A stretch of DNA of 64,000 nt from Bradyrhizobium sp. CB1015 (GTDB lineage Bacteria > Pseudomonadota > Alphaproteobacteria > Rhizobiales > Xanthobacteraceae), in assembly GCF_025200925.1 (NCBI RefSeq), contig NZ_CP104174.1, positions 6,324,001 to 6,388,000 on the forward strand. Reading direction: 5' to 3'. Made by a program: the position numbers and the translations under genes. The notes under the pieces are model-generated. The model was not told the DNA's origin. It made no database searches and worked only from the letters and a program-made list of their open reading frames with translations. Positions 1 to 64,000 of this stretch are shown here, one piece after another; position 1 is the first letter of the stretch; every line of letters starts with the position of its first letter.

Positions 1-2
1 AC

Positions 3-224
3 CGGCTCGCGGCGCAGTCGGCGAAGATCGAGGCGGGCCAGGTTTTGCTCCCGGGCGAGGCGCCGTGGCTGGCGGATTTTCTCCACGAGGCCCTCGCCTT
101 CCCCAACGGCCGGCACGATGATCAGGTCGATAGCCTCAGCCAATTTCTCTATTGGGTCTCGGATCCATGGTCGGAGCCGGCGATTGAGGTCGGGCTGCCA
201 ATCTTTGGCGGTCCCGACGATTGA
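3..224 (+). CDS. Phage terminase large subunit, C-terminal fragment (5' end outside window)
   Basis: An open frame enters from the left edge and stops at TGA 222-224, giving 73 codons. Its peptide carries 'LAFPNGRHDDQVDSLSQFLY', the usual C-terminal signature of the RNase H-like nuclease domain of phage terminase large subunits (FP-x-G-x-HDDQVD). In that family the second Asp of the DD pair helps bind the metals that cut concatemeric phage DNA during packaging. Only the tail is visible, so whether the complete gene is intact cannot be told. It marks the left part of the window as prophage-derived. Confidence 0.8.
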   Translation, partial: RLAAQSAKIEAGQVLLPGEAPWLADFLHEALAFPNGRHDDQVDSLSQFLYWVSDPWSEPAIEVGLPIFGGPDD

Positions 225-286
225 AGATCACGAGCTCAGCATCGGATGCGACCAGCCCTTGGCTCATGGACACACAGTGTGTTTCG

Positions 287-862
287 TCACGCCTCGATGT
301 CGATCGTCGCCTCATAGCGTCGCAATTGGATACGGCCGGAGCTGTTTAAACCAACAAGCCGCTGCGCGCATTTCAGCTGCCGCCGAACCAACGGAACGAG
401 AGCGGTTTCGATCGCCGCGGCGTCCGGCACGGCCATGGCGAAATCAAATTCCTCGTTGTGAATCAGAAAACGTCGTCCCAGCGACTCAAGACCAACCACC
501 ACGAAGCCATAGCGCAGATAAGGATAGATGGCCTTGTGTTTGGCCGCCTTGGCCGAATACAGGAGCACATCGTGGGAGCTGAACGAAGTCGCCTTGAGTT
601 CGATCACGACCAGCGGCACCATTTGCTTGAGTGACCCGCATGGCTTCGAAATCAGAATGTCGGTTTGAAACGCGTACTGTCCGCGCGTCGGACTGTCGCC
701 ATGGCGGTGGCTGACCTCGCCAGAGGGAGCAACCTCGATCTTGTAGAGCAGGTTCTGGCCGAGCTCGATGCGGCAATTGGGCAGGTGCAATGCCAGGCTG
801 GTTTGCACCCGCAAGGCGGCCCGTCGCTCGGCCGCTTCCTTGTTCTCTGATGCCATGCCCAT
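287..862 (-). CDS. PD-(D/E)XK-like nuclease, hypothetical (191 aa)
   Basis: A single-domain protein with 'TDILI' followed about 20 residues later by 'VVIELKA'. This D...ExK spacing, on hydrophobic strands, is what restriction-endonuclease-fold (PD-(D/E)XK) enzymes show (Asp about residue 68, Glu88 and Lys90 from this start). A later 'AAKHKAIYPYLRYGFVVVG' would suit the helix-strand after the active site. No methyltransferase is nearby. The gene is divergent from an XRE regulator, and two palindromes lie just upstream of its start. ATG at 862 was chosen; a GTG at 889 is also in frame and has an AAAGGA about 12 bases before it. The nuclease assignment is motif-based inference, and the cellular target is unknown. 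Confidence 0.5.
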   Translation of the reverse strand: MGMASENKEAAERRAALRVQTSLALHLPNCRIELGQNLLYKIEVAPSGEVSHRHGDSPTRGQYAFQTDILISKPCGSLKQMVPLVVIELKATSFSSHDVLLYSAKAAKHKAIYPYLRYGFVVVGLESLGRRFLIHNEEFDFAMAVPDAAAIETALVPLVRRQLKCAQRLVGLNSSGRIQLRRYEATIDIEA

Positions 863-898
863 CCCCCGTGGAGTGCCTTGGTCAGGCACAACGCTACT

Positions 899-929
899 AT
901 CCTTTTTTGGGATAATCCAATCTTGGGAT
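899..929. promoter_or_regulatory. Tandem palindromic operator between nuclease and XRE gene
   Basis: Two 15-bp palindromes follow one another at a 16-bp period: ATCCTTTTTTGGGAT (899-913) and ATCCAATCTTGGGAT (915-929). Each has ATCC and GGAT arms around seven bases, and both share TTGGGAT. They sit in the short gap between the divergent nuclease gene and the XRE gene (966). Small XRE repressors and restriction-modification C proteins typically bind such paired dyads to control both promoters. Binding by the adjacent 86-aa protein is inferred. Confidence 0.6.
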
Positions 930-965
930 CAAATTGCCTGCCGCCCAGTCCCAGCCCCGGCGGCC

Positions 966-1226
966 ATGCAAAAATCCCTCAGATCCGCGCAACATGCCCG
1001 CCTGATCGAACTTCTTGTCGCAGCGCGACAGAAGGCCGGCATCCGCCAGCATGCTTCGGCCAAGAAGCTCGGCCGGCCGCAATCGTTCATCGCCAAATAC
1101 GAGGGCGGTGAACGGCGGATCGACATCGTGGAATTTGTCGCCATCGCCCAAGCGCTGGGCATTGATCCCGTGAAGCTGTTCCGGGACTTTCTGTCGGCAA
1201 AAGCGCGTGGTTCACCGCCCAAGTAA
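966..1226 (+). CDS. XRE-family helix-turn-helix transcriptional regulator (86 aa)
   Basis: Almost the whole protein is one Cro/CI-type HTH domain. 'ARQKAGIRQHASAKKLGRPQ' followed by 'SFIAKYEGGERRIDIVEF' gives helices 1-4, and an acidic/hydrophobic fifth helix ends at 'LFRDFL'. ATG 966 was chosen because HTH homology begins just after it and because the upstream frame would run through the palindromes. Size and context resemble control proteins of restriction systems or prophage repressors. It probably regulates itself and the divergent nuclease gene through the dyads at 899-929. Confidence 0.8.
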   Translation: MQKSLRSAQHARLIELLVAARQKAGIRQHASAKKLGRPQSFIAKYEGGERRIDIVEFVAIAQALGIDPVKLFRDFLSAKARGSPPK

Positions 1227-1326
1227 ACCCAGGCGCTAAGCCCATCAACCCTTCGGTGCGCGGTCGAGGAGCGTTGCCGCAGCCATCGGGGGGCCAATTT
1301 CCAGAACGAAGCCAGCTGGCCTTGCC

Positions 1327-1722
1327 TCACTCGCGTGCCAAACCTAGCACACGAAGCGTCCGCTTCTGCTGCACCAAAGCAGCGCGGTCGTAGCGCTCCA
1401 GCCCTTGAAGCCCCTTCAGATCTGCCGGCAGCGGGCCGGTCAGAAGCGCGGCCAACATCGCCTGCCGCAGGCTGCGGATCCGCAGCCGCGCGAGCTTGGA
1501 GCGCGCAAGCGCCATCGCCGCGTCCGCCGAGACCTGATGCCCGAGCCTCGAAGCAATCGCGACGGCAAGATTCGCCGCCTCGGCAGGATCGCTGATGGCG
1601 CTGCGCGCCAGCCCATGACGCAGCGCGTTGCGGCTGGACCTCGTCTTGCCACCCGCCGTTTTCGGCCCGGTGCTGCGCTTGGCGTTGCTGCGATTGGCTT
1701 CGATTTGTCGAATTGACGTCAT
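1327..1722 (-). CDS. Conserved hypothetical protein, 'STGPKT..GK' family (131 aa)
   Basis: The N-terminus 'TSIRQIEANRSNAKRSTGPK' followed by 'TAGGKTRSSRNALRHGLA' is a signature of a small basic protein family that recurs, often in several copies, in Bradyrhizobium and related genomes, frequently next to mobile DNA. No biochemical role is established. The C-terminal half is helical and Ala/Leu/Arg-rich. ATG 1722 was chosen because family members start 'MTSxRQI'; the longer open frame adds 17 unrelated residues. A decayed copy of the same N-terminal segment lies at 7629-7760. Confidence 0.7.
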   Translation of the reverse strand: MTSIRQIEANRSNAKRSTGPKTAGGKTRSSRNALRHGLARSAISDPAEAANLAVAIASRLGHQVSADAAMALARSKLARLRIRSLRQAMLAALLTGPLPADLKGLQGLERYDRAALVQQKRTLRVLGLARE

Positions 1723-1899
1723 CTCTGAGCGCCTCGGCCGGGGCGGGTTGCGGCCCCCGAAGGCTCGCTCCAACCTCCTGAAACCTCAAGGCTTTTGGCG
1801 CCGAATGAAGGGCAAAATTGCTGCAGAAAGGACTGGCATTCCCGCGCAAAAGGAGCGTTAATCACCGGACCGGCCTTTCGGCCCTTGGGCCCGGTCTCT

Positions 1900-1922
1900 C
1901 CCCTCGCAGTGGCGGGGGTTTT
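1900..1922 (+). terminator. GC hairpin with T-run in the leader of the recombination operon
   Basis: CCCCTCGC, a short AGTG loop, then GCGGGGG followed by TTTT can fold into a GC-rich stem with one bulge and a short U tract. It lies about 40 bases upstream of the yqaJ start and its AAGGAGA ribosome-binding site. It may end upstream transcription or act as an attenuator; the stem is imperfect and the T-run short. Confidence 0.35.
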
Positions 1923-1962
1923 GGTGGTGCGGCGGCAAGCCGCGTCAACCAAGGAGAGACCG

Positions 1963-2823
1963 GTGACCACGATTGCAACCAACGGCGCCGAGGCGCCCCG
2001 CTCCGTCATCACGTTGAACCGCCACGACCGCCGCGCCTTCATTGGCGGCTCCGACGCGCGCATCATCATGGGCGACGACCACGAGGCGCTGCTTCGCCTG
2101 TGGCGGGAAAAGCGCGGCGAGATCGCGCCGCCAGATTTGTCCCGCAACCTGGTGGTGCAGCTTGGCCTCGCCACCGAGGCGCTCAACCGCGCCTGGTACC
2201 AGGCCGCCACCGGGCACGCGGTCACCGACATCCAGAAGCGGGTGCGGCATCCCGTCCACGGCTGGATGGCGGCCACGCTGGACGGCATCGTCGCGCAAAC
2301 CGGCGCGGTGTTCGAGGCCAAATTCATGCTGCCCTGGGGCTTTGCCGAAGAGGTGGCGGCGGAGAAGCACATGGCGCAGCTGCAGCACAACATGTGGGTG
2401 GTCGCGGCGCGCGCGGCCGTGCTCTCGATCATCACCGGCGGCGGCAAATGGCTCGAAATCACCGTGCATGCCGACCCGCTCTATCAGCACCTGCTGCTGA
2501 CTGCGGAGAAGAAGTTCTGGCGCTGCGTGCAGAGCGGCGAGCCGCCGCTGCTGTTCGGCATCGAGACCCCACGGCCGCGGCTCGCCGCCGTCAAGGTCGT
2601 CGACATGACCGCCTCCAATGTCTGGGCCGAATGTGCGGCGATCTACCTGCGCACCCGCGACGCCCATGCCGAGCACGAACTGGCCAAGGCCGAGCTCAAG
2701 AAGCTGCTGCCGGAGGATGCCAAGGAGGCGTTTGGCCACGGCGTGCGCGCCAAGCGCTCCAAAGCCGGCGCCATCAGCTTTGATCCGGTTGAGATGGAGG
2801 CCGTCCATGCATCAGGCCAGTGA
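1963..2823 (+). CDS. YqaJ-type viral recombinase / lambda-exonuclease-fold protein (286 aa)
   Basis: Phage-type 5'-3' exonuclease of the YqaJ family, which resects double-strand ends so that an annealing protein can pair the single strands. Visible signatures are '[12 protein letters not shown]' near the N-terminus, '[13 protein letters not shown]', and the PD-(D/E)XK core 'FEAKFMLPW' (E-x-K) followed by '[13 protein letters not shown]', the conserved QLQH motif of the family. GTG 1963 was chosen because AAGGAGAGA precedes it by three to four bases and homology begins there. The 3' end overlaps the ERF gene by 17 bases, so the two should be translationally coupled, like other phage exonuclease-annealase pairs. 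Confidence 0.85.
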
Positions 2824-3946
2824 GCATATCGGCGCGATCGCGGCGGCGCTGGCGCGCGCGCAAGCCGAATTGACCAACCCGGAAAAAACCCTGACCGCTC
2901 AGATCCGCTCGCCGTTCCTGCGCGATGACGACCGCACCTTTCGCTACGCCTCGCTGGCGAGCGGCCTCGACATCGTGCGCAAGACCTTGAGCCAGCAGGA
3001 GATCGCCACCATCCAGACCACCCGGGTCGAGCCAACCAGTGGCCACATCCACCTCACCACCCTGCTCGCCCATTCCTCCGGCGAGTGGATCTCCTCGGAC
3101 TGGCCGGTCTGCGCCGCCCGGGACATCGAGGCGCCGCATCGCATGGGGGCGGCGCTGACCTACGCCCGGCGCTACGCCCTGTTCGCGCTGGTCGGGATTG
3201 CCGGCGAGGATGATCTCGACGCCCCGGACACGGTCGCCGGTCCACCGCCCACCCTCAAGGCCGCGCCCGGCAAGGGCGCGCTCAACCATGCGCCGGTGCT
3301 GCGGCCGGACGAGTCCGCCGCACTCCGGGAGCAGCTGTTGCGCCAGCTCGAAGCGCTGCCGGCCAGCACCGATCTGCTCGGCTGGGCCAGGGCGAGCCTC
3401 CCGCTTAACAACAGCCTGCAGGAGCCGGATGCCCGGCGCGTCGAGGCCGCCTATCAGGCCAAGCTCGAGGACGCGGCCCGGACTCCGGCCGAGCAACCGG
3501 CCGACTTGGGTGGCGCCCCATCCCTGCCAGCGGCGTCTGCTGCGGACACCCAGGCCGCGCTGCAGCCCGCGCTCGCCGAGGCTGGGCTCGCCCATCCCAA
3601 GGAGCCGCCGCGCAAGCGCAGCAAGGCGCACCTGCTGTTTGTCCGGGAGCAACCCTGCCTGGTGTGCCGGCAAACGCCATGCGATGCCCATCATCTGACA
3701 TTCGCCCAGCCGCGGGCGCTCGGGCGCAAGGTCAGCGATGAGTTCACGGTGCCGCTGTGCCGCGCCCATCACGAGGAGCTGCATCGGCATGGCAACGAAC
3801 GGGCGTGGTGGGCCAACCTGCAGATCGCGCCACTGCCGCTCGCGCAGGAGCTGTGGGCGGCGAGCCCTGTGCATGGTTCGGCCGACAGCGCGGCCGGCGC
3901 CGCAGCCGTTCTCGCCAACCTCGGCGCGGAGGCCGCACCCCGATGA
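2807..3946 (+). CDS. erf: ERF-family single-strand annealing protein fused to a C-terminal HNH domain (379 aa)
   Basis: The N-terminal 150 residues match the ERF recombinase family: a helical start, '[18 protein letters not shown]', '[17 protein letters not shown]', and the diagnostic '[20 protein letters not shown]' followed by GEDD. Such proteins anneal phage single strands. A Pro/Ala-rich linker leads to a second module near residues 270-350 with '[14 protein letters not shown]' and '[16 protein letters not shown]'. These are the Cys pairs and His residues of an HNH/zinc nuclease domain. ATG 2807 overlaps the exonuclease gene, and the stop overlaps the next gene as ATGA. The fusion suggests nicking and annealing in one polypeptide (inference). 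Confidence 0.82.
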
Positions 3947-4521
3947 ACGGCCCCTTCCAAACCGCACGCGAGCTGACCGCCACGGCGCTCCCGGCCGAGT
4001 TTGCGGCCTTGGCGCCGCCGCCCCTGCTGCTGCCCGGCGAACATCTCGACCATTACCTGGCACTGCGACAGGCCATCTTTGCGGACCTTGCGCCCCGGTC
4101 CGCCATCGAGTGGCTGCTGGCCATCGATGTGGCCGAACTGTCCTGGGAGATCCAGCGCTACCGCATGTTGCGGCACAGATTGCTCAAGACCTATCGCCAA
4201 CAGGCGATCGAAACGGCGCTGCGGCACATCGACATGGTCGGGATCGATCCCGACTTCGAACCCCAGGCCGAATACTACACGCAGCAAAATGCCCTGAGCT
4301 GGCGCACTGACCCAATCGCTGCGACCGAGATCGAGGCGCGGCTTGCCGCCTATGGTTTCGATCAAGACGCCGTCACCACCGAAGTGTACGTCCAGGCGCG
4401 CGAGGTCCTGGTGCTGTTCGAAGGCCTGCTCAACGCCGCGCAAACCAAGCGCACGTTGCTGCTGCGCGAGATCAGGCATCAGCGCTTCGTCAGCGCACCG
4501 ATGCGGCGGCCGCGCCTCTAA
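3943..4521 (+). CDS. Conserved hypothetical protein of the phage recombination operon (192 aa)
   Basis: Starts at ATG 3943, overlapping the ERF-HNH stop by four bases, so it belongs to the same operon. The protein is mostly alpha-helical, acidic in the middle and basic at the C-terminus. Characteristic stretches are '[20 protein letters not shown]' and '[20 protein letters not shown]'. No domain of known function is recognised. A short frameshifted copy of the second stretch lies at 8518-8609, so the family has been present more than once here. Confidence 0.7.
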
Positions 4522-4840
4522 AGCAGATCGAGCTAGATCGTCAATGCCACTGCGACCGTAAGCAGTTCGGGAAGCGCCACGCATTGCGCATTGGCATTGC
4601 GAGGCGGACCGGCTGCGTCTTGCCCGGCTGATCACGCCGATCAGAGCCACGAATGCCATTCGCAAGCGCAGCAATCCAACTCACGCCGCAAGAGTTTCAT
4701 CCTTGAAGAGCGACAGCTCAAGTTGTTCTATGTGCTGGTGGCTCGCGTGCTGATGAGGTGAAAATGAGTAATGCGCTCATCCTTCACAAAGCTCACTGCC
4801 AAAATCGCTCCTCAGCGTACGGGCAGCGCAATATGTCCGC
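4522..4840. other. Gap before the serine recombinase; no supportable gene
   Basis: No intact gene is recognised. Short open frames in all three forward phases have coding-like composition but are broken, which suggests decayed sequence. The last 72 bases, from a TAA at 4769, are in frame with the recombinase and encode the peptide LLSVRAAQYVR immediately before its first ATG. Confidence 0.4.
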
Positions 4841-6412
4841 ATGTCAACCGACCGACAGCAGTATTCCATACAAAATCAGGCTGCCGTCATCGCCGCCTAC
4901 GCCCACGCCCATCATCTGACGCTGGTGCGGACCTACAAGGACGAGGGCGAGAGCGGGTTGCTTATCAAGAACAGGACCGGGCTCCTCCAATTGCTTGAGG
5001 ATGTCGAGAGCAACCAAGCCGACTTTGGTCACCTTCTGGTCTATGACATAAGTCGATGGGGCCGTTTCCAGGACGTTGACGAAAGCGCGCATTATGAGTT
5101 CGTGTGCAGACGCGCCGGCATTAAGGTTGCCTATTGCGCCGAACAATTCGAAAACGATGGGAGCATGCTCGCGAGCATCGTCAAGAACATCAAACGCGTG
5201 ATGGCGGCCGAGTACAGCCGCGAGCTGTCAGCGAAGGTCTACGCCGGTCAATGCCGGTTTGCGCGGCTCGGCTATAAACCCTGCGGCCGTGCCGGCTACG
5301 CCCTGGTGCGCGAGCTCGTCGACGAGAAAATGCAAACAAGACGCGTGATGAAGAAGGGGGAGCGGAAGTACATCCTCACGGATCATATTCGCATAAGACC
5401 CGGTGACCCGAAAGAAATCGCCGTCGTCAGACGGATATTCCAACGATTTTTGGAGGTGAGGTCCGAGACGGTCATCGCTTGGGAGCTGAACCAAAAAGGG
5501 CTGGTCTCGAGTACCGGCGCACCATGGACCCGCGCTGCGGTTGGCATTATCCTCAGAAATGAGAGCTATATCGGAAACCTGATCTTCAACCGAAAGTCCC
5601 AGAAGCTCCGGCAGGCCACAGTCAAAAATCCTCCTGAACAATGGATCAGAAGCGAGGGCTGCATCGAACCCATCATTGATCGCGAGGTCTTCTTCAGCGT
5701 CAGGAAGATGATCGCGGAGCGTCGCGTTGATCTTACGGAGGAGGAGATGCTCGTGCGGCTGCGCAAAACTCTTCTCGAAGAAGGTCGCTTGACGCCGGCC
5801 ATTATCGATCGAACTCCGGGACTGCCCTGCTCTGCGACCTGCCAAACCCATTTCGGCAATTTTCGAAATCTATATCGTTTGCTCGGTTACACCCCGAAGC
5901 GGAATTACGAATTTCTCGACGCCCGTCCCGTCTGGTCTGAGCTAAGGGCAAAGCTCGTCGAACAGGTCGCTGCTGCGATCAAGGCGGCCGGCGGACGCGT
6001 CAGTTCAGGCGGCTGGAGCCATTGCCTGCGCGTGAACGGGTCGGCCTGTCTTTCCGTGAGGGCAGCCCGTTGGACACCGCCACAAAAGCCAACCCATGCA
6101 CCGTACTGGAGCATCGAGCGCGAGGCGTGCCTCCCCGACGGCTGGATCGCAGCCATCCGCCTCGCCGAGCACAACAAGACGGTGCTCGACTACGTATTGT
6201 TGCCGACCGATGGCAAAGTGAAACGCACGATCCGCTTTTCCGAGGCAGCGCGAGCGCGCCGAGGAATTGAGCGCTTCAAGACGGCCAATGGCCTCGTTCA
6301 AGCCATCACGAGGCGATTGACAAAAGCGGATCCTACTACCCGCACGCCCCGGAGGCAGGGGCGGCCGCGCGCGATGCAATCCAAAACCAGAAAGATCCGC
6401 CGGCGACGCTGA
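4841..6412 (+). CDS. Large serine recombinase (resolvase/invertase N-terminus, recombinase and zinc-ribbon-like C-terminus), 523 aa
   Basis: Resolvase domain: 'STDRQQYSIQNQ' carries the catalytic Ser, with 'YKDEGESGL', 'LVYDISRWGRFQD' and 'MAAEYSRELSAKV' (family helix E). A Recombinase domain follows ('GDPKEIAVVRRIFQRF', 'SSTGAPWTRAAVGIILRNES', 'YIGNLIFNRKSQ'), then a long basic C-terminus. Such enzymes integrate or excise mobile elements. Relatives begin with 'RAAQYVRMSTDRQ'. Here RAAQYVR is encoded in frame just before ATG 4841, but no ATG, GTG or TTG precedes it after the TAA at 4769 (only a CTG at 4796). The N-terminal strand is therefore either translated from a non-canonical start or has been lost by a small frameshift. 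Confidence 0.85.
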   Translation: MSTDRQQYSIQNQAAVIAAYAHAHHLTLVRTYKDEGESGLLIKNRTGLLQLLEDVESNQADFGHLLVYDISRWGRFQDVDESAHYEFVCRRAGIKVAYCAEQFENDGSMLASIVKNIKRVMAAEYSRELSAKVYAGQCRFARLGYKPCGRAGYALVRELVDEKMQTRRVMKKGERKYILTDHIRIRPGDPKEIAVVRRIFQRFLEVRSETVIAWELNQKGLVSSTGAPWTRAAVGIILRNESYIGNLIFNRKSQKLRQATVKNPPEQWIRSEGCIEPIIDREVFFSVRKMIAERRVDLTEEEMLVRLRKTLLEEGRLTPAIIDRTPGLPCSATCQTHFGNFRNLYRLLGYTPKRNYEFLDARPVWSELRAKLVEQVAAAIKAAGGRVSSGGWSHCLRVNGSACLSVRAARWTPPQKPTHAPYWSIEREACLPDGWIAAIRLAEHNKTVLDYVLLPTDGKVKRTIRFSEAARARRGIERFKTANGLVQAITRRLTKADPTTRTPRRQGRPRAMQSKTRKIRRRR

Positions 6413-6480
6413 TTCCGACAGAGAGACCTTGTGCCCACGCTCTGGGTGAGCTTTGATGCACGCATTTAGGACGTGCTATT

Positions 6481-6660
6481 ATGAGCGTTAAGTTGATTGT
6501 CGCGAAAATCCTAAGAGACGAACTCACGTCCCTGGGCATCCGGTCACTGACCGTCCAGGAGACTGAGAGAATCGCAGCTCACATTTTCGAGCGGATCATT
6601 GACCTTGAATTGGAGCTTGCCGCTCGTGACTTCGCCTCCATGAGCCGCGATCGCGACTAG
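6481..6660 (+). CDS. Small hypothetical protein (59 aa)
   Basis: ATG 6481 to TAG 6660 encodes a 59-residue, mostly helical, charged protein starting 'MSVKLIVAKILRDEL' and ending 'LAARDFASMSRDRD'. It lies 68 bases after the serine recombinase on the same strand, so it may be co-transcribed. No domain is recognised. Heptad-like hydrophobic spacing (LIVAKIL, IAAHIFERIIDLELEL) fits a dimeric helical protein. Confidence 0.5.
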   Translation: MSVKLIVAKILRDELTSLGIRSLTVQETERIAAHIFERIIDLELELAARDFASMSRDRD

Positions 6661-6931
6661 CCTTCTCGTGCTTTCGCGAGGTGCTGCTGCGACGAGCAGC
6701 GCGGCAACGATTGAAGAGACTTGAGCCAGCCCGACCGCCGTGGGTAAGTCGCCACATGAAGGGGCGACTACGAACGTGGTCGCAATCTCAGTTTACTCCC
6801 GCCGGCTCCCAAGTCGGGGGGGGCGCGAAGAAATTGATCGTATCAGCGTCCATTCGCGCGATCCGCAGCCCGGAGCAGTGAGAGCCCTTCGCTTCCAGCG
6901 GGCACCAGCCTTGTTTAGGAAGCATGTCAGC

Positions 6932-7144
6932 TTACAGCAGCAATCCCCTCTTGCCGAGCCACGCCAGCGCCGTCGAGCAAGCGGCCGAAAGCAACGCCGC
7001 CCAAAACCAGGAGCGCCCACGGGCGGCGGTAACGGAGCGCAGATAAAGGAAGGCTCCAAGCAGCTTCCCGTAGTTCCTTCGGAATTCTCCGTTTAGCTTA
7101 GCTAGCTCCGGCAGATCGGACGAAACCTTGCATTGGTCGGCCAT
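6932..7144 (-). CDS. Possible small membrane protein (70 aa)
   Basis: ATG 7144 is preceded by GGAG at nine bases. The product starts 'MADQCKVSSDLPELAKLNGE' and ends with a short basic stretch and one hydrophobic segment, 'SWFWAALLSAACSTALAWLG', closed by KRGLLL. The order is soluble helix, TM helix, positive end. Codon use is GC-ending like real genes nearby. No family is recognised; overlapping forward frames look worse. Confidence 0.4.
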   Translation of the reverse strand: MADQCKVSSDLPELAKLNGEFRRNYGKLLGAFLYLRSVTAARGRSWFWAALLSAACSTALAWLGKRGLLL

Positions 7145-7628
7145 TGGCTGGACTCCATTTCCGACTGGACCAGCACCCTATGAACCACTGTTTTGCCCGA
7201 CGGTGCAAGTTCAAATTTCGGATTTTTCGATATCCTGCGGGGCGCCGGCCGCTAGACGCTGGTAGGTCGCCAACCAAAAATGCTGCTCCAAGTAGCCAGT
7301 CGCTTATCTCAAACTTCAATCGGGCCAACGAGGAAGCTCATCGTCGGGCCGGGATCGACGCAGGTTCGGCCGTACCATCGTAGAGCAGGAAAACGCCGTG
7401 GTGAGGGCCAGCGCCAGCGGGGGTAAATGTAGTTCATGCCGCCTCCAAGTCTTCGAACTAAATGCCAGCAGTGATACATCTACCCGTCCAATCGCGATGA
7501 TGTTCTCCGGCTTGAGCCCGCACTGTTGAGTTCCTGCTTCGATACCCAGCCCAGCTTGAGGTCTCATCCCATTGTTCCGCTTCATGCGTTTGAATCCTCG
7601 TCGCTGCCGCCACGGGCAGCCTTCACAA
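7145..7628. other. Non-coding stretch, nothing recognised
   Basis: Short open frames exist on both strands, but none has a start with a ribosome-binding site or a recognisable sequence. Together with the decayed gene copies on its right, this looks like degenerate DNA at the edge of the mobile region. Confidence 0.4.
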
Positions 7629-7760
7629 TCAGCGGCTTCGTCCCGATAGGCCATTCCGATAAGCGTTGCGGCTCGAGGTTGCTTTCCCGGCGCTTATTTT
7701 CGGGCCGGTACTCTTCGCTGCGTTTGCCCGATTGGCTTCTATTTGTCATTTTGACGCCAA
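7629..7760 (-). pseudogene. Decayed copy of the 'STGPKT..GK' family gene
   Basis: Read on the minus strand in one frame, the sequence gives QIEANRANAAKSTGPK, then ISAGKATSSRNAYRNGLS, ending at TGA 7629-7631. This aligns along its length with the intact protein encoded at 1327-1722 (QIEANRSNAKRSTGPK...). An in-frame TGA at 7746-7748 replaces the codon before Gln, and the rest of the gene is missing. DNA identity is evident over a gap-free 64-base block. Confidence 0.75.
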
Positions 7761-7834
7761 CTTGTCGCCTGATTTCGGCTAGCGATCGAACCATCGAAAA
7801 AGCGATGGCATCAATCGCCCTTTCCGCGCCGCCA

Positions 7835-8371
7835 TCACGCGACCGTGCTCGACGCGCGGGGATCGGGAGAGCGTTCATCCAACAGCGGGGTGATGAACGC
7901 ATGGAGGTTTGCCCCATCAAACAAATAGGCTGCGATGCCGACCGCTTGCGCTGCAGCAAGATCGCTCTGCTTGTCGCCGATCAAGAAGCTCGCACCGACA
8001 TCTACTGGATAGCGCTCAAGCAGAGCTTTGATCATCCCCGGTTGCGGCTTGCGGCAATTGCAGAGGACACGATATCGCGCAATCAGACCATCGGGGTGAT
8101 GCGGGCAAAATTCGAACGCATCGATATACGCTCCAATAATAGCAAGCTCACGCGACATCCATTCGTGTAAATTGCGAACGTGCCGTTCTTCATAAAATCC
8201 CCTGGCGATTCCTGATTGGTTCGTCACAACAAACGCGAAATACCCGGCGTCATTGACTGCTTTTATGGCCTGTTGGGCTCCGACGACCCACCGAATCTTG
8301 TTGGGATCAAAAGTATAGCCATTATCCTCATTGAGGACGCCATCACGATCAAAAAAAACTGCCGGACGCAT
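7835..8371 (-). CDS. gmhB: HAD-superfamily phosphatase, GmhB-like (D,D-heptose 1,7-bisphosphate 7-phosphatase), 178 aa
   Basis: All HAD-IIIA motifs are present: 'FFDRDGVLN' (nucleophile and acid/base Asp near residues 8 and 10), 'VVTNQSGIARG', 'CRKPQPGM' with the conserved Lys, and 'IGDKQSDLAAAQ'. A 'CPHHPD..CNCRKP' segment matches the zinc-binding loop of GmhB (C-x-H...C-x-C). The enzyme removes the C7 phosphate of heptose bisphosphate in ADP-heptose or GDP-heptose synthesis. No other heptose gene is in the window, and the gene stands alone between decayed phage-gene copies. Homologues may also act as histidinol phosphatases, so the substrate is not certain. Confidence 0.82.
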   Translation of the reverse strand: MRPAVFFDRDGVLNEDNGYTFDPNKIRWVVGAQQAIKAVNDAGYFAFVVTNQSGIARGFYEERHVRNLHEWMSRELAIIGAYIDAFEFCPHHPDGLIARYRVLCNCRKPQPGMIKALLERYPVDVGASFLIGDKQSDLAAAQAVGIAAYLFDGANLHAFITPLLDERSPDPRASSTVA

Positions 8372-8517
8372 CTTACGGGCCCAAGTTGCATCGAGAACAG
8401 CCGATCTTCCGACAATCTATGCTTCTTTTCAACATGTCACACGATGAGGCAGGATCGTGCTCTGCCAGCGTGCCTTGCGTCTTTCTCTGTGCTCCACATG
8501 CGTCGGTTGGCTTCACG

Positions 8518-8609
8518 GAGTACTATATGCTGCAGAACGCGTTGAGCTGGCGAATGATCCCATCGCTGCGACCGACATCGACGCGCGCCTTGCGTCCTAT
8601 GGCACCTTT
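8518..8609 (+). pseudogene. Frameshifted fragment of the 192-aa recombination-operon gene
   Basis: Bases 8518-8609 align with 4270-4360 of the intact gene. They encode EYYMLQNALSWR in one frame and, after a one-base deletion, NDPIAATDIDARLASYG in the next; the intact protein has [29 protein letters not shown]. Sequence outside this block is unrelated, so only a fragment survives. Confidence 0.75.
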
Positions 8610-8797
8610 CGGTCCTTAGATCCCTGCGCGCCAGCTGGTCCGGCCCCCGGGGGCGCGTTGGGGGCCGGCGGGGCCCTGCGGTCCTGGATCTCCCTTCCGC
8701 TCAGGATCCCTGTTACGAGTACAAGCGCGGTAACCAATACAGTCACCGTCATCCTTTTTTGCATATTGAGGGCCGCAAGGGATCCGAAGATGCGCAT
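8597..8797 (-). pseudogene. Possible decayed small collagen-like lipoprotein or secreted protein
   Basis: On the minus strand one frame gives a hydrophobic leader-like segment 'MTVTVLVTALVLVTGILSG'. The neighbouring frame at the same place gives collagen-type triplets 'KGDPGPQGPAGPQRAPGG'. A single frameshift between them would restore a signal peptide followed by Gly-X-Y repeats, a layout known for small bacterial collagen-like proteins. As it stands neither frame is complete, so it is called a remnant with low confidence. Confidence 0.35.
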
Positions 8798-8916
8798 TGA
8801 CCCATTGACCGATCACCTTCAAATACCTAAAGCCGCATGGACGCTCCGTCGCACGGCCCCAGGTGGCTCTGTCCAGCTTCCAGCCGGATTCCGATCCCCC
8901 ACAAACCTTTTTCGCA

Positions 8917-9579
8917 ATGGCCGCACCTGTGAAGGAGAACCGGCGGGCCTCTGACCCTAAGCATGCAGTCTTAAAAAGAATGAACTCGCCCCTTTTAGAT
9001 ACGATCAGTGCCTGGTTTCAAAATCTCGGCGATCTCACGCCGAGTTCGGTAATGGCGGTCTGCTTCGTATTTTTGATAATGGCTTTTATCGTGCTTCCCC
9101 GCACGCCTCTCACTTGCGCCGCCGGTGCCGCCTTTGGCTGGAAAGTCGCCGTAATCATCTTGTTGAGCGGTACCGTCGGAGCTATCCTCGCTTTCCTCAC
9201 TTCCCGCTACGTCGCGTCGAGCTGGTTTCGAAAAAGGCTTGAGAACAAGCCGAACTTCGGCGTCATTGCACAAGCAGTAGACGAGGAAGGCTGGCGCATT
9301 ATCGCGCTGATGCGTCTGGGCGTGCCCCTTCCCGGAGCAATTCAAAACTACCTGTTCGGTCTGACGAGGATTGACATCTCAACGTACTCGATCTCGACTT
9401 TTATTTTCACTGCGCCGCAAGTGTTCCTGTATTCGTTTCTGGGCGCGACCGGCCGAGCCTCGCTTCTGGACGAAAATCTAGGCATCTCGCTGATCACATT
9501 GGCGCTGATCATCCCACTTGTTGCCCTTATAGGATGGCGGGTAAGAGCCTTACTGTCGCGGCGAGCGCCACTGGCCTAG
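8917..9579 (+). CDS. TVP38/TMEM64 (VTT/DedA-like) family membrane protein (about 220 aa)
   Basis: Integral membrane protein with about five hydrophobic segments. VTT-domain hallmarks are 'VLPRTPLTCAAGAAFGW', a Gly-rich 'LLSGTVGAILAFLTSRYVA', and 'LMRLGVPLPGAIQNYLFGLT' (R-x-x-x-PxPxxxxNYxxG). Families with this fold include lipid scramblase-like and DedA proteins of the inner membrane; the substrate is unknown. In-frame starts exist at GTG 8863, ATG 8917 and ATG 8980, none with a strong ribosome-binding site. The first membrane segment starts after the last of these. It is separated from the polysaccharide locus by about 430 bases. Confidence 0.75.
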   Translation: MAAPVKENRRASDPKHAVLKRMNSPLLDTISAWFQNLGDLTPSSVMAVCFVFLIMAFIVLPRTPLTCAAGAAFGWKVAVIILLSGTVGAILAFLTSRYVASSWFRKRLENKPNFGVIAQAVDEEGWRIIALMRLGVPLPGAIQNYLFGLTRIDISTYSISTFIFTAPQVFLYSFLGATGRASLLDENLGISLITLALIIPLVALIGWRVRALLSRRAPLA

Positions 9580-10008
9580 ACGCGCGAGTTCGCTCACGCT
9601 CGAATTCAACGGCCGCCGAGCGCGCAGCGACGGCCCATTGCCAAATGCTCCTCATGCTCGGTCCCGGCGGAAGGGGTCTGAAACCGCGCGAACCGGCCGG
9701 TCTTGTATTTCGCCGCTTATCCCAAGGTGGGCCTAACAGGAACCACTGCTAAACCCTCAACTTTGTCCCTGGGGCGGGCTAGCGAAGACTTAGATTGTGC
9801 TGTGATGCTGCTCGTGATCCTGCTGCCAAACCGTGAGGCGGTTGCTGACCGCCCGCATCTCCCCCTTCGTTGATAGGCAATTGCTCGGTGACGTATATCG
9901 CCTACAAACGGGTGCATTTGCTTGACAAGCGGACGATGCTGGAAAACAAGAGACAAGAAAGTAGGCTAGCAGTCTCATCGATCCCAAATCGGTCGCCTGG
10001 ACATCGTT
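9580..10008. other. Intergenic region upstream of gmd; no gene seen
   Basis: No supportable gene. A TTGACA hexamer at 9922-9927 lies about 80 bases before gmd, but the matching -10 position is not consensus. It is the only obvious place for the promoter of the gmd-fcl-glycosyltransferase operon. Confidence 0.4.
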
Positions 10009-11094
10009 ATGAATGCTCAAGACTCCAAACAACGCATCGCCTTAATTACCGGCGTGACTGGACAGGACGGTGCGTATTTGGCCGAACATCTGCTATCGCT
10101 CGGCTATGTTGTGCACGGCATCAAACGGCGCTCGTCGTCATTCAATACCGCCCGCGTCGACCATCTCTACCAGGATCCGCATGTCGGGGAGGTGCCGTTC
10201 CTGATGCACTATGGCGACATGACAGACTCGACCAACCTCATCCGACTCATGCAGCAGATCAGGCCGACCGAGATCTATAACCTAGCCGCCCAGAGCCATG
10301 TCGGCGTCAGCTTCGAAAGCCCGGAATACACTGCAAATGCCGACGCGATCGGCGTGCTGCGGCTGCTCGAGGCCATCCGCATCCTCGGCATGGAGAAGGA
10401 GACGCGCTTCTACCAGGCCTCCACCTCCGAACTCTACGGCCTGGTGCAGGAGGTTCCGCAGAAAGAGACTACGCCGTTCTATCCGCGTTCGCCCTACGGC
10501 GTGGCAAAGCTCTACGGCTACTGGATCACCGTGAACTACCGCGAAGCCTACGGCATGTTTGCCTCGAACGGCATCCTGTTCAACCACGAGAGCCCGATCC
10601 GAGGCGAGACCTTCGTCACACGCAAGATCACCCGCGGCGTCGCCCGCATCGAGGTAGGGATCGAGGAAACGCTCTATCTCGGCAATCTCGAGGCCAAACG
10701 CGACTGGGGACACGCCAAGGACTATGTCGAGGGCATGCACATGATCCTGCAGGCCGAGAAGCCCGACGACTTCGTGCTCGCGACCGGCGAGACCCGCTCG
10801 GTCCGCGAGATGGTCGAGCTGTCCTTTGCCGAAGTGGGCCGTCAGATCGAGTGGCGCGGTACGGGCGTCAAGGAGACCGGCATCGACGGCAAGAGCGGCA
10901 GGACGGTGGTGCGTATCGATCCGACCTATTTCCGCCCCACCGAGGTCGATCTTCTCATCGGCGACGCCAGCAAGGCCCGCAAGCAGCTTGGCTGGAAGCC
11001 GAAGCGGACATTTGCCCAGCTCGTGCAGGAGATGATGGCGAGCGATCTGGCCGAGGCCAAGCGGGAAATCGCCCATGGCAAGCACCCCGTTTGA
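10009..11094 (+). CDS. gmd: GDP-mannose 4,6-dehydratase (361 aa)
   Basis: Converts GDP-D-mannose to GDP-4-keto-6-deoxy-D-mannose, the first step to GDP-L-fucose. It is an extended SDR: 'GVTGQDG' (GxxGxxG, residues 15-21) binds NADP, and 'STSELYG' and '[11 protein letters not shown]' (Tyr163, Lys167) form the catalytic triad. '[17 protein letters not shown]' and '[14 protein letters not shown]' are specific to Gmd. Length is typical. Its 3' end overlaps fcl by 20 bases, so both enzymes of the pathway are translationally coupled. Confidence 0.97.
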
Positions 11095-12046
11095 AGTGAA
11101 GGGCAAGACCGTCTACGTCGCCGGCCATCGCGGCATGGTCGGCAGCGCGCTCGTGCGCCGACTCGCGCAGGAAGATGCGAAGCTCGTCACGACAACCCGC
11201 AGCGAGGTCGACCTCTGCAACCAGGCCGCGGTATTCGACTGGTTTGCGAAGACGCGGCCGCAGGTTATCTTTCTGGCCGCAGCGAAGGTCGGCGGCATCG
11301 TCGCCAACAACACGCTGCGCGCCGAATTCATCTACGAGAACATCGCGATCGCAGCCAACGTGATCCATGCCGCGCATCAGAATGGCGCGGAGAAGCTGAT
11401 GTTTCTGGGCTCGTCCTGCATCTATCCAAAGCTCGCGGCCCAGCCGCTGCGCGAGGATTCGATGCTGACGGGGCCGCTCGAGCCGACCAACGAGCCTTAC
11501 GCGATCGCCAAGATCGCTGGCATCAAGATGGCGGAGGCCTATCGCAGCCAGTACGGCAGCGATTTCATTAGTGTGATGCCGACCAATCTCTACGGCCCCG
11601 GCGACAACTACAATCCCGAATACAGCCACGTCGTCGCCGCGCTGATCCGCCGGTTTCACGAGGCAAAGCTTTCAAACGCCGCCAACGTCGTCGTCTGGGG
11701 TACCGGCACGCCGCGGCGCGAATTCCTCTATGTCGACGACATGGCGGACGCCTGCGTGCACCTGATGAAGACCTATTCGAGCGCTGAGCTCGTCAATGTC
11801 GGCACCGGCGAAGACATCACCATCGCCGAATTCGCCCGCGTGGTTGCTGCCGCCGTCGGCTATCGCGGCGAGATCTCCTTCGACATCTCGCGCCCCGATG
11901 GCACGCCGCGCAAGCTGCTCGACATCAGCCGTCTTGCCAAGCTCGGCTGGCGCGCCAGGACCTCGCTGGAAGATGGCATCCGCCGCGCCTACGCGGCCTA
12001 TCTGGCCGAGAGCCAGGCCAAAGGGCTCTCACAGCCCCACGCCTGA
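11075..12046 (+). CDS. fcl: GDP-L-fucose synthase (GDP-4-keto-6-deoxymannose epimerase/reductase), 323 aa
   Basis: Bifunctional 3,5-epimerase and 4-reductase producing GDP-L-fucose. NADP motif '[11 protein letters not shown]' (residues 17-27), '[15 protein letters not shown]', catalytic '[11 protein letters not shown]' (Tyr142, Lys146) and 'NLYGPGDNY' are all family hallmarks. ATG 11075 lies inside the end of gmd. With gmd it gives a complete route from GDP-mannose to GDP-fucose. The next gene begins 23 bases downstream, so the sugar is probably used by that transferase or others in the locus. Confidence 0.96.
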
Positions 12047-12069
12047 CCGGCGAGGATCGTAGCTCGCAT

Positions 12070-13281
12070 ATGGATACTCCCGCAAAGCTGATCATCGCGG
12101 CCCAGTTCTATCCGCCTGATACGACCACGACGGCCGTCTATGTCGGCAAGATCGCCGACAGCCTCGCGCGCGATCGTCAGGTCGTCGTGATCTCCGCGAC
12201 ATCAGGCTCGGGCACGGCGGGCCACCCCGGCAAGCCCGAGATCGTCGAGCTCAAGAGCTGGAATCCGCGAAAATCGGCGCTTCTCCAACGTGCGGCGGCC
12301 ATCTGCCTGCTTGCGGCACAGATGTTCTTCTCGGTCTTGCGGCGGGCAAGGCCAGGTGACGTTGTATTCTGCGTCACGACACCGTTCACCCTGCCCTATA
12401 CCGTGCTCCTTGCAGCCAGATTGCGGGGCGCAAGGACCATGCTCCTGATCTACGATCTCTACCCGGAGGCGCTTGAGGCCGCCGGCATGGTCCGCTCCAA
12501 CTCGCTCGCGGTCCGGCTGATCCGTTTTGCCAACACGCTGCTGTTCCGGCGCCTAGACGCGATCATCGTGATCGGCCGCGACGTGCCGCCGCTGATCGAA
12601 AAATATCGAGGGGTCACAGCAGGCCAGCTTCACTTCATTCCGAACTGGGCGCTGATCCCGATCGGACACCGCAAGACCGATCCGGCCAGCCGCTTCCGCG
12701 CGCCGGATCCCTCGAAATTCACCGTCGGCCTGTCGGGTAATCTCGGCTTCACCCACGACCCCGCTACGGTTTTCGAAGCGGCCCGCCTGCTGCGGAAGGA
12801 GACGGACATTCATTTTGTCCTGTCCGGCTGGGGCGTGGGCTGGGCCGTGCTCAACGACCTCTTCGCCAAGGACAAGCTCGAGAATGTCACGATGTTCGAG
12901 CCAGTGCCTGAAGAGGAACTCGTCGAATTCCTGTCGGCCGCCGATCTCTGGGTCATCCCCTATCGCCGGCATATCGCCGGCGTCTCGATCCCGAGCCGTC
13001 TCTACAACATCCTCGCCGTCGGCCGGCCGGTGGTCGTCACCTCGGAAACAAATTCGGAAGGCGCGCTCGTGCTCGGTGAAGAGGCGATCGGATGGGTCGT
13101 CCCGCCGGAAAATCCCGCCGAGCTCGCGCGAGCCATTCGCGAGGCGGCGCGCGATCGGCGGGCCACGATGGACAAGGGTGTTCGCGCGGCAGGCGTTGCC
13201 GAGAGATATCGCGAGGATGTCGCCCTCGCCGGCTATCGCCAGGTTGTCAACCACGTTGCTCGAGGAAGGACACGCCGCTGA
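12070..13281 (+). CDS. Glycosyltransferase family 4, WbuB-like (403 aa)
   Basis: GT-B transferase. The N-terminal acceptor domain has 'AAQFYPPDTTTTAVYVGKIA' and the WbuB-type 'LLIYDLYPEALEAAG'. The C-terminal donor domain has 'VGLSGNLGFTHDP' and 'IPSRLYNILAVGRPVV', then a distal Glu-rich loop. WbuB-type enzymes add L-FucNAc or related deoxy sugars to lipid-linked O-unit intermediates on the cytosolic face. Position directly after gmd-fcl suggests fucose or another 6-deoxy sugar as donor (inference). A decayed fragment resembling its donor-site loop lies 470 bases downstream. Confidence 0.85.
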   Translation: MDTPAKLIIAAQFYPPDTTTTAVYVGKIADSLARDRQVVVISATSGSGTAGHPGKPEIVELKSWNPRKSALLQRAAAICLLAAQMFFSVLRRARPGDVVFCVTTPFTLPYTVLLAARLRGARTMLLIYDLYPEALEAAGMVRSNSLAVRLIRFANTLLFRRLDAIIVIGRDVPPLIEKYRGVTAGQLHFIPNWALIPIGHRKTDPASRFRAPDPSKFTVGLSGNLGFTHDPATVFEAARLLRKETDIHFVLSGWGVGWAVLNDLFAKDKLENVTMFEPVPEEELVEFLSAADLWVIPYRRHIAGVSIPSRLYNILAVGRPVVVTSETNSEGALVLGEEAIGWVVPPENPAELARAIREAARDRRATMDKGVRAAGVAERYREDVALAGYRQVVNHVARGRTRR

Positions 13282-13506
13282 GCGGCACTCGCAAGACAAG
13301 TGCCACCTCGCGGAACAGCAGGATTTTACGGAGAGCGGTAGCGTGCGGCATCAAAACTGCAATTTCCACCGACTCTTTCCGCCGCTCGGCCTGTCGTCGG
13401 CTAGAATGAACTTGTCAAGGCTCCAGCGATTAGAATGCCTACTAAAGGTTGCGTTCGGCCATCCGCTCCGACGACCTCGATTTTCTCGCGAACGACCGAC
13501 CTGTAG

Positions 13507-13600
13507 GTCATCTCTCACTGCCACAACCCTTGGGCATGTCTATGGCGAGCCGATCTTTCAATCTGCTCGCGGTCGGGCGTCCCGTGATCATGGGACGCTT
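13507..13600 (+). pseudogene. Fragment of a second GT4 glycosyltransferase gene
   Basis: In one frame the sequence reads 'GMSMASRSFNLLAVGRPVIM', which aligns with 'GVSIPSRLYNILAVGRPVV' of the intact enzyme encoded just upstream (12952-13040), gap-free at DNA level over about 90 bases. The surrounding 13282-13720 has no intact gene. It is therefore a remnant of a related transferase, not an active gene. Confidence 0.6.
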
Positions 13601-13720
13601 ACGAAGGGGCAACGTGCTGCCAGGCTGCCCGAAAAACACCGCGAGTCGATCCCCTTACGGGATACCGTTCTTGGTGGCTTGGGAGGACGGCGGAGTTAAC
13701 GGGACTAGTTGAAACCAGAG

Positions 13721-14677
13721 CTAATTAAGCGGCTTCTCATACCAGACAAAGTGCGAGAAGCCGTTCTTCGGCCAGCCGCCCGTTTCCTGCTCCAAGATCT
13801 TGAGCCCGAACAAATCCGCCAGCGTCTGCAATTCGTTCGCGTGATAGAAACGCGCGATAGGTGTCAGAAAAAAGTCGCCGAACTGCTCCCATGACGGCTC
13901 TATTGCAGGAAACTTCCACTTGCCTTGCACACAGCCCAGCGTGGCCCAGAGCGCGAGATGATAAGGCGGAAAAACGGTGAACTTCAGAACTCGATCGCCG
14001 ACTTTCTTTCCGAACAGATGCTGGACCCCCTTGAGGGGCGGGCTCAGGGCAAAATACAGAGAACGGTAGAGGTTGTCCCAATTGTAGACTGCATAAAGCA
14101 TCTTCCCGCCAGGCTTGAGAATGCGGACAAGCTCCATGAAGCATCGCATCGGATCCGGTGTGTGATGCGTCACTCCGTGCGAGATGACGATGTCAGCAAC
14201 TTCGTCCGCGATGGGAAGCCTGAGGTTCGAGCCGAGAACGCCCTCCGCATTGAGCGGCGGCCTCTGGATCTGCCGAATCGAGCCATAGGCAAGGTCAATC
14301 CCGAACGGCGTTATTCCCCGATGCTCCTTGAACGCCTGAACGATGGCTCCCTTTCCACACCCGACCTCGATGACGGTGTCAGCCCGCGCGAAGAGATAGT
14401 CGTATTTTGAATCCCGAAGCCAGCGCCCCAACGGAAGGTTGTCCAGATCCATGTAGTTGTTGCAGGGCGTCTCATCGTAGTGATCCCGAACGCGGTTGTG
14501 TATGCTGTCGGGGATGACCGCCGTCGTTCCTGCATCCGGACGCAGATCCGCAACATCGCCCATGAAGCCGTAGCGCAGACCAGACGTCTCGCCGCGGAGG
14601 TGATCTCCCTCGATGACGAGAGAGCCGAGATCAACGGGGTCTCGGAGCAAGCTCAGATATTTGGGAACAAAGGACAT
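13721..14677 (-). CDS. Class I SAM-dependent methyltransferase (318 aa)
   Basis: Motif I 'VIEVGCGKGAIVQAF' (about residue 100), motif II region 'PFGIDLAYGSI', 'VADIVISHGVTHHTPDP' and post-motif 'ELVRILKPGGKMLYAVYNWD' define a methyltransferase-11-like Rossmann domain. An N-terminal extension resembles Trm112-type or zinc-less leader segments of surface-polysaccharide methyltransferases. The C-terminal 120 residues carry aromatic and hydrophobic stretches. It is on the opposite strand to its neighbours, so it is transcribed separately. Acceptor unknown; a sugar O-methylation in the polysaccharide is the likely role. Confidence 0.82.
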   Translation of the reverse strand: MSFVPKYLSLLRDPVDLGSLVIEGDHLRGETSGLRYGFMGDVADLRPDAGTTAVIPDSIHNRVRDHYDETPCNNYMDLDNLPLGRWLRDSKYDYLFARADTVIEVGCGKGAIVQAFKEHRGITPFGIDLAYGSIRQIQRPPLNAEGVLGSNLRLPIADEVADIVISHGVTHHTPDPMRCFMELVRILKPGGKMLYAVYNWDNLYRSLYFALSPPLKGVQHLFGKKVGDRVLKFTVFPPYHLALWATLGCVQGKWKFPAIEPSWEQFGDFFLTPIARFYHANELQTLADLFGLKILEQETGGWPKNGFSHFVWYEKPLN

Positions 14678-14943
14678 CGCATCTCGGTAAAAGTAGAAAA
14701 TTTCAGGAAAATCCGTGAGGCGGCCGGGACCTTAGACTTCTCCGACTTCGTGAAGCAAGCCTCTTGTTCGGAGCTCACGCCTCATGATGCAAGTTCCATG
14801 ATCGGCGTCGGTATACCCGCAAGGCTGCGCCCCGATACGCATATCCGCCCTTAAGGCTTGACAACAAAAGGTAAATTCGAAACATGCTGCGATCCTGCAA
14901 CCAATGCGCGCGAGCCACACCGTGACAAGCAATTCAATGAGCA

Positions 14944-16650
14944 GTGACGTCACCGCTCGAACGAACGACGCGCGCGAGCGCCATGTCATCGTCTAACGAC
15001 ATAGCCATAACCGAGCGCTCCGCGCGCATTCGACTGTCGGTCGCGGATCCGGCTGATCTCCTGTTCATTGCGGCCGCGGCCATCTGGTTGATCCAGGCCG
15101 TCTACATGATTGGGCATGTCGACAGCTGGCTCGACGAAGGCCTCTATCTGATTAAGTCAGGCGAATATTTCAGCGGCCGAGTCCAGCCCTACTCGCTCGA
15201 GGACGCGACCGCCTACCCGCCGCTTTATTTCTATGTGCTCGGAGCGGCGCAATGGCTGTTCGGCCACGGGCATCTGGCGGGGCGCCTCTTGTCCGTCTTT
15301 CTTTCCCTGTGCACGCTCATTCTTCTGCGCAAAAGCGCGCATCGGTGCCTGCGCGACCGGCTGGCCGCCGCACTTGCAGTGCTCATTTATGCCGCAAATC
15401 CGATGGTCGTCGCTTATATGTCGACCGCGACTCCTTACGCAATCATCACCCTGCTCACCCTGGCATCGTTTCTGGTCGTCACGGAAACCAAGCCGCTCCA
15501 CCCCTTACTGCAGGCGACAAGCATGGGGGTGCTTGCCGCCGCACTCGTCCTGATCAGGCTCAATCTCGCAGCCACGCTGCCAATGTTCGCAGCGGTCCAT
15601 CTGCTGGTAAGCGGACAAGCGAAGAAACGCGCCCTGGCCACGCTTGGGGGAGCGGCGCTGGTCGCAGGCGCTTGTCTCGTCGTCAGCATCATGATCTTCG
15701 GGCACGGCCTCTTCGAAACGCTCTCCTTCCTGCCCGGCCTTGCTCAAATTCTCTGGCGCTTTACCGACGTCGGCACCGAAATGCAGGACGTCCTCACCCT
15801 CACGCGTTCGCCGAACGACTTGCAGTTCAGCTGGTCCGTGGTTCGCGAAGTCGCCAACCGCTTTTTCCTGCAACTCTATCCGGCGCTGCTTCTGCCCGCG
15901 ATTCCGGGCGGAGCGCTCAGCCTGGTGCACTTCCGCCGCCTACCTCTTGCAGGCTTCTGCACGCTGTATTTCGTCGTCATGACGCTCGTGCACCTTCTGG
16001 GCTCCCAGAGCTATTGCCCGCCGTGCCTGATGGCTTATGCTAACTACTTCCTGCCGTTTGCGGCCATTCCCGCCGCTCTCTGTATCGTGACGATCGGTGC
16101 AAGGATTCCCGCCTCCGCAGGACGCACAGGACTGATCCTGTTCATCCTTGCTACAGACTACTACGCCGCCTCGAGGAGCAGGCTTGGAATGCTGATCTCT
16201 GATTGGTGGTCGAACCCACTCGCCAACGTTCAGACTCTCGCGCAATCCCTCAAACCGCTTCTTCCTGACGGCCGCGTCCTCGTGCTCTCGGGCAAATATC
16301 AGCCCGTGCAAGCCGTCTGGCTCGCGGGCCGCTTCATAGAGCCCTACAGCGTAAGCCTTTTTCCCAACCTGCGCGAGCCTCTGGACGGCCTCAATCCCGA
16401 GACCAAGGCGAAGGCGCGCCATGCTTTGCAGATGCGCGGATTTCGCGACGCGACCGCTCTGATCGAGGATTTGAAGCGACCGGCGACAGCCGTCGTTCTT
16501 CAGGAAGCGCCTCCGCTGGGCGACATGCTCGCCGTTTACCTCGGAAAACCCAATGCTGAGCAGGTCGAAAACACGCTTCGCGAGCGTTACAGCAAGGTGG
16601 GCGACGCATCGGAGGGCAACGTCACCGTCTCCGTCTGGCTCCCAAAGTAA
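14944..16650 (+). CDS. Multi-spanning membrane glycosyltransferase, GT39/ArnT-like (568 aa)
   Basis: About ten membrane segments followed by a soluble C-terminal domain of about 150 residues. The first periplasmic loop holds 'VDSWLDEGLYLIKSGEYFSG', where the Asp/Glu pair matches the catalytic acidic motif of PMT/ArnT-type transferases that use polyprenyl-phosphate sugars on the periplasmic side. It starts a run of co-directional genes, and its stop is four bases before the next start. GTG 14944 and ATG 14983 are both possible starts. Donor and acceptor unknown. Confidence 0.72.
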   Translation: MTSPLERTTRASAMSSSNDIAITERSARIRLSVADPADLLFIAAAAIWLIQAVYMIGHVDSWLDEGLYLIKSGEYFSGRVQPYSLEDATAYPPLYFYVLGAAQWLFGHGHLAGRLLSVFLSLCTLILLRKSAHRCLRDRLAAALAVLIYAANPMVVAYMSTATPYAIITLLTLASFLVVTETKPLHPLLQATSMGVLAAALVLIRLNLAATLPMFAAVHLLVSGQAKKRALATLGGAALVAGACLVVSIMIFGHGLFETLSFLPGLAQILWRFTDVGTEMQDVLTLTRSPNDLQFSWSVVREVANRFFLQLYPALLLPAIPGGALSLVHFRRLPLAGFCTLYFVVMTLVHLLGSQSYCPPCLMAYANYFLPFAAIPAALCIVTIGARIPASAGRTGLILFILATDYYAASRSRLGMLISDWWSNPLANVQTLAQSLKPLLPDGRVLVLSGKYQPVQAVWLAGRFIEPYSVSLFPNLREPLDGLNPETKAKARHALQMRGFRDATALIEDLKRPATAVVLQEAPPLGDMLAVYLGKPNAEQVENTLRERYSKVGDASEGNVTVSVWLPK

Positions 16651-16654
16651 GCTC

Positions 16655-17803
16655 ATGCGCATTCTCGAAATGAACTATGAGTTTCCACCCGTCGGTGGTG
16701 GTGGCGGCAAGGCCACCGAAGACCTGGCGACGGAGCTTTCGAAGCTGGGCCACTCGATCCGCGTCCTGACAGCGCGGCAGGGCAATCTGCCGCGCCTGGA
16801 AACCAGCGCCGGATTAGAAGTCGAGCGCATCTTCGCGTTTCGTAGGCAGCGCGACCGCTGCTCCGTCTGGGAGATGATCGGCTTTATCCTGATGGCCGTC
16901 CCAGCCGGGCTGCGAACGGTCCGCACATTTCGTCCAGACGCAATCCACGTCCATTTCGCGGTGCCGACCGGTTTCGCGGCGTGGCTGGTTGCCATGCTCT
17001 CGGGCACGCCATACGTCTTGACGGCGCATCTCGGCGACGTTCCGGGCGGCACGCCGGAACAGACCGACAAGTTCTTCCGCGTGATCAAACCGCTTACCAG
17101 ACCAATCTGGCATGGCGCCGCCACCGTCACGGCCGTCAGCTCATTCGTTGCCCGGCTCGCGCGCGACGCCTATGGACTTGAGGCCATTGTCATTCCGAAC
17201 GGCGTCGATATCGATAAATCACCGGCGGTTCCGCGCGCGCCGGAGAGCACCGTCAAGCTGATCTTCGCGGGGCGCATGGTGGCTCAAAAAAATCTTGCGT
17301 GGGGGCTGCAGCGGCTCGCGGCCGTCAATGACCGGAACTGGACGCTCGACCTGTTCGGCGATGGTCCGAGCAGAGCGGCCCTGGAACGGCACTGTGCGGT
17401 GCTCGGCCTTTCCGATCGCGTCGCATTTCATGGTTGGGTCACACCGGCGGAAGTCGATCTTGCAATGTCCCGCTCCGATATCCTGTTTATGCCGTCGCTG
17501 AGCGAAGGCCTTTCCCTGGTCGCAATCAACGCGCTGGCGCACGGGCTCGCGCTCGCCTGCTCACGCATCGACGGCTTTGCCGACGTGCTCGTCGAGAACG
17601 AGAACGGACTGTCGGCGGCGCTCGACGATCCCAGGGGATTCGAACACGCTCTTACGCGTCTCCTGGATGACCGGGATCAGCTGTTGCGCATGAAACTCGC
17701 AAGCAGGGCCAAAGCGGCCGCGTTCGACCGCAGATCGATCGCTGCTCGTTACGAGCAAGTCCTGCGGTCGGCCGCCTCGCAGCATACCCACGGGCGCAAG
17801 TGA
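16655..17803 (+). CDS. Glycosyltransferase family 4 (382 aa)
   Basis: GT-B retaining transferase. The N-terminus 'MRILEMNYEFPPVGGGGGKA' contains the Gly-rich loop after strand 1. 'VHFAVPTGFAAWLVAMLSG' and 'LTAHLGDVPGG' follow. The donor domain has 'LIFAGRMVAQKNLAWGL' and 'MPSLSEGLSLVAINALAHG', the EX7E motif with Glu in SEG. ATG 16655 was chosen because the frame upstream lies inside the previous gene. It adds one sugar to a growing repeat in the cytoplasm. It is part of a tight five- to six-gene operon. Confidence 0.9.
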   Translation: MRILEMNYEFPPVGGGGGKATEDLATELSKLGHSIRVLTARQGNLPRLETSAGLEVERIFAFRRQRDRCSVWEMIGFILMAVPAGLRTVRTFRPDAIHVHFAVPTGFAAWLVAMLSGTPYVLTAHLGDVPGGTPEQTDKFFRVIKPLTRPIWHGAATVTAVSSFVARLARDAYGLEAIVIPNGVDIDKSPAVPRAPESTVKLIFAGRMVAQKNLAWGLQRLAAVNDRNWTLDLFGDGPSRAALERHCAVLGLSDRVAFHGWVTPAEVDLAMSRSDILFMPSLSEGLSLVAINALAHGLALACSRIDGFADVLVENENGLSAALDDPRGFEHALTRLLDDRDQLLRMKLASRAKAAAFDRRSIAARYEQVLRSAASQHTHGRK

Positions 17804-17807
17804 CACA

Positions 17808-19076
17808 ATGCCAGCGTATCAGCAGAAATTCGTAAGTCCACGCGTCATCCGCGGCAACCGCGGCGACCTGCTCAGCCGATGGGGCATTCTGAGCGCGGTT
17901 GCGACCATGACACAGAGGCCAGTCGACGTCTTTTGCTCGCGGCAGAGGCATTTGCCGCCAATCCCTGCGACGTCGATCCCCTATGGCCGAGTCTACAATC
18001 TCTTTCCGCCGCTAAGCGGCTGGCGATCTTTGGCGAAGGCCGACGTTGTGCTATGGACCGGCGGGCTCGACCTGCAGGACGATTCATCGCTCGCCAAGCT
18101 GTGCCACACCTGGCTCGTCTTTTTCATCTATCGCCTGCTCGGCCTCAAGATCGTTTGCGTCTGCCAGGGTGCGGGTCCGCTTGAGTCCCCAATAGGGCGC
18201 TTTCTTGCGCGGGCGGTGCTCAGCCAGGCCGCAGTCTTCATGGCGCGCGACAAGGGCACCTTCGATCTCGTCACTTCGCTTCGCTCGCGCGCCAGGCTGG
18301 TCCGCTCCCACGACGGCATCTTCCTGCCCGGATTTGAGCCGGTCGAACACCCCACCTCGAAGGTGTTCGCCGACCTTGAGAAGATGTCGGAAGAACATCG
18401 CGGGCCTCTCATCGCGATCAACATGCGTCTGTGGTTCCACTTCACGGGCGGATTCCTCCCGTATCAGTTCGCGAAGGCATCGTTCCGCGAGCGCGCAGAC
18501 GAACGGATGTCGGCGTTCGTGGATGCCTTTGTCAGGCTGATCGGCCGGCTTCGCACCGAGATGGACGCGCGCGTGGTTCTGGTTTCGATGTACGAGCCGG
18601 GCATCGAGGAATGGGAAGACGACGCGATGTGGTTAGGCCAGTTGAAAACCAGTTTTGCCGATGACCCTGCGGTTTTATTGTGCGAAGATGACCTCTCGAT
18701 CCCGGAGTTCATTACCCTGATGAAGAGATTCGACTTGGTGATCGGAACGCGGCTGCACTCGACCTTGACCGCGCTGAGGCAAGGCGTGAGAGCGATCCAT
18801 CTTTCCTACACAATCAAGGGCAGGGACATCTTCGACAGCCTCGGGCTGGCCGAGTTCGCGTTCGATCTGAACAGCTTCATCGAAGCGCCAGACCAGGTCT
18901 TCGAGCTTGCGCGCACGACCATCGACAAAAAGGATCTGCCGGCCCGGATCGCCGGGATCACCGCGAATGCCATAGTCGAAAATCTGCAGGCGCTGGATCA
19001 GGCGCTGGTGGAGGCTTGCACCGGCGCGCGGGGTTCCGGCAGGCAGCGATCCGCCAGCAATTCGCGTTCATCCTGA
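17808..19076 (+). CDS. Polysaccharide pyruvyl transferase family protein (422 aa)
   Basis: Matches the PS_pyruv_trans family: 'RGNRGDLLSRWGILSA' at the N-terminus, 'KADVVLWTGGLDLQDD', 'VCVCQGAGPLESPIGR', and the C-terminal 'FDLVIGTRLHSTLTALRQGV' with the conserved R-x-H. These enzymes transfer pyruvate from phosphoenolpyruvate as a ketal onto a sugar, or act as GT-B-like relatives. It ends in TGATG overlap with asnB, indicating coupling. The product should carry a negatively charged pyruvyl group (inference). Confidence 0.85.
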   Translation: MPAYQQKFVSPRVIRGNRGDLLSRWGILSAVATMTQRPVDVFCSRQRHLPPIPATSIPYGRVYNLFPPLSGWRSLAKADVVLWTGGLDLQDDSSLAKLCHTWLVFFIYRLLGLKIVCVCQGAGPLESPIGRFLARAVLSQAAVFMARDKGTFDLVTSLRSRARLVRSHDGIFLPGFEPVEHPTSKVFADLEKMSEEHRGPLIAINMRLWFHFTGGFLPYQFAKASFRERADERMSAFVDAFVRLIGRLRTEMDARVVLVSMYEPGIEEWEDDAMWLGQLKTSFADDPAVLLCEDDLSIPEFITLMKRFDLVIGTRLHSTLTALRQGVRAIHLSYTIKGRDIFDSLGLAEFAFDLNSFIEAPDQVFELARTTIDKKDLPARIAGITANAIVENLQALDQALVEACTGARGSGRQRSASNSRSS

Positions 19077-20986
19077 TGTGCGGTATTGCAGGCTTCATCG
19101 GCGAGTGGGACGCAGCTCGCCTCGACGATCTGACGGACGCGCTCGCGCATCGCGGGCCGGACGGACGCGGCGTCGATTTCATGCCGTCGGGCAGCGCGAT
19201 CGGCCTGCCCGCAAGCGCCGTTGGACTGGGACACCGCCGCCTCTCGATCATCGACGTAGCAGGCGGCGCGCAACCAATGTGGAATGCGGATCGCACTGTA
19301 GGCCTCGTGTTCAACGGCGAAATCTACAACTTCCGCCAGCTTCGCAAGGAGCTCGAGGCCTGCGGCCAGCACTTCTCGACGCATTCCGACACAGAGGTCA
19401 TCCTTCATGGCTGGCGTGTCTGGGGCCCGCGGGTCGTCGATCGCCTGGAGGGAATGTTTGCATTTGCCGTGTGGGACACGCGCGCTCGGAGCCTGTTCCT
19501 GGTGCGCGACCGGCACGGCATCAAGCCGCTCTACTATTCGATTCCCCGTCCCGGTCAGATCATATTTGCCTCCGAGATTCGGCCTCTGCTGCGTGCCGCC
19601 GAGACCGCTGTGACGATCAACAGATCGGCCCTTTACGAATATCTTTTGAGGGGCTGGTCCGCACAGGAATCAACGCTTTTTTCCGGCGTTCAGCAGCTTC
19701 AGCCGGGCTGCCTCATGCGGTTCGATCCGACGAAGGGAGCTAGTGCCGCGAGGGTCGAACGATATTGGCGTATGCAGAGACCTGGCACCGCGGAACTTGC
19801 CGCATCTGCCTCGAATGACGAAGTCGCCGACACGCTGTGCACCCTCTTCGATAAGGCAGTTTCCGCGCATCTCGTGGCCGACGTCGAGGTGGGCGTGCTG
19901 CTGTCCGGCGGGCTCGATTCGTCCGCGGTGGCGGCCTCGATGGCGCGGCTGATGGACCCGTCATCGATACAGGCATTCACGATCGGATTTGGCCTTCCCG
20001 ACGACGAGATTCCATTTGCGAGGTCAGCCGCGAGCCATTGCGGGATCAAATCGAAGGAGCGCCTCGTCCATCCGTCCGTGTTCTCATCGGAGTTTACCGA
20101 TTGCATCGAGAGCCTGGAAGAGCCGATCGCTCACCCGGTCATGCAGACGACCTGGCAGGCGGCAAAGTTCGTTCGGCAGAACGTGAAGGTGGCCCTGCTC
20201 GGCGAAGGGTCCGACGAGCTGTTCGCCGGCTATCCGCACTACCGGCTGTTAAGGCCACCCTTTTCGCTGCTGCCAGGACGGCTGGTGCGCAAATACGCGC
20301 TTGACGTCATGTGCCTGATGCCGGACAGCCGCACGCTCGGGCGCTTGATGACACCGGGCTCCTACGAGCCAGACGCCCTCGGAGCCATCGAGCGCAGGAT
20401 TCAACCGTGGTTCGGCGGGGACGATGACGCGAACGACATGCTTCGGTTCGAGGCAGAGACTGCGCTCGTCCAGAACCAACTCATGCGCGTCGACAAGCTG
20501 ACCATGGCGCATTCCGTCGAGGCGCGTGTTCCGTTCCTGGACAACACATTCGCCGAATACGCCAATGCGCTTCCCTTCGCACTGAAGACGGAGAACGGCA
20601 CGGCGAAGGCGATCTTCCGCAAGGCCATGCAGTCCCGACTACCGACCGATGTCCTGTATCGCCCCAAGTCCGGCAAGAAGGGTACGCAGGCCCTGCTCCC
20701 CATGATTAACGGGCTGCTGGCATCGGGCGGCCCCCTGCATCACCTGGTGGACGAAAAATCGATCGCGGCGAGGGGCTGGTTCGATCCGAAAGCGACGCGC
20801 GGCTGGATCGATGGTATGACTTCACCCGTTGTTCGCCACCACCCGATCGAAAGCCGGCGGCGTGCCAAATTCGCGCTTGCCCTCGCCGTCCTCGAACAGT
20901 GGTGCCGCCTCTACCTCGACGTCGACCGTAGGACCTCTCCGGTTGAGACCAAACAGATTCCAGAACCTTCCAGATGCCCGCCGTAG
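19076..20986 (+). CDS. asnB: Asparagine synthase-like glutamine amidotransferase (636 aa)
   Basis: The N-terminal class II glutaminase starts 'MCGIAGFIGEWDAARL' with Cys2 as nucleophile after Met removal, then 'ALAHRGPDG' and 'VFNGEIYNF'. The synthetase domain has PP-loop 'LLSGGLDSSAVA' (about residues 275-286), 'LLGEGSDELFAGYP' and 'VEARVPFLDN'. In polysaccharide loci such enzymes amidate carboxyl groups of uronic or related acids instead of making asparagine. Overlap with the pyruvyltransferase before it and the methyltransferase after it supports a sugar-modification role. ATG 19076 is fixed by the N-terminal Cys requirement. Confidence 0.93.
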   Translation: MCGIAGFIGEWDAARLDDLTDALAHRGPDGRGVDFMPSGSAIGLPASAVGLGHRRLSIIDVAGGAQPMWNADRTVGLVFNGEIYNFRQLRKELEACGQHFSTHSDTEVILHGWRVWGPRVVDRLEGMFAFAVWDTRARSLFLVRDRHGIKPLYYSIPRPGQIIFASEIRPLLRAAETAVTINRSALYEYLLRGWSAQESTLFSGVQQLQPGCLMRFDPTKGASAARVERYWRMQRPGTAELAASASNDEVADTLCTLFDKAVSAHLVADVEVGVLLSGGLDSSAVAASMARLMDPSSIQAFTIGFGLPDDEIPFARSAASHCGIKSKERLVHPSVFSSEFTDCIESLEEPIAHPVMQTTWQAAKFVRQNVKVALLGEGSDELFAGYPHYRLLRPPFSLLPGRLVRKYALDVMCLMPDSRTLGRLMTPGSYEPDALGAIERRIQPWFGGDDDANDMLRFEAETALVQNQLMRVDKLTMAHSVEARVPFLDNTFAEYANALPFALKTENGTAKAIFRKAMQSRLPTDVLYRPKSGKKGTQALLPMINGLLASGGPLHHLVDEKSIAARGWFDPKATRGWIDGMTSPVVRHHPIESRRRAKFALALAVLEQWCRLYLDVDRRTSPVETKQIPEPSRCPP

Positions 20987-21912
20987 CCCCAATGTCCTCA
21001 GAGCCAGCCGCAGTTTCCTCGTTCGATTGTCTGGAGCCCACTCTGTTCAGCAGGCTGCGGCAGCAACTCTATCCGATCTATGTCAAGTCGTTCGGCCCGA
21101 TCGCGGGTTCACAGCATCACCTTGATCGGATGACGGACGACAGCCTAGACGTGAAACGGTCGATTGCCCAATTGTCACTTTTCGAGAAGGAAAGCGGCCG
21201 CAGGTTGCAGGGACTGAAGCTACTCGAAGTGGGCGCCGGGCTCGGCCTGACCGTCACCACGGCCCGGCTGCGGTTCGGGGCCGAAGCATACGGCCTGGAA
21301 CCGGGTGGCGAAGAGTTCAGCGGCACTTACGAGCTCGGTCAGCAGCTTCTGGACGGCTGCGGGCTCGATCCCGAGCTCCTCGTCAATGGAGCCGGAGAGC
21401 ACATCCCCTTCCCTGACCAGAGCTTCGATGCCGTCATATCGTCCAACGTGCTCGAGCATGTCTCCGATCCCGCAGCGGTGATGAAGGAGTGCTTTCGGGT
21501 GCTGCGACCAGGCGGCGTCTGCCACATGGTGATCCCGAATTTCGGCAGCTGGTGGGAGGGCCATTACGGCCTGCTCTGGTTGCCCCACAGCCCGCACTGG
21601 CTCGGCCGGATTCGCGTGCGCCTCGCAGGGCGGGACCCGGCCTATGTCGACACGCTGCAGCTGATCACGCCCGCCAAGATGAAGCGCTGGATCGCACCAT
21701 TCGGCGACAGGATCGAGGTCAAGGGATGGGGCCAGGCGCTGTTCGACGAGCGTGTGCGGTCGCTGAATTTCGAGGAGTATTCGACGCTGGGGCTCGCCAA
21801 GAACCTGTTGCGAGTATTCCACCGGCTCGGTGTCATCACAATCCTGCTTGGCATTGCACGAGTATTGCGCTGGGAGACTCCCATCGTTCTCACCTTCGTC
21901 AGGACGTCATGA
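20974..21912 (+). CDS. Class I SAM-dependent methyltransferase (312 aa)
   Basis: Methyltransf_11/25-type fold: motif I 'LLEVGAGLGLTVTTAR', 'AYGLEPGGEEF', 'FDAVISSNVLEHVSDPAAVM' and 'CFRVLRPGGVCHMVIPNFGS'. It overlaps the asnB 3' end by 13 bases (an internal ATG at 20992 is an alternative start) and the next gene by ATGA. AsnB next to a methyltransferase recurs twice more in this locus. Likely methylates a sugar hydroxyl or amide-bearing residue; the acceptor is not determined. Confidence 0.85.
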   Translation: MPAVAPMSSEPAAVSSFDCLEPTLFSRLRQQLYPIYVKSFGPIAGSQHHLDRMTDDSLDVKRSIAQLSLFEKESGRRLQGLKLLEVGAGLGLTVTTARLRFGAEAYGLEPGGEEFSGTYELGQQLLDGCGLDPELLVNGAGEHIPFPDQSFDAVISSNVLEHVSDPAAVMKECFRVLRPGGVCHMVIPNFGSWWEGHYGLLWLPHSPHWLGRIRVRLAGRDPAYVDTLQLITPAKMKRWIAPFGDRIEVKGWGQALFDERVRSLNFEEYSTLGLAKNLLRVFHRLGVITILLGIARVLRWETPIVLTFVRTS

Positions 21913-22922
21913 AGCTTCGCCCCGGCCTGCTTCGGCAATGGACGAACGCCCCGCAGGTCTCACGGCTGGCCTGGCGCGGCTGTCAATTGCTGATCTCCGT
22001 GTCGCTGATCCTGTGGTTGCTCTCGAAGGTCGATTCTGCGACCATCAGCACGATCGCCGGTTTTCCTCCGGCAGTTCTTGCCATCTCGCTCGTCGTCTTT
22101 GCGACCAGTCAGGTGTTCGGCGCGTTACGGCTATGGGTGCTGCTGCGCGGCCAGGAGACGAGCTTTCCGCCGCTCGACGTGATGCGACTGACCTTCATCG
22201 GTTTCTTCACTAACAACTTCCTTCCCAGCACAGTTGGCGGCGACGTTTACCGGGCGGCAGCGCTCACGCGCGGCGGCCACGACCTGAACCTCGCGGTCCT
22301 GACTCTCGTCGCCGACCGTTTGCTGAGCCTGGTCGTCGTCGTGCTGATGACGGCCGCAGCCCTGCCCTCCACCAACTTCTGGGAGCTGCGGCCGAGCGTG
22401 ACCACAATCTCCGCCGCATCGCTCGCGATCTGGATCGTGCCAGCGCTTGCTGTGGTGGGGATACTGGGTGTCCTGGCGAGCCGCAGCCCCTCGTTCCGTC
22501 CGGTCGTCACGAGAATGGGCCAGAAAATGGCCGCGGCCACCGCACGCGCACTCCGCCTCGCCGGCCTGCCTCGCGTCCTTGCGCTCGCGGTCCTGTTCTC
22601 CGTGCTAAGCTCCGCCGCGTCGATCCTGGCCCAGTTCATCATCGCGCAAGCGATCGGAATGAGGGTAGACGTCATCCAGCTCACCGCCGTCATCGGCCTC
22701 GTGACGCTGGCGGCGCTGATGCCCGTCTCCATCAACGGCATCGGGCTGCAGGAAGCCGGCCTCGTCGCGCTGTTTCAGCTCTTGGGCGTTGCGCACGAGC
22801 CGGCCATTGCCTTTGCCGCCTTCAGCAGAGCGTTGATCCTTGGAACGAGCCTCATCGGCGGCCTGCTACTGATGTTCTCGGGCCGGCCGTCGACAAGTCA
22901 GACTCACCTTCCGAAACCGTAG
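21909..22922 (+). CDS. UPF0104/LPG-synthase-TM-like flippase-type membrane protein (337 aa)
   Basis: About eight membrane helices with the family signature 'FFTNNFLPSTVGGDVYRAAA' and 'PVSINGIGLQEAGLVALFQL'. The first is the NN-LP-x-x-x-GGD motif shared with the transmembrane part of lysylphosphatidylglycerol synthase and related putative flippases. Members in polysaccharide loci are thought to move lipid-linked glycans. It starts inside the stop of the methyltransferase gene and ends the operon; its tail overlaps the convergent membrane-protein gene by 19 bases. Confidence 0.82.
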   Translation: MKLRPGLLRQWTNAPQVSRLAWRGCQLLISVSLILWLLSKVDSATISTIAGFPPAVLAISLVVFATSQVFGALRLWVLLRGQETSFPPLDVMRLTFIGFFTNNFLPSTVGGDVYRAAALTRGGHDLNLAVLTLVADRLLSLVVVVLMTAAALPSTNFWELRPSVTTISAASLAIWIVPALAVVGILGVLASRSPSFRPVVTRMGQKMAAATARALRLAGLPRVLALAVLFSVLSSAASILAQFIIAQAIGMRVDVIQLTAVIGLVTLAALMPVSINGIGLQEAGLVALFQLLGVAHEPAIAFAAFSRALILGTSLIGGLLLMFSGRPSTSQTHLPKP

Positions 22923-24916
22923 TTCTCTGCGGCAAGATCCGAGCCGCGGTAGAGCCAAGCCATTTCGTAGCCGCGAAAGTCGAGGGTCAGGATAGGACGT
23001 GATTTCGGTTGCGGAAAGCCCTGAACGATACGGCTCCGATTGAACAGATAATAATCGTGATCGCCCAAGGGCTCTTCTCCGACGACATTTGCGGCATCAA
23101 ATATCTCGAATGACCGCGGCCGCTCCGGCAGCCATCGTCCATAATACAAGTGAAAGATTCGCCCATTTCGACAGATGTCCGGCGATCTCCCGCAGAACTC
23201 CTCGAACTTCTCACCCAGGAGCGCGCGTTCCTCGCCCCATCCCATCCAGGATGGATTCAATCGACCGGCCTCCGCATGATCGGCGTCCGGATAATTTAGC
23301 CAGAACGGTCGAAAAGCAGCGTATAGCGGCCGGAACGGCACCGTCTCCAGGATCAAGAACAATGCTGCCATGAAAGCAATGGCGGCAAGACCAACGCTCC
23401 TCGTTCGATTCACCAGACCATACGTCTGGGCGCTCGACAATATGACTAGCAGAGACGCAGCGAGAATCAGGAATAAGGGCGTGTTTAGATATCGGTGGGC
23501 TAACGGCACCTGCAACAGCGCGCCGATCAGGATCAGTGCCAGCGCCACAACGAAGAGAAAACCAGCGGTGGCGTCGCACGGTCTACGTCCGGTCAGCAAG
23601 AGTATGCATGCGAGGAGCACCATGATGAACAGCGGAGTCGGAATCGCAACGATTAGGATTTCGAAGGCATAACCCAAATATGCGAGTCTGGTGATCGCGA
23701 GACCGTCGAAACCGAAATGCAGCCACACTCCATTCAACGCAAAGGATGGAGTTATCGGACTCGGATAGAACGGCGCCCAATAGGGCTGCAGCAGAGCTGC
23801 TGAGACCAGACCTGCGCCAAAGCCAAGAATCATGATGCCGGCAACGGTCGCCGGAAAATGCCGCACTGCCAACGGGAGCTTGGCGGCCTTCAATCGTTGG
23901 CTCCAGCTTCCGAGCAGCACCGCCGCCCCCACCAAGGATCCAATGGCCATCGTCACGGCAGCCACACGGCTGGGAATTTCCCCGCCGCCTTTTCCCGACA
24001 GGACCAACAGTGGAATCCAAGTCCACGAGCTCATCGCATCGACGATTCCTGGCCAGACTCCGCCCCACAGAACAGAAGGGACCCCAATGACGTACAGCAG
24101 CGTGGAGGCCACCGAGATGGACAGCGAGAGCAGAATCCCGGCAATAGTGTCGGCCACACCTGCAGTGATCGGGCGCATCGGCCATCGGGTAGCAGCAAAG
24201 ACTGCCGGAGCTATCAGAACTATGAACAGAATCGGAGAACCGGAGAGCTTTTCCTGCGCCGCCAGTGTTGCCACGACAATCGCTGCAGAGAAGGCCTGAA
24301 CGCTCATGCGCTGGCTGCTGGCAAATGCGACGCTGACCAAGAGCAGCGCAATGACCGCGCCGAGGGAGGAAATCAGATCATAGTTGAATGTTTTGATCGT
24401 GATATTGGTCATCGGAAAGGTAAACAGGCTCGTCACCGCCAGGATGACCATTCCCGGACTGAAGGGATCAAATCCGCCCAGCTTGGCGAGTAACAGATAG
24501 ACGACCAGGAGCAAACACGAACCGAGCAGCCAATGGCCGATCTTCAGAATCATGCGGATGCGATCTTCTGGAAGACCTAAGTTTTCCGCCAGCCGCACGA
24601 GATGGACCGCTACCGGCAATGTCGTGCGGAGCGCGCCGGATGCCAGTTGACCATGTCCTCGATTGGCCGGCTCCAGCAACAGGTTCGTCAGCCCTGTTTC
24701 ATCGATCGTCATGAATTGGGTGTCCCGTTCGACTGAAAGTGCAACGGGAACGAGCATGAGGAGCATAACCGCTCCCGCGTGAACGAGCGTTTTTCCCTTC
24801 CTTCGAGCGAAAGCCGCGAACAGCCCACACAGAATGAGAGCCGCAGCCAGCTCAATGCCATTGATTTGCACGAAATGAAATATGGAAATGGGCTGAAGCA
24901 TACCTTCGTTAGACAT
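22904..24916 (-). CDS. Large multi-spanning membrane protein of the polysaccharide locus (670 aa), function unknown
   Basis: About twelve to fourteen hydrophobic segments and a periplasmic C-terminal domain of about 130 residues. The loop after the first two helices contains 'ERDTQFMTIDETGLTN', an acidic first loop as in GT-C transferases, but no clear family signature. It resembles in layout the GT39-type proteins encoded on either side. ATG 24916 is only eight bases from the divergent ATG 24925, so true starts may be internal (Met6 at 24901 and the neighbour's Met16/17). Best guess: polyprenyl-phosphate-sugar-dependent transferase or Wzy-like enzyme. Confidence 0.55.
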   Translation of the reverse strand: MSNEGMLQPISIFHFVQINGIELAAALILCGLFAAFARRKGKTLVHAGAVMLLMLVPVALSVERDTQFMTIDETGLTNLLLEPANRGHGQLASGALRTTLPVAVHLVRLAENLGLPEDRIRMILKIGHWLLGSCLLLVVYLLLAKLGGFDPFSPGMVILAVTSLFTFPMTNITIKTFNYDLISSLGAVIALLLVSVAFASSQRMSVQAFSAAIVVATLAAQEKLSGSPILFIVLIAPAVFAATRWPMRPITAGVADTIAGILLSLSISVASTLLYVIGVPSVLWGGVWPGIVDAMSSWTWIPLLVLSGKGGGEIPSRVAAVTMAIGSLVGAAVLLGSWSQRLKAAKLPLAVRHFPATVAGIMILGFGAGLVSAALLQPYWAPFYPSPITPSFALNGVWLHFGFDGLAITRLAYLGYAFEILIVAIPTPLFIMVLLACILLLTGRRPCDATAGFLFVVALALILIGALLQVPLAHRYLNTPLFLILAASLLVILSSAQTYGLVNRTRSVGLAAIAFMAALFLILETVPFRPLYAAFRPFWLNYPDADHAEAGRLNPSWMGWGEERALLGEKFEEFCGRSPDICRNGRIFHLYYGRWLPERPRSFEIFDAANVVGEEPLGDHDYYLFNRSRIVQGFPQPKSRPILTLDFRGYEMAWLYRGSDLAAENYGFGR

Positions 24917-24924
24917 CTAGACCA

Positions 24925-26556
24925 ATGAATGCCACTATTGCGCGAGTTCGTCAGCGGACGCCAGCAGCAATGATGTGTTTCTTATCTCGAATCTCTCCGG
25001 CAACAACCGTTCTCGCACTTGCCCTTTTCAATATCATTGTTCTTTTGGTGATGGCGACAGGGCATGTAGCGTATCTTCAAAATGACCCGTTGGCGCCCTT
25101 CTATTTGATCGATCAAGCCTATCATGGCGAGCTACTGGTCGCAGATCGCCAACCATGGCTGCTTCCTTTGCTAATAGGCAAGGCCTTACATGGGCTGTCC
25201 ATCGCGGATCGTTATACGCTCATAATGCACGCGTCGACCGCGATCACGACGATTTTTGTCGGTCTGACGGCACTTCCTCTGTTCTTCCTCGTTCGCCGTT
25301 TCGGAAGCGATCGCACCGCAATGATTGCAGTCATTCTGCTGTTGACCAACGCTCAATTCTGCATCTCCGGCCTGTATCTCAACCCGACGGCGCTACTGAC
25401 CTTCCTGGTGACCCTATTCTTCGCAGTTCTGGTTTATTGGCCGCCTCGGGCTCCCCTAACACTCGCCGCCATCGCCGGCTTTTCGGTATTGATCCGCCAC
25501 GAGGGCCTGATCCTTGCAGCATTCCTCCTATGGATCATCTACTGGAAGTACCGGCACGACCAGTCCGGCCGGCCAGCGGCCTTGAAAGCAGTTGCCTTCC
25601 TGGCGCTGATCGTGGTCGCAAACTACACGGTCCGCCTGCTGTGGACCGCCGATGCGATAGGCTTTTTGCGCAATACCGGGACCTCCGACAAGTTCTTTTC
25701 CTTGCTCAGCTTCAGCCCGGCACGCGTGTTCAGCTACCTGATGGCCGTCCTCAACTACAAAATGGAGAAGCTCGATGTAATCGCCGCGACACTCCCCCTG
25801 CCGCTGCTGGCTTTGGTGCCGATCGGGGCCGTCGCCTCCTTACGAAAGCGCTCGGGAGCGGGCTTCATCATGATGTACCTCCCGCTCTACGAAGCGGTCG
25901 TCCTCATTTATCTGCTGGTCCTTCCGGTCAGCACCTATCTTCTGCAGAACTACAGCGCGGCGAATTTGCTAATCGATGTTCGCAATGTGGCGCGATACTA
26001 CCAGGTATTTACACCGATGCTGTTGTTCTTTGCCGCGATGGGGGGAGCCGAGGCCTACCACCTAATTTCAAGCAAGACTTCGGGCAAATTCGACGCTCAA
26101 CTCGTCAAGGCCGCTTACGTCATTGTCGCGGTATTCTGCATCAATCAGCAGTTTCTGCTGCAGACTTCGTATCGGTTTCAATTCGTTAAGACCGAACCGC
26201 ACGCTGCCGAAGCCTTCGAGACTGCCGACTGGTTCAGGGCCAGACAAATTCGAAGGACACCAATCGGAATGAGCGCGCCCAGTCTCCATCCAGTCCATTT
26301 TGCGATCATGTCCGGCAACAACGAAGTCAATTGCTGGGGAGGCCAAAGCAATCCCAACTGGGACTGCGAGCAGGCCGGAAGAGCCTCCGCAACCACCCTA
26401 CTGCAGGCCGGCGATTCATATTTTTCTTACGCCTTGATTGAGACAAGCAGTCCCCTCACTCTCCCGGCCAGCTCATATACGGCCGTATTCACCTCGTCCG
26501 GCGGACGCTACACCATCTTGCAAAACATTAGGCCGGCCGGCGCAACACCGCATTGA
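24925..26556 (+). CDS. Multi-spanning membrane glycosyltransferase, ArnT/GT39-like (543 aa)
   Basis: Roughly ten to eleven membrane helices. The first loop has 'NDPLAPFYLIDQAYHGELLV', an acidic loop before helix 2, and 'IRHEGLILAAFLLWIIYWKY' lies in the middle. The C-terminal domain includes 'SGNNEVNCWGGQSNPNWDCE', whose Cys pair could form a periplasmic disulfide. Internal Met16/Met17 may be the real start because the upstream gap to the divergent gene is only eight bases. The 3' end overlaps the convergent methyltransferase gene by 29 bases. Predicted to transfer a lipid-linked sugar in the periplasm (inference). Confidence 0.62.
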   Translation: MNATIARVRQRTPAAMMCFLSRISPATTVLALALFNIIVLLVMATGHVAYLQNDPLAPFYLIDQAYHGELLVADRQPWLLPLLIGKALHGLSIADRYTLIMHASTAITTIFVGLTALPLFFLVRRFGSDRTAMIAVILLLTNAQFCISGLYLNPTALLTFLVTLFFAVLVYWPPRAPLTLAAIAGFSVLIRHEGLILAAFLLWIIYWKYRHDQSGRPAALKAVAFLALIVVANYTVRLLWTADAIGFLRNTGTSDKFFSLLSFSPARVFSYLMAVLNYKMEKLDVIAATLPLPLLALVPIGAVASLRKRSGAGFIMMYLPLYEAVVLIYLLVLPVSTYLLQNYSAANLLIDVRNVARYYQVFTPMLLFFAAMGGAEAYHLISSKTSGKFDAQLVKAAYVIVAVFCINQQFLLQTSYRFQFVKTEPHAAEAFETADWFRARQIRRTPIGMSAPSLHPVHFAIMSGNNEVNCWGGQSNPNWDCEQAGRASATTLLQAGDSYFSYALIETSSPLTLPASSYTAVFTSSGGRYTILQNIRPAGATPH

Positions 26557-27235
26557 TGGACTGGGCGAACACCTGGCCGCGATCCGCCGAGTCCAATAGC
26601 CTTGCGACCGACGTTAGCAACCAGCTCGCCGAGCGGGCCGCATGAGGGAAGCCGGGAGAATACAATAGCGATGTCGTCAGCATGCTGCCCGCCTGCAGCG
26701 TCGCATGCGCGAGGCCGCCGGCGGCTGAGAGCTCGACGATTTCGAACCCCGCGTCACGGGCGAGCTTCTCCACCCCGTAGCGGGTGAAGCGGAAGTAGTC
26801 GTGCGGCTGACCGTGAAGATAATAGAGGAACGGCACCGAGAGGATCAGGACACCGCCCGGTTTGAGCACACGTAGCAGCTCGGGAAGCGCCGTCCACGGC
26901 TGCGGCATGTGTTCAAGAACCGAGCAGCAGAAGATGGCGTCAAAGGTGCTGTCCGGGACCGGAAGCAGTCCTTGCGCGTCGGAGACGAAATCGAGATCCG
27001 GATGCGTGGGGAACGCGTCCGTTGCGAAGTAGCTGCTGGCCCTAGAGCGGATCGCGGCGCGCCAGGCCAGCCTCCCGGCACCCAAATCCAACGCGCTACC
27101 TTTCACGTGGCGATGGATCATCGGCAGAAGCGCACCGTAGGCGGTACGGTGGTCGACCGCAAGATCCCAAAATACGTCGGAGCCGATCGTCCGATCGCAC
27201 ACTTCGTTCCAGCGCCGCTGAAGCCAGCCAAGCAC
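26528..27235 (-). CDS. Class I SAM-dependent methyltransferase (235 aa)
   Basis: Compact Methyltransf_11 protein: 'ALDLGAGRLAWRAAIRS' (motif I), 'YFATDAFPTHPDLDFVSD', 'FDAIFCCSVLEHMPQPWTAL' and 'LLRVLKPGGVLILSVPFLYY', then 'GQPHDYFRFTRYGVEKLARD', a stretch typical of polysaccharide-locus methyltransferases. It lies 11 bases after an asnB gene on the same strand, repeating the AsnB-methyltransferase pairing. Confidence 0.87.
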   Translation of the reverse strand: MLGWLQRRWNEVCDRTIGSDVFWDLAVDHRTAYGALLPMIHRHVKGSALDLGAGRLAWRAAIRSRASSYFATDAFPTHPDLDFVSDAQGLLPVPDSTFDAIFCCSVLEHMPQPWTALPELLRVLKPGGVLILSVPFLYYLHGQPHDYFRFTRYGVEKLARDAGFEIVELSAAGGLAHATLQAGSMLTTSLLYSPGFPHAARSASWLLTSVARLLDSADRGQVFAQSINAVLRRPA

Positions 27236-27246
27236 GGCCGATCATC

Positions 27247-29124
27247 CTATGGGGCTAGCCGGGGCAGGCGCGCGTCCAGGCCAAGCCAGATCCACAGCGC
27301 TCCCCGGTCGTCGCACTTTTTTGCCGCGTGGTCAGCCCAGCGCCGCGACAGGACGCCCTGATTGAGGAAGTTCGTTCGTGGCGAGACCGGCATCGGAAGC
27401 TCCCGCAGCCACCGCGCGATCGGCGCGCCGAAGCCCTTCTTCGGTCGGTGGAGAATGTCCTCAGGCAACCGGTGGCGCAGCGAACGCTTCAGGATCCACT
27501 TGCTCACGCCCTTGCGCAACTTGACGTCAATCGGCAGGCGCCTTGCGAACTCCACGACATCATTGTCGAGAAAGGGGGCCCGGACCTCGAGCGATTCGAG
27601 CATCGAGCTGCGATCAGACTTCACCAGAATGTCGTCGGGCAGATAGAGATTGGTGAAGAATTCCAGCGTGCGGTTCGCATCATCAGGGGCGTCCGATTGC
27701 TCCCACAGCGTAATTGCCTCCTCGTACAGCGTCTCGGAAGCGACCTCGTCCTCGAAGAGCTCCGAGATCTCTTGACCGCTGAGGGCTCCAAGCCAGGCCG
27801 CATTCCACATCGACGGCTTCAGGCTGAGTCCTCTCAGGCCGCGCCTGACCTTGAAGTCGAAACTCATGTTGCGTTCGGACGGCGGCAGACGGCACGCCAG
27901 AATGGAGATCGCCCGATGGACCTTGCGCGGAACCATCGTGTGATACGTCCGGGCGAGCCCGAGAATCTTGAAGGGATCATAGCCGGCAAAGAGCTCGTCG
28001 CCTCCGTCGCCCGACAGCGCAACCTTAACACTCTCCGACGCGTATTTGCACAACATCGAAGTCGGAACGACGGAACTGTCCCCCATCGGTTCGTCGATCC
28101 GCCCGAGCAAAGCGCCGAGCTCCGAGCGCAGCCCATCTAGATCGCAAGTATTGACGTGCCAGTTGCATCCGATTTGCCTGGCGACCCGTTCGGCGTACCT
28201 AGACTCGTCGAAGCTAGACTCGGTGAACCCGATCGAGAACGCGTCGATGGTCTTAGGGTCGCGCGTATCCGCCGCATGCGCCAGGATCGCCGACGAATCC
28301 ACGCCGCCGGACAGAAACAGGCCGAGCGGCACGTCGCTTTCCAGACGCGCTGATACGGATTTACCAAGAAGATGATCTAGCTCTTCGGCCCAATCATCTT
28401 CATCTCCGGGCGGCGCCATATCGGGCAAAATCGAAAAGCGCCAGTAGGATCGCTCAACCGGAACCGGCAAAGAACCGCGACGACAGTGAGACACGTCGAG
28501 TTCGAGCCAACTGCCCGGCCGAAGACGCTGAACGCCAGCAAGCGGTGTCTTGGTACCTGGAATGAAACTATAGGCAAAGAGCTTCTGGATCGCCAGCCGG
28601 TCAATGCTTGTTCCTTTGAGGGAAGGATGCTTGATCAGTGCACCGAGCTCGGATGCAAAGACAAACTCGCCGTTCTTCATTGCCCAAAACAACGGCTTCT
28701 CGCCGAACCGGTCTCGAGCCAGGAGCAAACGGTCCTTAGTCCTATCAAAGAGTGCGAAAGCAAACATGCCGTTGAGCTTGAGCAGGAGATCGGCGCCCCA
28801 CTCAAGCCAGCCATGAAGCAGCACCTCGGTGTCGCTGTGCGAGGTTTGGAAGCGATGCCCACGCGCTTCCAGCCGCGACCGGAGTTCGCGGTGATTGTAG
28901 ATTTCGCCGTTAAAGATGACCGTCAGCCTGCCGTCCGGAAGAGACATCGGTTGAATGCCCCCATCAATATCCAGGATGGCTAGGCGTCGATGCGCAAAAT
29001 GAACGCGTCTCATGGGGTCGGAAAAGAAGCCCTCCCCGTCGGGGCCGCGATGAGCGAGCTCATCACCCATCGCCTTTAGGGCGATGGGATTCTCCGGGCC
29101 GACAAATCCCGCAATTCCGCACAT
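27247..29124 (-). CDS. asnB: Asparagine synthase (glutamine-hydrolysing)-type amidotransferase (625 aa)
   Basis: N-terminal 'MCGIAGFVGPENPIALKAMG' with Cys2, 'ELAHRGPDGEGFF', 'VIFNGEIYNHRELRSRL' and 'SDTEVLLHGW' build the glutaminase. The C-terminal domain has 'LFLSGGVDSSAILAHA' (about residue 270), 'VALSGDGGDELFAGYDPFK' and 'EVRAPFLDNDVVEFARRLP', plus 'RPKKGFGAPI'. All key residues are present and the length is normal for exopolysaccharide-locus AsnB. It sits between a GT2 gene (one base upstream) and a methyltransferase, so it likely amidates a sugar carboxyl group. Confidence 0.94.
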   Translation of the reverse strand: MCGIAGFVGPENPIALKAMGDELAHRGPDGEGFFSDPMRRVHFAHRRLAILDIDGGIQPMSLPDGRLTVIFNGEIYNHRELRSRLEARGHRFQTSHSDTEVLLHGWLEWGADLLLKLNGMFAFALFDRTKDRLLLARDRFGEKPLFWAMKNGEFVFASELGALIKHPSLKGTSIDRLAIQKLFAYSFIPGTKTPLAGVQRLRPGSWLELDVSHCRRGSLPVPVERSYWRFSILPDMAPPGDEDDWAEELDHLLGKSVSARLESDVPLGLFLSGGVDSSAILAHAADTRDPKTIDAFSIGFTESSFDESRYAERVARQIGCNWHVNTCDLDGLRSELGALLGRIDEPMGDSSVVPTSMLCKYASESVKVALSGDGGDELFAGYDPFKILGLARTYHTMVPRKVHRAISILACRLPPSERNMSFDFKVRRGLRGLSLKPSMWNAAWLGALSGQEISELFEDEVASETLYEEAITLWEQSDAPDDANRTLEFFTNLYLPDDILVKSDRSSMLESLEVRAPFLDNDVVEFARRLPIDVKLRKGVSKWILKRSLRHRLPEDILHRPKKGFGAPIARWLRELPMPVSPRTNFLNQGVLSRRWADHAAKKCDDRGALWIWLGLDARLPRLAP

Positions 29125-29125
29125 C

Positions 29126-30154
29126 TCAGTTGCTCTTGACGTCGAAATTGAGCCTGTACCTCACATCGTAGATGCGCTTGCTCTGCGATTCAAAATAGAT
29201 TCGCACCATCAGCTCAGCGAGCAAACCCATTAGGATGCACATCGTGCCAGTTATGGCGCACAGAGAGACAAGAAGCGGCAGGGGGGTCTGGATGAATGTG
29301 ATGCCGTCGGCGAACTTGAGCCAAAGCGCGTAAATGCCTGCGAAAAATCCAAGAGCAAAGAATGCGACGGCGGCTCCGCCAAAAACATAGATCGGCTTTG
29401 TTTCGTAACGCGTCAGAAATTTAACCAACAAAAGATCGAGCACTACCTTGAACACGCGCTCGAGCCCGTATTTTGATTTGCCGGCTCGCCGCGGATGATG
29501 CATGACTGGCATTTCGGTCACCCGCCCGCCCTGCCAAGCCGCATAGATCGGGATGAAACGGTGCATTTCTCCATAAAGGCGAAAGCCACGCAGGAGATCG
29601 GCGCGGTACGCCTTCAGTGTGCAGCCGTAATCGTGAAGCGAGAGGCCAGACAACCAGGAGATCAGCAGGTTTGCCAGTCGAGATGGGAAGTTTCTGAAAA
29701 GGGCGTTATCCTGCCGATCCCGACGCCAACCCGACACGACGTCAAATCCCTCCTCCATCTTGGCTAGGAGGTGGGGAATGTCGGCCGGATCATTCTGCAG
29801 GTCGCCGTCCATAGGCACGATGATATCACCTTCGGCCGCATCAATTCCGGCCATCATCGCAGCTGTTTGGCCGCAGTTTCTGGCAAAGGCAATCACTTTG
29901 AAGCGCGGATCAGAAGCTGCCAAACGCTCAAGACGCTTTCTCGATTGGTCGGTCGATCCGTCATCAACCAAGATCACTTCGACATCTCGATCCAAAGTCG
30001 AGCTTACTTTTACGAGCGCGGCGTAAAGCGGCTCTATATTGTCTTCTTCGTTGAAGATGGGAATTACGATGGATATCTTCCCCGGGCGGCGGACCGCTTC
30101 AGTCATCTCGGGAATTGACCCTACGTCCCTCATAACAGCATCCCTTCGCACCAC
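29126..30154 (-). CDS. Glycosyltransferase family 2, polyprenyl-phosphate sugar synthase type (342 aa)
   Basis: GT-A domain: 'ISIVIPIFNEEDNIEPLY', 'VILVDDGSTDQSRKRL', 'VPMDGDLQNDPADIPHLLAK' (DxD-type metal site) and 'VSGWRRDRQD', followed by two C-terminal membrane helices. This layout is that of DPM1/ArnC/GtrB-like enzymes that load undecaprenyl phosphate with a sugar on the cytosolic face. It would supply the donors used by the GT39/ArnT-like membrane transferases of this locus. Internal ATGs at 30133 and 30106 are alternative starts. Confidence 0.88.
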   Translation of the reverse strand: MVRRDAVMRDVGSIPEMTEAVRRPGKISIVIPIFNEEDNIEPLYAALVKVSSTLDRDVEVILVDDGSTDQSRKRLERLAASDPRFKVIAFARNCGQTAAMMAGIDAAEGDIIVPMDGDLQNDPADIPHLLAKMEEGFDVVSGWRRDRQDNALFRNFPSRLANLLISWLSGLSLHDYGCTLKAYRADLLRGFRLYGEMHRFIPIYAAWQGGRVTEMPVMHHPRRAGKSKYGLERVFKVVLDLLLVKFLTRYETKPIYVFGGAAVAFFALGFFAGIYALWLKFADGITFIQTPLPLLVSLCAITGTMCILMGLLAELMVRIYFESQSKRIYDVRYRLNFDVKSN

Positions 30155-30399
30155 GTGATGAGAATGACTTAGAGCATCCAGTTTTCGGCTTTGGGCACAC
30201 TCCTTATCAGACCCAGCGCTCTTAAGTCTCGGATGCAGGACGACCGCCCCAGCTTTATGCCCTCGTACTTCGAACTAGAAAGCCTCGTCAACTGTGATTG
30301 ACTAAGTTATTCAATCATCAAAGATTTTCCTAGGCTCTCCGGTCTTGCCTTCTCACGGAGTTTCCGATAACGACGACGATAATCTTTCGGCGGACGAAG

Positions 30400-31713
30400 A
30401 TGTCGAATACTGCTCAGACGATGTACCGACGCGCGCGCAAGGTCATGCCCGGCGGGACGCAATTGCTCTCAAAGCGGCCGGAAATGTTCCTGCCGGAGCA
30501 GTGGCCGACCTATTTCAAATCGGCCAAGGGCGCCGAAGTCGTCGATCTCGACGGCAAGACCTATCTCGATATGAGCTATTGCGGCATCGGCGCCACCATT
30601 TTGGGCTTTGCCGATCCCGACGTCGATGCGGCCGTGAAGACCGCGATCGACATGGGGTCGATGTCGACCCTGAACTGCGCCGAGGATATCGAGCTCGCGG
30701 AACTGCTGGTGGAGCTGCACCCCTGGGCCGACATGGTGCGCTTCGGCCGCGCCGGCGGCGAGGCCATGGCGATTGCGGTGCGCATCGCGCGTGCGGCGAC
30801 CGGTCGCGACATGGTGGCGTTCTGCGGCTATCACGGCTGGCACGACTGGTATCTCAGCGCCAATCTGGGCGAAACCACCGCGCTCGACGGCCATTTGCTG
30901 CCCGGCCTCGACACCAAGGGCGTGCCGCGCGGTCTCGCCGGCCTGATGCATCCGTTCCATTTCAACAAGCTCGACGAGATCGAGGCGATCGTCGCCGCCC
31001 ATGGCGAGCGGCTCGCTGCGATCGTGATGGAGCCGGTGCGCTCCAGCGAGCCCGAGCCCCCCTTCATCAAGGGCATCCGCGCGCTCGCCGACCGCTGCGG
31101 CGCCGCGCTGATCTTCGACGAAGTGACCTCCGGCTTCCGCATCAACTCCGGCGGCGCGCATCTCGCCTACGGTGTGGACCCCGACATCGCCGTGTTCGCC
31201 AAGGCCATCGCCAACGGCTTCCCCATGGCCGCGATCGTCGGCCGCGCCTCGGTGATGGATGCCGCGCAAGAGACCTTCGTCAGCTCGACGGCATGGACCG
31301 AGCGGGTCGGCCCGGTCGCGGCCCTTGCCACCCTGCGCAAGCATCGTGAACAGAACGTCGCCGGGCACCTGATGCGGATCGGCAGTCGCATCCAGAAAGG
31401 ATGGACCGAGGCGTCACAAGCCACCGGCATGCCGCTGCACGTCTCCGGAATCTCGCCGCTAGGCCATTTCGCCTTCGACCTGCCCGATGCGCAGGAGGTG
31501 CGCACGCTGTTCACGCAGATGATGCTCGACCGCGGCATCCTCGCCACCGGCTCGTTCTACGCGATGTGGGCCCACACCGACGCCCATGTCGACCGCTACC
31601 TGGAGACGGTGACCGAGGTGTTCCGGGACTTGCGCACCGCGGTCGACCAGAAGGCCGTCAAGCAGTTGCTGCGCGGCCCCGTCGCCCATTCCGGATTCAA
31701 GCGGCTGACCTGA
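30400..31713 (+). CDS. Class III PLP-dependent aminotransferase, glutamate-1-semialdehyde-aminomutase-like (437 aa)
   Basis: Fold-type I aminotransferase: 'MPGGTQLLSKRPEMF', 'FGRAGGEAMAIAVRIARAAT', 'FCGYHGWHDWYLS', 'LIFDEVTSGFRIN' (PLP-pyridine Asp) and 'AVFAKAIANGFPMAAIVG' with the Schiff-base Lys. HemL-like sequences in nonulosonate and other sugar loci are paralogues, not haem enzymes; here it faces a polysaccharide region and no haem gene is near. ATG 30400 leaves a 245-base upstream gap for its own promoter. Substrate unknown; a keto sugar or a three-carbon semialdehyde are both possible. Confidence 0.82.
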   Translation: MSNTAQTMYRRARKVMPGGTQLLSKRPEMFLPEQWPTYFKSAKGAEVVDLDGKTYLDMSYCGIGATILGFADPDVDAAVKTAIDMGSMSTLNCAEDIELAELLVELHPWADMVRFGRAGGEAMAIAVRIARAATGRDMVAFCGYHGWHDWYLSANLGETTALDGHLLPGLDTKGVPRGLAGLMHPFHFNKLDEIEAIVAAHGERLAAIVMEPVRSSEPEPPFIKGIRALADRCGAALIFDEVTSGFRINSGGAHLAYGVDPDIAVFAKAIANGFPMAAIVGRASVMDAAQETFVSSTAWTERVGPVAALATLRKHREQNVAGHLMRIGSRIQKGWTEASQATGMPLHVSGISPLGHFAFDLPDAQEVRTLFTQMMLDRGILATGSFYAMWAHTDAHVDRYLETVTEVFRDLRTAVDQKAVKQLLRGPVAHSGFKRLT

Positions 31714-32300
31714 CCTCTGGCCGCGTTCCAACGATCGTCCAGCTGTACCCATGGCGAAAATGCAGTCGGACGTCCGAAAAGCCGTTTGATTCGAGAAGCG
31801 CTCGCGCTTCCGCTTCGCCATAGTACTTCGCATAGGCGGGGCGCAACTGATCGTAGACGACCAGATAGCGTTTCGAGCGAGAGAAACGGCCCACAACGTT
31901 GTTGATGTAGTCGCGGAGCGGCAACCACTACACGTAGCGGCACCCGAAGATGTAGACATCCAGCGCAAGCGTCAGGAGCGAGGCGATGGCCGCCACCATC
32001 ACGTACGGCAGCCGCGTGGTCGCCGCGCGCAAAGCGCGAATGCTCTGCACGAGGAGGCCGCTTCCTTCCTTTCCGTAGAGCCACACGATCATCCTGCCGC
32101 CCGGACGCTCGCAACGAAGCTGCAATGATGGGATTCGGGTCAGGAATGTGGTGGATCACGCCGATCGATACGACGAAATCGAACTCGGCGTCGGTCGGGA
32201 TCTCGTGTCCGGCAAGGTTCAGAAAGATCACGCGACCAGCTTCTTCCGCCAGATTGCGCTTGAGAACCTCGAAGGCCGCCGAAGGCTCGCGGCCACATCG
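31697..32300 (-). pseudogene. Methyltransferase pseudogene, 5' truncated, frameshifted, internal stop
   Basis: Minus-strand pieces in two frames add up to the C-terminal two-thirds of a class I methyltransferase: 'FDFVVSIGVIHHIPDPNPII', then after a one-base shift near 32110 'ERPGGRMIVWLYGKEGSGLL', then an in-frame TAG at 31928-31930, then 'PLRDYINNVVGRFSRSKRYL' to the normal end. Motif I and everything before it are absent: homology stops near 32300, where the divergent asnB fragment begins. Confidence 0.8.
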
Positions 32301-33532
32301 CAAGGCGCGCTTTGCCGATCTCAAGGAAGCGACGGATGCTTTCGTCAGGCTGTTCGATCAGGTCGTCGCAGAGCAACTGATCAGCGACGTGCCGGTCGGA
32401 CTGCTCCAGGGCGGCGGAATCGACAGTTCATTGATCGCCTATTCGCTGGCGAACCGCGACTCCTTCCTGCTCGTGACCGCCTCGTTTTCCGAGCAAAGCC
32501 ACGATGAGACAGCGATTGCCGCGATCGTCGCCGCGCAAACCTCGCTGCCGCACCGAATCGTTCCCATCAGCAGCGATCCGGATTCGGCCGCAACGCTCGC
32601 GCGCGTCGTCCACCATTTCGACGGGCAGGTGGCCGACGAGAGCGCCGGTCCCCTACTGCTCCTGACGCGCGAGCTTCGCCGCAATTCGACCGTCGCTCTG
32701 TCAGGCGACGGCGCCGACGAGTTCTTTGGCGAATATCCGACCTACCGGGCCTTGCGCCTGGCATCAGCCTTTGGCCCACTCGTTCCGGACTGGATCGCGC
32801 GATCGATCGGCCGACTCGCCTATTCCGGCCTCGGCGCCAACGAATCGAGGCTGCCCCGGGCCGCACTGCTGTCACGGTTTCTGCTCGGCCTGGCCCCTGG
32901 CGGCCCACATGCACACGCGGAATGGCGACCATATATTCCGGAGTTCCTGATTCCAGCACTCTATGGGCCCGCGTTACATCATCTCGCGCGCACCAGCCCG
33001 ACGACCGGCTATCGCCTCGCCATCGACGGTGCCGACGGATCGGACCATCTGGATCGCTGTCTGATCGCCGGCCAGACCTACCACCTGCCGAGCGGCCTTC
33101 TGATGAAGACTGACGCAATGAGCATGGCGGATGGCGTCGAGATCCGCATTCCATTCCTCGATCGGGGGATCATGGAATTTTCGGGTCAGTGCAGCCTCGA
33201 CTGATCGCGCCGCTGCGCGAACCGACCAAGCCGCTGCCGCGCGATGCCCTCCGGCGGAAGGGCGCGGATGAAGTCATCTGCAATGCCCCAAGCGCGGGTT
33301 CAACAGTCCGCTTGCCGCGCTGTTGCGTGGCGCGCTCAGGCCGCTCTGCACGGACCTCTTCGTGCGCTCACGCGAGATCTTCGAACCCTATCTCGAGCCG
33401 AACGCGGTCCGCGACCTCTGGCAGGAACACGCGGAGAGGAAGAGCAATCACGCCTATGCGCTTTGGCCCCTGCTGACGTTCGGGATCTGGCGCTCGCAAT
33501 TGAGCGGCAAGCCGATCGGCGGAGAACGCTAG
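32300..33532 (+). pseudogene. asnB pseudogene lacking the glutaminase domain, frameshifted near the 3' end
   Basis: One open stretch encodes the AsnB synthetase domain from about 'LKEATDAFVRLFDQVVAEQL' through 'LLQGGGIDSSLIAYSLANRD', 'VALSGDGADEFFGEYPTYRA' and 'GVEIRIPFLDRGIMEF', then stops. The natural tail continues in other frames: LIAPLREPTKPLPRDALRRK, then KRGFNSPLAALLRGALRPL, ending at TAG 33532. The N-terminal Cys2 glutaminase half is missing and the PP-loop Ser is Gln (LLQGGG). It pairs with the methyltransferase pseudogene on its left. Confidence 0.85.
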
Positions 33533-34188
33533 CTGCCGAAGATGTCGCGCACCACGTTGCGCGACGTCGGCGACCTCGCTGCCTTCGGATAAATGCCGTG
33601 CAAAATGCTGTCGGCGGCAAGCGCGCCGCCGTCGATCACGATAGCGCCCGTCGAGACGAAGGTGTTGTCGCCCACCGCGGTCTTGCCGATGATTCGGCTG
33701 CCACCATACATCGCGATGCCGCGGCCGAACGAGGGATAGTCGTTGTCGAGGTTCGCGCCGACCGTGCAATTGTGATAGCAAATGAAATAGTCCGAATAGC
33801 TGGCGCGCCCGAGCACGGTGCCGACCGGATGCTGGACCGCAAACACGTCGGGCAGCTCCACCTCGTAAAACGCATCGAGCGCGTGCAGCGCCTTGTTGAG
33901 CGCATAGGCCTTGTCCGCGATGGGATGGCCGGGCCGCTCGCGAAAGGCTGAATTGGCGAGATAATAAAGGAAGATCGCATACTGGTCGGAGTGCCAGTGC
34001 GAGAACCGCGCCTCGCCGTTGGCGAAAAATCCCTTCAGCCGGAAACGCGAAAAACAATGGTCGATCCGACCGAGCGCGAGATCGACGAATCTCGGGAGAT
34101 CGCCGAGGTCGGTCCCGTCAGGGAACAGGTTCTCGAACTGCTTGCGCACATAGAGGGCGAGGTCGTTGCGGGCAAGCGAGAGCTGCAC
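33529..34188 (-). CDS. Serine-acetyltransferase-like hexapeptide-repeat O-acetyltransferase (219 aa)
   Basis: A helical N-terminal half is followed by a left-handed beta-helix: 'YHNCTVGANLDNDYPSFGRG' and 'IAMYGGSRIIGKTAVGDNTF' have the hexapeptide periodicity of CysE-type transferases. It lacks a Cys-biosynthesis context. Being first after the asnB pseudogene and directly downstream of the hisF-like gene (six bases), it is the last gene of the nonulosonate operon read from 40466. It may O-acetylate the nonulosonic acid or the glycan (inference). Confidence 0.7.
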   Translation of the reverse strand: MQLSLARNDLALYVRKQFENLFPDGTDLGDLPRFVDLALGRIDHCFSRFRLKGFFANGEARFSHWHSDQYAIFLYYLANSAFRERPGHPIADKAYALNKALHALDAFYEVELPDVFAVQHPVGTVLGRASYSDYFICYHNCTVGANLDNDYPSFGRGIAMYGGSRIIGKTAVGDNTFVSTGAIVIDGGALAADSILHGIYPKAARSPTSRNVVRDIFGS

Positions 34189-34194
34189 GGGGGG

Positions 34195-34971
34195 CTAATT
34201 CCTGCTTGAGGAGCTGGCGCGAACGTCGAGGCCGCGCGAGAACAGGTGGCTGCGCAGCTTGATCGGGCTGTGGTCGGTGAACAGGAACATCGAGGAGATC
34301 GCCACCGCGGACGCACCGGCCTCCAGCGCGTCAATCGCATGCTGGAGCGAACCGCAGCCGCCGGAGACGATCAGCGGCACGCTCAAGACGTTCGCCGCCT
34401 TGTGAATGATATCGAGGTCGTAGCCCGACATGGTGCCGTCGCGGTCGATCGAGCCGAGCAGCACCTCGCCGCAATGCAGATCCTCGCAGCGCCGCGCCCA
34501 TTCGATCGGATCGAGCGCGACATGCTCGCGTCCGCCGTCGATGAACACACTGGCGTGGTTGGGGCTGATCTTCTTGTAGTCGATCGACACCGTCATGCAC
34601 TGATCGCCGAAGGTCCGTGCCGCCTCGCGCAGGAACTCCGGACGCCGCACGGCCTCCGAGTTCACCGACACCTTGTCGGCGCCCGCGCGCAAGAGCATGT
34701 TGACGTCGTCGAGCGTCTTGACCCCGCCGCCGACGGTGAAGGGCATGAAGATCTCTTCCGACATCCGTTCGATGATGTCGACGACGCGGCCGCGCGAGGC
34801 CGCGCTCGGCACGATGTCCAGCACGATCAGCTCGTCGACGCCGTAGTCGTTGTAGACCTTCGCCGTGGTCACCGGATTGCCGGCGGCTCGCTCGTTCTCG
34901 AAGAAGCGAACATATTTGACGAGCCTGCCGTCGCGCAGCAGGAATTTTGGGATCAGGCGCTTCTTCAACAT
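34195..34971 (-). CDS. hisF: HisF paralogue (ammonia-channel subunit) of the sugar amidotransferase system (258 aa)
   Basis: TIM-barrel related to imidazole glycerol phosphate synthase: 'MLKKRLIPKFLLRDGRLVKY', 'VGGGVKTLDDVNMLLRAGAD', 'MTVSIDYKKISP' and 'LLGSIDRDGTMSGYDLDI'. In histidine-pathway HisF the first strand is IPxLDVKDG with Asp11 as catalytic acid/base. Here that position is Leu (KFLLRDG), while the second Asp (SIDYK) remains. This fits a paralogue that only conducts ammonia from HisH to a partner enzyme, as with the HisH/HisF partners of WbpG and PseA. It is flanked by hisH and an N-acetyl-sugar amidotransferase. Confidence 0.88.
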   Translation of the reverse strand: MLKKRLIPKFLLRDGRLVKYVRFFENERAAGNPVTTAKVYNDYGVDELIVLDIVPSAASRGRVVDIIERMSEEIFMPFTVGGGVKTLDDVNMLLRAGADKVSVNSEAVRRPEFLREAARTFGDQCMTVSIDYKKISPNHASVFIDGGREHVALDPIEWARRCEDLHCGEVLLGSIDRDGTMSGYDLDIIHKAANVLSVPLIVSGGCGSLQHAIDALEAGASAVAISSMFLFTDHSPIKLRSHLFSRGLDVRASSSSRN

Positions 34972-34976
34972 CGACG

Positions 34977-35615
34977 TCAGGGATTCCAGCGCAGGAAATT
35001 GCTCATCAGCTCGATCCCGGTGTCCTGGCTCTTTTCGGGATGGAACTGCGTGGCGGCGATGTTGTCCCGCGCGATGATCGCGGTCACTGGCTGGCCGTAT
35101 TGGGCGAAGCCGACCACGTCGCCCGCATCCCTGCAGCGCATGGCGAAGGAGTGCACGAAATAGAACGCCAGATTGCTCTCGCGGACATTGGCGAGGATCG
35201 GATGGTTGCGCTCCTTGGCCACCATGTTCCAGCCCATATGCGGGATTTTCAGCGTGGGATCGTTCGGCATCAAGCGCAGGACGTCGGCATCGAACCAGCC
35301 GAGCCCGCGATGCGCCACGCCGTCGTCGGCGTGCTCCTCGGAGGTGTTGGCGAGCAGTTGCATGCCCAGGCAGACCGCGAGGAACGGCTTGCCCTTCTCG
35401 CGGACATGGCGCTCGAGCATCTCGTCGATGCCGCGGGCGCGGATGTTGCTCATGGCATCGCCGAACGCGCCGACACCGGGCAGGATGACGTGGGAGGCAT
35501 CCGCAATCGCATCCGCATCATGGGTTACGACCGGATCGAAGCCGCAATATTCGACGGCATTCTTCACCGAGCGCACATTGTTGATGCCGTAATCGACGAT
35601 CGCTACGCGTGACAT
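34977..35615 (-). CDS. hisH: HisH-type glutamine amidotransferase subunit of the sugar amidotransferase system (212 aa)
   Basis: Class I glutaminase with 'VAIVDYGINNVRSVKNAVEY', 'ILPGVGAFGDAMSN' (oxyanion strand), nucleophile Cys in 'FLAVCLGMQLLANTS', 'WFDADVLRL', 'YFVHSFAMRC' and the catalytic His/Glu in 'ATQFHPEKSQDTG'. It releases ammonia from glutamine for transfer through the adjacent HisF paralogue. Five bases separate it from hisF. No other histidine gene is near, and the downstream partner is a WbpG/PseA-like enzyme, so it should serve acetamidino-sugar formation instead of histidine synthesis. Confidence 0.9.
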   Translation of the reverse strand: MSRVAIVDYGINNVRSVKNAVEYCGFDPVVTHDADAIADASHVILPGVGAFGDAMSNIRARGIDEMLERHVREKGKPFLAVCLGMQLLANTSEEHADDGVAHRGLGWFDADVLRLMPNDPTLKIPHMGWNMVAKERNHPILANVRESNLAFYFVHSFAMRCRDAGDVVGFAQYGQPVTAIIARDNIAATQFHPEKSQDTGIELMSNFLRWNP

Positions 35616-35679
35616 CGCCTGCTCCCCCCCGGGCGCGAGACGCGCCGCCGATCGATCCTCGCTGGCCTATCCCTCTAGC

Positions 35680-36861
35680 CTATCCCTTGCCGCCGCCGAT
35701 TTCGACACCCGGATGGTTTGGCCACGGCACCTGCGTGTTGTTCCATTTGTCCATGTCCGGCATGCGGCGGCCCGGCTCGACCGTGTTCGGCGAGAACTGC
35801 CACGGACTGACCTCGTGCTTGATCGCGATGCCCAAGAACTGCTCCTCGGTGAGCTGGAGATAATCGAGGAACAGATCGAGGCTCGGCGGCCGCTTGCCGT
35901 CGAACTCGCGTACCAACGCCTCGCCCTGCTCGCGGGTCATGCGCTTGTTGCGGATGTCGATGTTGGCGAGATGGTTGGTCCGGCCCATGCCTCGTTTGAT
36001 GTATTTAAGGTAGTCACGCACGCCCTGGAAGAAGCACTCGATCTTCTCGTAATCGTATTCCGGCGGAATGCCCTCGACCTCCTGGCCCTTCCAGCCGAGC
36101 TCGCTCTTGATGATGTCGACGTGCTTCTTGGTGTCCCACTTGATGTAGCTGCCGAGACAGACCGAGCGGCACTTGATCCGCATCAGCTCCTTGCGCGGCG
36201 GATAGACGAACGGATAGAGGTCGCGCTTGGCGACGCGGCCGCCGAGGAATTCGTACATGTCATCGGCGGTAATGCCGAGATTCATGGCGCGGTTAAATCG
36301 CTTTTCGTCGACCTCTTCCATCTCGTCATAGGAATAGAACGACTGGTATTCCGCGAGACTCTCGCCCCAGATCAGGAGCGGCGTCTCGTAGCGGATCGCG
36401 ACCTGCATGGTGTGAGCATAGATGCCGGTGTGGCAGTGCCAACAGAAGTCGCCGCGGCGCTTCAGCGATTCCAGCATCAGCTCGCGCACCACGTGCCAGT
36501 TCGGCGTGAAGTTGAGGACGTCGACACCGAGCTGCTTGAACACCCTGGTGTTGTTCTCCTCGATCAGCGGCCGGTAGAACCAGTGGTCGAAGCGCACGAC
36601 TAGCGGCTTGAGGCCGAGCTTGCGCACGACGTACCAGAGCTGGAACACGCTGTCCTTGCCGCCCGAATAGGGCAAGATGCAGTCATAAAGGCCCTTGTCG
36701 CGGTATTGGCCGACCAGCTCCTGGAGCTGCTTGTAGCGGTCGTCCCAATCGATCTGGGTATCACGGACCTCGATCTGACGGCAAACGCTGCACGAACCGG
36801 ACTCGTCGAACGACGTGGCCTCCGCCGTTTCCGGCAACAAGCATTTGCTACAGCTCAACAT
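35680..36861 (-). CDS. N-acetyl sugar amidotransferase, WbpG/PseA-like (393 aa)
   Basis: ATP-PPase enzyme that converts an N-acetyl group of an activated sugar to acetamidino with ammonia from HisH/HisF. The N-terminal zinc-type pairs 'CSKCLLPET' and 'GSCSVCRQIE' are followed by the PP-loop 'ILPYSGGKDSVFQLWYVVRK', then 'FCWHCHTGIYAHTMQVA' and 'LLIWGESLAEYQSFYSYDE'. ATG 36861 was chosen since family members begin M-x-x-C-x-x-C. Known relatives are PseA (pseudaminic) and WbpG (ManNAc3NAmA). Here the pathway is legionaminic-type, so a 5-acetamidino (Am) product is likely (inference). Confidence 0.87.
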   Translation of the reverse strand: MLSCSKCLLPETAEATSFDESGSCSVCRQIEVRDTQIDWDDRYKQLQELVGQYRDKGLYDCILPYSGGKDSVFQLWYVVRKLGLKPLVVRFDHWFYRPLIEENNTRVFKQLGVDVLNFTPNWHVVRELMLESLKRRGDFCWHCHTGIYAHTMQVAIRYETPLLIWGESLAEYQSFYSYDEMEEVDEKRFNRAMNLGITADDMYEFLGGRVAKRDLYPFVYPPRKELMRIKCRSVCLGSYIKWDTKKHVDIIKSELGWKGQEVEGIPPEYDYEKIECFFQGVRDYLKYIKRGMGRTNHLANIDIRNKRMTREQGEALVREFDGKRPPSLDLFLDYLQLTEEQFLGIAIKHEVSPWQFSPNTVEPGRRMPDMDKWNNTQVPWPNHPGVEIGGGKG

Positions 36862-36898
36862 TTCGGGAATTCTCGCGATTGCATGATTTGCTGTCGGT

Positions 36899-37711
36899 TT
36901 ACCACGCCGTCCACCCCCCGTCGACCGCAATGCACTGGCCCGTCACATAGGCCGACAGATCGCTCGCCAGATAGGCCACAGCACCCTTCATATCGTCCTC
37001 GCGCGCCATGCGTGCAAGCGGCGTCCGGGCCACATAGCGGCTCAAAAACGGTTCAGGCGTGGCCCTGAAGACGCCACCCGGCGCCACCGCATTGACTCGC
37101 ACCTTTGGGGCCATGGTGGTGGCCAGCCAGCGCGTCATCTGGATCAGGCCACCCTTGCTCGCGGCATAGGCGGCCGGGTTCCCGAGCGGGGTTCCCTCGT
37201 AGAGCCGCCAATCGGGCCCGGCGAGACCGTAGATCGATGAAATATTGATCACACTGCCACGGCCTGATCTGGCGAGATCCTCGGCCGCGGCCTGAATCAG
37301 GACAAATGGCGCGGTGAGGTTGACCTCGATCGCCCGCCGCCAGGTCGCATCCGACTGCTGCTCGAACGGCACCGCCCAGCCTTCCAGCCCGCTGGTGCCG
37401 ACGAAGGCTGCACAATTGACGATGATGTCGATGCCGCCAAGGGCTTCACGCACCCGCCGCGGCAGGTCCTTCACCGGTTCGCCCTGCTCGAAATCGCAGT
37501 CGAACATCGCAGCCTTAACGGAATGCATTGCCGTCAGCTTCGCGGCGGCCTCGGTGCCGGCGGACGCCGCGATGTCGACCAGCGCGATGGCAGCGCCGAG
37601 CTCGGCAAGGCCGCCCGCGATCGCGCGGCCAATATGGCCGGCGCCTCCGGTAACAACAGCGACACGGCCGTCGAGCGACATCATCTCGCGAAGCGAACGT
37701 TCGGTGCTCAT
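36899..37711 (-). CDS. SDR-family oxidoreductase, PtmA-like (270 aa)
   Basis: Classical short-chain dehydrogenase: 'GRVAVVTGGAGHIGRAIAGG' (TGxxxGxG), 'DIIVNCAAF' (NAG-type), 'SVINISSIYGLAG' (catalytic Ser), 'YAASKGGLIQMTRWLA' (Tyr-x3-Lys) and 'YVTGQCIAVDGGWTAW'. Its ATGA overlap with the nucleotidyltransferase gene places it in the nonulosonate operon. Campylobacter and related legionaminic loci carry an SDR (PtmA) beside the nucleotidyltransferase; its exact step is not settled, so the reaction is left open. Confidence 0.83.
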   Translation of the reverse strand: MSTERSLREMMSLDGRVAVVTGGAGHIGRAIAGGLAELGAAIALVDIAASAGTEAAAKLTAMHSVKAAMFDCDFEQGEPVKDLPRRVREALGGIDIIVNCAAFVGTSGLEGWAVPFEQQSDATWRRAIEVNLTAPFVLIQAAAEDLARSGRGSVINISSIYGLAGPDWRLYEGTPLGNPAAYAASKGGLIQMTRWLATTMAPKVRVNAVAPGGVFRATPEPFLSRYVARTPLARMAREDDMKGAVAYLASDLSAYVTGQCIAVDGGWTAW

Positions 37712-38748
37712 CCAAAGATCCTCTGGAATTCGTCGGACGCACGCTGAAGATCGTCGAGGCGGCCGACGTCAATCCAGTATTCTCGCAACGGGAATCCGAC
37801 CGACGGCTTGCCCTCGGCGATGGTGCGCTCGATCAGCGTCGGCATGTCCACAGCTTCGTTGGCGTCGAGATGATCGAGCACACCGGGATCGAGCAGGTAG
37901 ACGCCGGCATTGACGAAGAACTTCTGCGTCGGCTTCTCGCGAATGCCGAGCAGGCGATGGTCGTCGAAGTCGATCACGCCGAACGGCACAGTCACCGAAT
38001 GCTCGCGCACGCAGACGGTGGAGAAGGCCTGATGCTCGCGATGATACTTCAGCATCTGCTCGAAATTCACCGTGGTCAGCAGGTCGCCGTTCATGACGAA
38101 GAACGGCTGCCTCGGCCGCTCCGGCAATAGCGACAGCGCACCGGCGGTGCCGAGCCGCGCGTTCTCCTGGAGATAGTTGATCTCGACGCCCCAGGCCGAG
38201 CCGTCACCGAAATAGTCCTGGATCATCTCGGCCTTGTAGTTGACCGAGATGAAGAACTTGCCGAAGCCGGCCTTCACGAAGCCGCCGAGCACGGTCTCCA
38301 GGATCGGCTTGTCGCCAACGCGGATCAGCGGCTTGGGGATGTCGTCGGTCAGCGGCTTCAGCCGCGAGCCGAGGCCGCCGGCCATCAGCACGACCCAATG
38401 ATCGGATTGCTGCGCGAGCGCGAGGTCGTCGATCAGCTTGACTTCGACCACCCGCCCCTCCGCATCGACGAGCGGAAGCTGGTGGATCGAATGCTTGCGC
38501 ATCAGGTTGAGCGCGGCCGGATTCGAGATGCCGACCGGCGCCGTAATCGGCGTGCGGTTCATCACGAGGTTGACGGAGGCGTCGAGGCCGACGCCGCCGA
38601 GCAGCGCGCGCCGCACGTCGCCGTCGGTGACGGTTCCGACGATCCTGCCCTCGCGCTCGACGATCGCTAGTTGCAGATTGCCCTGATCGATGCGCCGTAG
38701 CGTCTCGATCAGCGGCGTATCTTCATTGACAACGAAGGCACCCTTCAT
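37708..38748 (-). CDS. ptmE: CBS-domain sugar nucleotidyltransferase, PtmE-like (346 aa)
   Basis: The N-terminal 115 residues form two CBS motifs ('RIVGTVTDGDVRRALLGGVG', 'MRKHSIHQLPLVDAEGRVVE'). The nucleotidyltransferase domain follows: 'VVLMAGGLGSRLKPLTDDIP' (G-x-G-x-R-hexose pyrophosphorylase signature), 'KPLIRVGDKPILE', 'PFFVMNGDLLTTVNFEQML' and 'EYWIDVGRLDDLQRA'. PtmE of the Campylobacter legionaminic pathway has this CBS-NTP_transferase order and makes GDP-glucosamine, committing the pathway to GDP- instead of UDP-sugars. Substrate choice here is inferred from family and context. Confidence 0.85.
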   Translation of the reverse strand: MKGAFVVNEDTPLIETLRRIDQGNLQLAIVEREGRIVGTVTDGDVRRALLGGVGLDASVNLVMNRTPITAPVGISNPAALNLMRKHSIHQLPLVDAEGRVVEVKLIDDLALAQQSDHWVVLMAGGLGSRLKPLTDDIPKPLIRVGDKPILETVLGGFVKAGFGKFFISVNYKAEMIQDYFGDGSAWGVEINYLQENARLGTAGALSLLPERPRQPFFVMNGDLLTTVNFEQMLKYHREHQAFSTVCVREHSVTVPFGVIDFDDHRLLGIREKPTQKFFVNAGVYLLDPGVLDHLDANEAVDMPTLIERTIAEGKPSVGFPLREYWIDVGRLDDLQRASDEFQRIFG

Positions 38749-38760
38749 GACAAACCAATC

Positions 38761-39387
38761 CTACTCGTTGCCGGCGAACCCGCCGGCCGCGACATCCCTT
38801 GTAACCACCGCCCCTGCGGCAACGACGGCTCCGGCGCCCACTTTGACACCGACCAACACCACGGCGCCGGCGCCGACATGGACGCTCTCGCCGATCGAAA
38901 CTCCCCCGCACAGCACGGCCCCCGGCGCGACATGCGCGTGATCGCCGACGATACAGTCGTGCTCGACCACCGCGCGCGTATTCACCAGCACGTTCCGCCC
39001 GATCCGCGCCGCGGGCTGAATCACGGCACCGGCCATCACCTGCGCGCCATCATCCAGTTGCGCATCAGAGGCAATTACGGCGGACGCATGCGCGATCACC
39101 GGAAATTTGTAACCCAGCGCAGTGAACCGCTCGAACAGCACGCGCCGGCCCGCCAGCCCCGAATCGGTGCGCGTTGCGCGGTTGCCAAGACCGTTGGCGA
39201 GCTCGACCTCATCGGCGGCCATGTTCATGATGTCGTCGTCGGATCCCGTGATCTTGACGGCGCCGATGGCCTCGCCGACGCGCGCAGCGTCGCGGTCGGT
39301 GACACCAACGGGACGAATGCCACGGCTTAGCAACGCCTCGATGACGACGCGGGCGTGACCGCCGGCGCAAAGCACGATCAGGCTCAT
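38761..39387 (-). CDS. NeuD/PglD/LegH-type hexapeptide sugar acetyltransferase (208 aa)
   Basis: The N-terminal Rossmann-like subdomain 'SLIVLCAGGHARVVIEALLS' is typical of NeuD/PglD. The C-terminal left-handed beta-helix includes 'AVVEHDCIVGDHAHVAPGAV', whose His is the usual base, and repeated V-G-A-G-A turns. It should acetylate the 4-amino group of the nucleotide-linked 2-acetamido-4-amino sugar (LegH step) or O-acetylate the nonulosonate (NeuD step). No other N-acetyltransferase lies in the operon, favouring LegH. ATG 39387 overlaps the stop of legI (ATGA). Confidence 0.82.
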   Translation of the reverse strand: MSLIVLCAGGHARVVIEALLSRGIRPVGVTDRDAARVGEAIGAVKITGSDDDIMNMAADEVELANGLGNRATRTDSGLAGRRVLFERFTALGYKFPVIAHASAVIASDAQLDDGAQVMAGAVIQPAARIGRNVLVNTRAVVEHDCIVGDHAHVAPGAVLCGGVSIGESVHVGAGAVVLVGVKVGAGAVVAAGAVVTRDVAAGGFAGNE

Positions 39388-40466
39388 GGCTCGAGCGCCT
39401 CGTTGGCCGCGTAGTCGCGCTGCGCGGTCTTGCCGAGATAGCTCCAATATTCGATCGGCGGCACGCCGTTGCCGGGACGCTTGACGCCCAGATTGTCTTC
39501 CGTGAAGCGCTCGCCGATACGCACGGGGCGAAGCGCAACGAGGCTGCGCCGCGCCACCGCACGGTTCGGAATCTCCTCCGGCGCCGGCACCTTGCGCCCG
39601 TCACCGAGCGCGGCTTCGACGTCGCGGATCGAGGCGATCATCGCCGCCATCTCGTCCGGTTCGATCGAGGCGCGGTGATCCGGCCCCGGCAGATTGCGGT
39701 CGAGCGTCAGATGTTTTTCGATCACAGCGGCGCCGAGCGCTACCGCTGCCGCCGCGATGTGAATGCCGCGGCTGTGGTCGGAGAAGCCGACGGGAAGACC
39801 AAATGCATCGCGCAGCGTCGCCATCGCGCGCAGATTGATCGATTGCGGATCGGCCGGATATTCGGTCGTACAATGCAACAGCGTGACTTTTGCGCGGAGC
39901 TCCGTCCAGCTCGCGCGGTCCAGCAGGAGGTTTGCGAAGTCGGCTGGCGTCGGCTTTGCCGTCGCATCGCCCAAATAGCCGAAGGCGATGACGCCGAGCG
40001 CCTGCTCCACTTCGGCAAGTGTCCCCATACCGGTCGACAGGATGATCGGCAGGCGGAACCGCGCAAGATGCAGCAGCAGCGGCGCGTTGGTGAGGTCGCC
40101 CGAGCCGACCTTCAGCGTCGAAACGCCGACGCGGCGGACCAGATGCGTGGCGCTGTGGGCGTCGAACGGCGTCGACATGTAGGTGATGTCTGCCGCCGCG
40201 CAGGCCGCCGCGATCTGCTCCTCGTCGTCGGCGCTGAGCTCGAGCGCGCGCAGCATGTCGAGCTGCGACTGCGCCTTGCCGGTGGTCGCCTGCTGGTAGC
40301 TCGCTTTCGCAGCCTCCGCGGTGGCAAGCTTGTCGGCGCGGAACGACTGAAACTTGACGACATCGGCCCCTGCCCGCGCCGCCGCCTCCACCAGCGCAAT
40401 CGCACGTGCGCGGTCGCCGTTGTGGTTGACGCCGGCCTCAGCAATGATCAGGGTTCTGCGATGCAT
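39384..40466 (-). CDS. legI: N,N'-diacetyllegionaminate synthase / NeuB family (360 aa)
   Basis: Condenses a 2,4-diacetamido-2,4,6-trideoxy hexose with phosphoenolpyruvate to the nine-carbon acid. NeuB domain: 'TLIIAEAGVNHNGDRARAI', 'GADVVKFQSFRADKLAT', 'TYMSTPFDAHSATHL', 'TLKVGSGDLTNAPLLLHLA', 'LLHCTTEYPADPQSINLRAM' and 'GFSDHSRGIHIAAAAVALGA'. A C-terminal SAF/antifreeze-like domain follows from 'RRSLVALRPVRIGERFTEDN'. ATG 40466 was chosen because homology begins there. First gene of the leftward operon; divergent from legF-legG. Confidence 0.92.
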   Translation of the reverse strand: MHRRTLIIAEAGVNHNGDRARAIALVEAAARAGADVVKFQSFRADKLATAEAAKASYQQATTGKAQSQLDMLRALELSADDEEQIAAACAAADITYMSTPFDAHSATHLVRRVGVSTLKVGSGDLTNAPLLLHLARFRLPIILSTGMGTLAEVEQALGVIAFGYLGDATAKPTPADFANLLLDRASWTELRAKVTLLHCTTEYPADPQSINLRAMATLRDAFGLPVGFSDHSRGIHIAAAAVALGAAVIEKHLTLDRNLPGPDHRASIEPDEMAAMIASIRDVEAALGDGRKVPAPEEIPNRAVARRSLVALRPVRIGERFTEDNLGVKRPGNGVPPIEYWSYLGKTAQRDYAANEALEP

Positions 40467-40649
40467 AGGGTTTCGTCGCTGGGGCGAAGCGAAATCGCCC
40501 GCCAATCAAGCGGTTGTCTTAGTCGAGCACGCTGGTAAAAGCAACGCAAGCGGGCGCCTTGCGGTGTTCCCAAAGACCCCATAACAGCCTCGCCTGGTGA
40601 CGAATCAGGCCGATTCGCAGGTAGCCTGAACGCAGGATTGTTGAGACCC
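40467..40649. promoter_or_regulatory. Divergent promoter region between legI and legF
   Basis: A 183-base gap separates the start of the leftward operon (legI to the O-acetyltransferase) from the rightward legF-legG genes. It must hold at least one promoter for each direction. No convincing -35/-10 pair or palindrome is obvious by eye. Confidence 0.45.
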
Positions 40650-41396
40650 ATGACGAACTCGCCCGAGATATTGTTCCTGCTGGTCGGCCGCGGTGGATCA
40701 AAAGGCCTGCCCGGCAAGAATCTGCGCGAGATCGGCGGCCTCAGCCTGACCGGCTACAAGGCGATTGCGGCAAGGCAGTCCCGCTATTGCTCGCGCCTGA
40801 TCGTCTCCAGCGACAGCGCCGAGATTCGGGCCGAGGCGAAAAGGCATGGCGCCGAAGTGCTGTTCGAGCGGCCGGCCGAACTTGCGACCGACACCGCCTC
40901 CTCCAACGACGTGGTGCTGCACGCCATGGACTGGATCGAGACGCATGAGAACCAGCGTTACGACGCCATCATGCTGCTCGAGCCCTCGTCGCCGTTCGCA
41001 ACACCCGAGCATTTTGACGAGGCGGTCGAGCTGTTCGCCGCGCGCAAGGCGAGTCTCGTCGTCGGCATGCGCGAGACCGAGGTCTCCTCGATCTTCGTCG
41101 GCACGCTTGGCAAGGACGGCTCGATCGGCGGTATCGTCGAGAAGATGCTGACGACCACGGCGCAGCGGCGGCAGGACCAGGCGATCGAGGTCACTATGAA
41201 CGGCGCTCTTTATCTCGTTGGCTGGGATGCGATGCGCAAGCATCGCAAGATCTACGCCGACCCGTCTGCGAGCTACGGCATCATGATGGACCGCATGCAT
41301 TCGATCGAGATCGAGAGCGCAGCCGACCTCGCCTACGCGTCCTATGTCATCGAGCACGGCATGCTCGACGCCTCACGCTGGCGACGGCCGGCATGA
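40650..41396 (+). CDS. legF: CMP-nonulosonate cytidylyltransferase, LegF/NeuA-like (248 aa)
   Basis: Activates the nonulosonic acid with CTP. The nucleotide loop 'LLVGRGGSKGLPGKNLREIG' matches the NeuA family motif (GGSK-x-x-P-x-KN). 'SRLIVSSDSAEIRAEAKRHG', 'RPAELATDTASSNDVVLHAM' and 'MLLEPSSPFATPEHFDEAVE' follow. A late 'MNGALYLVGWDAM' fits the sugar-binding end. ATG 40650 was preferred to TTG 40638 because homology begins there. Overlaps legG by ATGA. Confidence 0.92.
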   Translation: MTNSPEILFLLVGRGGSKGLPGKNLREIGGLSLTGYKAIAARQSRYCSRLIVSSDSAEIRAEAKRHGAEVLFERPAELATDTASSNDVVLHAMDWIETHENQRYDAIMLLEPSSPFATPEHFDEAVELFAARKASLVVGMRETEVSSIFVGTLGKDGSIGGIVEKMLTTTAQRRQDQAIEVTMNGALYLVGWDAMRKHRKIYADPSASYGIMMDRMHSIEIESAADLAYASYVIEHGMLDASRWRRPA

Positions 41397-42586
41397 GCGC
41401 ACGCCGCCGCATTGCCGTCGTCACCGGCTCGCGCGCCGATTATGGATTGCTGCGGGGCATCCTGACGCGGCTCAAGGCGGCCGACGACCTCGCGCTCAGC
41501 GTGATAGCCTGCGGTATGCATCTGGTGCCGCGCTTCGGCGAGACCTGGCGCGCGATCGAGGCCGACGGCTTTCCAATCGCGGCAAAAATCGATCTCGCGC
41601 TCGACGACGACCGCGCCGAGACGATCGCGCGCGGCACCGGCATTGGCGTGACCGGCTTTGCCGAGGCGCTGCCAAAACTCGCGCCCGACATCCTCGTCGT
41701 GCTCGGCGACCGCTACGAGGTGCTGGCTGCCGCGGTCGCGGCCACGCTGCTGAACATCCCGATCGCGCATATCCATGGCGGCGAGATCACCGCGGGTGCC
41801 TTCGACGATGCGATCCGTCATGCCATCACCAAGATGGCCTGCCTGCATTTCGTCGCGGCCGAGCCATATCGCCAGCGCGTGATCCAAATGGGGGAGCAGC
41901 CCGATCTCGTCTTCAACGTCGGCGCGCCCGGCCTCGATCTGGCGGACAGCGCGGCGCCGCTGACCCGCGCCGAGCTGTTCGCAGGGCTCGGCATCGCCGG
42001 CCCCGAGCGCTTCCTACTGGTGACGCTGCATCCGACCACAGCGCAGCCCGAGGCTGACGCCGCCAACGTCGCAGCCCTCCTCGGCGCGCTCGCCGAAGTC
42101 GAGGACCGCAGCTTCATCTTCACCGGCGTCAACGCCGATCCGGGCTATCGCGCCATCGATGATGCGATCAGGGCGTTCGTCGCGGTGCGAGGCGATCGCG
42201 CCCATCTCTTCACCTCGCTCGGCAGCGAGCGCTACTGGGCCGCGCTGCGGCTTGCGGACGCCGTGGTCGGCAACTCCTCCAGCGGCATTTTGGAGGCGCC
42301 GGCCGTCGGCGTGCCCACGATCAATATCGGCGACCGCCAGAAGGGCCGGCTGCGCGCCGCCTCGATCATCGATTGCCCGGCCGATTCGGCCACCATCCTC
42401 GCAAGCCTGATGCGCATCTTCGAGGGCCGGTTCCGGCCCGATCCGGAGCCTCCGCCGCCCTATGGCCGCGGCGGTGCCTCCGAGGCCATTGCTGGAACCC
42501 TTCGAAAGATCGACCTAACGCGCGCTTTCCCGAAACATTTCCATGATTTAGCGGCCACATCGGAACTGCCCGGAACGACCGGATAA
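41393..42586 (+). CDS. legG: Hydrolysing nucleotide-sugar 2-epimerase, LegG/NeuC-like (397 aa)
   Basis: Removes the nucleotide while inverting C2 to give the free 6-deoxy-mannose-type diacetamido sugar used by LegI. UDP-GlcNAc 2-epimerase fold: 'IAVVTGSRADYGLLRGILTR', 'DILVVLGDRYEVLAAAVAAT', 'IPIAHIHGGEITAGAFDDAI', 'LVTLHPTT' and 'VVGNSSSGILEAPAVGVPTI'. The SRADYG motif is typical of the hydrolysing NeuC/LegG branch, not of the non-hydrolysing WecB branch. It starts within the legF stop codon. Confidence 0.92.
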   Translation: MSARRRIAVVTGSRADYGLLRGILTRLKAADDLALSVIACGMHLVPRFGETWRAIEADGFPIAAKIDLALDDDRAETIARGTGIGVTGFAEALPKLAPDILVVLGDRYEVLAAAVAATLLNIPIAHIHGGEITAGAFDDAIRHAITKMACLHFVAAEPYRQRVIQMGEQPDLVFNVGAPGLDLADSAAPLTRAELFAGLGIAGPERFLLVTLHPTTAQPEADAANVAALLGALAEVEDRSFIFTGVNADPGYRAIDDAIRAFVAVRGDRAHLFTSLGSERYWAALRLADAVVGNSSSGILEAPAVGVPTINIGDRQKGRLRAASIIDCPADSATILASLMRIFEGRFRPDPEPPPPYGRGGASEAIAGTLRKIDLTRAFPKHFHDLAATSELPGTTG

Positions 42587-42676
42587 CTGCCCGCGATTAT
42601 TGCCTGTGCAGCACCCCAGGCTGTATAGATCGGCGCGAGCTTGCGACGAACCGCGCTCGTTCCGGGAGAACGCGAC

Positions 42677-43831
42677 ATGACGACGATCGATTCCCTTTCC
42701 GACGCGACGCCGGTGGCACGCGCCATCGAGATTGGTGAACTTCCGATTCCGCCCTATCGCGGCAACACGCTTCCCGCGATCGACTATGACGAGCATCCGG
42801 CCTATGGCGGCATGTTTCCCAAGCCGACCCTCCGCGAGCGCCTCTACGCGCTGAACGTGTTCGTACGCACGTTCGCCTTCGTCACCATCCGCCGCATCGT
42901 CGACTACGACAACATGCCACTGCTGACCAAGGAAGCCGGCTTCAGCGGCCTCAACGCGCGGACGGCGCTGCGCTACATCTTGATGTATGCGCGCATCCGC
43001 GCGAGCCGCGCGATCGGCACGCTGACCGGCACGCGGCGTCCCGCAAAGCCGGCGAATCTGGCGCTGCTCAACAAGATCAAGTCCGACGGCATTGTCTGCC
43101 TGAACCTCACGCCCGACGAAATCGAGCAGATCCGCAGCGTCACCAATCCGGGCTTCGCCAAGCTCGACGAGCGCCGCGCCAACATTCCGTCGGAGAAGCG
43201 CAAGTTCGACGACAACGTCTACTGGTGCACGCGCTCCGCCGATCCGCAGGCATTCGCGACGGTCGAATCCATCTTCAAGCGCTACGGCATCATGGAAGCG
43301 GCGAGCGCCTATCTCGGCCGCCCGGCCGGCGTGAAGCACGTCAACGCGCAGATCAACGACCAGGACCTCGCGTTCTGGAGGCGCGTCTTCCCAGACACCC
43401 AGCTTGCCGATCCCTGGGGCAGCTACCTGCACATCGATGCCACCTACGGCATGCTGAAATGCGCGATCTACGTCCATGACATCGGTCCGGACGGCGGCCC
43501 GTTCTGCTACATCCGCGGCAGCCAGAACGCGAAGATCGGCTGGTTCGAGGGCATGGTCCGGCGCACCAACGATTTCTCCGGCTTCTCCGGCCGCCGGCAC
43601 GACGCACGCAAAAAGTTCATGGCGTTGCCCGCATTCCTGCGCAAGAAGGCCGACTTCGGCGGCGACCTCCCCGACAATTCGCCCGAGGTCGCGCGCCTGC
43701 GCGAGGGCCACTTCGCCGCGACCTCGAACTACGGCAATTGCGTGCTGTTCGACGGCAATGGCATGCATCGCGGTGGCATGGTCAACAAGGGCGAGCGCCG
43801 CTGCTTGTTCATCCTGCTCGCGGAGATCTGA
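42677..43831 (+). CDS. Phytanoyl-CoA dioxygenase-like Fe(II)/2-oxoglutarate oxygenase (384 aa)
   Basis: The double-stranded beta-helix shows the iron ligands: 'YLHIDATYGMLKCAIYVHDI' with H-x-D, and 'LFDGNGMHRGGMVNKGERRC' with the distal His and the Arg that binds 2-oxoglutarate. The N-terminal 150 residues are helical and of unknown fold. ATG 42677 has GGGAGA eight bases ahead; it lies 90 bases after legG on the same strand, so it may be co-transcribed. It probably hydroxylates a sugar, lipid carrier or other small metabolite of the locus; the substrate cannot be read from sequence. Confidence 0.75.
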   Translation: MTTIDSLSDATPVARAIEIGELPIPPYRGNTLPAIDYDEHPAYGGMFPKPTLRERLYALNVFVRTFAFVTIRRIVDYDNMPLLTKEAGFSGLNARTALRYILMYARIRASRAIGTLTGTRRPAKPANLALLNKIKSDGIVCLNLTPDEIEQIRSVTNPGFAKLDERRANIPSEKRKFDDNVYWCTRSADPQAFATVESIFKRYGIMEAASAYLGRPAGVKHVNAQINDQDLAFWRRVFPDTQLADPWGSYLHIDATYGMLKCAIYVHDIGPDGGPFCYIRGSQNAKIGWFEGMVRRTNDFSGFSGRRHDARKKFMALPAFLRKKADFGGDLPDNSPEVARLREGHFAATSNYGNCVLFDGNGMHRGGMVNKGERRCLFILLAEI

Positions 43832-43852
43832 CGCGACGCTTTCGACGCAAGC

Positions 43853-44647
43853 TTACGCGCCGCGCAGCTTGCTCGGACGTTTGAGGTATTCGGCGAGTTG
43901 ATCGGGGCTGAAATAGGCCGCTTGGCTGCGCAGCGGACTGTCCTTGCGGATGAAGGCGAGATCGATCTGGGCAAGCGCGCCGTCGAGCGAGCGCATGTGC
44001 CCCTCCAGCACGTCATAGACCGCAAAACCGGCCTCGTCGCAAAAGCGCACGATGTCGGCGAACTGCGGGATGCCGTGCCTCATCGGCATCATCGTGGTCT
44101 CGAGGATCATGAGATCGATTTCGCCGATTCGCGCGCCGAGCCCCTTGAGCACCTCGATCTCGGCACCCTGCGTATCGACCTTCAGGAACACCGGATGCTC
44201 CAGCGTCTCCGGCAACAGCGAGTCGAGCCGCCGCATCGGCGTCTTGCGCGCCTCGCCGTCGAGCGCCTTGCCCTCGACCTGCGCAAAAATGCTGGAGCCC
44301 GAGATGTCGTCGTGGACGTTGAACGTGATCTCGCCATTCTCGGCGCCGGCCGCGACCAGGAAATACTCGGCGTCGAGCCGCTGCTTGAGCTGCTCCAGGA
44401 TCGGACGGCATTCCGCCACCGGCTCGATCAGGAAATATTTGGCACGAGGAAACGCGTCGTAGATCGGCGACGTGCCGAAGGCGATGCCGACGTCGACCAC
44501 CGTCTTCACATCGAAGCCGAGCGACTTCAGATGCTTGAAGAACAGGCCGAAATTCCTGACCGGCGCGTTGGCGCGCATCAGGCGCAAACCGATCGGTTCC
44601 AGAATGTTGTTGATGGCCTGAAACGCGGCAGAGACGAATGCCTTCAT
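43853..44647 (-). CDS. FkbM-family methyltransferase (264 aa)
   Basis: SAM-dependent O-methyltransferase of the FkbM type: 'VKTVVDVGIAFGTSPIYDAF' (motif I), 'YFLIEPVAECRPILEQLKQR' (acidic ribose binding), 'SGSSIFAQVEG', 'VFLKVDTQGAEIEVLKGLGA' (the family's KxDTQGxE motif) and 'IDLMILETTMMPMRHGIPQF'. FkbM enzymes methylate sugar hydroxyls in many surface glycans. It is convergent with the dioxygenase gene (21 bases apart) and divergent from the epimerase gene. Confidence 0.9.
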   Translation of the reverse strand: MKAFVSAAFQAINNILEPIGLRLMRANAPVRNFGLFFKHLKSLGFDVKTVVDVGIAFGTSPIYDAFPRAKYFLIEPVAECRPILEQLKQRLDAEYFLVAAGAENGEITFNVHDDISGSSIFAQVEGKALDGEARKTPMRRLDSLLPETLEHPVFLKVDTQGAEIEVLKGLGARIGEIDLMILETTMMPMRHGIPQFADIVRFCDEAGFAVYDVLEGHMRSLDGALAQIDLAFIRKDSPLRSQAAYFSPDQLAEYLKRPSKLRGA

Positions 44648-44812
44648 GAAGCGAACGCCGGTTGGGCTAGAGCCGAGGTGAAGGATCGCGACCGCAAAAT
44701 GCCTCTACACACGATGGATTTGTCAGAGTTTGCAATCGACTGGTCGGTTTGGTAGATCAGCCCGGCAAGCCGGTCAAGCGGCCATCCCGTCGGCAAAGAC
44801 AGCGACATCAGC

Positions 44813-45772
44813 ATGAAAGTTCTCGTGACCGGAAGCTCCGGCTTCATCGGCCAGGCACTGGTGCGGCGGTTGCGCGCCGAACATTGCGACGTCGTGGGGC
44901 TCGACAAGGTTCCGGCCGAGACGACCGACATCGTGTGCGACATTCTCGATGCCAACGGCCTGACGAAGGCCGTGGCCGGCACCGCGCCGGACGCGGTGGT
45001 TCATCTCGCCGCACGCATCGATCTCGACGAAAAGACCGACCTTTCCGGTTACACCGCCAATATCGAGGGCGTCGCAAATCTGGTCGAGGCCGTGCGGCGC
45101 ACGCCGTCCGTGCGGCGAGCGATCTGGACCTCGTCGCAGCTCGTCTGCCGCATCGGCTATGTGCCGGCGAACGACACCGACTATAAGGCCGACACGTTGT
45201 ACGGACAGAGCAAGGTGCGCACCGAGGAGATCGTCCGCAGCGCCGATGGCGCCGGGCGCGAATGGTGCCTGGCGCGCCCCACGACCGTCTGGGGCCCCGG
45301 CATGAGCGCGCATTACCAGCGCTTCCTGCACATGATAGAGCGCGGCCATTACTTCCACGTCGGGCACGGCCCGCTCTGGAAGTCCTACAGCTACATCGAG
45401 AACATCGCCTTCCAGTATTGGCGTCTCCTGAGCGTCCCGACGGACCAGATCCATCGCCGGACGTTCTATCTCGCCGACTACACGCCGATCGATCTCATCG
45501 CGTGGTGCGACGCGTTTCAGAGCTACTTCGGTTCGCGCCCGATCCCGCATCTGCCGGCCGGCGTCGCCCGCACGCTGGCGCTCTGCGGCGACGCGGTGAA
45601 CGCGATCGGCTTGAAACGATTTCCCTTCAATTCGTTCCGCCTCAACAACGTGCTTACGCAGTATCAATTCGATCTCGCGCCGACCGCGGCGGTCTGCGGC
45701 CCGCTCCCCTGCGATATGCAGCAAGGTGTCGCGGCGACAGTCGCGTGGCTGCGAAACCTCTCGGCGCGCTGA
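44813..45772 (+). CDS. NAD-dependent epimerase/dehydratase family protein (319 aa)
   Basis: Extended SDR: 'MKVLVTGSSGFIGQALVRRL' (GxxGFIG), 'VVHLAARIDLDEKTDLSGYT', 'IWTSSQLVCRIGYVPAND' (catalytic Ser region), 'YGQSKVRTEEI' (Tyr-x3-Lys) and 'RPTTVWGPGMSAHYQRFLHM'. Probably makes or modifies a nucleotide sugar of the locus; the substrate loop does not match the well-known 4,6-dehydratases. It ends one base before the convergent Wzy-like gene. Confidence 0.82.
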   Translation: MKVLVTGSSGFIGQALVRRLRAEHCDVVGLDKVPAETTDIVCDILDANGLTKAVAGTAPDAVVHLAARIDLDEKTDLSGYTANIEGVANLVEAVRRTPSVRRAIWTSSQLVCRIGYVPANDTDYKADTLYGQSKVRTEEIVRSADGAGREWCLARPTTVWGPGMSAHYQRFLHMIERGHYFHVGHGPLWKSYSYIENIAFQYWRLLSVPTDQIHRRTFYLADYTPIDLIAWCDAFQSYFGSRPIPHLPAGVARTLALCGDAVNAIGLKRFPFNSFRLNNVLTQYQFDLAPTAAVCGPLPCDMQQGVAATVAWLRNLSAR

Positions 45773-45773
45773 A

Positions 45774-47339
45774 TTAGGTCGCGAGGGTGTTGACCCCGAG
45801 CTTGCCGGCGTCCTGCGGCGCCCGCGCGCGCAGATTGGCCAAATCAAGCACCAGCCCGGTCGCCAGCATCGACGCCAACACCAGCGCCGAATTTGCCATG
45901 CCGAGAGGTCCCTGAACCGGGCTGAGAAGGACGCTGGCGAGCACGAACACGAGCAGCAGCAGCGGCGTCATCAGGCCGGAATGCCGGCTTCCGGCCGCGC
46001 TCCAGCCGGCCAGGCCGCCCCAGATCGCGACGTAGACGATGGCGCCGACGAGGCCGAAATCGATGAAGGCCGCGGCCCAGGCGCTCGGGAAGAAGCCATA
46101 GATCAGCGCCTCCCGCTGCTCCGCCTCCATGACCGCCACTTGATCGCTAGCCGGGAAAAATATCCGCAACAACGGCGATAGCACACCGACCTCGTACACG
46201 CCCCATTGCGGCGTGAACTTGTCGCGGGCGTTCCAGACGTGATCAACCGTCCGCACACCATGGGTCAGATAGAAATAGGTGCTGAGGCCGATCATCGCGC
46301 TGCGCGACGAAAGGTAGCCGGAGTCGATCGCCGAGATGACATAGCCACGGGGTTGGACGTTCCAGGCCTCCAGCACCGCATCAAGAGCGGTGGCTATCGA
46401 ATTCGACTTCTGGGGCAGCCGCGGCGCGGCCTGTGCTTCGGCGAGCCGTTTGTCAAGCTCGGCCGGAGTGATCATCTCGGTCGCCTTTGGCCGGCGGGTT
46501 TGATTCGCTCGGGCTCGGTTCTCGGCCCGAGACGTCAGACGTTCGTTCTTCCCCTCCTGCAATTCGGCGATCAGAGGCGACATTTGGATGCAGAAATTCT
46601 GTCTGCTGGTCCAGATCGCGCTGGAATAGACCGCAAACAGGCCCACCGCGATGGCGGTCTTGAGCACGAGATAATGGCCACGCGGCACGAGGGTTCGCCC
46701 CTGCGTGACGCGCACCAGCATCGCCATCGCAACCAGGACGAGAACGAACAGGATCGGCATCCGCCCCGAATAGAGCAGCGCATAGCCGACCGGCGAGACG
46801 ATGGACAGTTGTGCCAGCGCAGCCGCCCATCCCCTGATTTCTTCGCCTTTCAGCAGAAACAGCACGATGGAGACGAATCCGAAGGAGAACATCGCGTAGC
46901 CGCCATAGAGCAGCGGCGTTCGCCGTATCATCACAGAATCAACCAACTGAGGCGCGCAACGCAGCAACTCGGAATAGGCACTATTGTTCACCCCACTCAG
47001 CACCGTACGATCGAAGGCCACCAGCGCGATTCCGGCGATCCCGAGCAACGACGCGGCCATGACCACCCTATCCAGCACCCGTGCGGAAAAGTGTGACGAT
47101 TTTGCCCATTGCTCGGACCAGCGATCAAAGGACAGCTTACCTACGTGATAAGAGAGCAGAAAGATTGCGAGCGCGATCACAACCACCGAGAGCACAACGG
47201 CAGACGGTTGCCCTGGATAAATGATTGGCCCGCCGGCAACCAAGAGAAGAGTAGTGGCCCAGATCACAACCATGAGAATCGCGGGGGACGCGAGGCCGCT
47301 GAGCAACGGATTGAGCCGCTGTTGCGTGTTGCCGTTCAA
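45774..47339 (-). CDS. wzy: Wzy-like O-antigen polymerase / oligosaccharide repeat unit polymerase candidate (521 aa)
   Basis: About ten to twelve membrane helices with one large hydrophilic central loop of about 120 residues ('QEGKNERLTSRAENRARANQ' onwards), the topology expected for Wzy. Wzy sequences are highly divergent, so topology and position next to a Wzx-like flippase gene (58 bases) are the main evidence. It would polymerise flipped repeats on the periplasmic face. A second O-antigen-ligase-type protein lies at 60234-61598, so the division between Wzy and ligase is not settled. Confidence 0.65.
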   Translation of the reverse strand: MNGNTQQRLNPLLSGLASPAILMVVIWATTLLLVAGGPIIYPGQPSAVVLSVVVIALAIFLLSYHVGKLSFDRWSEQWAKSSHFSARVLDRVVMAASLLGIAGIALVAFDRTVLSGVNNSAYSELLRCAPQLVDSVMIRRTPLLYGGYAMFSFGFVSIVLFLLKGEEIRGWAAALAQLSIVSPVGYALLYSGRMPILFVLVLVAMAMLVRVTQGRTLVPRGHYLVLKTAIAVGLFAVYSSAIWTSRQNFCIQMSPLIAELQEGKNERLTSRAENRARANQTRRPKATEMITPAELDKRLAEAQAAPRLPQKSNSIATALDAVLEAWNVQPRGYVISAIDSGYLSSRSAMIGLSTYFYLTHGVRTVDHVWNARDKFTPQWGVYEVGVLSPLLRIFFPASDQVAVMEAEQREALIYGFFPSAWAAAFIDFGLVGAIVYVAIWGGLAGWSAAGSRHSGLMTPLLLLVFVLASVLLSPVQGPLGMANSALVLASMLATGLVLDLANLRARAPQDAGKLGVNTLAT

Positions 47340-47397
47340 GGAATGCCCTCGGATTACAATTCAGAATTGCTCTGACGTTGAGATACCGACTTAGCCT

Positions 47398-48771
47398 TCA
47401 CGGGTAGAGCATATCCGGGTCGCTGGGAAGGCCGACAGGCTGAGTTCCGCCAGGTTCCCTAAGGCTTTCCCGCATCCTGTGGCTCGCGAAGCCCACCAGG
47501 GACAGGAAAAGCGCGGCGCTGGCAATCCCGCCGGCGAGGGCCGCCCCGTAGATGCCGAACCCAGGGACCAGCGCCACGTTCAATACCGTCGCCACCGTGG
47601 CCGAACCGAGATTGCAGATCAGGAGATATTTGTCCGACCGGGCCGCGTAGAGCGCGTAGGACGGCACATCCGCCAGCATGCGCAGGAACACGCCCGGCAG
47701 CATGGCATAGAACACGCCGATGCTCGCCGCATAGGTGGACAGCCCGAGCAACGCCAGCATGGGCGCCATGGCAAAGGCGGACAGGATCATCGTCGCGCAG
47801 ACCAGCGCCAGCATCGACCAGAAGAAGGAGCGCAGCGCCGTGCGATAGGCATCCAGACCCGCGCCATAGCCCGCGATGACTTTTGGCAGGAACTGATGCG
47901 ATACCGAGCTGCCCAGCGACAACAGACCGATCAGGATCGTCGAATAGAACGTATAGATGCCGAGCGCGTCACGCCCGACGAACGCGTCGATGACGAAGCG
48001 GTCAACATAGGAAATCACCAATGCTCCCGCCGCCGTCAGCATGAACGGACGCGCGGTCCAAAGTCCCTCGCGGATGTTCTTGAGATCCGGCCGGTATCCC
48101 CTGAGTTCGCGCCAGGGCAGCTCGGAGAGCGAGAACGCGGAAAAGACGATCGATGCCACGCCGCCGAGCGCCCACCAGACCAGCACGGTCTCCAGCGTCC
48201 GCGTCGACGGCGCCGCGAACATCAGCAGCGCGATCGCGTACACCCAGATTCCGCCGCGCAGGAACACGCCGATGTAGGCGCGCACTGGCCGCCAGGTGAT
48301 GATCAGGATCCGCGTCGCTTCCAACGAGACATGCTCGGTGACGAGGATCAGGATAAACCACGGTGCAAGACGCGCCGGAAAGGAACCGGCGGCGATCGCA
48401 CCGGCCACGATGATGCCGACAGCCACCAGCGCCGCCACGCCAAGCACCATCTGGTCCGCAATGATGCGCGCGCGCCGCTCGGGCGTCGCCGGCACCAATT
48501 CGCGCAAGGTATAGGAATAGAACTCCAGACCGACCGCGAGCAGCGCGAAAGCCAGCGCCGCGGTCAACAGGCCGTATTGTCCCATCTCGGCCGGTGATAG
48601 CATGCGCGCCAGAAGGAGCGACAGCAGGAAGCGGCTCGCAAGCGTCAGCGCACGCAGCACCAGCGCCGCGACCGTACCGGCGACCGCCGGGCGCGTCACG
48701 AGGTCAAGCAGACGCATCGCGCTCTTCCATCTCCGCCGGCCGTCGACATCGGTTGCAGGCGCGCTCTCCAC
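47398..48771 (-). CDS. wzx: Wzx-like lipopolysaccharide flippase, MATE/MOP superfamily (457 aa)
   Basis: Twelve to fourteen membrane helices without a long loop. The N-terminal 'AALVLRALTLASRFLLSLLL' and 'MLSPAEMGQYGLLTAALAFA' are typical of the Polysacc_synt family (the L-x-P-x-x-x-G-x-Y/x-G-L motif at the end of helix 1), and 'RFVIDAFVGRDALGIYTFYS' is typical of its middle. It should move the undecaprenyl-linked repeat unit across the inner membrane. It is followed by the Wzy-like gene and preceded, seven bases away, by the KpsS-like transferase gene. Confidence 0.85.
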   Translation of the reverse strand: MESAPATDVDGRRRWKSAMRLLDLVTRPAVAGTVAALVLRALTLASRFLLSLLLARMLSPAEMGQYGLLTAALAFALLAVGLEFYSYTLRELVPATPERRARIIADQMVLGVAALVAVGIIVAGAIAAGSFPARLAPWFILILVTEHVSLEATRILIITWRPVRAYIGVFLRGGIWVYAIALLMFAAPSTRTLETVLVWWALGGVASIVFSAFSLSELPWRELRGYRPDLKNIREGLWTARPFMLTAAGALVISYVDRFVIDAFVGRDALGIYTFYSTILIGLLSLGSSVSHQFLPKVIAGYGAGLDAYRTALRSFFWSMLALVCATMILSAFAMAPMLALLGLSTYAASIGVFYAMLPGVFLRMLADVPSYALYAARSDKYLLICNLGSATVATVLNVALVPGFGIYGAALAGGIASAALFLSLVGFASHRMRESLREPGGTQPVGLPSDPDMLYP

Positions 48772-48778
48772 TGTAACG

Positions 48779-50167
48779 TCAGGCCGCGGTTCTGCAGGAC
48801 TTCAGGAATTTCGGCAGGTGCGCGTTCAGCGAACGCACCAGCGGCTCGACCGCGGCGCGCACGGCCTCGTTCTCGGGATCGAACTTGCGCCAGCCGAAAT
48901 AGTCGCCCTCGACGCTGATCGACGCCAGGTGCCGCATGATTGCGCGGCGGGTCGTATCGAGACTATCGGGGGATTGCCAACGCGCCAGCCGCTCGGCGAG
49001 GCCGTCGAGCTCATCGGTGTCGCGAACGTGCAGGAAGTGCTGCTGGGTCGCGTAGTACGGCTCGGTCGCGACCGAGCACAGCCCGGCCAGCGCGGCCTGG
49101 AAACCGATGGTGCCCGTGAACGTCACCGACACCGCGCACTTCCCGATCAGCAGATTCGCCGGCACGTCATAGGGCACCAGCACCACGGACGGCAGCTTCG
49201 CCAGACGTTCGAACAGCTCGCGCTGGCGAAAACCGAACTGCAGCGGATGATCCTTGACGAAGATGCGGTAGCCGGCGCGGCCGAGCACCTCGCAATAGCG
49301 CACCACCACGTCGTCATGCGCGAGCATGCCCTGCGGCCCCAGCCAATAGTCCATCGAGGCCTCGGGGAAGAGCTGAAGCCCGAGGAAAACCCGCCGCTCC
49401 CGCGGCACGTCAGCAAGCCGCTTGTCCCAGTCGTGATCGAGCAGGCCGAGCACGGCCACGTCGCGCATGCGCACCTTGTGCTTGAGCCGCTTCAGCGCGT
49501 CGAGATAATGGCAGTTGTAACGGTCGCGCTTGAGGAACCGCCAGACGTTGAAGAAGGCGCCACGTAGCGCGTAGTAGCCAAAAATCCGCCAGAATTTTGC
49601 CAGCGAGAACCGCTTGGCATCGCGGACATAGGCCGGCGCAAAATCTTCCCTGCAGAGCTGGCCGACCGCCGCGTCGATATCCTCCGTTGAGGGCTCGCGC
49701 AGCAAGACCGGCTTTCCGCGGCGCATGAGCATCACCTGGTCCGGAATGATCGAGGTCGTCATCTCCAGGAAGTCGATGCCGCGCCGCCGTGCAACGCGCT
49801 CCATCACGTCCATGACATAGCGGTCGATAGTGAAGGTCATGACGAGGGCGGGGCCAAGCTTGTCAAAGGCCTGCTCGATCGCCTGCGTCATGCCGCCGAT
49901 CATTTTGAGCGCGAGATCGCGATCGACGCTCCTGAGCACGCGGCAGCGCAGGATGATGTCGGCGCATCCGTCCGCGCCGAACCGGTCAAGCGCCGCGGCC
50001 GCGGCATCGTCCCGGTCGGCGAAGCGATAGAAATCGTCGACCAGCGAATAGTCGCCGTCGTCTCGCAGGTCACTGAGCACGACCGCGTCGGCGAACTCAA
50101 TGCGCGAGGCCAGGTATTTCCACCAGGCCGTCGTGCTGTGAATGGTGAAGAAGACGATCCGGGGCAT
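48779..50167 (-). CDS. KpsS/Capsule_synth-like transferase, candidate nonulosonate transferase (462 aa)
   Basis: Starts 'MPRIVFFTIHSTTAWWKYLA', with its ATG overlapping the legC stop (ATGA). The C-terminal half resembles capsule-synthesis GT-B proteins: 'IFVKDHPLQFGFRQRELFER' (K-x-HP motif), 'VVLVPYDVPANLLIGKCAVS' and 'TFTGTIGFQAALAG', where relatives have N-S-T-x-x-x-E-A. Members of this broad group transfer Kdo or related 3-deoxy-ulosonic acids from CMP donors. Translational coupling to legC makes it the best candidate for the legionaminyltransferase, though homology is loose. Confidence 0.6.
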   Translation of the reverse strand: MPRIVFFTIHSTTAWWKYLASRIEFADAVVLSDLRDDGDYSLVDDFYRFADRDDAAAAALDRFGADGCADIILRCRVLRSVDRDLALKMIGGMTQAIEQAFDKLGPALVMTFTIDRYVMDVMERVARRRGIDFLEMTTSIIPDQVMLMRRGKPVLLREPSTEDIDAAVGQLCREDFAPAYVRDAKRFSLAKFWRIFGYYALRGAFFNVWRFLKRDRYNCHYLDALKRLKHKVRMRDVAVLGLLDHDWDKRLADVPRERRVFLGLQLFPEASMDYWLGPQGMLAHDDVVVRYCEVLGRAGYRIFVKDHPLQFGFRQRELFERLAKLPSVVLVPYDVPANLLIGKCAVSVTFTGTIGFQAALAGLCSVATEPYYATQQHFLHVRDTDELDGLAERLARWQSPDSLDTTRRAIMRHLASISVEGDYFGWRKFDPENEAVRAAVEPLVRSLNAHLPKFLKSCRTAA

Positions 50168-51408
50168 CAGCTCTGGTTCGCGCCTTCTTGGGTGGCTCCG
50201 GCCAGGAAGGGACTGCTCGGCAGGTTGATGCAGCGCGTGTTCATGTCCTCGGCGACGGGAAGCGCTGCACGCGGGCAGGCGCGGTACATCGGCAAGAGAT
50301 GCATCGGCGTCCACAGCGGGCGGGCGCGAATGCCGTGGCCATGCAGGGCTTCGAGCAGACGGTCGCGTTCCAAAGCGTATTCGCGGTCGAGCACCAGCGT
50401 GTTGAGCCAATAATTGCTCTCAGAACCCTTCGGCTCGCGATAGATGCGCGCGCAGGGGAAATCGCTGAACGCATCGAGATAGCGCTCGGCGAGCACGCGC
50501 TTGGCCGCGACCATTTTGGCCAGCCGCTCCATCTGCGCGCAGCCCAGTGCCGCGTTTATGTTGGGCAGGCGGTAGTTGTAGGCGACCGCGTCGTGCTCGA
50601 ATGCCCAGGCATGCGCCTTCTTGGCCGTCGAGGTAAAATGCCGGGCGTGGCGGGCATGCGCCTCGTCGTCGGTCACGATCATGCCGCCGCCGCCTGTGGT
50701 GACGATCTTGTTGCCGTTGAAGCTCAGGACCGCGGAATGGCCGAAGGTGCCGCAGCCCTTCCCGTTCAGGGTCGAGCCGAGCGACTCGGTCGCATCCTCC
50801 ACGATCACGAGACCGTAGCGGGCGGCGACTGCGCCGAGCGCGGTCATGTCGACGGGATGCCCGAAGATGTGCACGGGAACGACGGCCCGGAGGCGGCGGC
50901 CGGTGTGTTTGTTCACCCAGGCGCCGTTCTGCCGCACGGCGATGGCGTCGAGATGCGCCTCGAGCGCGCGCGGGTCGAGCCCAAGCGTATCCCAGGTTGA
51001 ATCGACGAAATGCGGCACGGCGCCGGCATGGCTCACCGCGTTGGCGGTCGCGACGAAGGTGATCGAGGGCAACAGCACCTCGTCGTTGGGCTCGACACCT
51101 TCGAGCACCAATGCCGCGTGCAGGGCGGCGGTGCCGTTGACGATCGCAACCGCGTGGCGCGAGCCGGTTGCGGCCGCCACCATCTCTTCGAAGCGGGTGA
51201 CGTATTTGCCGGCCGACGACACCCAGTTGGTGTCGATGCAGTCGAGCACCAGCTCGCGCTCACGATTCCCGAAACGCGGTTCGTGCAGCTCGACCGGACG
51301 CTGCGCCGTCCCGAGCACGGCATCGACCGCGTCGAGTAGCGGCTTGAAGTCAAGCACGGCGGAACGGTTCTGGCTCGCTTGCGCGGAGGACATGCTCATC
51401 TTGCTCAC
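50167..51408 (-). CDS. legC: LegC-family DegT/DnrJ/EryC1 aminotransferase (413 aa)
   Basis: PLP-dependent 4-aminotransferase of nucleotide sugars: 'NGTAALHAALVLEGVEPNDE', 'LLPSITFVATANAVSHAGAV', 'VVPVHIFGHPVDMTALGAVA', 'VIVEDATESLGSTLNGKGCG' (PLP Asp) and 'AVLSFNGNKIVTTGGGGMIV' with the internal aldimine Lys. The N-terminal extension before 'FGNRERELVLDCIDTNWVSS' is typical for LegC. Overlaps legB upstream (ATGA-type) and the KpsS-like gene downstream. It should aminate the 4-keto product of LegB. Confidence 0.93.
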   Translation of the reverse strand: MSKMSMSSAQASQNRSAVLDFKPLLDAVDAVLGTAQRPVELHEPRFGNRERELVLDCIDTNWVSSAGKYVTRFEEMVAAATGSRHAVAIVNGTAALHAALVLEGVEPNDEVLLPSITFVATANAVSHAGAVPHFVDSTWDTLGLDPRALEAHLDAIAVRQNGAWVNKHTGRRLRAVVPVHIFGHPVDMTALGAVAARYGLVIVEDATESLGSTLNGKGCGTFGHSAVLSFNGNKIVTTGGGGMIVTDDEAHARHARHFTSTAKKAHAWAFEHDAVAYNYRLPNINAALGCAQMERLAKMVAAKRVLAERYLDAFSDFPCARIYREPKGSESNYWLNTLVLDREYALERDRLLEALHGHGIRARPLWTPMHLLPMYRACPRAALPVAEDMNTRCINLPSSPFLAGATQEGANQS

Positions 51409-52403
51409 AACGTATAGGCATTGACGCGATAGCAGGCCAGGTTCTCCTTTTTGGTGAACCAGGCGATGGTTTGTTCGAGCCCCTTGCGCAGGCCGTCCAC
51501 GCCGCCGAAGCGCGGCGACCAGCCGAGCAGCTTTTGCGCCTTGGCGTTGGACGCCCAGAGACGCTCGACCTCGCTGCGCTCGGGGCGCACGCGAACGTCG
51601 TCATGCTCGATCTCGATTTCCGCTTCCATCAGCTCGGCGATCAGCCGCGCGGTGTCGCCGATCGAGATCTCGAAGGCGCTGCCGATGTTGATGACCTCGC
51701 CTACGCCGGCCTTGGAATCGAGCGCCACCAGGAAGCCGCCGACGGTATCGGCGACATAGTTGAAGTCGCGCGTCGGATGGATGCTGCCGAGCTTGATCTT
51801 GCGCGCGCCGGCCGCGATCTGGGTGATGATGGTAGGGATCACCGCGCGGGCCGATTGCCGCGGGCCGTAGGTGTTGAACGGACGTACCACCGTCACCGGC
51901 GTGCCGAACGAGCGCTCGAACGACAGCGCGAGCTGATCGGCGCCGATCTTGGTCGCGGAATAAGGCGACTGGCCCTGCAGCGGGTGCTCCTCGGTGATCG
52001 GAACGAATTGCGCGGTGCCGTAGACCTCGCTAGTCGAGGTGTGGATCACCTTCTCGACGCCGAGATCGCGCGCCGCCTGCAGCACGTTGAGCGTGCCGCG
52101 GATGTTGGCTTCGACATAGGTGTCGGGCGAGTGATAGGAGTAGGGAATCGCGATCAACGCGGCGAGATGCAGGACGGCGTCGCACCCCTTCATCGCGGTG
52201 CGCACGCCGTTGGGGTCGCACACATTGCCGGCGAAGACGTCGAATTCCTTGCGGATGTCGGGCGGCGAGGAATCGAGCCAGCCGTGCGAGCCCATGCTGT
52301 TGTAGTGCACGAAGGCGCGCACCGCGACATTGCGCCGGACCAGCTCTTCCGCAAGGTGCGATCCGATGAAGCCGCCCGCCCCCGTCAAAAGTACTTTTCG
52401 CAA
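51405..52403 (-). CDS. legB: LegB-type NAD-dependent sugar 4,6-dehydratase (332 aa)
   Basis: Extended SDR: 'KVLLTGAGGFIGSHLAEELV', 'VRAFVHYNSMGSHGWLDSSP' (a LegB-specific substrate loop), 'VIHTSTSEVYGTAQFVPITE', 'YSATKIGADQLALSFE' (Tyr-x3-Lys), 'RPFNTYGPRQSARAVIPTII' and 'THPTRDFNYVADTVGG'-like 'HPTRDFNYVAD'. TTG 52403 was chosen: AGGGGA lies nine bases ahead and the protein then starts at the usual RKVLLTG. It forms the 4-keto-6-deoxy nucleotide sugar and heads the legB-legC-transferase-wzx-wzy operon. Confidence 0.93.
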   Translation of the reverse strand: MRKVLLTGAGGFIGSHLAEELVRRNVAVRAFVHYNSMGSHGWLDSSPPDIRKEFDVFAGNVCDPNGVRTAMKGCDAVLHLAALIAIPYSYHSPDTYVEANIRGTLNVLQAARDLGVEKVIHTSTSEVYGTAQFVPITEEHPLQGQSPYSATKIGADQLALSFERSFGTPVTVVRPFNTYGPRQSARAVIPTIITQIAAGARKIKLGSIHPTRDFNYVADTVGGFLVALDSKAGVGEVINIGSAFEISIGDTARLIAELMEAEIEIEHDDVRVRPERSEVERLWASNAKAQKLLGWSPRFGGVDGLRKGLEQTIAWFTKKENLACYRVNAYTL

Positions 52404-52819
52404 AGTTTCAGCTCCCCTCTCGTCGGGCCACCCGACCTGGCATCCCGGCTTGTGACGGCCGCTTCTAACCACTCCGGCCGCTTGAGGCCAGTTCGAATGA
52501 GCCGCCGTCCCCCTAACGGATCCGGAACTGTCGCTGGGAAATACAACTGAAGACCCGCTACAAGCCATTGAAAAAGTTAATGAATATCACGCAAACCGCC
52601 CGGCCGCCCGCCATGCAAATTGGCGCCCGAGCTAGATCACCATGTCATCCTGGATGGGGGGTCCGGGCAAGATCGGAAGCGACTGGATGCTGTTTGATGC
52701 CCGTTCTCGTTGAGGCATTGGCCGAAGATGTTGCGAATCGCGCAGAACGGGGGCTAAGTTAGGCTAGGGGTAAAATATCCAAGCCCCATGGCGGAGTACT
52801 CGATGAGCTCTCAAATCGG
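52404..52819. other. Intergenic region upstream of legB; no gene seen
   Basis: No intact gene is recognised on either strand. It must contain the promoter of the leftward legB operon. Composition drops in GC towards 52.55-52.6 kb (TTGAAAAAGTTAATGAATATC), as expected for a promoter-bearing spacer. Confidence 0.45.
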
Positions 52820-53011
52820 CTACCGACCTAGTGCGACGCGTTGATCAAGGGCCACATTCCTACCGTCTCTCAATTTCAGGAACTGCGCCCTAAATTCGTT
52901 TATCTGTTCTTGTGACAACTGGCTCGCGCGTTCTGTGTAGGCCAGCAGTGGCGTTGACAGAGCCCCAACGACAACCAGTCCCAGAAGTAGTTCGCGCAAT
53001 GCACCTGGCAT
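52820..53011 (-). CDS. Possible small membrane protein (63 aa)
   Basis: From ATG 53011 the product begins 'MPGALRELLLGLVVVGALST' (a single hydrophobic helix), followed by a polar helical tail 'QLSQEQINEFRAQFLKLRDG'. The open frame continues upstream to a TTG at 53044. Nothing identifies a family; composition and the plausible membrane-helix-plus-tail layout support a real small protein. Confidence 0.4.
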   Translation of the reverse strand: MPGALRELLLGLVVVGALSTPLLAYTERASQLSQEQINEFRAQFLKLRDGRNVALDQRVALGR

Positions 53012-53125
53012 GTGGTTCCATATCTCCGCGAGACGGGCAGTCAAAGCAGTCCCAATTCGATCTAGAAGAGTTAATAATCGATAAACGTTAACGATTGATG
53101 AAACAAGAAGACGACTCCTGTAAGG

Positions 53126-53431
53126 CTAGACTTTGCTCGACCGCATTGGTTGAAGGGCCCTTATGACGCTACCAGCTATTTTGTCAGCAAGTTCCTGCCG
53201 ATAGTGAATGAGATCAAGGAAATTTCTGGGATCACGAATTGACGCGCTGTCGGTACGATATTCGACGAAGCTAGCTGGAGAGCGCCCCGCAATAATGCTT
53301 TCATATGCCGTTATACAGGCGCGTCGCGCGGTGGCCGCGGGGCGATCGCGGGTTTGACAAGAGCGTAAAAAACCGGCGGCACGATTAGAGTGACCGGGCT
53401 TCAGGCGGCAATTTGCCGATCTAACTATGCG
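53126..53431 (-). pseudogene. C-terminal remnant of an SGNH/AlgX-type hydrolase gene
   Basis: An open minus-strand stretch ending at TAG 53126-53128 has no start codon at its 5' end; it is bounded by TGA just beyond 53431. It reads 'TAYESIIAGRSPASFVEYRT', then 'DPRNFLDLIHYRQELADKIA', close to the normal C-terminus of SGNH-type polysaccharide O-acetyl hydrolases/transferases, where the final D-x-x-H supplies the catalytic Asp/His (here DLIH). Only the last 100 residues remain. Confidence 0.5.
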
Positions 53432-53462
53432 TCATTCTATGAGTAGAACGACATCGAAGACT

Positions 53463-56036
53463 TCAAATAAGATGGAAGTGGTCCATCGGATCGACAAACC
53501 GAGCCGCAGGACCGGTATCGGCATGTTCAATTATGTCTACCGATTTCAGGACAGACTCCTCAATACTCTTTACGAACGCATCCTGCACCGCGTGAAACAA
53601 CGACGTGAAATCCCCAGACGCGGGCTCGACCCTGCTGATCATACCTCCTCCTTCCCGGAGCACTGCTCGAAAAGCGAAATTGTCGCCGACCGCTCCTTGA
53701 CCAGTAGTGGCTGCGGCGATCGTCCCGTCTCCATTCAGATCCTGATGGAGAACGGATTCATACGATTGCAGCGTCGGACTCGTGCCTGAGACAACGGAGG
53801 TAAGGCTGGAGACGTAATTTCCGTTGCTATCGGTACTCCACACCACGTACTGGTCGGCGCTGCCGTTTTTCCAAACGACGTCGTAGCCAGATCCTGTCTG
53901 CTCCGCACCGATCGGTACATAAGACCCACACTGTCCAACCGTGATCGCCGCGCCGCCAGATTTGAGTGAGGGGCCGGCGCCACCCGTGTAGAGGTAATAA
54001 TTGGACCCAATCTGCGAAAGCGTGGTGGAGCCCGCCGACTCGATCGCGGTGGTGGCCGGCGCTGCACCTACGGTCCCGTCCCCATTCAGATCCTGATGGA
54101 GAACGGCTTCATACGATTGTAGTGTCGCACTCGTGCCTGAAACAACGGAGGTAAGGCTGGAGACATAGTTTCCATTGCTATCGGTACCCCACACCACGTA
54201 CTGGTCGGCGCTGCCGTTCTTCCAAACGACGTCGTAGCCGGCCCCCGTCTGCTCCGCACCGATCGGCGCATAAGACCCGCACTGTCCGACCGTGATCGCC
54301 ACACCGCCAGACTTGAGCGAGAGGCCGATGCCGCCCGTATAGAGGTAATAGTTGGATCCAACCTGCGAAAGCGTGGTGGAGCCTGCCGACTCGATCGCGG
54401 TGGTGGTTGCCGTTACACCAACGGTCCCGTCGCCATTCAGATCCTGATGGAGAACGGCTTCATACGATTGTAATGTCGTACTCGTGCCCGAAACGACGGA
54501 AGTAAGGCTGGAGACGTAATTCCCATTGCTATCGGTACTCCACACCACGTACTGGTCGGCGCTGCCGTTTTTCCAAACGACGTCGTAGCCAGATCCTGTC
54601 TGCTCCGCACCGATCGGTACATAAGACCCGCACTGTCCAACCGCGATCGCAGCACCTCCAGATTTGAGAGTTGGGCCGGTGCCAGTCGAAATAGAGTCCA
54701 GATAGTAATAACCTCCCCATTGCACGAGTTCGACGGAGCCAAAAGCTTCGATCGCGACCGGCGGGCTAGCAAGCGTAGTGCTCGATACCGTGCCATCGGC
54801 GAACCGGAAATTTTCAACGCCCGACACTGTATCGCTGCCGTCAGGCGTGCCGGAACGCAGGTCGACCAGCGTGAAAAACTGCGTGGTCGAGTTGTAGCTG
54901 ATTCCGTAATTCGCCTTGTTGCCGGAGTACACCGCGGTATCGGTGCCGGAGCCACCGACGATGGTGTCGTTGCCGCCGCCGCCCGTGATGGTATCGCCGC
55001 CGCCGGCGCCGTTGAGGGCGTTCGCGATGGCGTTGCCGACGATCGAGTCGTTGCCGGACCCGCCGGTGGCGTTGTCGATGTAGGAGCGCGCGTCGCCGTT
55101 GTAGAGATAGGCGTTGTAGACGTTGCCTGAGGCGTAGTGGCCGTCGCCGAGATAGGCCAGCTGAACGGAGGAGAACACCGACGAGGCGCCGGGATTGAGG
55201 TTGATGCTCAGGTTGGTCGTGTAGTTCGACAGGTCGTAGGTATCGACGCCGCCGCCGTCCCAGATGGTCTTGTAGATGCGGTTCGCCGAGCCGCCGACGC
55301 CGCCGCCCGGTGCGAGCTGGCCGACGCCGTTGATGAACTCCTGCCCCGTGGTCGGATTCCAGGTGTAAACTGTGTTGCTGCTCTGCGTCGTGTAGTCCGC
55401 GCCGTACATCGTCTGGAGCGCGAGGATATCGTTCGCCATGTAGGTCTGCGAATATCCGTAGGCTTCGTTGGTGTAGCCGCCCGTGGTCGAAGCGCCGACA
55501 TAGCTGCGATAGCTCATGACGGTGTATTCGCTGCTGTCATGAGCGCTCGGCACCGCGACGTTGCCGGGGCCGCCAGCCTCCTGGCTGTGCTTGAGGCCGA
55601 GGGCATGGCCGAGCTCGTGCAGCGCAGTGGTGAAGTAGTAATTGCCGAGCTTGGCCAGCGAGAAATTGTATTGCGTGCCGAACCAGATGTCGCCGCCGGA
55701 CGCATAATTGCCAGGATAGTAGGCGTAGGCGGTCGGATTGGCGGCCGGCGACTGCGCGACCATGATGTCGGCGCCGTTCGTGCCCGCATATTGGATGTCG
55801 GCGTTGGTGTAGCCGAGGATCAATCCGATCGCGTAGTTGATCGCGGTCTGGATCTGCGCGGGTGCCGAGGCAAAGCCCGACGTGGTCGGCTCGCTGCTGC
55901 CTCCGTAATAAGGATTGGAATAATCGCTCGGCGCGTTAGGAAAGCTGTAGGTGATCGTGCCCGACCATTTGACGCCCGACAGCAGGCCGTCGATCTCGGC
56001 GTTGTTGGTGGCACTGACATTAACAGCGGTAGCCAA
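53463..56036 (-). CDS. Serralysin-like M10 metalloprotease with RTX block and three C-terminal repeats (857 aa)
   Basis: Secreted zinc protease. The catalytic helix 'TALHELGHALGLKHSQE' (about residue 140) gives HExxHxxGxxH and 'YTVMSYRSYVG' is the Met-turn. A peptidase M10 C-terminal part follows with one short RTX-like run 'GGGGNDTIVGGSGTDTAVYS' (near 340-380). From about residue 423 come three copies of a 117-residue repeat (YDVVWKNGSADQYVVW...LHQDLNGDGT) with EF-hand-like DLNGDGT ends. TTG 56036 was chosen: GGAG precedes it and it gives 'MATAVNVSATNNAEIDGLLS'. No N-terminal signal, consistent with type I export. The last 80 residues are unlike the repeats. Confidence 0.85.
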   Translation of the reverse strand: MATAVNVSATNNAEIDGLLSGVKWSGTITYSFPNAPSDYSNPYYGGSSEPTTSGFASAPAQIQTAINYAIGLILGYTNADIQYAGTNGADIMVAQSPAANPTAYAYYPGNYASGGDIWFGTQYNFSLAKLGNYYFTTALHELGHALGLKHSQEAGGPGNVAVPSAHDSSEYTVMSYRSYVGASTTGGYTNEAYGYSQTYMANDILALQTMYGADYTTQSSNTVYTWNPTTGQEFINGVGQLAPGGGVGGSANRIYKTIWDGGGVDTYDLSNYTTNLSINLNPGASSVFSSVQLAYLGDGHYASGNVYNAYLYNGDARSYIDNATGGSGNDSIVGNAIANALNGAGGGDTITGGGGNDTIVGGSGTDTAVYSGNKANYGISYNSTTQFFTLVDLRSGTPDGSDTVSGVENFRFADGTVSSTTLASPPVAIEAFGSVELVQWGGYYYLDSISTGTGPTLKSGGAAIAVGQCGSYVPIGAEQTGSGYDVVWKNGSADQYVVWSTDSNGNYVSSLTSVVSGTSTTLQSYEAVLHQDLNGDGTVGVTATTTAIESAGSTTLSQVGSNYYLYTGGIGLSLKSGGVAITVGQCGSYAPIGAEQTGAGYDVVWKNGSADQYVVWGTDSNGNYVSSLTSVVSGTSATLQSYEAVLHQDLNGDGTVGAAPATTAIESAGSTTLSQIGSNYYLYTGGAGPSLKSGGAAITVGQCGSYVPIGAEQTGSGYDVVWKNGSADQYVVWSTDSNGNYVSSLTSVVSGTSPTLQSYESVLHQDLNGDGTIAAATTGQGAVGDNFAFRAVLREGGGMISRVEPASGDFTSLFHAVQDAFVKSIEESVLKSVDIIEHADTGPAARFVDPMDHFHLI
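53715..54767 (-). repeat. Three tandem 351-bp repeats inside the serralysin gene
   Basis: The block ATTCAGATCCTGATGGAGAA recurs at 53733, 54084 and 54435, exactly 351 bases apart (117 codons). The two left copies are nearly identical along their length; the third (53.4 kb-distal) differs mainly in its N-terminal 30 residues (IEAFGSVELVQWGGYYYLDS against IESAGSTTLSQVGSNYYLYT). An exact in-frame period indicates recent duplication. Confidence 0.9.
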
Positions 56037-56233
56037 TTGAATCTCCAAAGCAACGCGTCGTGTGATTCGCAGCGAGGGCACATGATTCTAGCTAGAGAGT
56101 TAAACGTTTGGTTTAAATGGGGCCGAGGCGTTTGCGCTGCTCCCATAAGGCTGTGTTAGCCATTAAATACCGTAGACATACGGAACGCGAGTATAGAGTT
56201 GGTTCCCGGAACGCCTGTAATTTACACGGTTTC

Positions 56234-56536
56234 ATGAAACGACGCACACTCCCGGCCGGCCTGTTGGGCGCCTTGATTGCGCTTGTTGCACTGTTCCATC
56301 AACGTCTCGGAGGACTGCCTGTGATGGTAGAGAAGGCGAAGGCGGAGGACAGCAGCAAGGCAGGGCGCGCGCCCTCCATGCCGATGGCCCGAGATCCTGC
56401 CGTTGCGGTGAAGGAGGAGTACGAAGCCGCCCGCCGGAAGGGAACGCGGCAGGCCCTCGAGCTCTTCATTGCGCGCCATGGCGATGATCCGCTCGCCGCG
56501 AAGGCGCGCGCCGAATTGAAGCGCCTGCCGCGGTGA
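56234..56536 (+). CDS. Small hypothetical secreted or membrane-anchored protein (100 aa)
   Basis: ATG 56234 gives 'MKRRTLPAGLLGALIALVAL', a basic N-region with a hydrophobic core like a signal peptide or anchor. A short polar linker and a helical, Arg/Lys/Ala-rich tail ending 'HGDDPLAAKARAELKRLP' follow, reminiscent of TPR-like helices. It is divergent from the protease gene. No family is recognised. Confidence 0.55.
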   Translation: MKRRTLPAGLLGALIALVALFHQRLGGLPVMVEKAKAEDSSKAGRAPSMPMARDPAVAVKEEYEAARRKGTRQALELFIARHGDDPLAAKARAELKRLPR

Positions 56537-56624
56537 ACATATCTGCCATTTCCTGACCCGGGCGAAACGTGGGCCGCCCCAATCCTTGCCCCTCGCCTGT
56601 TGTGGTTGGAACGGGCATAGACCA

Positions 56625-58010
56625 CTAAGCACGGTCGTCCATCGGCGGCGACTGCATGCCATCTGGCATCCGATCAAGATCGCTGTTCGAGCCGACGGAA
56701 ATACCGCGTTTGATGGCCGCTGCCGCACCACAAACGCCGATCGCTGCGGCTGCGCTCCTTGAGACCACACCCGCATGGATCTGGCTGTGATTGCTTAAGA
56801 TCTCAAACCACACCACAGGGATCAGCGCTGGCCAGGCCGACGTAAAGCTCGGTCGCGGCAATCGCACCCCCAAATAGATCAGGGCAGGCACGACAATCAC
56901 CATTCCCCAACTCAAAAATACTTCCTTGATGACCTTGGTCGTCGCGGCAAGTGGAACGTGCCAGACTTTGACGTCCTCGCCGGCAATTCTGAACAACGCC
57001 GTATCGATGACGTCAGTCTTGATGTCGAAAGATGGCTCGACGAGATAAGCGGCCACCCATTTGGCTATCCATGTGTATCCATATGCTGCAAACCATCCCC
57101 CCACACAGACAATGGCGATTGGCGCTCCCCGGCCTCCTGCGACCAGAAAGAAGGCGATGAGCATCGGCATCCAAGGCGGGTTCACTAAGAAGTCTACGAA
57201 ATTGAAAATTGAGCCGAAAACCGCCGCCAAGAGAACCATCACTGAATCCGGCGCTCCCTTTCGGACCGCCGCCGCAAAAACGCTTGCACCACCAAGAATA
57301 AGGGCCGTGCTGACAGCGTGAGGCGTAACTTGCCAAAGCCGAACAAAATCGGTCATAAACAACACCGGCGCGCACAACCAGATTGTCGGAACTCTTCCGA
57401 TCAGCTTGGCCGCCTCGACGCAAAAGAGCGCGGCTATTGAGATCAGTATCACTAGATTTACGAGCTTGAGCGCCAGAATTGGCAGAGCCGATGCCAGCGG
57501 TGCGCTATAAACTCGATATCCATGCCAGTAACGAGCATATCGAATCCAGGTAACTGAAGCTGGATTGGCCGCCGCATCCTTCAGAGCGTCACACGTGTGC
57601 GGGCCCGAGATAGGACGCGTCGCCATGATGCCCGCGGCGGTGGCGCGGCCCCCAGGCTCTAAACCTATGCCCAGCGAAATACAGTCTGTAAAGCGGTCGC
57701 CACCAGCTATCCAAAAATGCTTAGAGTGAAAGCTCGTTTCGAGAATTCCCCTATCGAACGCCTGTCGGATATTTTCCCACGTGCGCTCGTGAGAAATCAC
57801 CCGGTCCAAATTCGCCATAAGAAAAAAATAGATGGGTTGCAGAGCGGTGACCGCAACGCCGGTTAACAATGCAGCAAGTAGATATCGTTTCAACACTGCC
57901 CCCAGCTCAAGTGCAGACACGCTATCATCCCATTTTGTGATGATGCAACTTCGCTCCACTTCCAGTATTGGTCGGAATGAGGCATGGTCCGTGCCGAGGC
58001 TTTGCAGCAT
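56625..58010 (-). CDS. Multi-spanning membrane protein of unknown function (461 aa)
   Basis: Eight or more hydrophobic segments; the first is 'YLLAALLTGVAVTALQPIYF'. A periplasmic loop of about 130 residues carries a conserved-looking 'FWIAGGDRFTDCISLGIG'. Base composition is lower in GC than the neighbouring legionaminic genes, suggesting separate acquisition. Layout resembles bacterial membrane proteins with a big first periplasmic loop (for example acyl- or glycosyl-transferases), but no catalytic motif is recognised. Several possible starts exist; the first membrane segment begins about 40 residues in. Confidence 0.55.
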   Translation of the reverse strand: MLQSLGTDHASFRPILEVERSCIITKWDDSVSALELGAVLKRYLLAALLTGVAVTALQPIYFFLMANLDRVISHERTWENIRQAFDRGILETSFHSKHFWIAGGDRFTDCISLGIGLEPGGRATAAGIMATRPISGPHTCDALKDAAANPASVTWIRYARYWHGYRVYSAPLASALPILALKLVNLVILISIAALFCVEAAKLIGRVPTIWLCAPVLFMTDFVRLWQVTPHAVSTALILGGASVFAAAVRKGAPDSVMVLLAAVFGSIFNFVDFLVNPPWMPMLIAFFLVAGGRGAPIAIVCVGGWFAAYGYTWIAKWVAAYLVEPSFDIKTDVIDTALFRIAGEDVKVWHVPLAATTKVIKEVFLSWGMVIVVPALIYLGVRLPRPSFTSAWPALIPVVWFEILSNHSQIHAGVVSRSAAAAIGVCGAAAAIKRGISVGSNSDLDRMPDGMQSPPMDDRA

Positions 58011-58609
58011 GAGTACGGAATTTTGGAGTCAGCAACGACCGTCCGGCATGCTGCGCCGTCTAAAAGAAAAAACCGCGTACCAAATCTGCGCCCAAAGGAG
58101 CTATCGTCGTTTCAACCTCGTAAGCCGTTCGTCCATAACCGGCACCGCAATGCAGATCCTCTTACATGCGGAGAACATTCTCCTACTCCGCGGCACCGCG
58201 TACACCAAACTAAATGGTGGCACACAGATACAGACAGAGTGCGGGCGAGAGACAAAACCTGCCGGATTCGACTTTACGTCCGCCAGAATAGCGATCCTCA
58301 CGCCGCCTATCATCGGGAGAAAAAAGCGATTTGGGACCAGATAGCGGGAAGGCCGAGCCAATCAAATGAACTAGCTCGTTGGGAGAACTGCCACAACGGC
58401 TGAGTTGAATGAGGTCAACTGCCATTTCTCCGTACGATCCAACCCGAACTGGTATGTGGTATCGGCTTCCGGCCCCTTTCCACGAGCAACCCGCTGTCCG
58501 TTCTGGAAGTCGTGGCGCTGCCCTGATCGACAGACGCGGCCCCATTCACTGACTAACCGGGGCACCTAGCGCCGCTTGGTTTGCGGACAACTTCAAGTAT
58601 TCTCGTGGA
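58011..58609. other. Intergenic region; nothing recognised
   Basis: Neither strand has a frame with recognisable sequence or a convincing start. It separates a leftward membrane-protein gene from rightward genes, so it should hold at least one promoter. GC is moderately low. Confidence 0.4.
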
Positions 58610-58759
58610 ATGAACTGGATCGGCCTCGTCGCTGCTTTTGCCCTGGCTACCCTCGTCTTCGGGATCGTATCCGATTTCCAGATGACGCCCTGCCGCGCTG
58701 GTTCGCTGTATGCGGTTGTAGGGGCCTGCTCGCCCGATCGGCAGGCTCCCGCAACCTAG
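58610..58759 (+). CDS. Possible small membrane or secreted protein (49 aa)
   Basis: ATG 58610 to TAG 58759 encodes 'MNWIGLVAAFALATLVFGIV' (one hydrophobic segment) followed by 29 residues with two Cys ('MTPCRAGSLYAVVGACSPD'). The composition fits a small periplasmic or membrane protein with a disulfide. No family is recognised, and no strong ribosome-binding site is seen. Confidence 0.35.
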   Translation: MNWIGLVAAFALATLVFGIVSDFQMTPCRAGSLYAVVGACSPDRQAPAT

Positions 58760-59019
58760 ACTTTTGCACAGCGATAGGTGCGACCAGACTAGACGGTCAA
58801 AGCTGTTCTGGTCAGGCCGCGGTCGTCTTGTTTCGGAGCAAGCGGATCGGCCCCTCGAAGTCAAGGGACCGGCCCACCTTGGCATCCCGTGATCGACAAT
58901 CATCGACGCTGCCGTCGCGACGTCCTTCCGCGTGCAGAGCGAACCAACGCCCGGAGGGACTTTGCCGCTCCACTGTCAGCCAATATGGTAGGTTAGCAAT
59001 TCTCCCGGAGCCTTTCACG

Positions 59020-60213
59020 ATGCCCTTTCCGCATGCCTCGGAAGCCCTGTCGCGCTTCACCGTGCTCGATCTGACCCGTGTCCGCTCCGGGCCGACCTGT
59101 GTGCGGCAGCTCGCCGATTGGGGCGCCAACGTCGTCAAGATCGACGCGCTGACCGAGGATGCCGGCGGCGAGCAACCGGGCGGGCCGCGGCGCGGTTCCG
59201 ACTTCCAGAATTTGCACCGCAACAAGCGGGCGATGACACTGAACCTGAAGGACGAGCGTGGGCTGGCCGTGTTCAAGCGCCTCGCCGCCAAGGCCGACGT
59301 CGTGGTCGAGAATTTCCGCCCCGACGTGAAGAAGAAGCTCGGCATCGACTACGACAGCCTCGCCGCGATCAACCCGCGCATCGTCTATGGCAGCATCTCC
59401 GGCTTCGGCCAGGACGGCCCCTACCACAAGCGGCCGGGCTTCGATCAGATCGCGCAAGGCATGGGCGGGCTGATGTCGATCACCGGCGCGCCGGGCGAAG
59501 GACCGATGCGGGTCGGCATTCCCGTCGCCGACCTCACCGCGGGTCTGTTCTGCGCCATGGGCATCCTCACCGCGCTGCTCGAGCGCGAGGTCTCGGGCAA
59601 GGGCCAGTGGGTCCAAACCTCGCTGCTGCAGGCCCAGATCTTCATGCTCGACTTCCAGGCCGCGCGCTGGCTGATGGAGAAGGAGGTCGCCAAGCAGGCC
59701 GGCAACAACCACCCGACCAGCATCCCGACCGGCGTGTTCAAGACTTCCGACGGCTACATCAACATCGCCACCACGGGCGGGCGGATCTGGGAGCGCTGCG
59801 CGCAAGCGATCGGCGCACCGGAGCTCTATGCCCATCCCGACTATGCGACCGCCCCTGCCCGCTCCAAGAACCGCGATGCGCTCAACGCCGAGATCGAGAA
59901 GCGCACCGCGACGAAGTCGACCGAGACCTGGGTCCGCGAACTCAACGAGGCCGGTGTGCCTTGCGGGCCGATCTACGCCATCGACCAGATGTTCGAGGAC
60001 GCGCAGGTCAAGCATCTCGGCATTGCGCAGGACGTGCCGAACGATGAAGGCCGGCATATCCGCCTGGTCGGCCAGCCCGTGACGCTGTCGCGCACGCCGA
60101 GCAGGATGGTGGCGCGACCGCCGGAATTCGGCGAGCAGACCGACGAGGTGCTGAAAGAGTTCGGGTTCGGCGCGGACGAGATCGCAGGCTTGAGAGAAGC
60201 CCACATCGTCTGA
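59020..60213 (+). CDS. Family III CoA-transferase, CaiB/BaiF-like (397 aa)
   Basis: Formyl-CoA-transferase fold: 'FTVLDLTRVRSGPTCVRQLA', 'DWGANVVKIDALTEDAGG', 'NLHRNKRAMTLNLKDERGLA', 'VVVENFRPDVKKKLGIDYDS' and 'GSISGFGQDGPYHKRPGFDQ'. In this family a catalytic Asp lies in the motif G-x-GQ-x-VD-x-S-L; here the same place reads 'GKGQWVQTSLLQAQIFML', with Gln for Asp. The enzyme may therefore use another acid or have altered chemistry. ATG 59020 starts at the homology border. Substrate unknown. Confidence 0.88.
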   Translation: MPFPHASEALSRFTVLDLTRVRSGPTCVRQLADWGANVVKIDALTEDAGGEQPGGPRRGSDFQNLHRNKRAMTLNLKDERGLAVFKRLAAKADVVVENFRPDVKKKLGIDYDSLAAINPRIVYGSISGFGQDGPYHKRPGFDQIAQGMGGLMSITGAPGEGPMRVGIPVADLTAGLFCAMGILTALLEREVSGKGQWVQTSLLQAQIFMLDFQAARWLMEKEVAKQAGNNHPTSIPTGVFKTSDGYINIATTGGRIWERCAQAIGAPELYAHPDYATAPARSKNRDALNAEIEKRTATKSTETWVRELNEAGVPCGPIYAIDQMFEDAQVKHLGIAQDVPNDEGRHIRLVGQPVTLSRTPSRMVARPPEFGEQTDEVLKEFGFGADEIAGLREAHIV

Positions 60214-60233
60214 TTTGCTCGAGTGGTTGAGCT

Positions 60234-61598
60234 GTGAATATGACCCGCGGCCCGAAGCGCCCGGCCTATGTATGCCTTCGAGGGACTATGGAAACCCAGT
60301 TTAGTTCATCTACCGCAGACACGAAACAGTACACCTGGGCTAAACATTTGCGGCGCTGTCTGACCCTCTCAAGCTCGATCGCCATGAGCGATCTACTCGC
60401 TGTGATCATGGTCGCATCGCTGCCATGGTCCACAACCATCACTTCTATCTTCAGCGCCCTTTTTGTCCTTAGTGTGTGTCCAAGGATACGGATCGAAGAA
60501 CTTATCGACTTGGTACGCCGCTCCAGAAGCGGGTTTGCTGTGGGCCTGTTTGCGCTAGCGTTGCTAGGCACTTTGTGGGCGACCGACGTACCTTTAGCCG
60601 ATCGGCTGCGGGGGGTAAATCCTACCCTAAAGTTCCTTATGATGCCTTTCTTACTATATCACTTCCGCAAGTCGTCGCGCACGGTATGGATACTATGGGC
60701 ATTCCTCGGATCTTGTACTGCTCTCCTGGTTCTGTCTTGGGTCACAGTCCTCGTGCCAACTCTCACCCCGACTGCAAGTCTACAGCCTGGCGTTCCTGTA
60801 AAGAATTATATTGATCAAAGCCAATCGTTTGCTTTGTGCGCCGTTGTTTTGGCGTGGCCGATCCTTGAGTTGATCAGATCTCAAAGAGTCAGTCTGGCGA
60901 TCCTTCTGCTGGCACTGTCGATCGCATTTCTTCTAAATTTATCTTTCGTTGTACTTGCCCGGACAGCTCTAGTATATGTTCCTATAATGCTCTTCTTTTT
61001 TGCAGTGTTCTATCTACCACGCTCGATATTCTACGGAGCAATTGTCTGTTTTCTTTTCTTAGTTGGGTCCGCTTGGCTTGCCTCTTCTACACTTCGAGAC
61101 AGGACGAACAGCATCCTGCTCGAATATTCAAAATACAGCGTAAGCAATGAGATAACGTCGGCCGGAATGCGGTTAGAGTTTTGGCGCAAGTCTCTCGCTT
61201 CTTTTCGAGAGGCTCCAGTTCTTGGACATGGCACAGGATCAGTGCAGATGGTGTTCGATCGCGCCGCTCAAGGTCAAACCGGACTTGCAGCACAAACCAT
61301 CAGTAACCCGCACAATCAGACTCTTAGTGTCGCCGTACAATGGGGGCTTATCGGCTGTACAATGTTGTTCACAATGTGGCTTGGCCAGCTGGCCCTCTTT
61401 CGGGGGCTAGGATTTTATCCATGGCTTGGCTTCATCGTCATCGTACAAAACATAGTTAGCTCTTTGTTCAATTCGCATCTATTCGATTTTGTGCCAGGCT
61501 GGATATACGTTATTGGCGTTAGTCTCGCAGCAGGCATGATTTTGCAGCGAGCCGATAAGACCTTTCAGATCTGTGATGGCAGGAACGTCGAGCGTTGA
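60234..61598 (+). CDS. O-antigen ligase/polymerase family membrane protein (454 aa)
   Basis: Ten to twelve membrane segments; 'MRLEFWRKSLASFREAPVLG' followed by HGTGS (the family's R-x-x-x-W...P-x-x-G-x-G pattern in the long periplasmic loop) and 'NPHNQTLSVAVQWGLIGCTM' with the conserved His of the HNxxL motif are signatures of the Wzy_C/O-antigen ligase family. It is noticeably poorer in GC and richer in T than neighbours, pointing to recent transfer. ATG 60288 is an alternative start. It could be WaaL-type ligase or a second polymerase. Confidence 0.8.
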   Translation: MNMTRGPKRPAYVCLRGTMETQFSSSTADTKQYTWAKHLRRCLTLSSSIAMSDLLAVIMVASLPWSTTITSIFSALFVLSVCPRIRIEELIDLVRRSRSGFAVGLFALALLGTLWATDVPLADRLRGVNPTLKFLMMPFLLYHFRKSSRTVWILWAFLGSCTALLVLSWVTVLVPTLTPTASLQPGVPVKNYIDQSQSFALCAVVLAWPILELIRSQRVSLAILLLALSIAFLLNLSFVVLARTALVYVPIMLFFFAVFYLPRSIFYGAIVCFLFLVGSAWLASSTLRDRTNSILLEYSKYSVSNEITSAGMRLEFWRKSLASFREAPVLGHGTGSVQMVFDRAAQGQTGLAAQTISNPHNQTLSVAVQWGLIGCTMLFTMWLGQLALFRGLGFYPWLGFIVIVQNIVSSLFNSHLFDFVPGWIYVIGVSLAAGMILQRADKTFQICDGRNVER

Positions 61599-61739
61599 CG
61601 TGGTCACACTTGAACGTAGATCTGAGCCACTTGTGAATAGCCTTAAGCACCCGGCGGAACCGCCTTTGATCAGAAGCTAACCAACCCGCCGAGACGCGAG
61701 CTTCTGCGACGATTGCCGAGCATCAGCCAGATGTCGAAC

Positions 61740-61995
61740 ATCGCGTTCTGGATGGCATAGGCGCCGATCGCGCAGGACACCACGATCATCGGCGCCACAG
61801 CTGCGAACGGCGAACGGCACGCGCAGGATCGAGGCGAAGATCGGCACCGTCGTCAGCACCAGCACTAGAACGACGACACTGCCGAGATACATCGAAGCGA
61901 TCAGGCCCCAGACGAAGTCCTCGTGCTCGACGAACAGCAGCGGCTCCGGATTGAGGCCCCATACATTGAGGCCGCCGAGCAGGATCGCCCGCTGG
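61740..61995 (-). pseudogene. Fragment of a TctA-family (tripartite tricarboxylate transporter) permease, frameshifted
   Basis: On the minus strand one frame reads 'GLNPEPLLFVEHEDFVWGLI', then ASMYLGSVVVLVLVLTTVPI. After a one-base shift near 61800 the next frame reads 'AVAPMIVVSCAIGAYAIQNA', then MFDIWLMLG. These are consecutive TctA helices (G-L-x-P-x-P-L-L-F; A-S-M-Y-x-G/S; I-G-A-Y). Both ends of the gene are missing. The right end abuts the IS66 remnant, which may have interrupted it. Confidence 0.75.
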
Positions 61996-62011
61996 CAGAT
62001 GGACGCCTCCG

Positions 62012-62359
62012 GTGATCCCCATTGCGTCGGGCGTACGGGTGTGGATTGCGACCGGCGACACCGATATGCGTCGCGGCATGAACTCGCTGGGCTTGCTGGT
62101 GCAGGAAGCCTTCAAGCGAGACCCGCACGGTGGCGACCTCTATGTGTTCCGTGGCAAAAGCGGCAAGCTGATCAAGATCCTTTGGCATGATGGGCTGGGC
62201 ATGTCGCTCTAAGCCAAGCGGCTGGAGCGCGGCCGCTTTCTCTGGCCGTCGTCGACGGATGGCGTGGTGACAATCACCCCAGCCCAGCTTGGCTACCTGC
62301 TGGAGGGCATCGACTGGCGGATGCCACAACATACCTGGCGACCGCAAGCGGCGGGCTGA
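62012..62359 (+). pseudogene. tnpB: IS66 Orf2 (TnpB) with an internal stop codon
   Basis: Starts 'MIPIASGVRVWIATGDTDMR' (IS66 TnpB signature), with 'GGDLYVFRGKSGKLIKILWH'. A TAA at 62210-62212 replaces the codon for the aromatic residue in 'GMSL-x-AKRLERGRFLWP'. The frame stays open on both sides and would otherwise end at TGA 62357-62359, giving a normal 115-residue protein. Confidence 0.88.
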
Positions 62360-62432
62360 TCGCCGAGATTTGAATCGACGGCGCGACCAGCAGTCCGGAC
62401 AGAGAGCGTGTCATGTGATTCTTTGGTCGGCG

Positions 62433-64000
62433 ATGGGCGCCGATGATTCTCTCCCCGACGATGTGACCACGTTACAGGCGATGCTGCGCGCCGAGCGCGC
62501 GGCCCGCTTGGCCGCGGAGGCGGAAGCTCAGGCACGGACACTGCTGATCGAGAAGCTCAAGCTCATGATCAAGAAGCTGCGGCACGAGCAGTTCGGACAA
62601 TCCTCCGAGCGAGGCGCATTGCTGGACCAGCTCGAGCTACAGCTCGCCGACCTGGAGGAGAACGCGGCGCAAGCCGAGGCCGCGGCGCAAATGGCAGCCG
62701 GAAGATTGCGGTGCCATCGTTCGAGCGCCGCAAGCCGGCGCGCCGGCCGCTGCCGGAGCATTTGCCGCGGGAACGCCTTGTCTATCCGGTGGCTGCGACC
62801 TGCCCATGCTGCGGCGACAGCGGTTGCGCAAGATCGGCGAGGACGTGACCGAGACGCTGGAACTCGTTCCGCGCCAGTGGAAGGTAATCCAGCACGTGCG
62901 CGAGAAGCTCGTCTGCCGGGCCTGCGAAGCGATCACCCAGCCGCCGGCCCCCTCGCACCCGATTGCGCGCGGGCGTGCAGGGCCCAAGCTGCTCGCCCAT
63001 GTCCTATTCGCCAAGTACGGCCTGCACCTGCCGCTCCATCGTCAGAGCGACGTCTACCAGCGCGAAGGCATCGACCTCGATGTCTCGACGCTGGCAGACT
63101 GGGTGGGCGCCGCGGCGGCAACCCTGATGCCGCTGGTGGATGCGATCCGGAGCCATGTCTTCGCGGCCGAACGCATTCACGCCGACGACACCACAGTGCC
63201 GGTCCTGGCCAAGGGCAAGACCCGAACCGGCCGGCTCTGGACCTATGTGCGCGACGACCGTCCGTTTGCCGGCCCAGCCCCGCCGGCGGCCGTATTCTTC
63301 TACTCGCCCGATCGTGGCGGTGTGCATCCGGAGCAGCATCTGGCGGGCTATGCCGGACTGATGCAGGCCGACGCCTACGCCGGCTTTGGCAGGCTCTATG
63401 AGGCCAATCGCAAGGGCGGTCCGATCATCGAGGCCGCGTGCTGGGCGCACGGCAGACGCAAGTTCTTTGATCTGGCACGGCTCAGCAAGGCGCCGATCGC
63501 GGTCGAGGCGGTCAAGCGCATCGATGTCCTGTTCGCCATCGAACGTGAGATCAACGGCCTTGCTCCGCAGGAGCGCCTGCGTATGCGCCAGGAGCGTAGC
63601 CGCCACCTGTGATCGTCGAGCTGGAGGCGTGGTTGCGCGAGCGGCGCGCCAAGCTCTCCAAAGCGATCAATTACTGCCTCAGCCGCTGGGATGCATTTAG
63701 CCGCTTCCTTGATGACGGACGGCTTTGCATGTCGAACAATGCTGCCGAGCGTGAGCTACGGGCGGTTGCCGTGGGGCGAAAAAATTGGACCTTTGCCGGG
63801 TCCGACGATGGCGGCCGGCGTGCGGCCGCCATCTACAGCCTCGTCGCCACCGTCAAGCTCAATGGCATCGACCCGCAGGCCTGGCTTGCCGACGTGCTGG
63901 CGCGCCTACCGGATCACCCCGCCAAGCGCATTGACGAACTGCTGCCTTGGAATTGGCAGCCTCAAGCGTCGCTCACGCCGCATAGCGCGATCAGCCTTCC
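62433..64000 (+). pseudogene. tnpC: IS66 transposase (TnpC), multiple frameshifts, 3' end at window edge
   Basis: Pieces in different frames reconstruct the IS66 transposase: N-terminal coiled coil 'IEKLKLMIKKLRHEQFGQSS' ends after MAAG near 62705. KIAVPSFERRKPARRPLPEH continues in the next frame, with a zinc-finger 'CPCCGDSG' broken near 62810. The DDE domain follows ('AERIHADDTTVPVLAKGKTR', 'QADAYAGFGRLY') to TGA 63612. After another shift near 63608, 'MSNNAAERELRAVAVGRKNW' and 'RIDELLPWNW' follow. At least three frameshifts make it inactive. Confidence 0.88.

Follow-up and report, generated by a model that had tools for sequence, protein, structure and literature searches.

CMP-legionaminic acid is made in Campylobacter by a pathway with one gene for each step, in the order PtmE, LegB, LegC, LegH, LegG, LegI and LegF. 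Some of these steps are listed in the excerpted text of PMC4481668. The O-antigen of Legionella pneumophila serogroup 1 is a homopolymer of 5-acetamidino-7-acetamido-8-O-acetyl legionaminic acid, and its LPS locus encodes the legionaminate pathway along with an N-acetyl sugar amidotransferase (PMC3766260, excerpt); acetamidino nonulosonates are reported, again in excerpted sources, from Legionella, from Campylobacter and from Aliivibrio salmonicida, which infects fish. For the nitrogen-fixing genus Bradyrhizobium, the titles and abstracts retrieved from the accessible literature hold no report of a nonulosonate, and the sole mention in PMC4823718 is a reference. Here we analysed a 64,000-nucleotide stretch of the chromosome of Bradyrhizobium sp. 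CB1015 (the window, with coordinates counted from its first nucleotide), in which sequence comparisons support the interval 33.5-52.4 kb as a complete CMP-legionaminate-type gene set with an N-acetyl-to-acetamidino module, linked to polysaccharide genes. The cassette probably makes a CMP-activated acetamidino legionaminic-type acid, the putative donor for a Wzx/Wzy-dependent Bradyrhizobium surface polysaccharide.

Profile searches recovered every component listed in the initial annotation, namely LegB, LegC, a NeuD/LegH-type acetyltransferase, LegG, LegI, LegF, a PtmE-like and a PtmA-like protein and a WbuX/HisH/HisF trio. The two operons proposed there gave way to three transcription units: LegB-LegC-glycosyltransferase-Wzx-Wzy and LegI-NeuD-PtmE-PtmA-WbuX-HisH-HisF-LbH on the minus strand, and LegF-LegG on the plus strand, divergent from LegI across an intergenic region placed by coordinates (40467..40649, unstranded). 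Several gene starts were set downstream of the longest open reading frame, as suggested by profile starts and the starts of relatives. The order LegG-LegF-LegI-PtmE-PtmA-WbuX-HisH is the same in 15/15 related loci, of which 13 bear the name Bradyrhizobium, which makes a chance origin of the cassette implausible. NeuB is encoded only once in the genome. Minus-strand open reading frames at 42548-43768, 40698-41357 and 44774-45847 overlap better-supported plus-strand genes and were dropped.

LegB, an NAD-dependent 4,6-dehydratase (51405..52403, minus strand, its start near 52403 inferred from the profile start; TIGR04180, 500.6 bits, cut-off 475), and LegC, a PLP-dependent aminotransferase of the DegT family (50167..51408, minus strand; TIGR04181, 517.1 bits, cut-off 420; PF01041), both exceed curated cut-offs specific to the legionaminate route. 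The NeuD/LegH-type acetyltransferase (38761..39387, minus strand) scored 196 bits with TIGR03570 (cut-off 160.8), and LegG, a hydrolysing 2-epimerase of the NeuC family (41393..42586, plus strand), 431.2 bits with TIGR03568 (cut-off 235.9). LegI, the nonulosonate synthase (39384..40466, minus strand), reached 460.7 bits with TIGR03569 (cut-off 399.65), as against 233.8 bits with the PseI model TIGR03586, under its cut-off of 340.25. Its motifs are KVGSGD, containing GSG, and HCTTEYP, and it lacks the Pse-type ASF that replaces GSG in two Pse-type NeuB proteins (loci L139 and L140); the Gly/Phe rule separating Leg/Neu from Pse synthases is given in section 7 of PMC7371886 (excerpt). HCTTEYP is present in 80/80 LegI loci compared, with Thr by alignment at the position, 184 in the numbering of that excerpt, where Tyr is printed for Leg. 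Outside the Bradyrhizobium type, LegC accompanies LegI in 56/65 and LegG in 61/65 of these 80 loci; the search pattern for the first motif failed on 58/65. Taken with the models, the active-site signature predicts LegI to be of Leg/Neu type and not of Pse type.

LegF, the cytidylyltransferase (40650..41396, plus strand; PF02348, 55.1 bits, cut-off 22.6), is assigned at the family level, with legionaminate as a putative substrate: its best PDB match is the CMP-Neu5Ac synthetase 6ifd (126 bits) and its best NCBIfam match the PseF model, at 108.3 bits under a cut-off of 205.7. The PtmE-like nucleotidyltransferase (37708..38748, minus strand) has two PF00571 CBS stretches and a PF00483 NTP_transferase domain (149.4 bits). 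The PtmA-like short-chain dehydrogenase (SDR; 36899..37711, minus strand; PF13561, 163.8 bits) passed no NCBIfam cut-off among the matches listed, so its name rests on gene context. The CMP-legionaminate-type pathway first proposed is supported by the HMM scores, by the signatures of the active sites and by the linkage of the genes.

The amidination trio lies downstream on the LegI strand. WbuX, an N-acetyl sugar amidotransferase (35680..36861, minus strand; TIGR03573, 402.4 bits, cut-off 203.2), keeps the zinc tetracysteine CxxC...GxCxxC and the PP-loop SGGKDS, as do its near relatives, in line with the family definition (tetracysteine and SGGxDS PP-loop) in the excerpted PMC10607449. Beside it are a second HisH glutaminase (34977..35615, minus strand; TIGR01855, 224.8 bits, cut-off 105.4), which is 44% identical to HisH of the his operon and keeps the Cys and His-Pro-Glu, and a second HisF, a WbuZ-like ammonia channel (34195..34971, minus strand) closest to TIGR03572 WbuZ at 293.4 bits, just under the cut-off of 299.7, and also under cut-off with the hisF model (244.1). 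The position of the cyclase Asp11 of true HisF is Leu in this protein. A separate hisH/hisF pair lies at 424-426 kb, the trio copies being additional. Intact WbuX motifs, a lost cyclase Asp and a dedicated HisH/HisF pair all favour the predicted role of the trio in converting N-acetyl to acetamidino groups, as the annotation had it. Further WbuX-HisF-HisH sets adjoin LegF in legionaminate clusters of other phyla (e.g. L080, L087, L111 and L129). Against 8wex, the solved enzyme of Legionella, the window WbuX scored 107 bits, and in the WbuX tree it falls in a clade apart from WbuX of most other legionaminate clusters; by these comparisons it belongs to a subfamily distant from that enzyme. The trees comprise no rows for 13 WbuX-match and 4 LegI-match loci, owing to a stop in the translated stretch or too short a sequence, and these include L058 and L068, whose WbuX shares 86-87% identity with that of the window.

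Between LegC and Wzx lies an unclassified glycosyltransferase (48779..50167, minus strand), a candidate CMP-nonulosonate transferase of KpsC/WbbB-like fold according to a structure model built on an alignment of 24 homologues, drawn from 120 listed out of 576 found. The best structural matches of the model are the CMP-Kdo transferases KpsC, WbbB and KrkA, retaining beta-Kdo transferases of like fold, at low rmsd but only 11-16% identity; UDP-GlcNAc 2-epimerases tie with them by Z (within 1), at rmsd 7.7-10.8. In the Foldseek ranking taken alone, UDP-GlcNAc 2-epimerases lead with a TM by query of 0.23-0.28, and KpsC 6mgb comes at rank 27 with 0.35. The sequence profile retrieved KpsC from the PDB only at E 0.79-0.91, alongside antibody chains, so that the fold assignment depends on the structure model. 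The protein has no Pfam match, PF05159 included, and no NCBIfam name; among the 120 homologues listed, one (P0172, 77% identical) carries PF05159. In loci L155 and L156, where Wzx and Wzy differ, the glycosyltransferase stays with LegB/LegC. Next to it are a Wzx-like flippase (47398..48771, minus strand; PF01943, 29.0 bits, cut-off 28.2) and a candidate Wzy-like polymerase (45774..47339, minus strand), suggested by its hydrophobic sequence and position and having no family match in Pfam or NCBIfam. The remaining neighbours are an NAD-dependent sugar epimerase/dehydratase (44813..45772, plus strand; PF01370, 98.1 bits), an FkbM-type methyltransferase (43853..44647, minus strand; TIGR01444, 70.1 bits, cut-off 37.7), a candidate PhyH-like dioxygenase (42641..43831, plus strand; PF05721, 20.4 bits, under the cut-off of 22) and an O-antigen ligase-like gene (60234-61598).

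Each step of the proposed pathway has a candidate gene. Genes, families, motifs and linkage are read at the sequence level, whilst the enzyme steps follow from the known chemistry of the families. PtmE would supply a GDP-GlcNAc-type precursor, which LegB, LegC and NeuD/LegH would convert to a diacetamido-trideoxy sugar nucleotide; LegG would hydrolyse and epimerise this, LegI would condense the product with PEP and LegF would form the CMP derivative. HisH would free ammonia from glutamine and HisF channel it to WbuX, which with ATP would turn one N-acetyl into an acetamidino group, before or after CMP activation, and the KpsC-like glycosyltransferase would add the nonulosonate to the repeat unit. 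The sugar would be one of the rare nine-carbon acids of bacterial surfaces, and the amidine should give part of it a positively charged form.

It is unlikely that the nonulosonate is plain Leg5Ac7Ac and that the trio instead puts the acetamidino group on a different N-acetyl sugar of the polysaccharide, in the way that WbuX treats FucNAc and WbpG ManNAc3NAcA, even though known WbuX family members act on FucNAc and for ManNAc3NAmA (PMC10607449, excerpt) and two loci of the same genus (L143 and L144) carry WbuX-HisH-HisF with no LegI in 20 kb and no NeuB in their genomes. In the window the trio shares the LegI strand in an order kept in 15/15 related loci, L075, L139, L140 and L146 each pair a WbuX of this clade with LegF or Pse genes, and no FnlA- or WbpB-type gene is evident among the subset of window open reading frames scanned. 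A sialic or pseudaminic acid product is extremely improbable: NCBIfam does give LegI and LegG sialate names and has PseF, under cut-off, as the best model of LegF, but LegB and LegC, which are unnecessary for Neu5Ac, exceed their own cut-offs, the Pse signature is absent from LegI, and LegG is nearer to the GDP/UDP-diacetylbacillosamine 2-epimerase 5zlr, its best solved relative (324 bits), than to the bifunctional GlcNAc 2-epimerase/kinase 4zht (156 bits). There is also little reason to expect the sugar on flagellin or another protein, as with the legionaminate flagellin glycans of Campylobacter and Plesiomonas (PMC4481668, excerpt), since Wzx, the Wzy-like gene, glycosyltransferases and the O-antigen ligase-like gene surround the cassette and no flagellin or Maf family is among the matches listed for the open reading frames scanned.

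A further rival concerns LbH, a CysE/EpsC-like acyltransferase (33529..34188, minus strand; NF041874, 37.6 bits, cut-off 150; no Pfam match at E 0.001), and a class III, GSA-aminomutase-like aminotransferase, a conserved neighbour (30400..31713, plus strand; PF00202, 151 bits) found in 12/15 related loci. Together with the PtmA-like SDR they fit no clear step of a simple legionaminate-amidine scheme, and the pathway may therefore not stop at CMP-Leg5Am7Ac. Since LbH and the aminotransferase accompany the cassette, its product may have more than a single amidine. Tentatively, the donor could be more elaborate, PtmA oxidising, the aminotransferase aminating and LbH acylating it to leave an extra or moved nitrogen or acyl group beside the amidine. 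In favour of this, 5/5 lineages whose flanks could be read (Bradyrhizobium, L075, L139, L140 and L146; the flank of a sixth, L147, ends at the contig end) have such an aminotransferase close to their WbuX of this clade, PtmA occurs within ~1.1 kb in 7/7 aminotransferase-bearing loci (p 0.0005, uncorrected for relatedness), LbH lies near WbuX in Bradyrhizobium, L075, L088 and L146, and the Legionella serogroup 6/12 cluster has PseG, GSA-aminomutase, cytidylyltransferase, acetyltransferase, HisF and HisH consecutively (PMC3694923, excerpt). The 5/5 lineages compare with 1/14 loci of the other type, a p of 0.0005 that is descriptive only, because the lineages were chosen after their contexts had been seen (the loci were found another way) and a survey of the class also places aminotransferases of this sort beside WbuX from other clades. 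A fusion of cytidylyltransferase and aminotransferase was seen in 9/10 long aminotransferase open reading frames scanned (8 of 13 matches with open frames of at least 640 aa, plus L139 and L140); its recurrence points to action of such aminotransferases on the same ulosonate, although the negative one, the 747-aa frame of L140, showed the aminotransferase domain only.

Other observations weigh against the more elaborate donor. The window aminotransferase scored 267.1 bits with PRK06209 (NF004856), under the cut-off of 486, whereas those of L075 and L146, to which it is 28-30% identical, are over it, and B. ivorense (L060) has no aminotransferase match. Across 289 genomes of the class there are 26 PRK06209-like matches: 7 have some WbuX no farther than 10 kb away, 12 no farther than 30 kb, and 9 come from genomes lacking WbuX. 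PtmA, moreover, is needed in Plesiomonas too, where the cluster table of PMC4481668 (excerpt) has no such aminotransferase. More speculative still is an undescribed legionaminic-type nonulosonate, with an acetamidino group and extra nitrogen or acyl added by PtmA, the aminotransferase and LbH near CMP activation, that a new family of KpsC-fold CMP-nonulosonate transferases would use.

A search of 146 Bradyrhizobium genomes yielded 11 whose WbuX reaches 400 bits or more; in 11/11 the contig that carries it also encodes, no more than 20 kb away, a LegI (~2.5 kb from WbuX) and a LegB (~15-17 kb from WbuX), both over cut-off. Two others (G020 and G029) have a WbuX over cut-off, of another type and 24-27% identical, with no NeuB match, so a WbuX in Bradyrhizobium need not go with nonulosonates. 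If the acetamidino legionaminic-type reading is true, the conserved cassette would equip bacteria of soil and root nodules with a charged surface nonulosonate, in a setting where recognition by plants and interaction with phages depend on the chemistry of LPS and EPS, and Bradyrhizobium would offer safe, cultivable hosts for settling the placement of the amidine and the enzyme that transfers legionaminate.

Other Bradyrhizobium legionaminate loci, of the L149 type, share LegB, LegC, LegG, LegI, PtmE and LegF with the window; the L149-type genome differs in lacking WbuX, in a distance of 3.4 kb between the starts of LegB and LegI, and in carrying a second NeuB, to which a xylose-isomerase-like domain is fused. 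Syntrophomonas wolfei (L075) has LegB, LegC, LegG, LegI, LegF, LbH, the class III aminotransferase, PtmA and a WbuX 72% identical to that of the window, but no HisH/HisF match in the flanks examined. The likeness to the Legionella O-antigen drawn in the initial annotation holds for the kind of sugar but not for the WbuX; L. pneumophila serogroup 1 and the window both combine legionaminate pathway genes with an N-acetyl sugar amidotransferase gene, and wzm/wzt stand in the Legionella locus where the window has Wzx/Wzy. Like Campylobacter, the window has one gene per step, a PtmE-like CBS-nucleotidyltransferase and a PtmA-like SDR. The kind of pathway is already known, and the Bradyrhizobium locus adds another instance of it, set, unlike that of Campylobacter, in a polysaccharide locus with Wzx/Wzy and in a genus of plant symbionts.

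The initial annotation had read the genes between 33.5 and 52.4 kb as a complete pathway to an acetamidino-legionaminic-type nonulosonic acid, and the gene set itself proved sound. Both LegB and LegC exceed their curated cut-offs, WbuX carries the expected motifs, and the order LegG-LegF-LegI-PtmE-PtmA-WbuX-HisH is preserved in all 15 related loci. Of these, 13 carry a Bradyrhizobium name, one is labelled Frankia sp. RB7 and one is an unclassified MAG. In one of these (L068) no NeuD match was found at the threshold used, and the RB7 sequence (L066) ends after HisH; as its LegI is 91% identical to that of the window, the Frankia label is probably wrong. The WbuX-HisH gap is about 2.5 kb wider in L058 (13.5-17.3 kb), perhaps through an insertion, and is also wider in L068. 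The flanks are variable: two further loci (L155 and L156) have Wzx and Wzy-like genes that match at only 33-36%, and retain the unclassified glycosyltransferase GT (77%), LegC (84%) and LegB (87%).

The cassette sits inside a polysaccharide region of a single-contig genome (8,412,734 bases; window positions 6324001-6388000). Upstream are genes for glycosyltransferases, a pyruvyl transferase and a sugar epimerase as well as one resembling GDP-mannose dehydratase; an O-antigen-ligase-like gene (60234-61598) follows downstream. Two minus-strand units, LegB-LegC-GT-Wzx-Wzy (GT at 48779-50167) and LegI-NeuD-PtmE-PtmA-WbuX-HisH-HisF-LbH (LbH, a CysE/EpsC-like acyltransferase, at 33529-34188), accompany a plus-strand unit, LegF-LegG-PhyH-like, with 4-base overlaps at LegB/LegC, LegI/NeuD and PtmE/PtmA. 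Genes for an ERF-type recombination protein and a serine recombinase, together with part of an IS66-type transposase, are found near the window ends (2618-6412; 62289-63401), which suggests mobility. A serralysin-like metalloprotease (53463-56081, minus strand) has its tryptophan-rich C-terminal domain in three stretches, and an asparagine-synthase domain without the glutaminase part (32125-33204, plus strand), between the aminotransferase and LbH genes, looks like a remnant.

As to which nonulosonic acid would be made, LegG is closer to the solved GDP/UDP-diacetylbacillosamine 2-epimerase (324 bits) than to the bifunctional GlcNAc 2-epimerase/kinase (156 bits). LegI, the only NeuB in the genome, has KVGSGD, with Gly at the site of Phe in pseudaminate synthases, a rule for separating the synthases taken from PMC7371886, whereas the Pse-type neighbours L139 and L140 have KIASFE. 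That paper prints Tyr at position 184 of Leg enzymes, whilst the aligned residue in the window is Thr; HCTTEYP is present in 80/80 loci with LegI relatives. The nearest relatives of LegI are from Bradyrhizobium, and in the LegI tree this clade groups with the canonical Leg set; as the tree included no named sialate synthase, the sialate branch is not excluded on the strength of the tree alone.

WbuX has both the tetracysteine and the SGGKDS loop given as family-defining in PMC10607449. A separate hisH and hisF lie elsewhere in the genome (424-426 kb). The catalytic residues of these partners are Cys and His-Pro-Glu in HisH and Asp in HisF; the former are kept in the window HisH, whilst its HisF reads IPKFLLRDG against IPCLDVKDG in the other copy, and Asp is therefore replaced by Leu, in a string common to all 15 related loci. 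The window-type WbuX forms a separate clade (support 0.991) with proteins from Syntrophomonas wolfei (L075, 72% identical), L146 (62%) and L139, L140 and L147 (57-59%), whilst 14 Leg loci of the 80-locus set carry types only 25-31% identical. Matches at E 1e-100 occurred in 3 of 398 genomes spread over the phylum, including its own.

Among 146 Bradyrhizobium genomes, the NeuB model matched in 64 (44 above cut-off), LegB exceeded its cut-off in 41 and WbuX in 22. Wherever WbuX reached at least 400 bits (11 genomes), LegI lay ~2.5 kb and LegB 14.6-17.4 kb away, both above cut-off (11/11). The remaining 30 LegB genomes comprise 29 without a WbuX match and one (G847) with two lower-scoring copies; in G020 and G029 WbuX was present and no NeuB match was found. 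In 41/146 genomes an open frame spanning 644-829 aa contained a below-cut-off NeuB-family match; the sole example examined (L149:4309-6216, plus strand) fuses NeuB and SAF to a xylose-isomerase-like TIM barrel and adjoins a canonical Leg cluster without WbuX.

A class III aminotransferase (30400-31713) recurs in 12 of the 15 related loci; of the other three, L060 gave no match, and in L066 and L068 the sequence ends too early. The window protein is related only remotely to the PRK06209 family, scoring 267 against the model (cut-off 486). Across 50 loci with long flanks, PtmA was present in 7/7 loci with an aminotransferase versus 19/50 overall (p 0.0005, uncorrected for relatedness). In the pseudaminate-type cluster of L139, where PseG and PseC, both above cut-off, stand beside HisF, HisH and a window-clade WbuX, cytidylyltransferase and aminotransferase form one protein (3828-5867), and the same two domains recurred in 8/8 further long ORFs examined (L163-L170), giving 9/10 scanned overall; in the 747-aa ORF of L140 the scan found the aminotransferase and no cytidylyltransferase domain. 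These facts feed a reading as a more elaborate nonulosonate without settling it.

The titles and abstracts searched, subscription papers being outside their scope, reported no Bradyrhizobium nonulosonate. Elsewhere, Leg5Am7Ac-type sugars occur in Legionella LPS (PMC3766260), Aliivibrio salmonicida has an acetamidino form of 8-epi-Leg (PMC7371886), and a Plesiomonas ptmA mutant is reported not to make flagella (PMC4481668). The interpretation as an acetamidino-legionaminic-type sugar was correct in kind and is provisional in detail, and novelty could reside in GT and the flanking aminotransferase and acyltransferase. The Legionella WbuX matches that of the window at 107 bits and, according to PMC3694923, Legionella serogroups 6 and 12 have a gene cluster with comparable neighbours; the pathway itself belongs to an already known kind.
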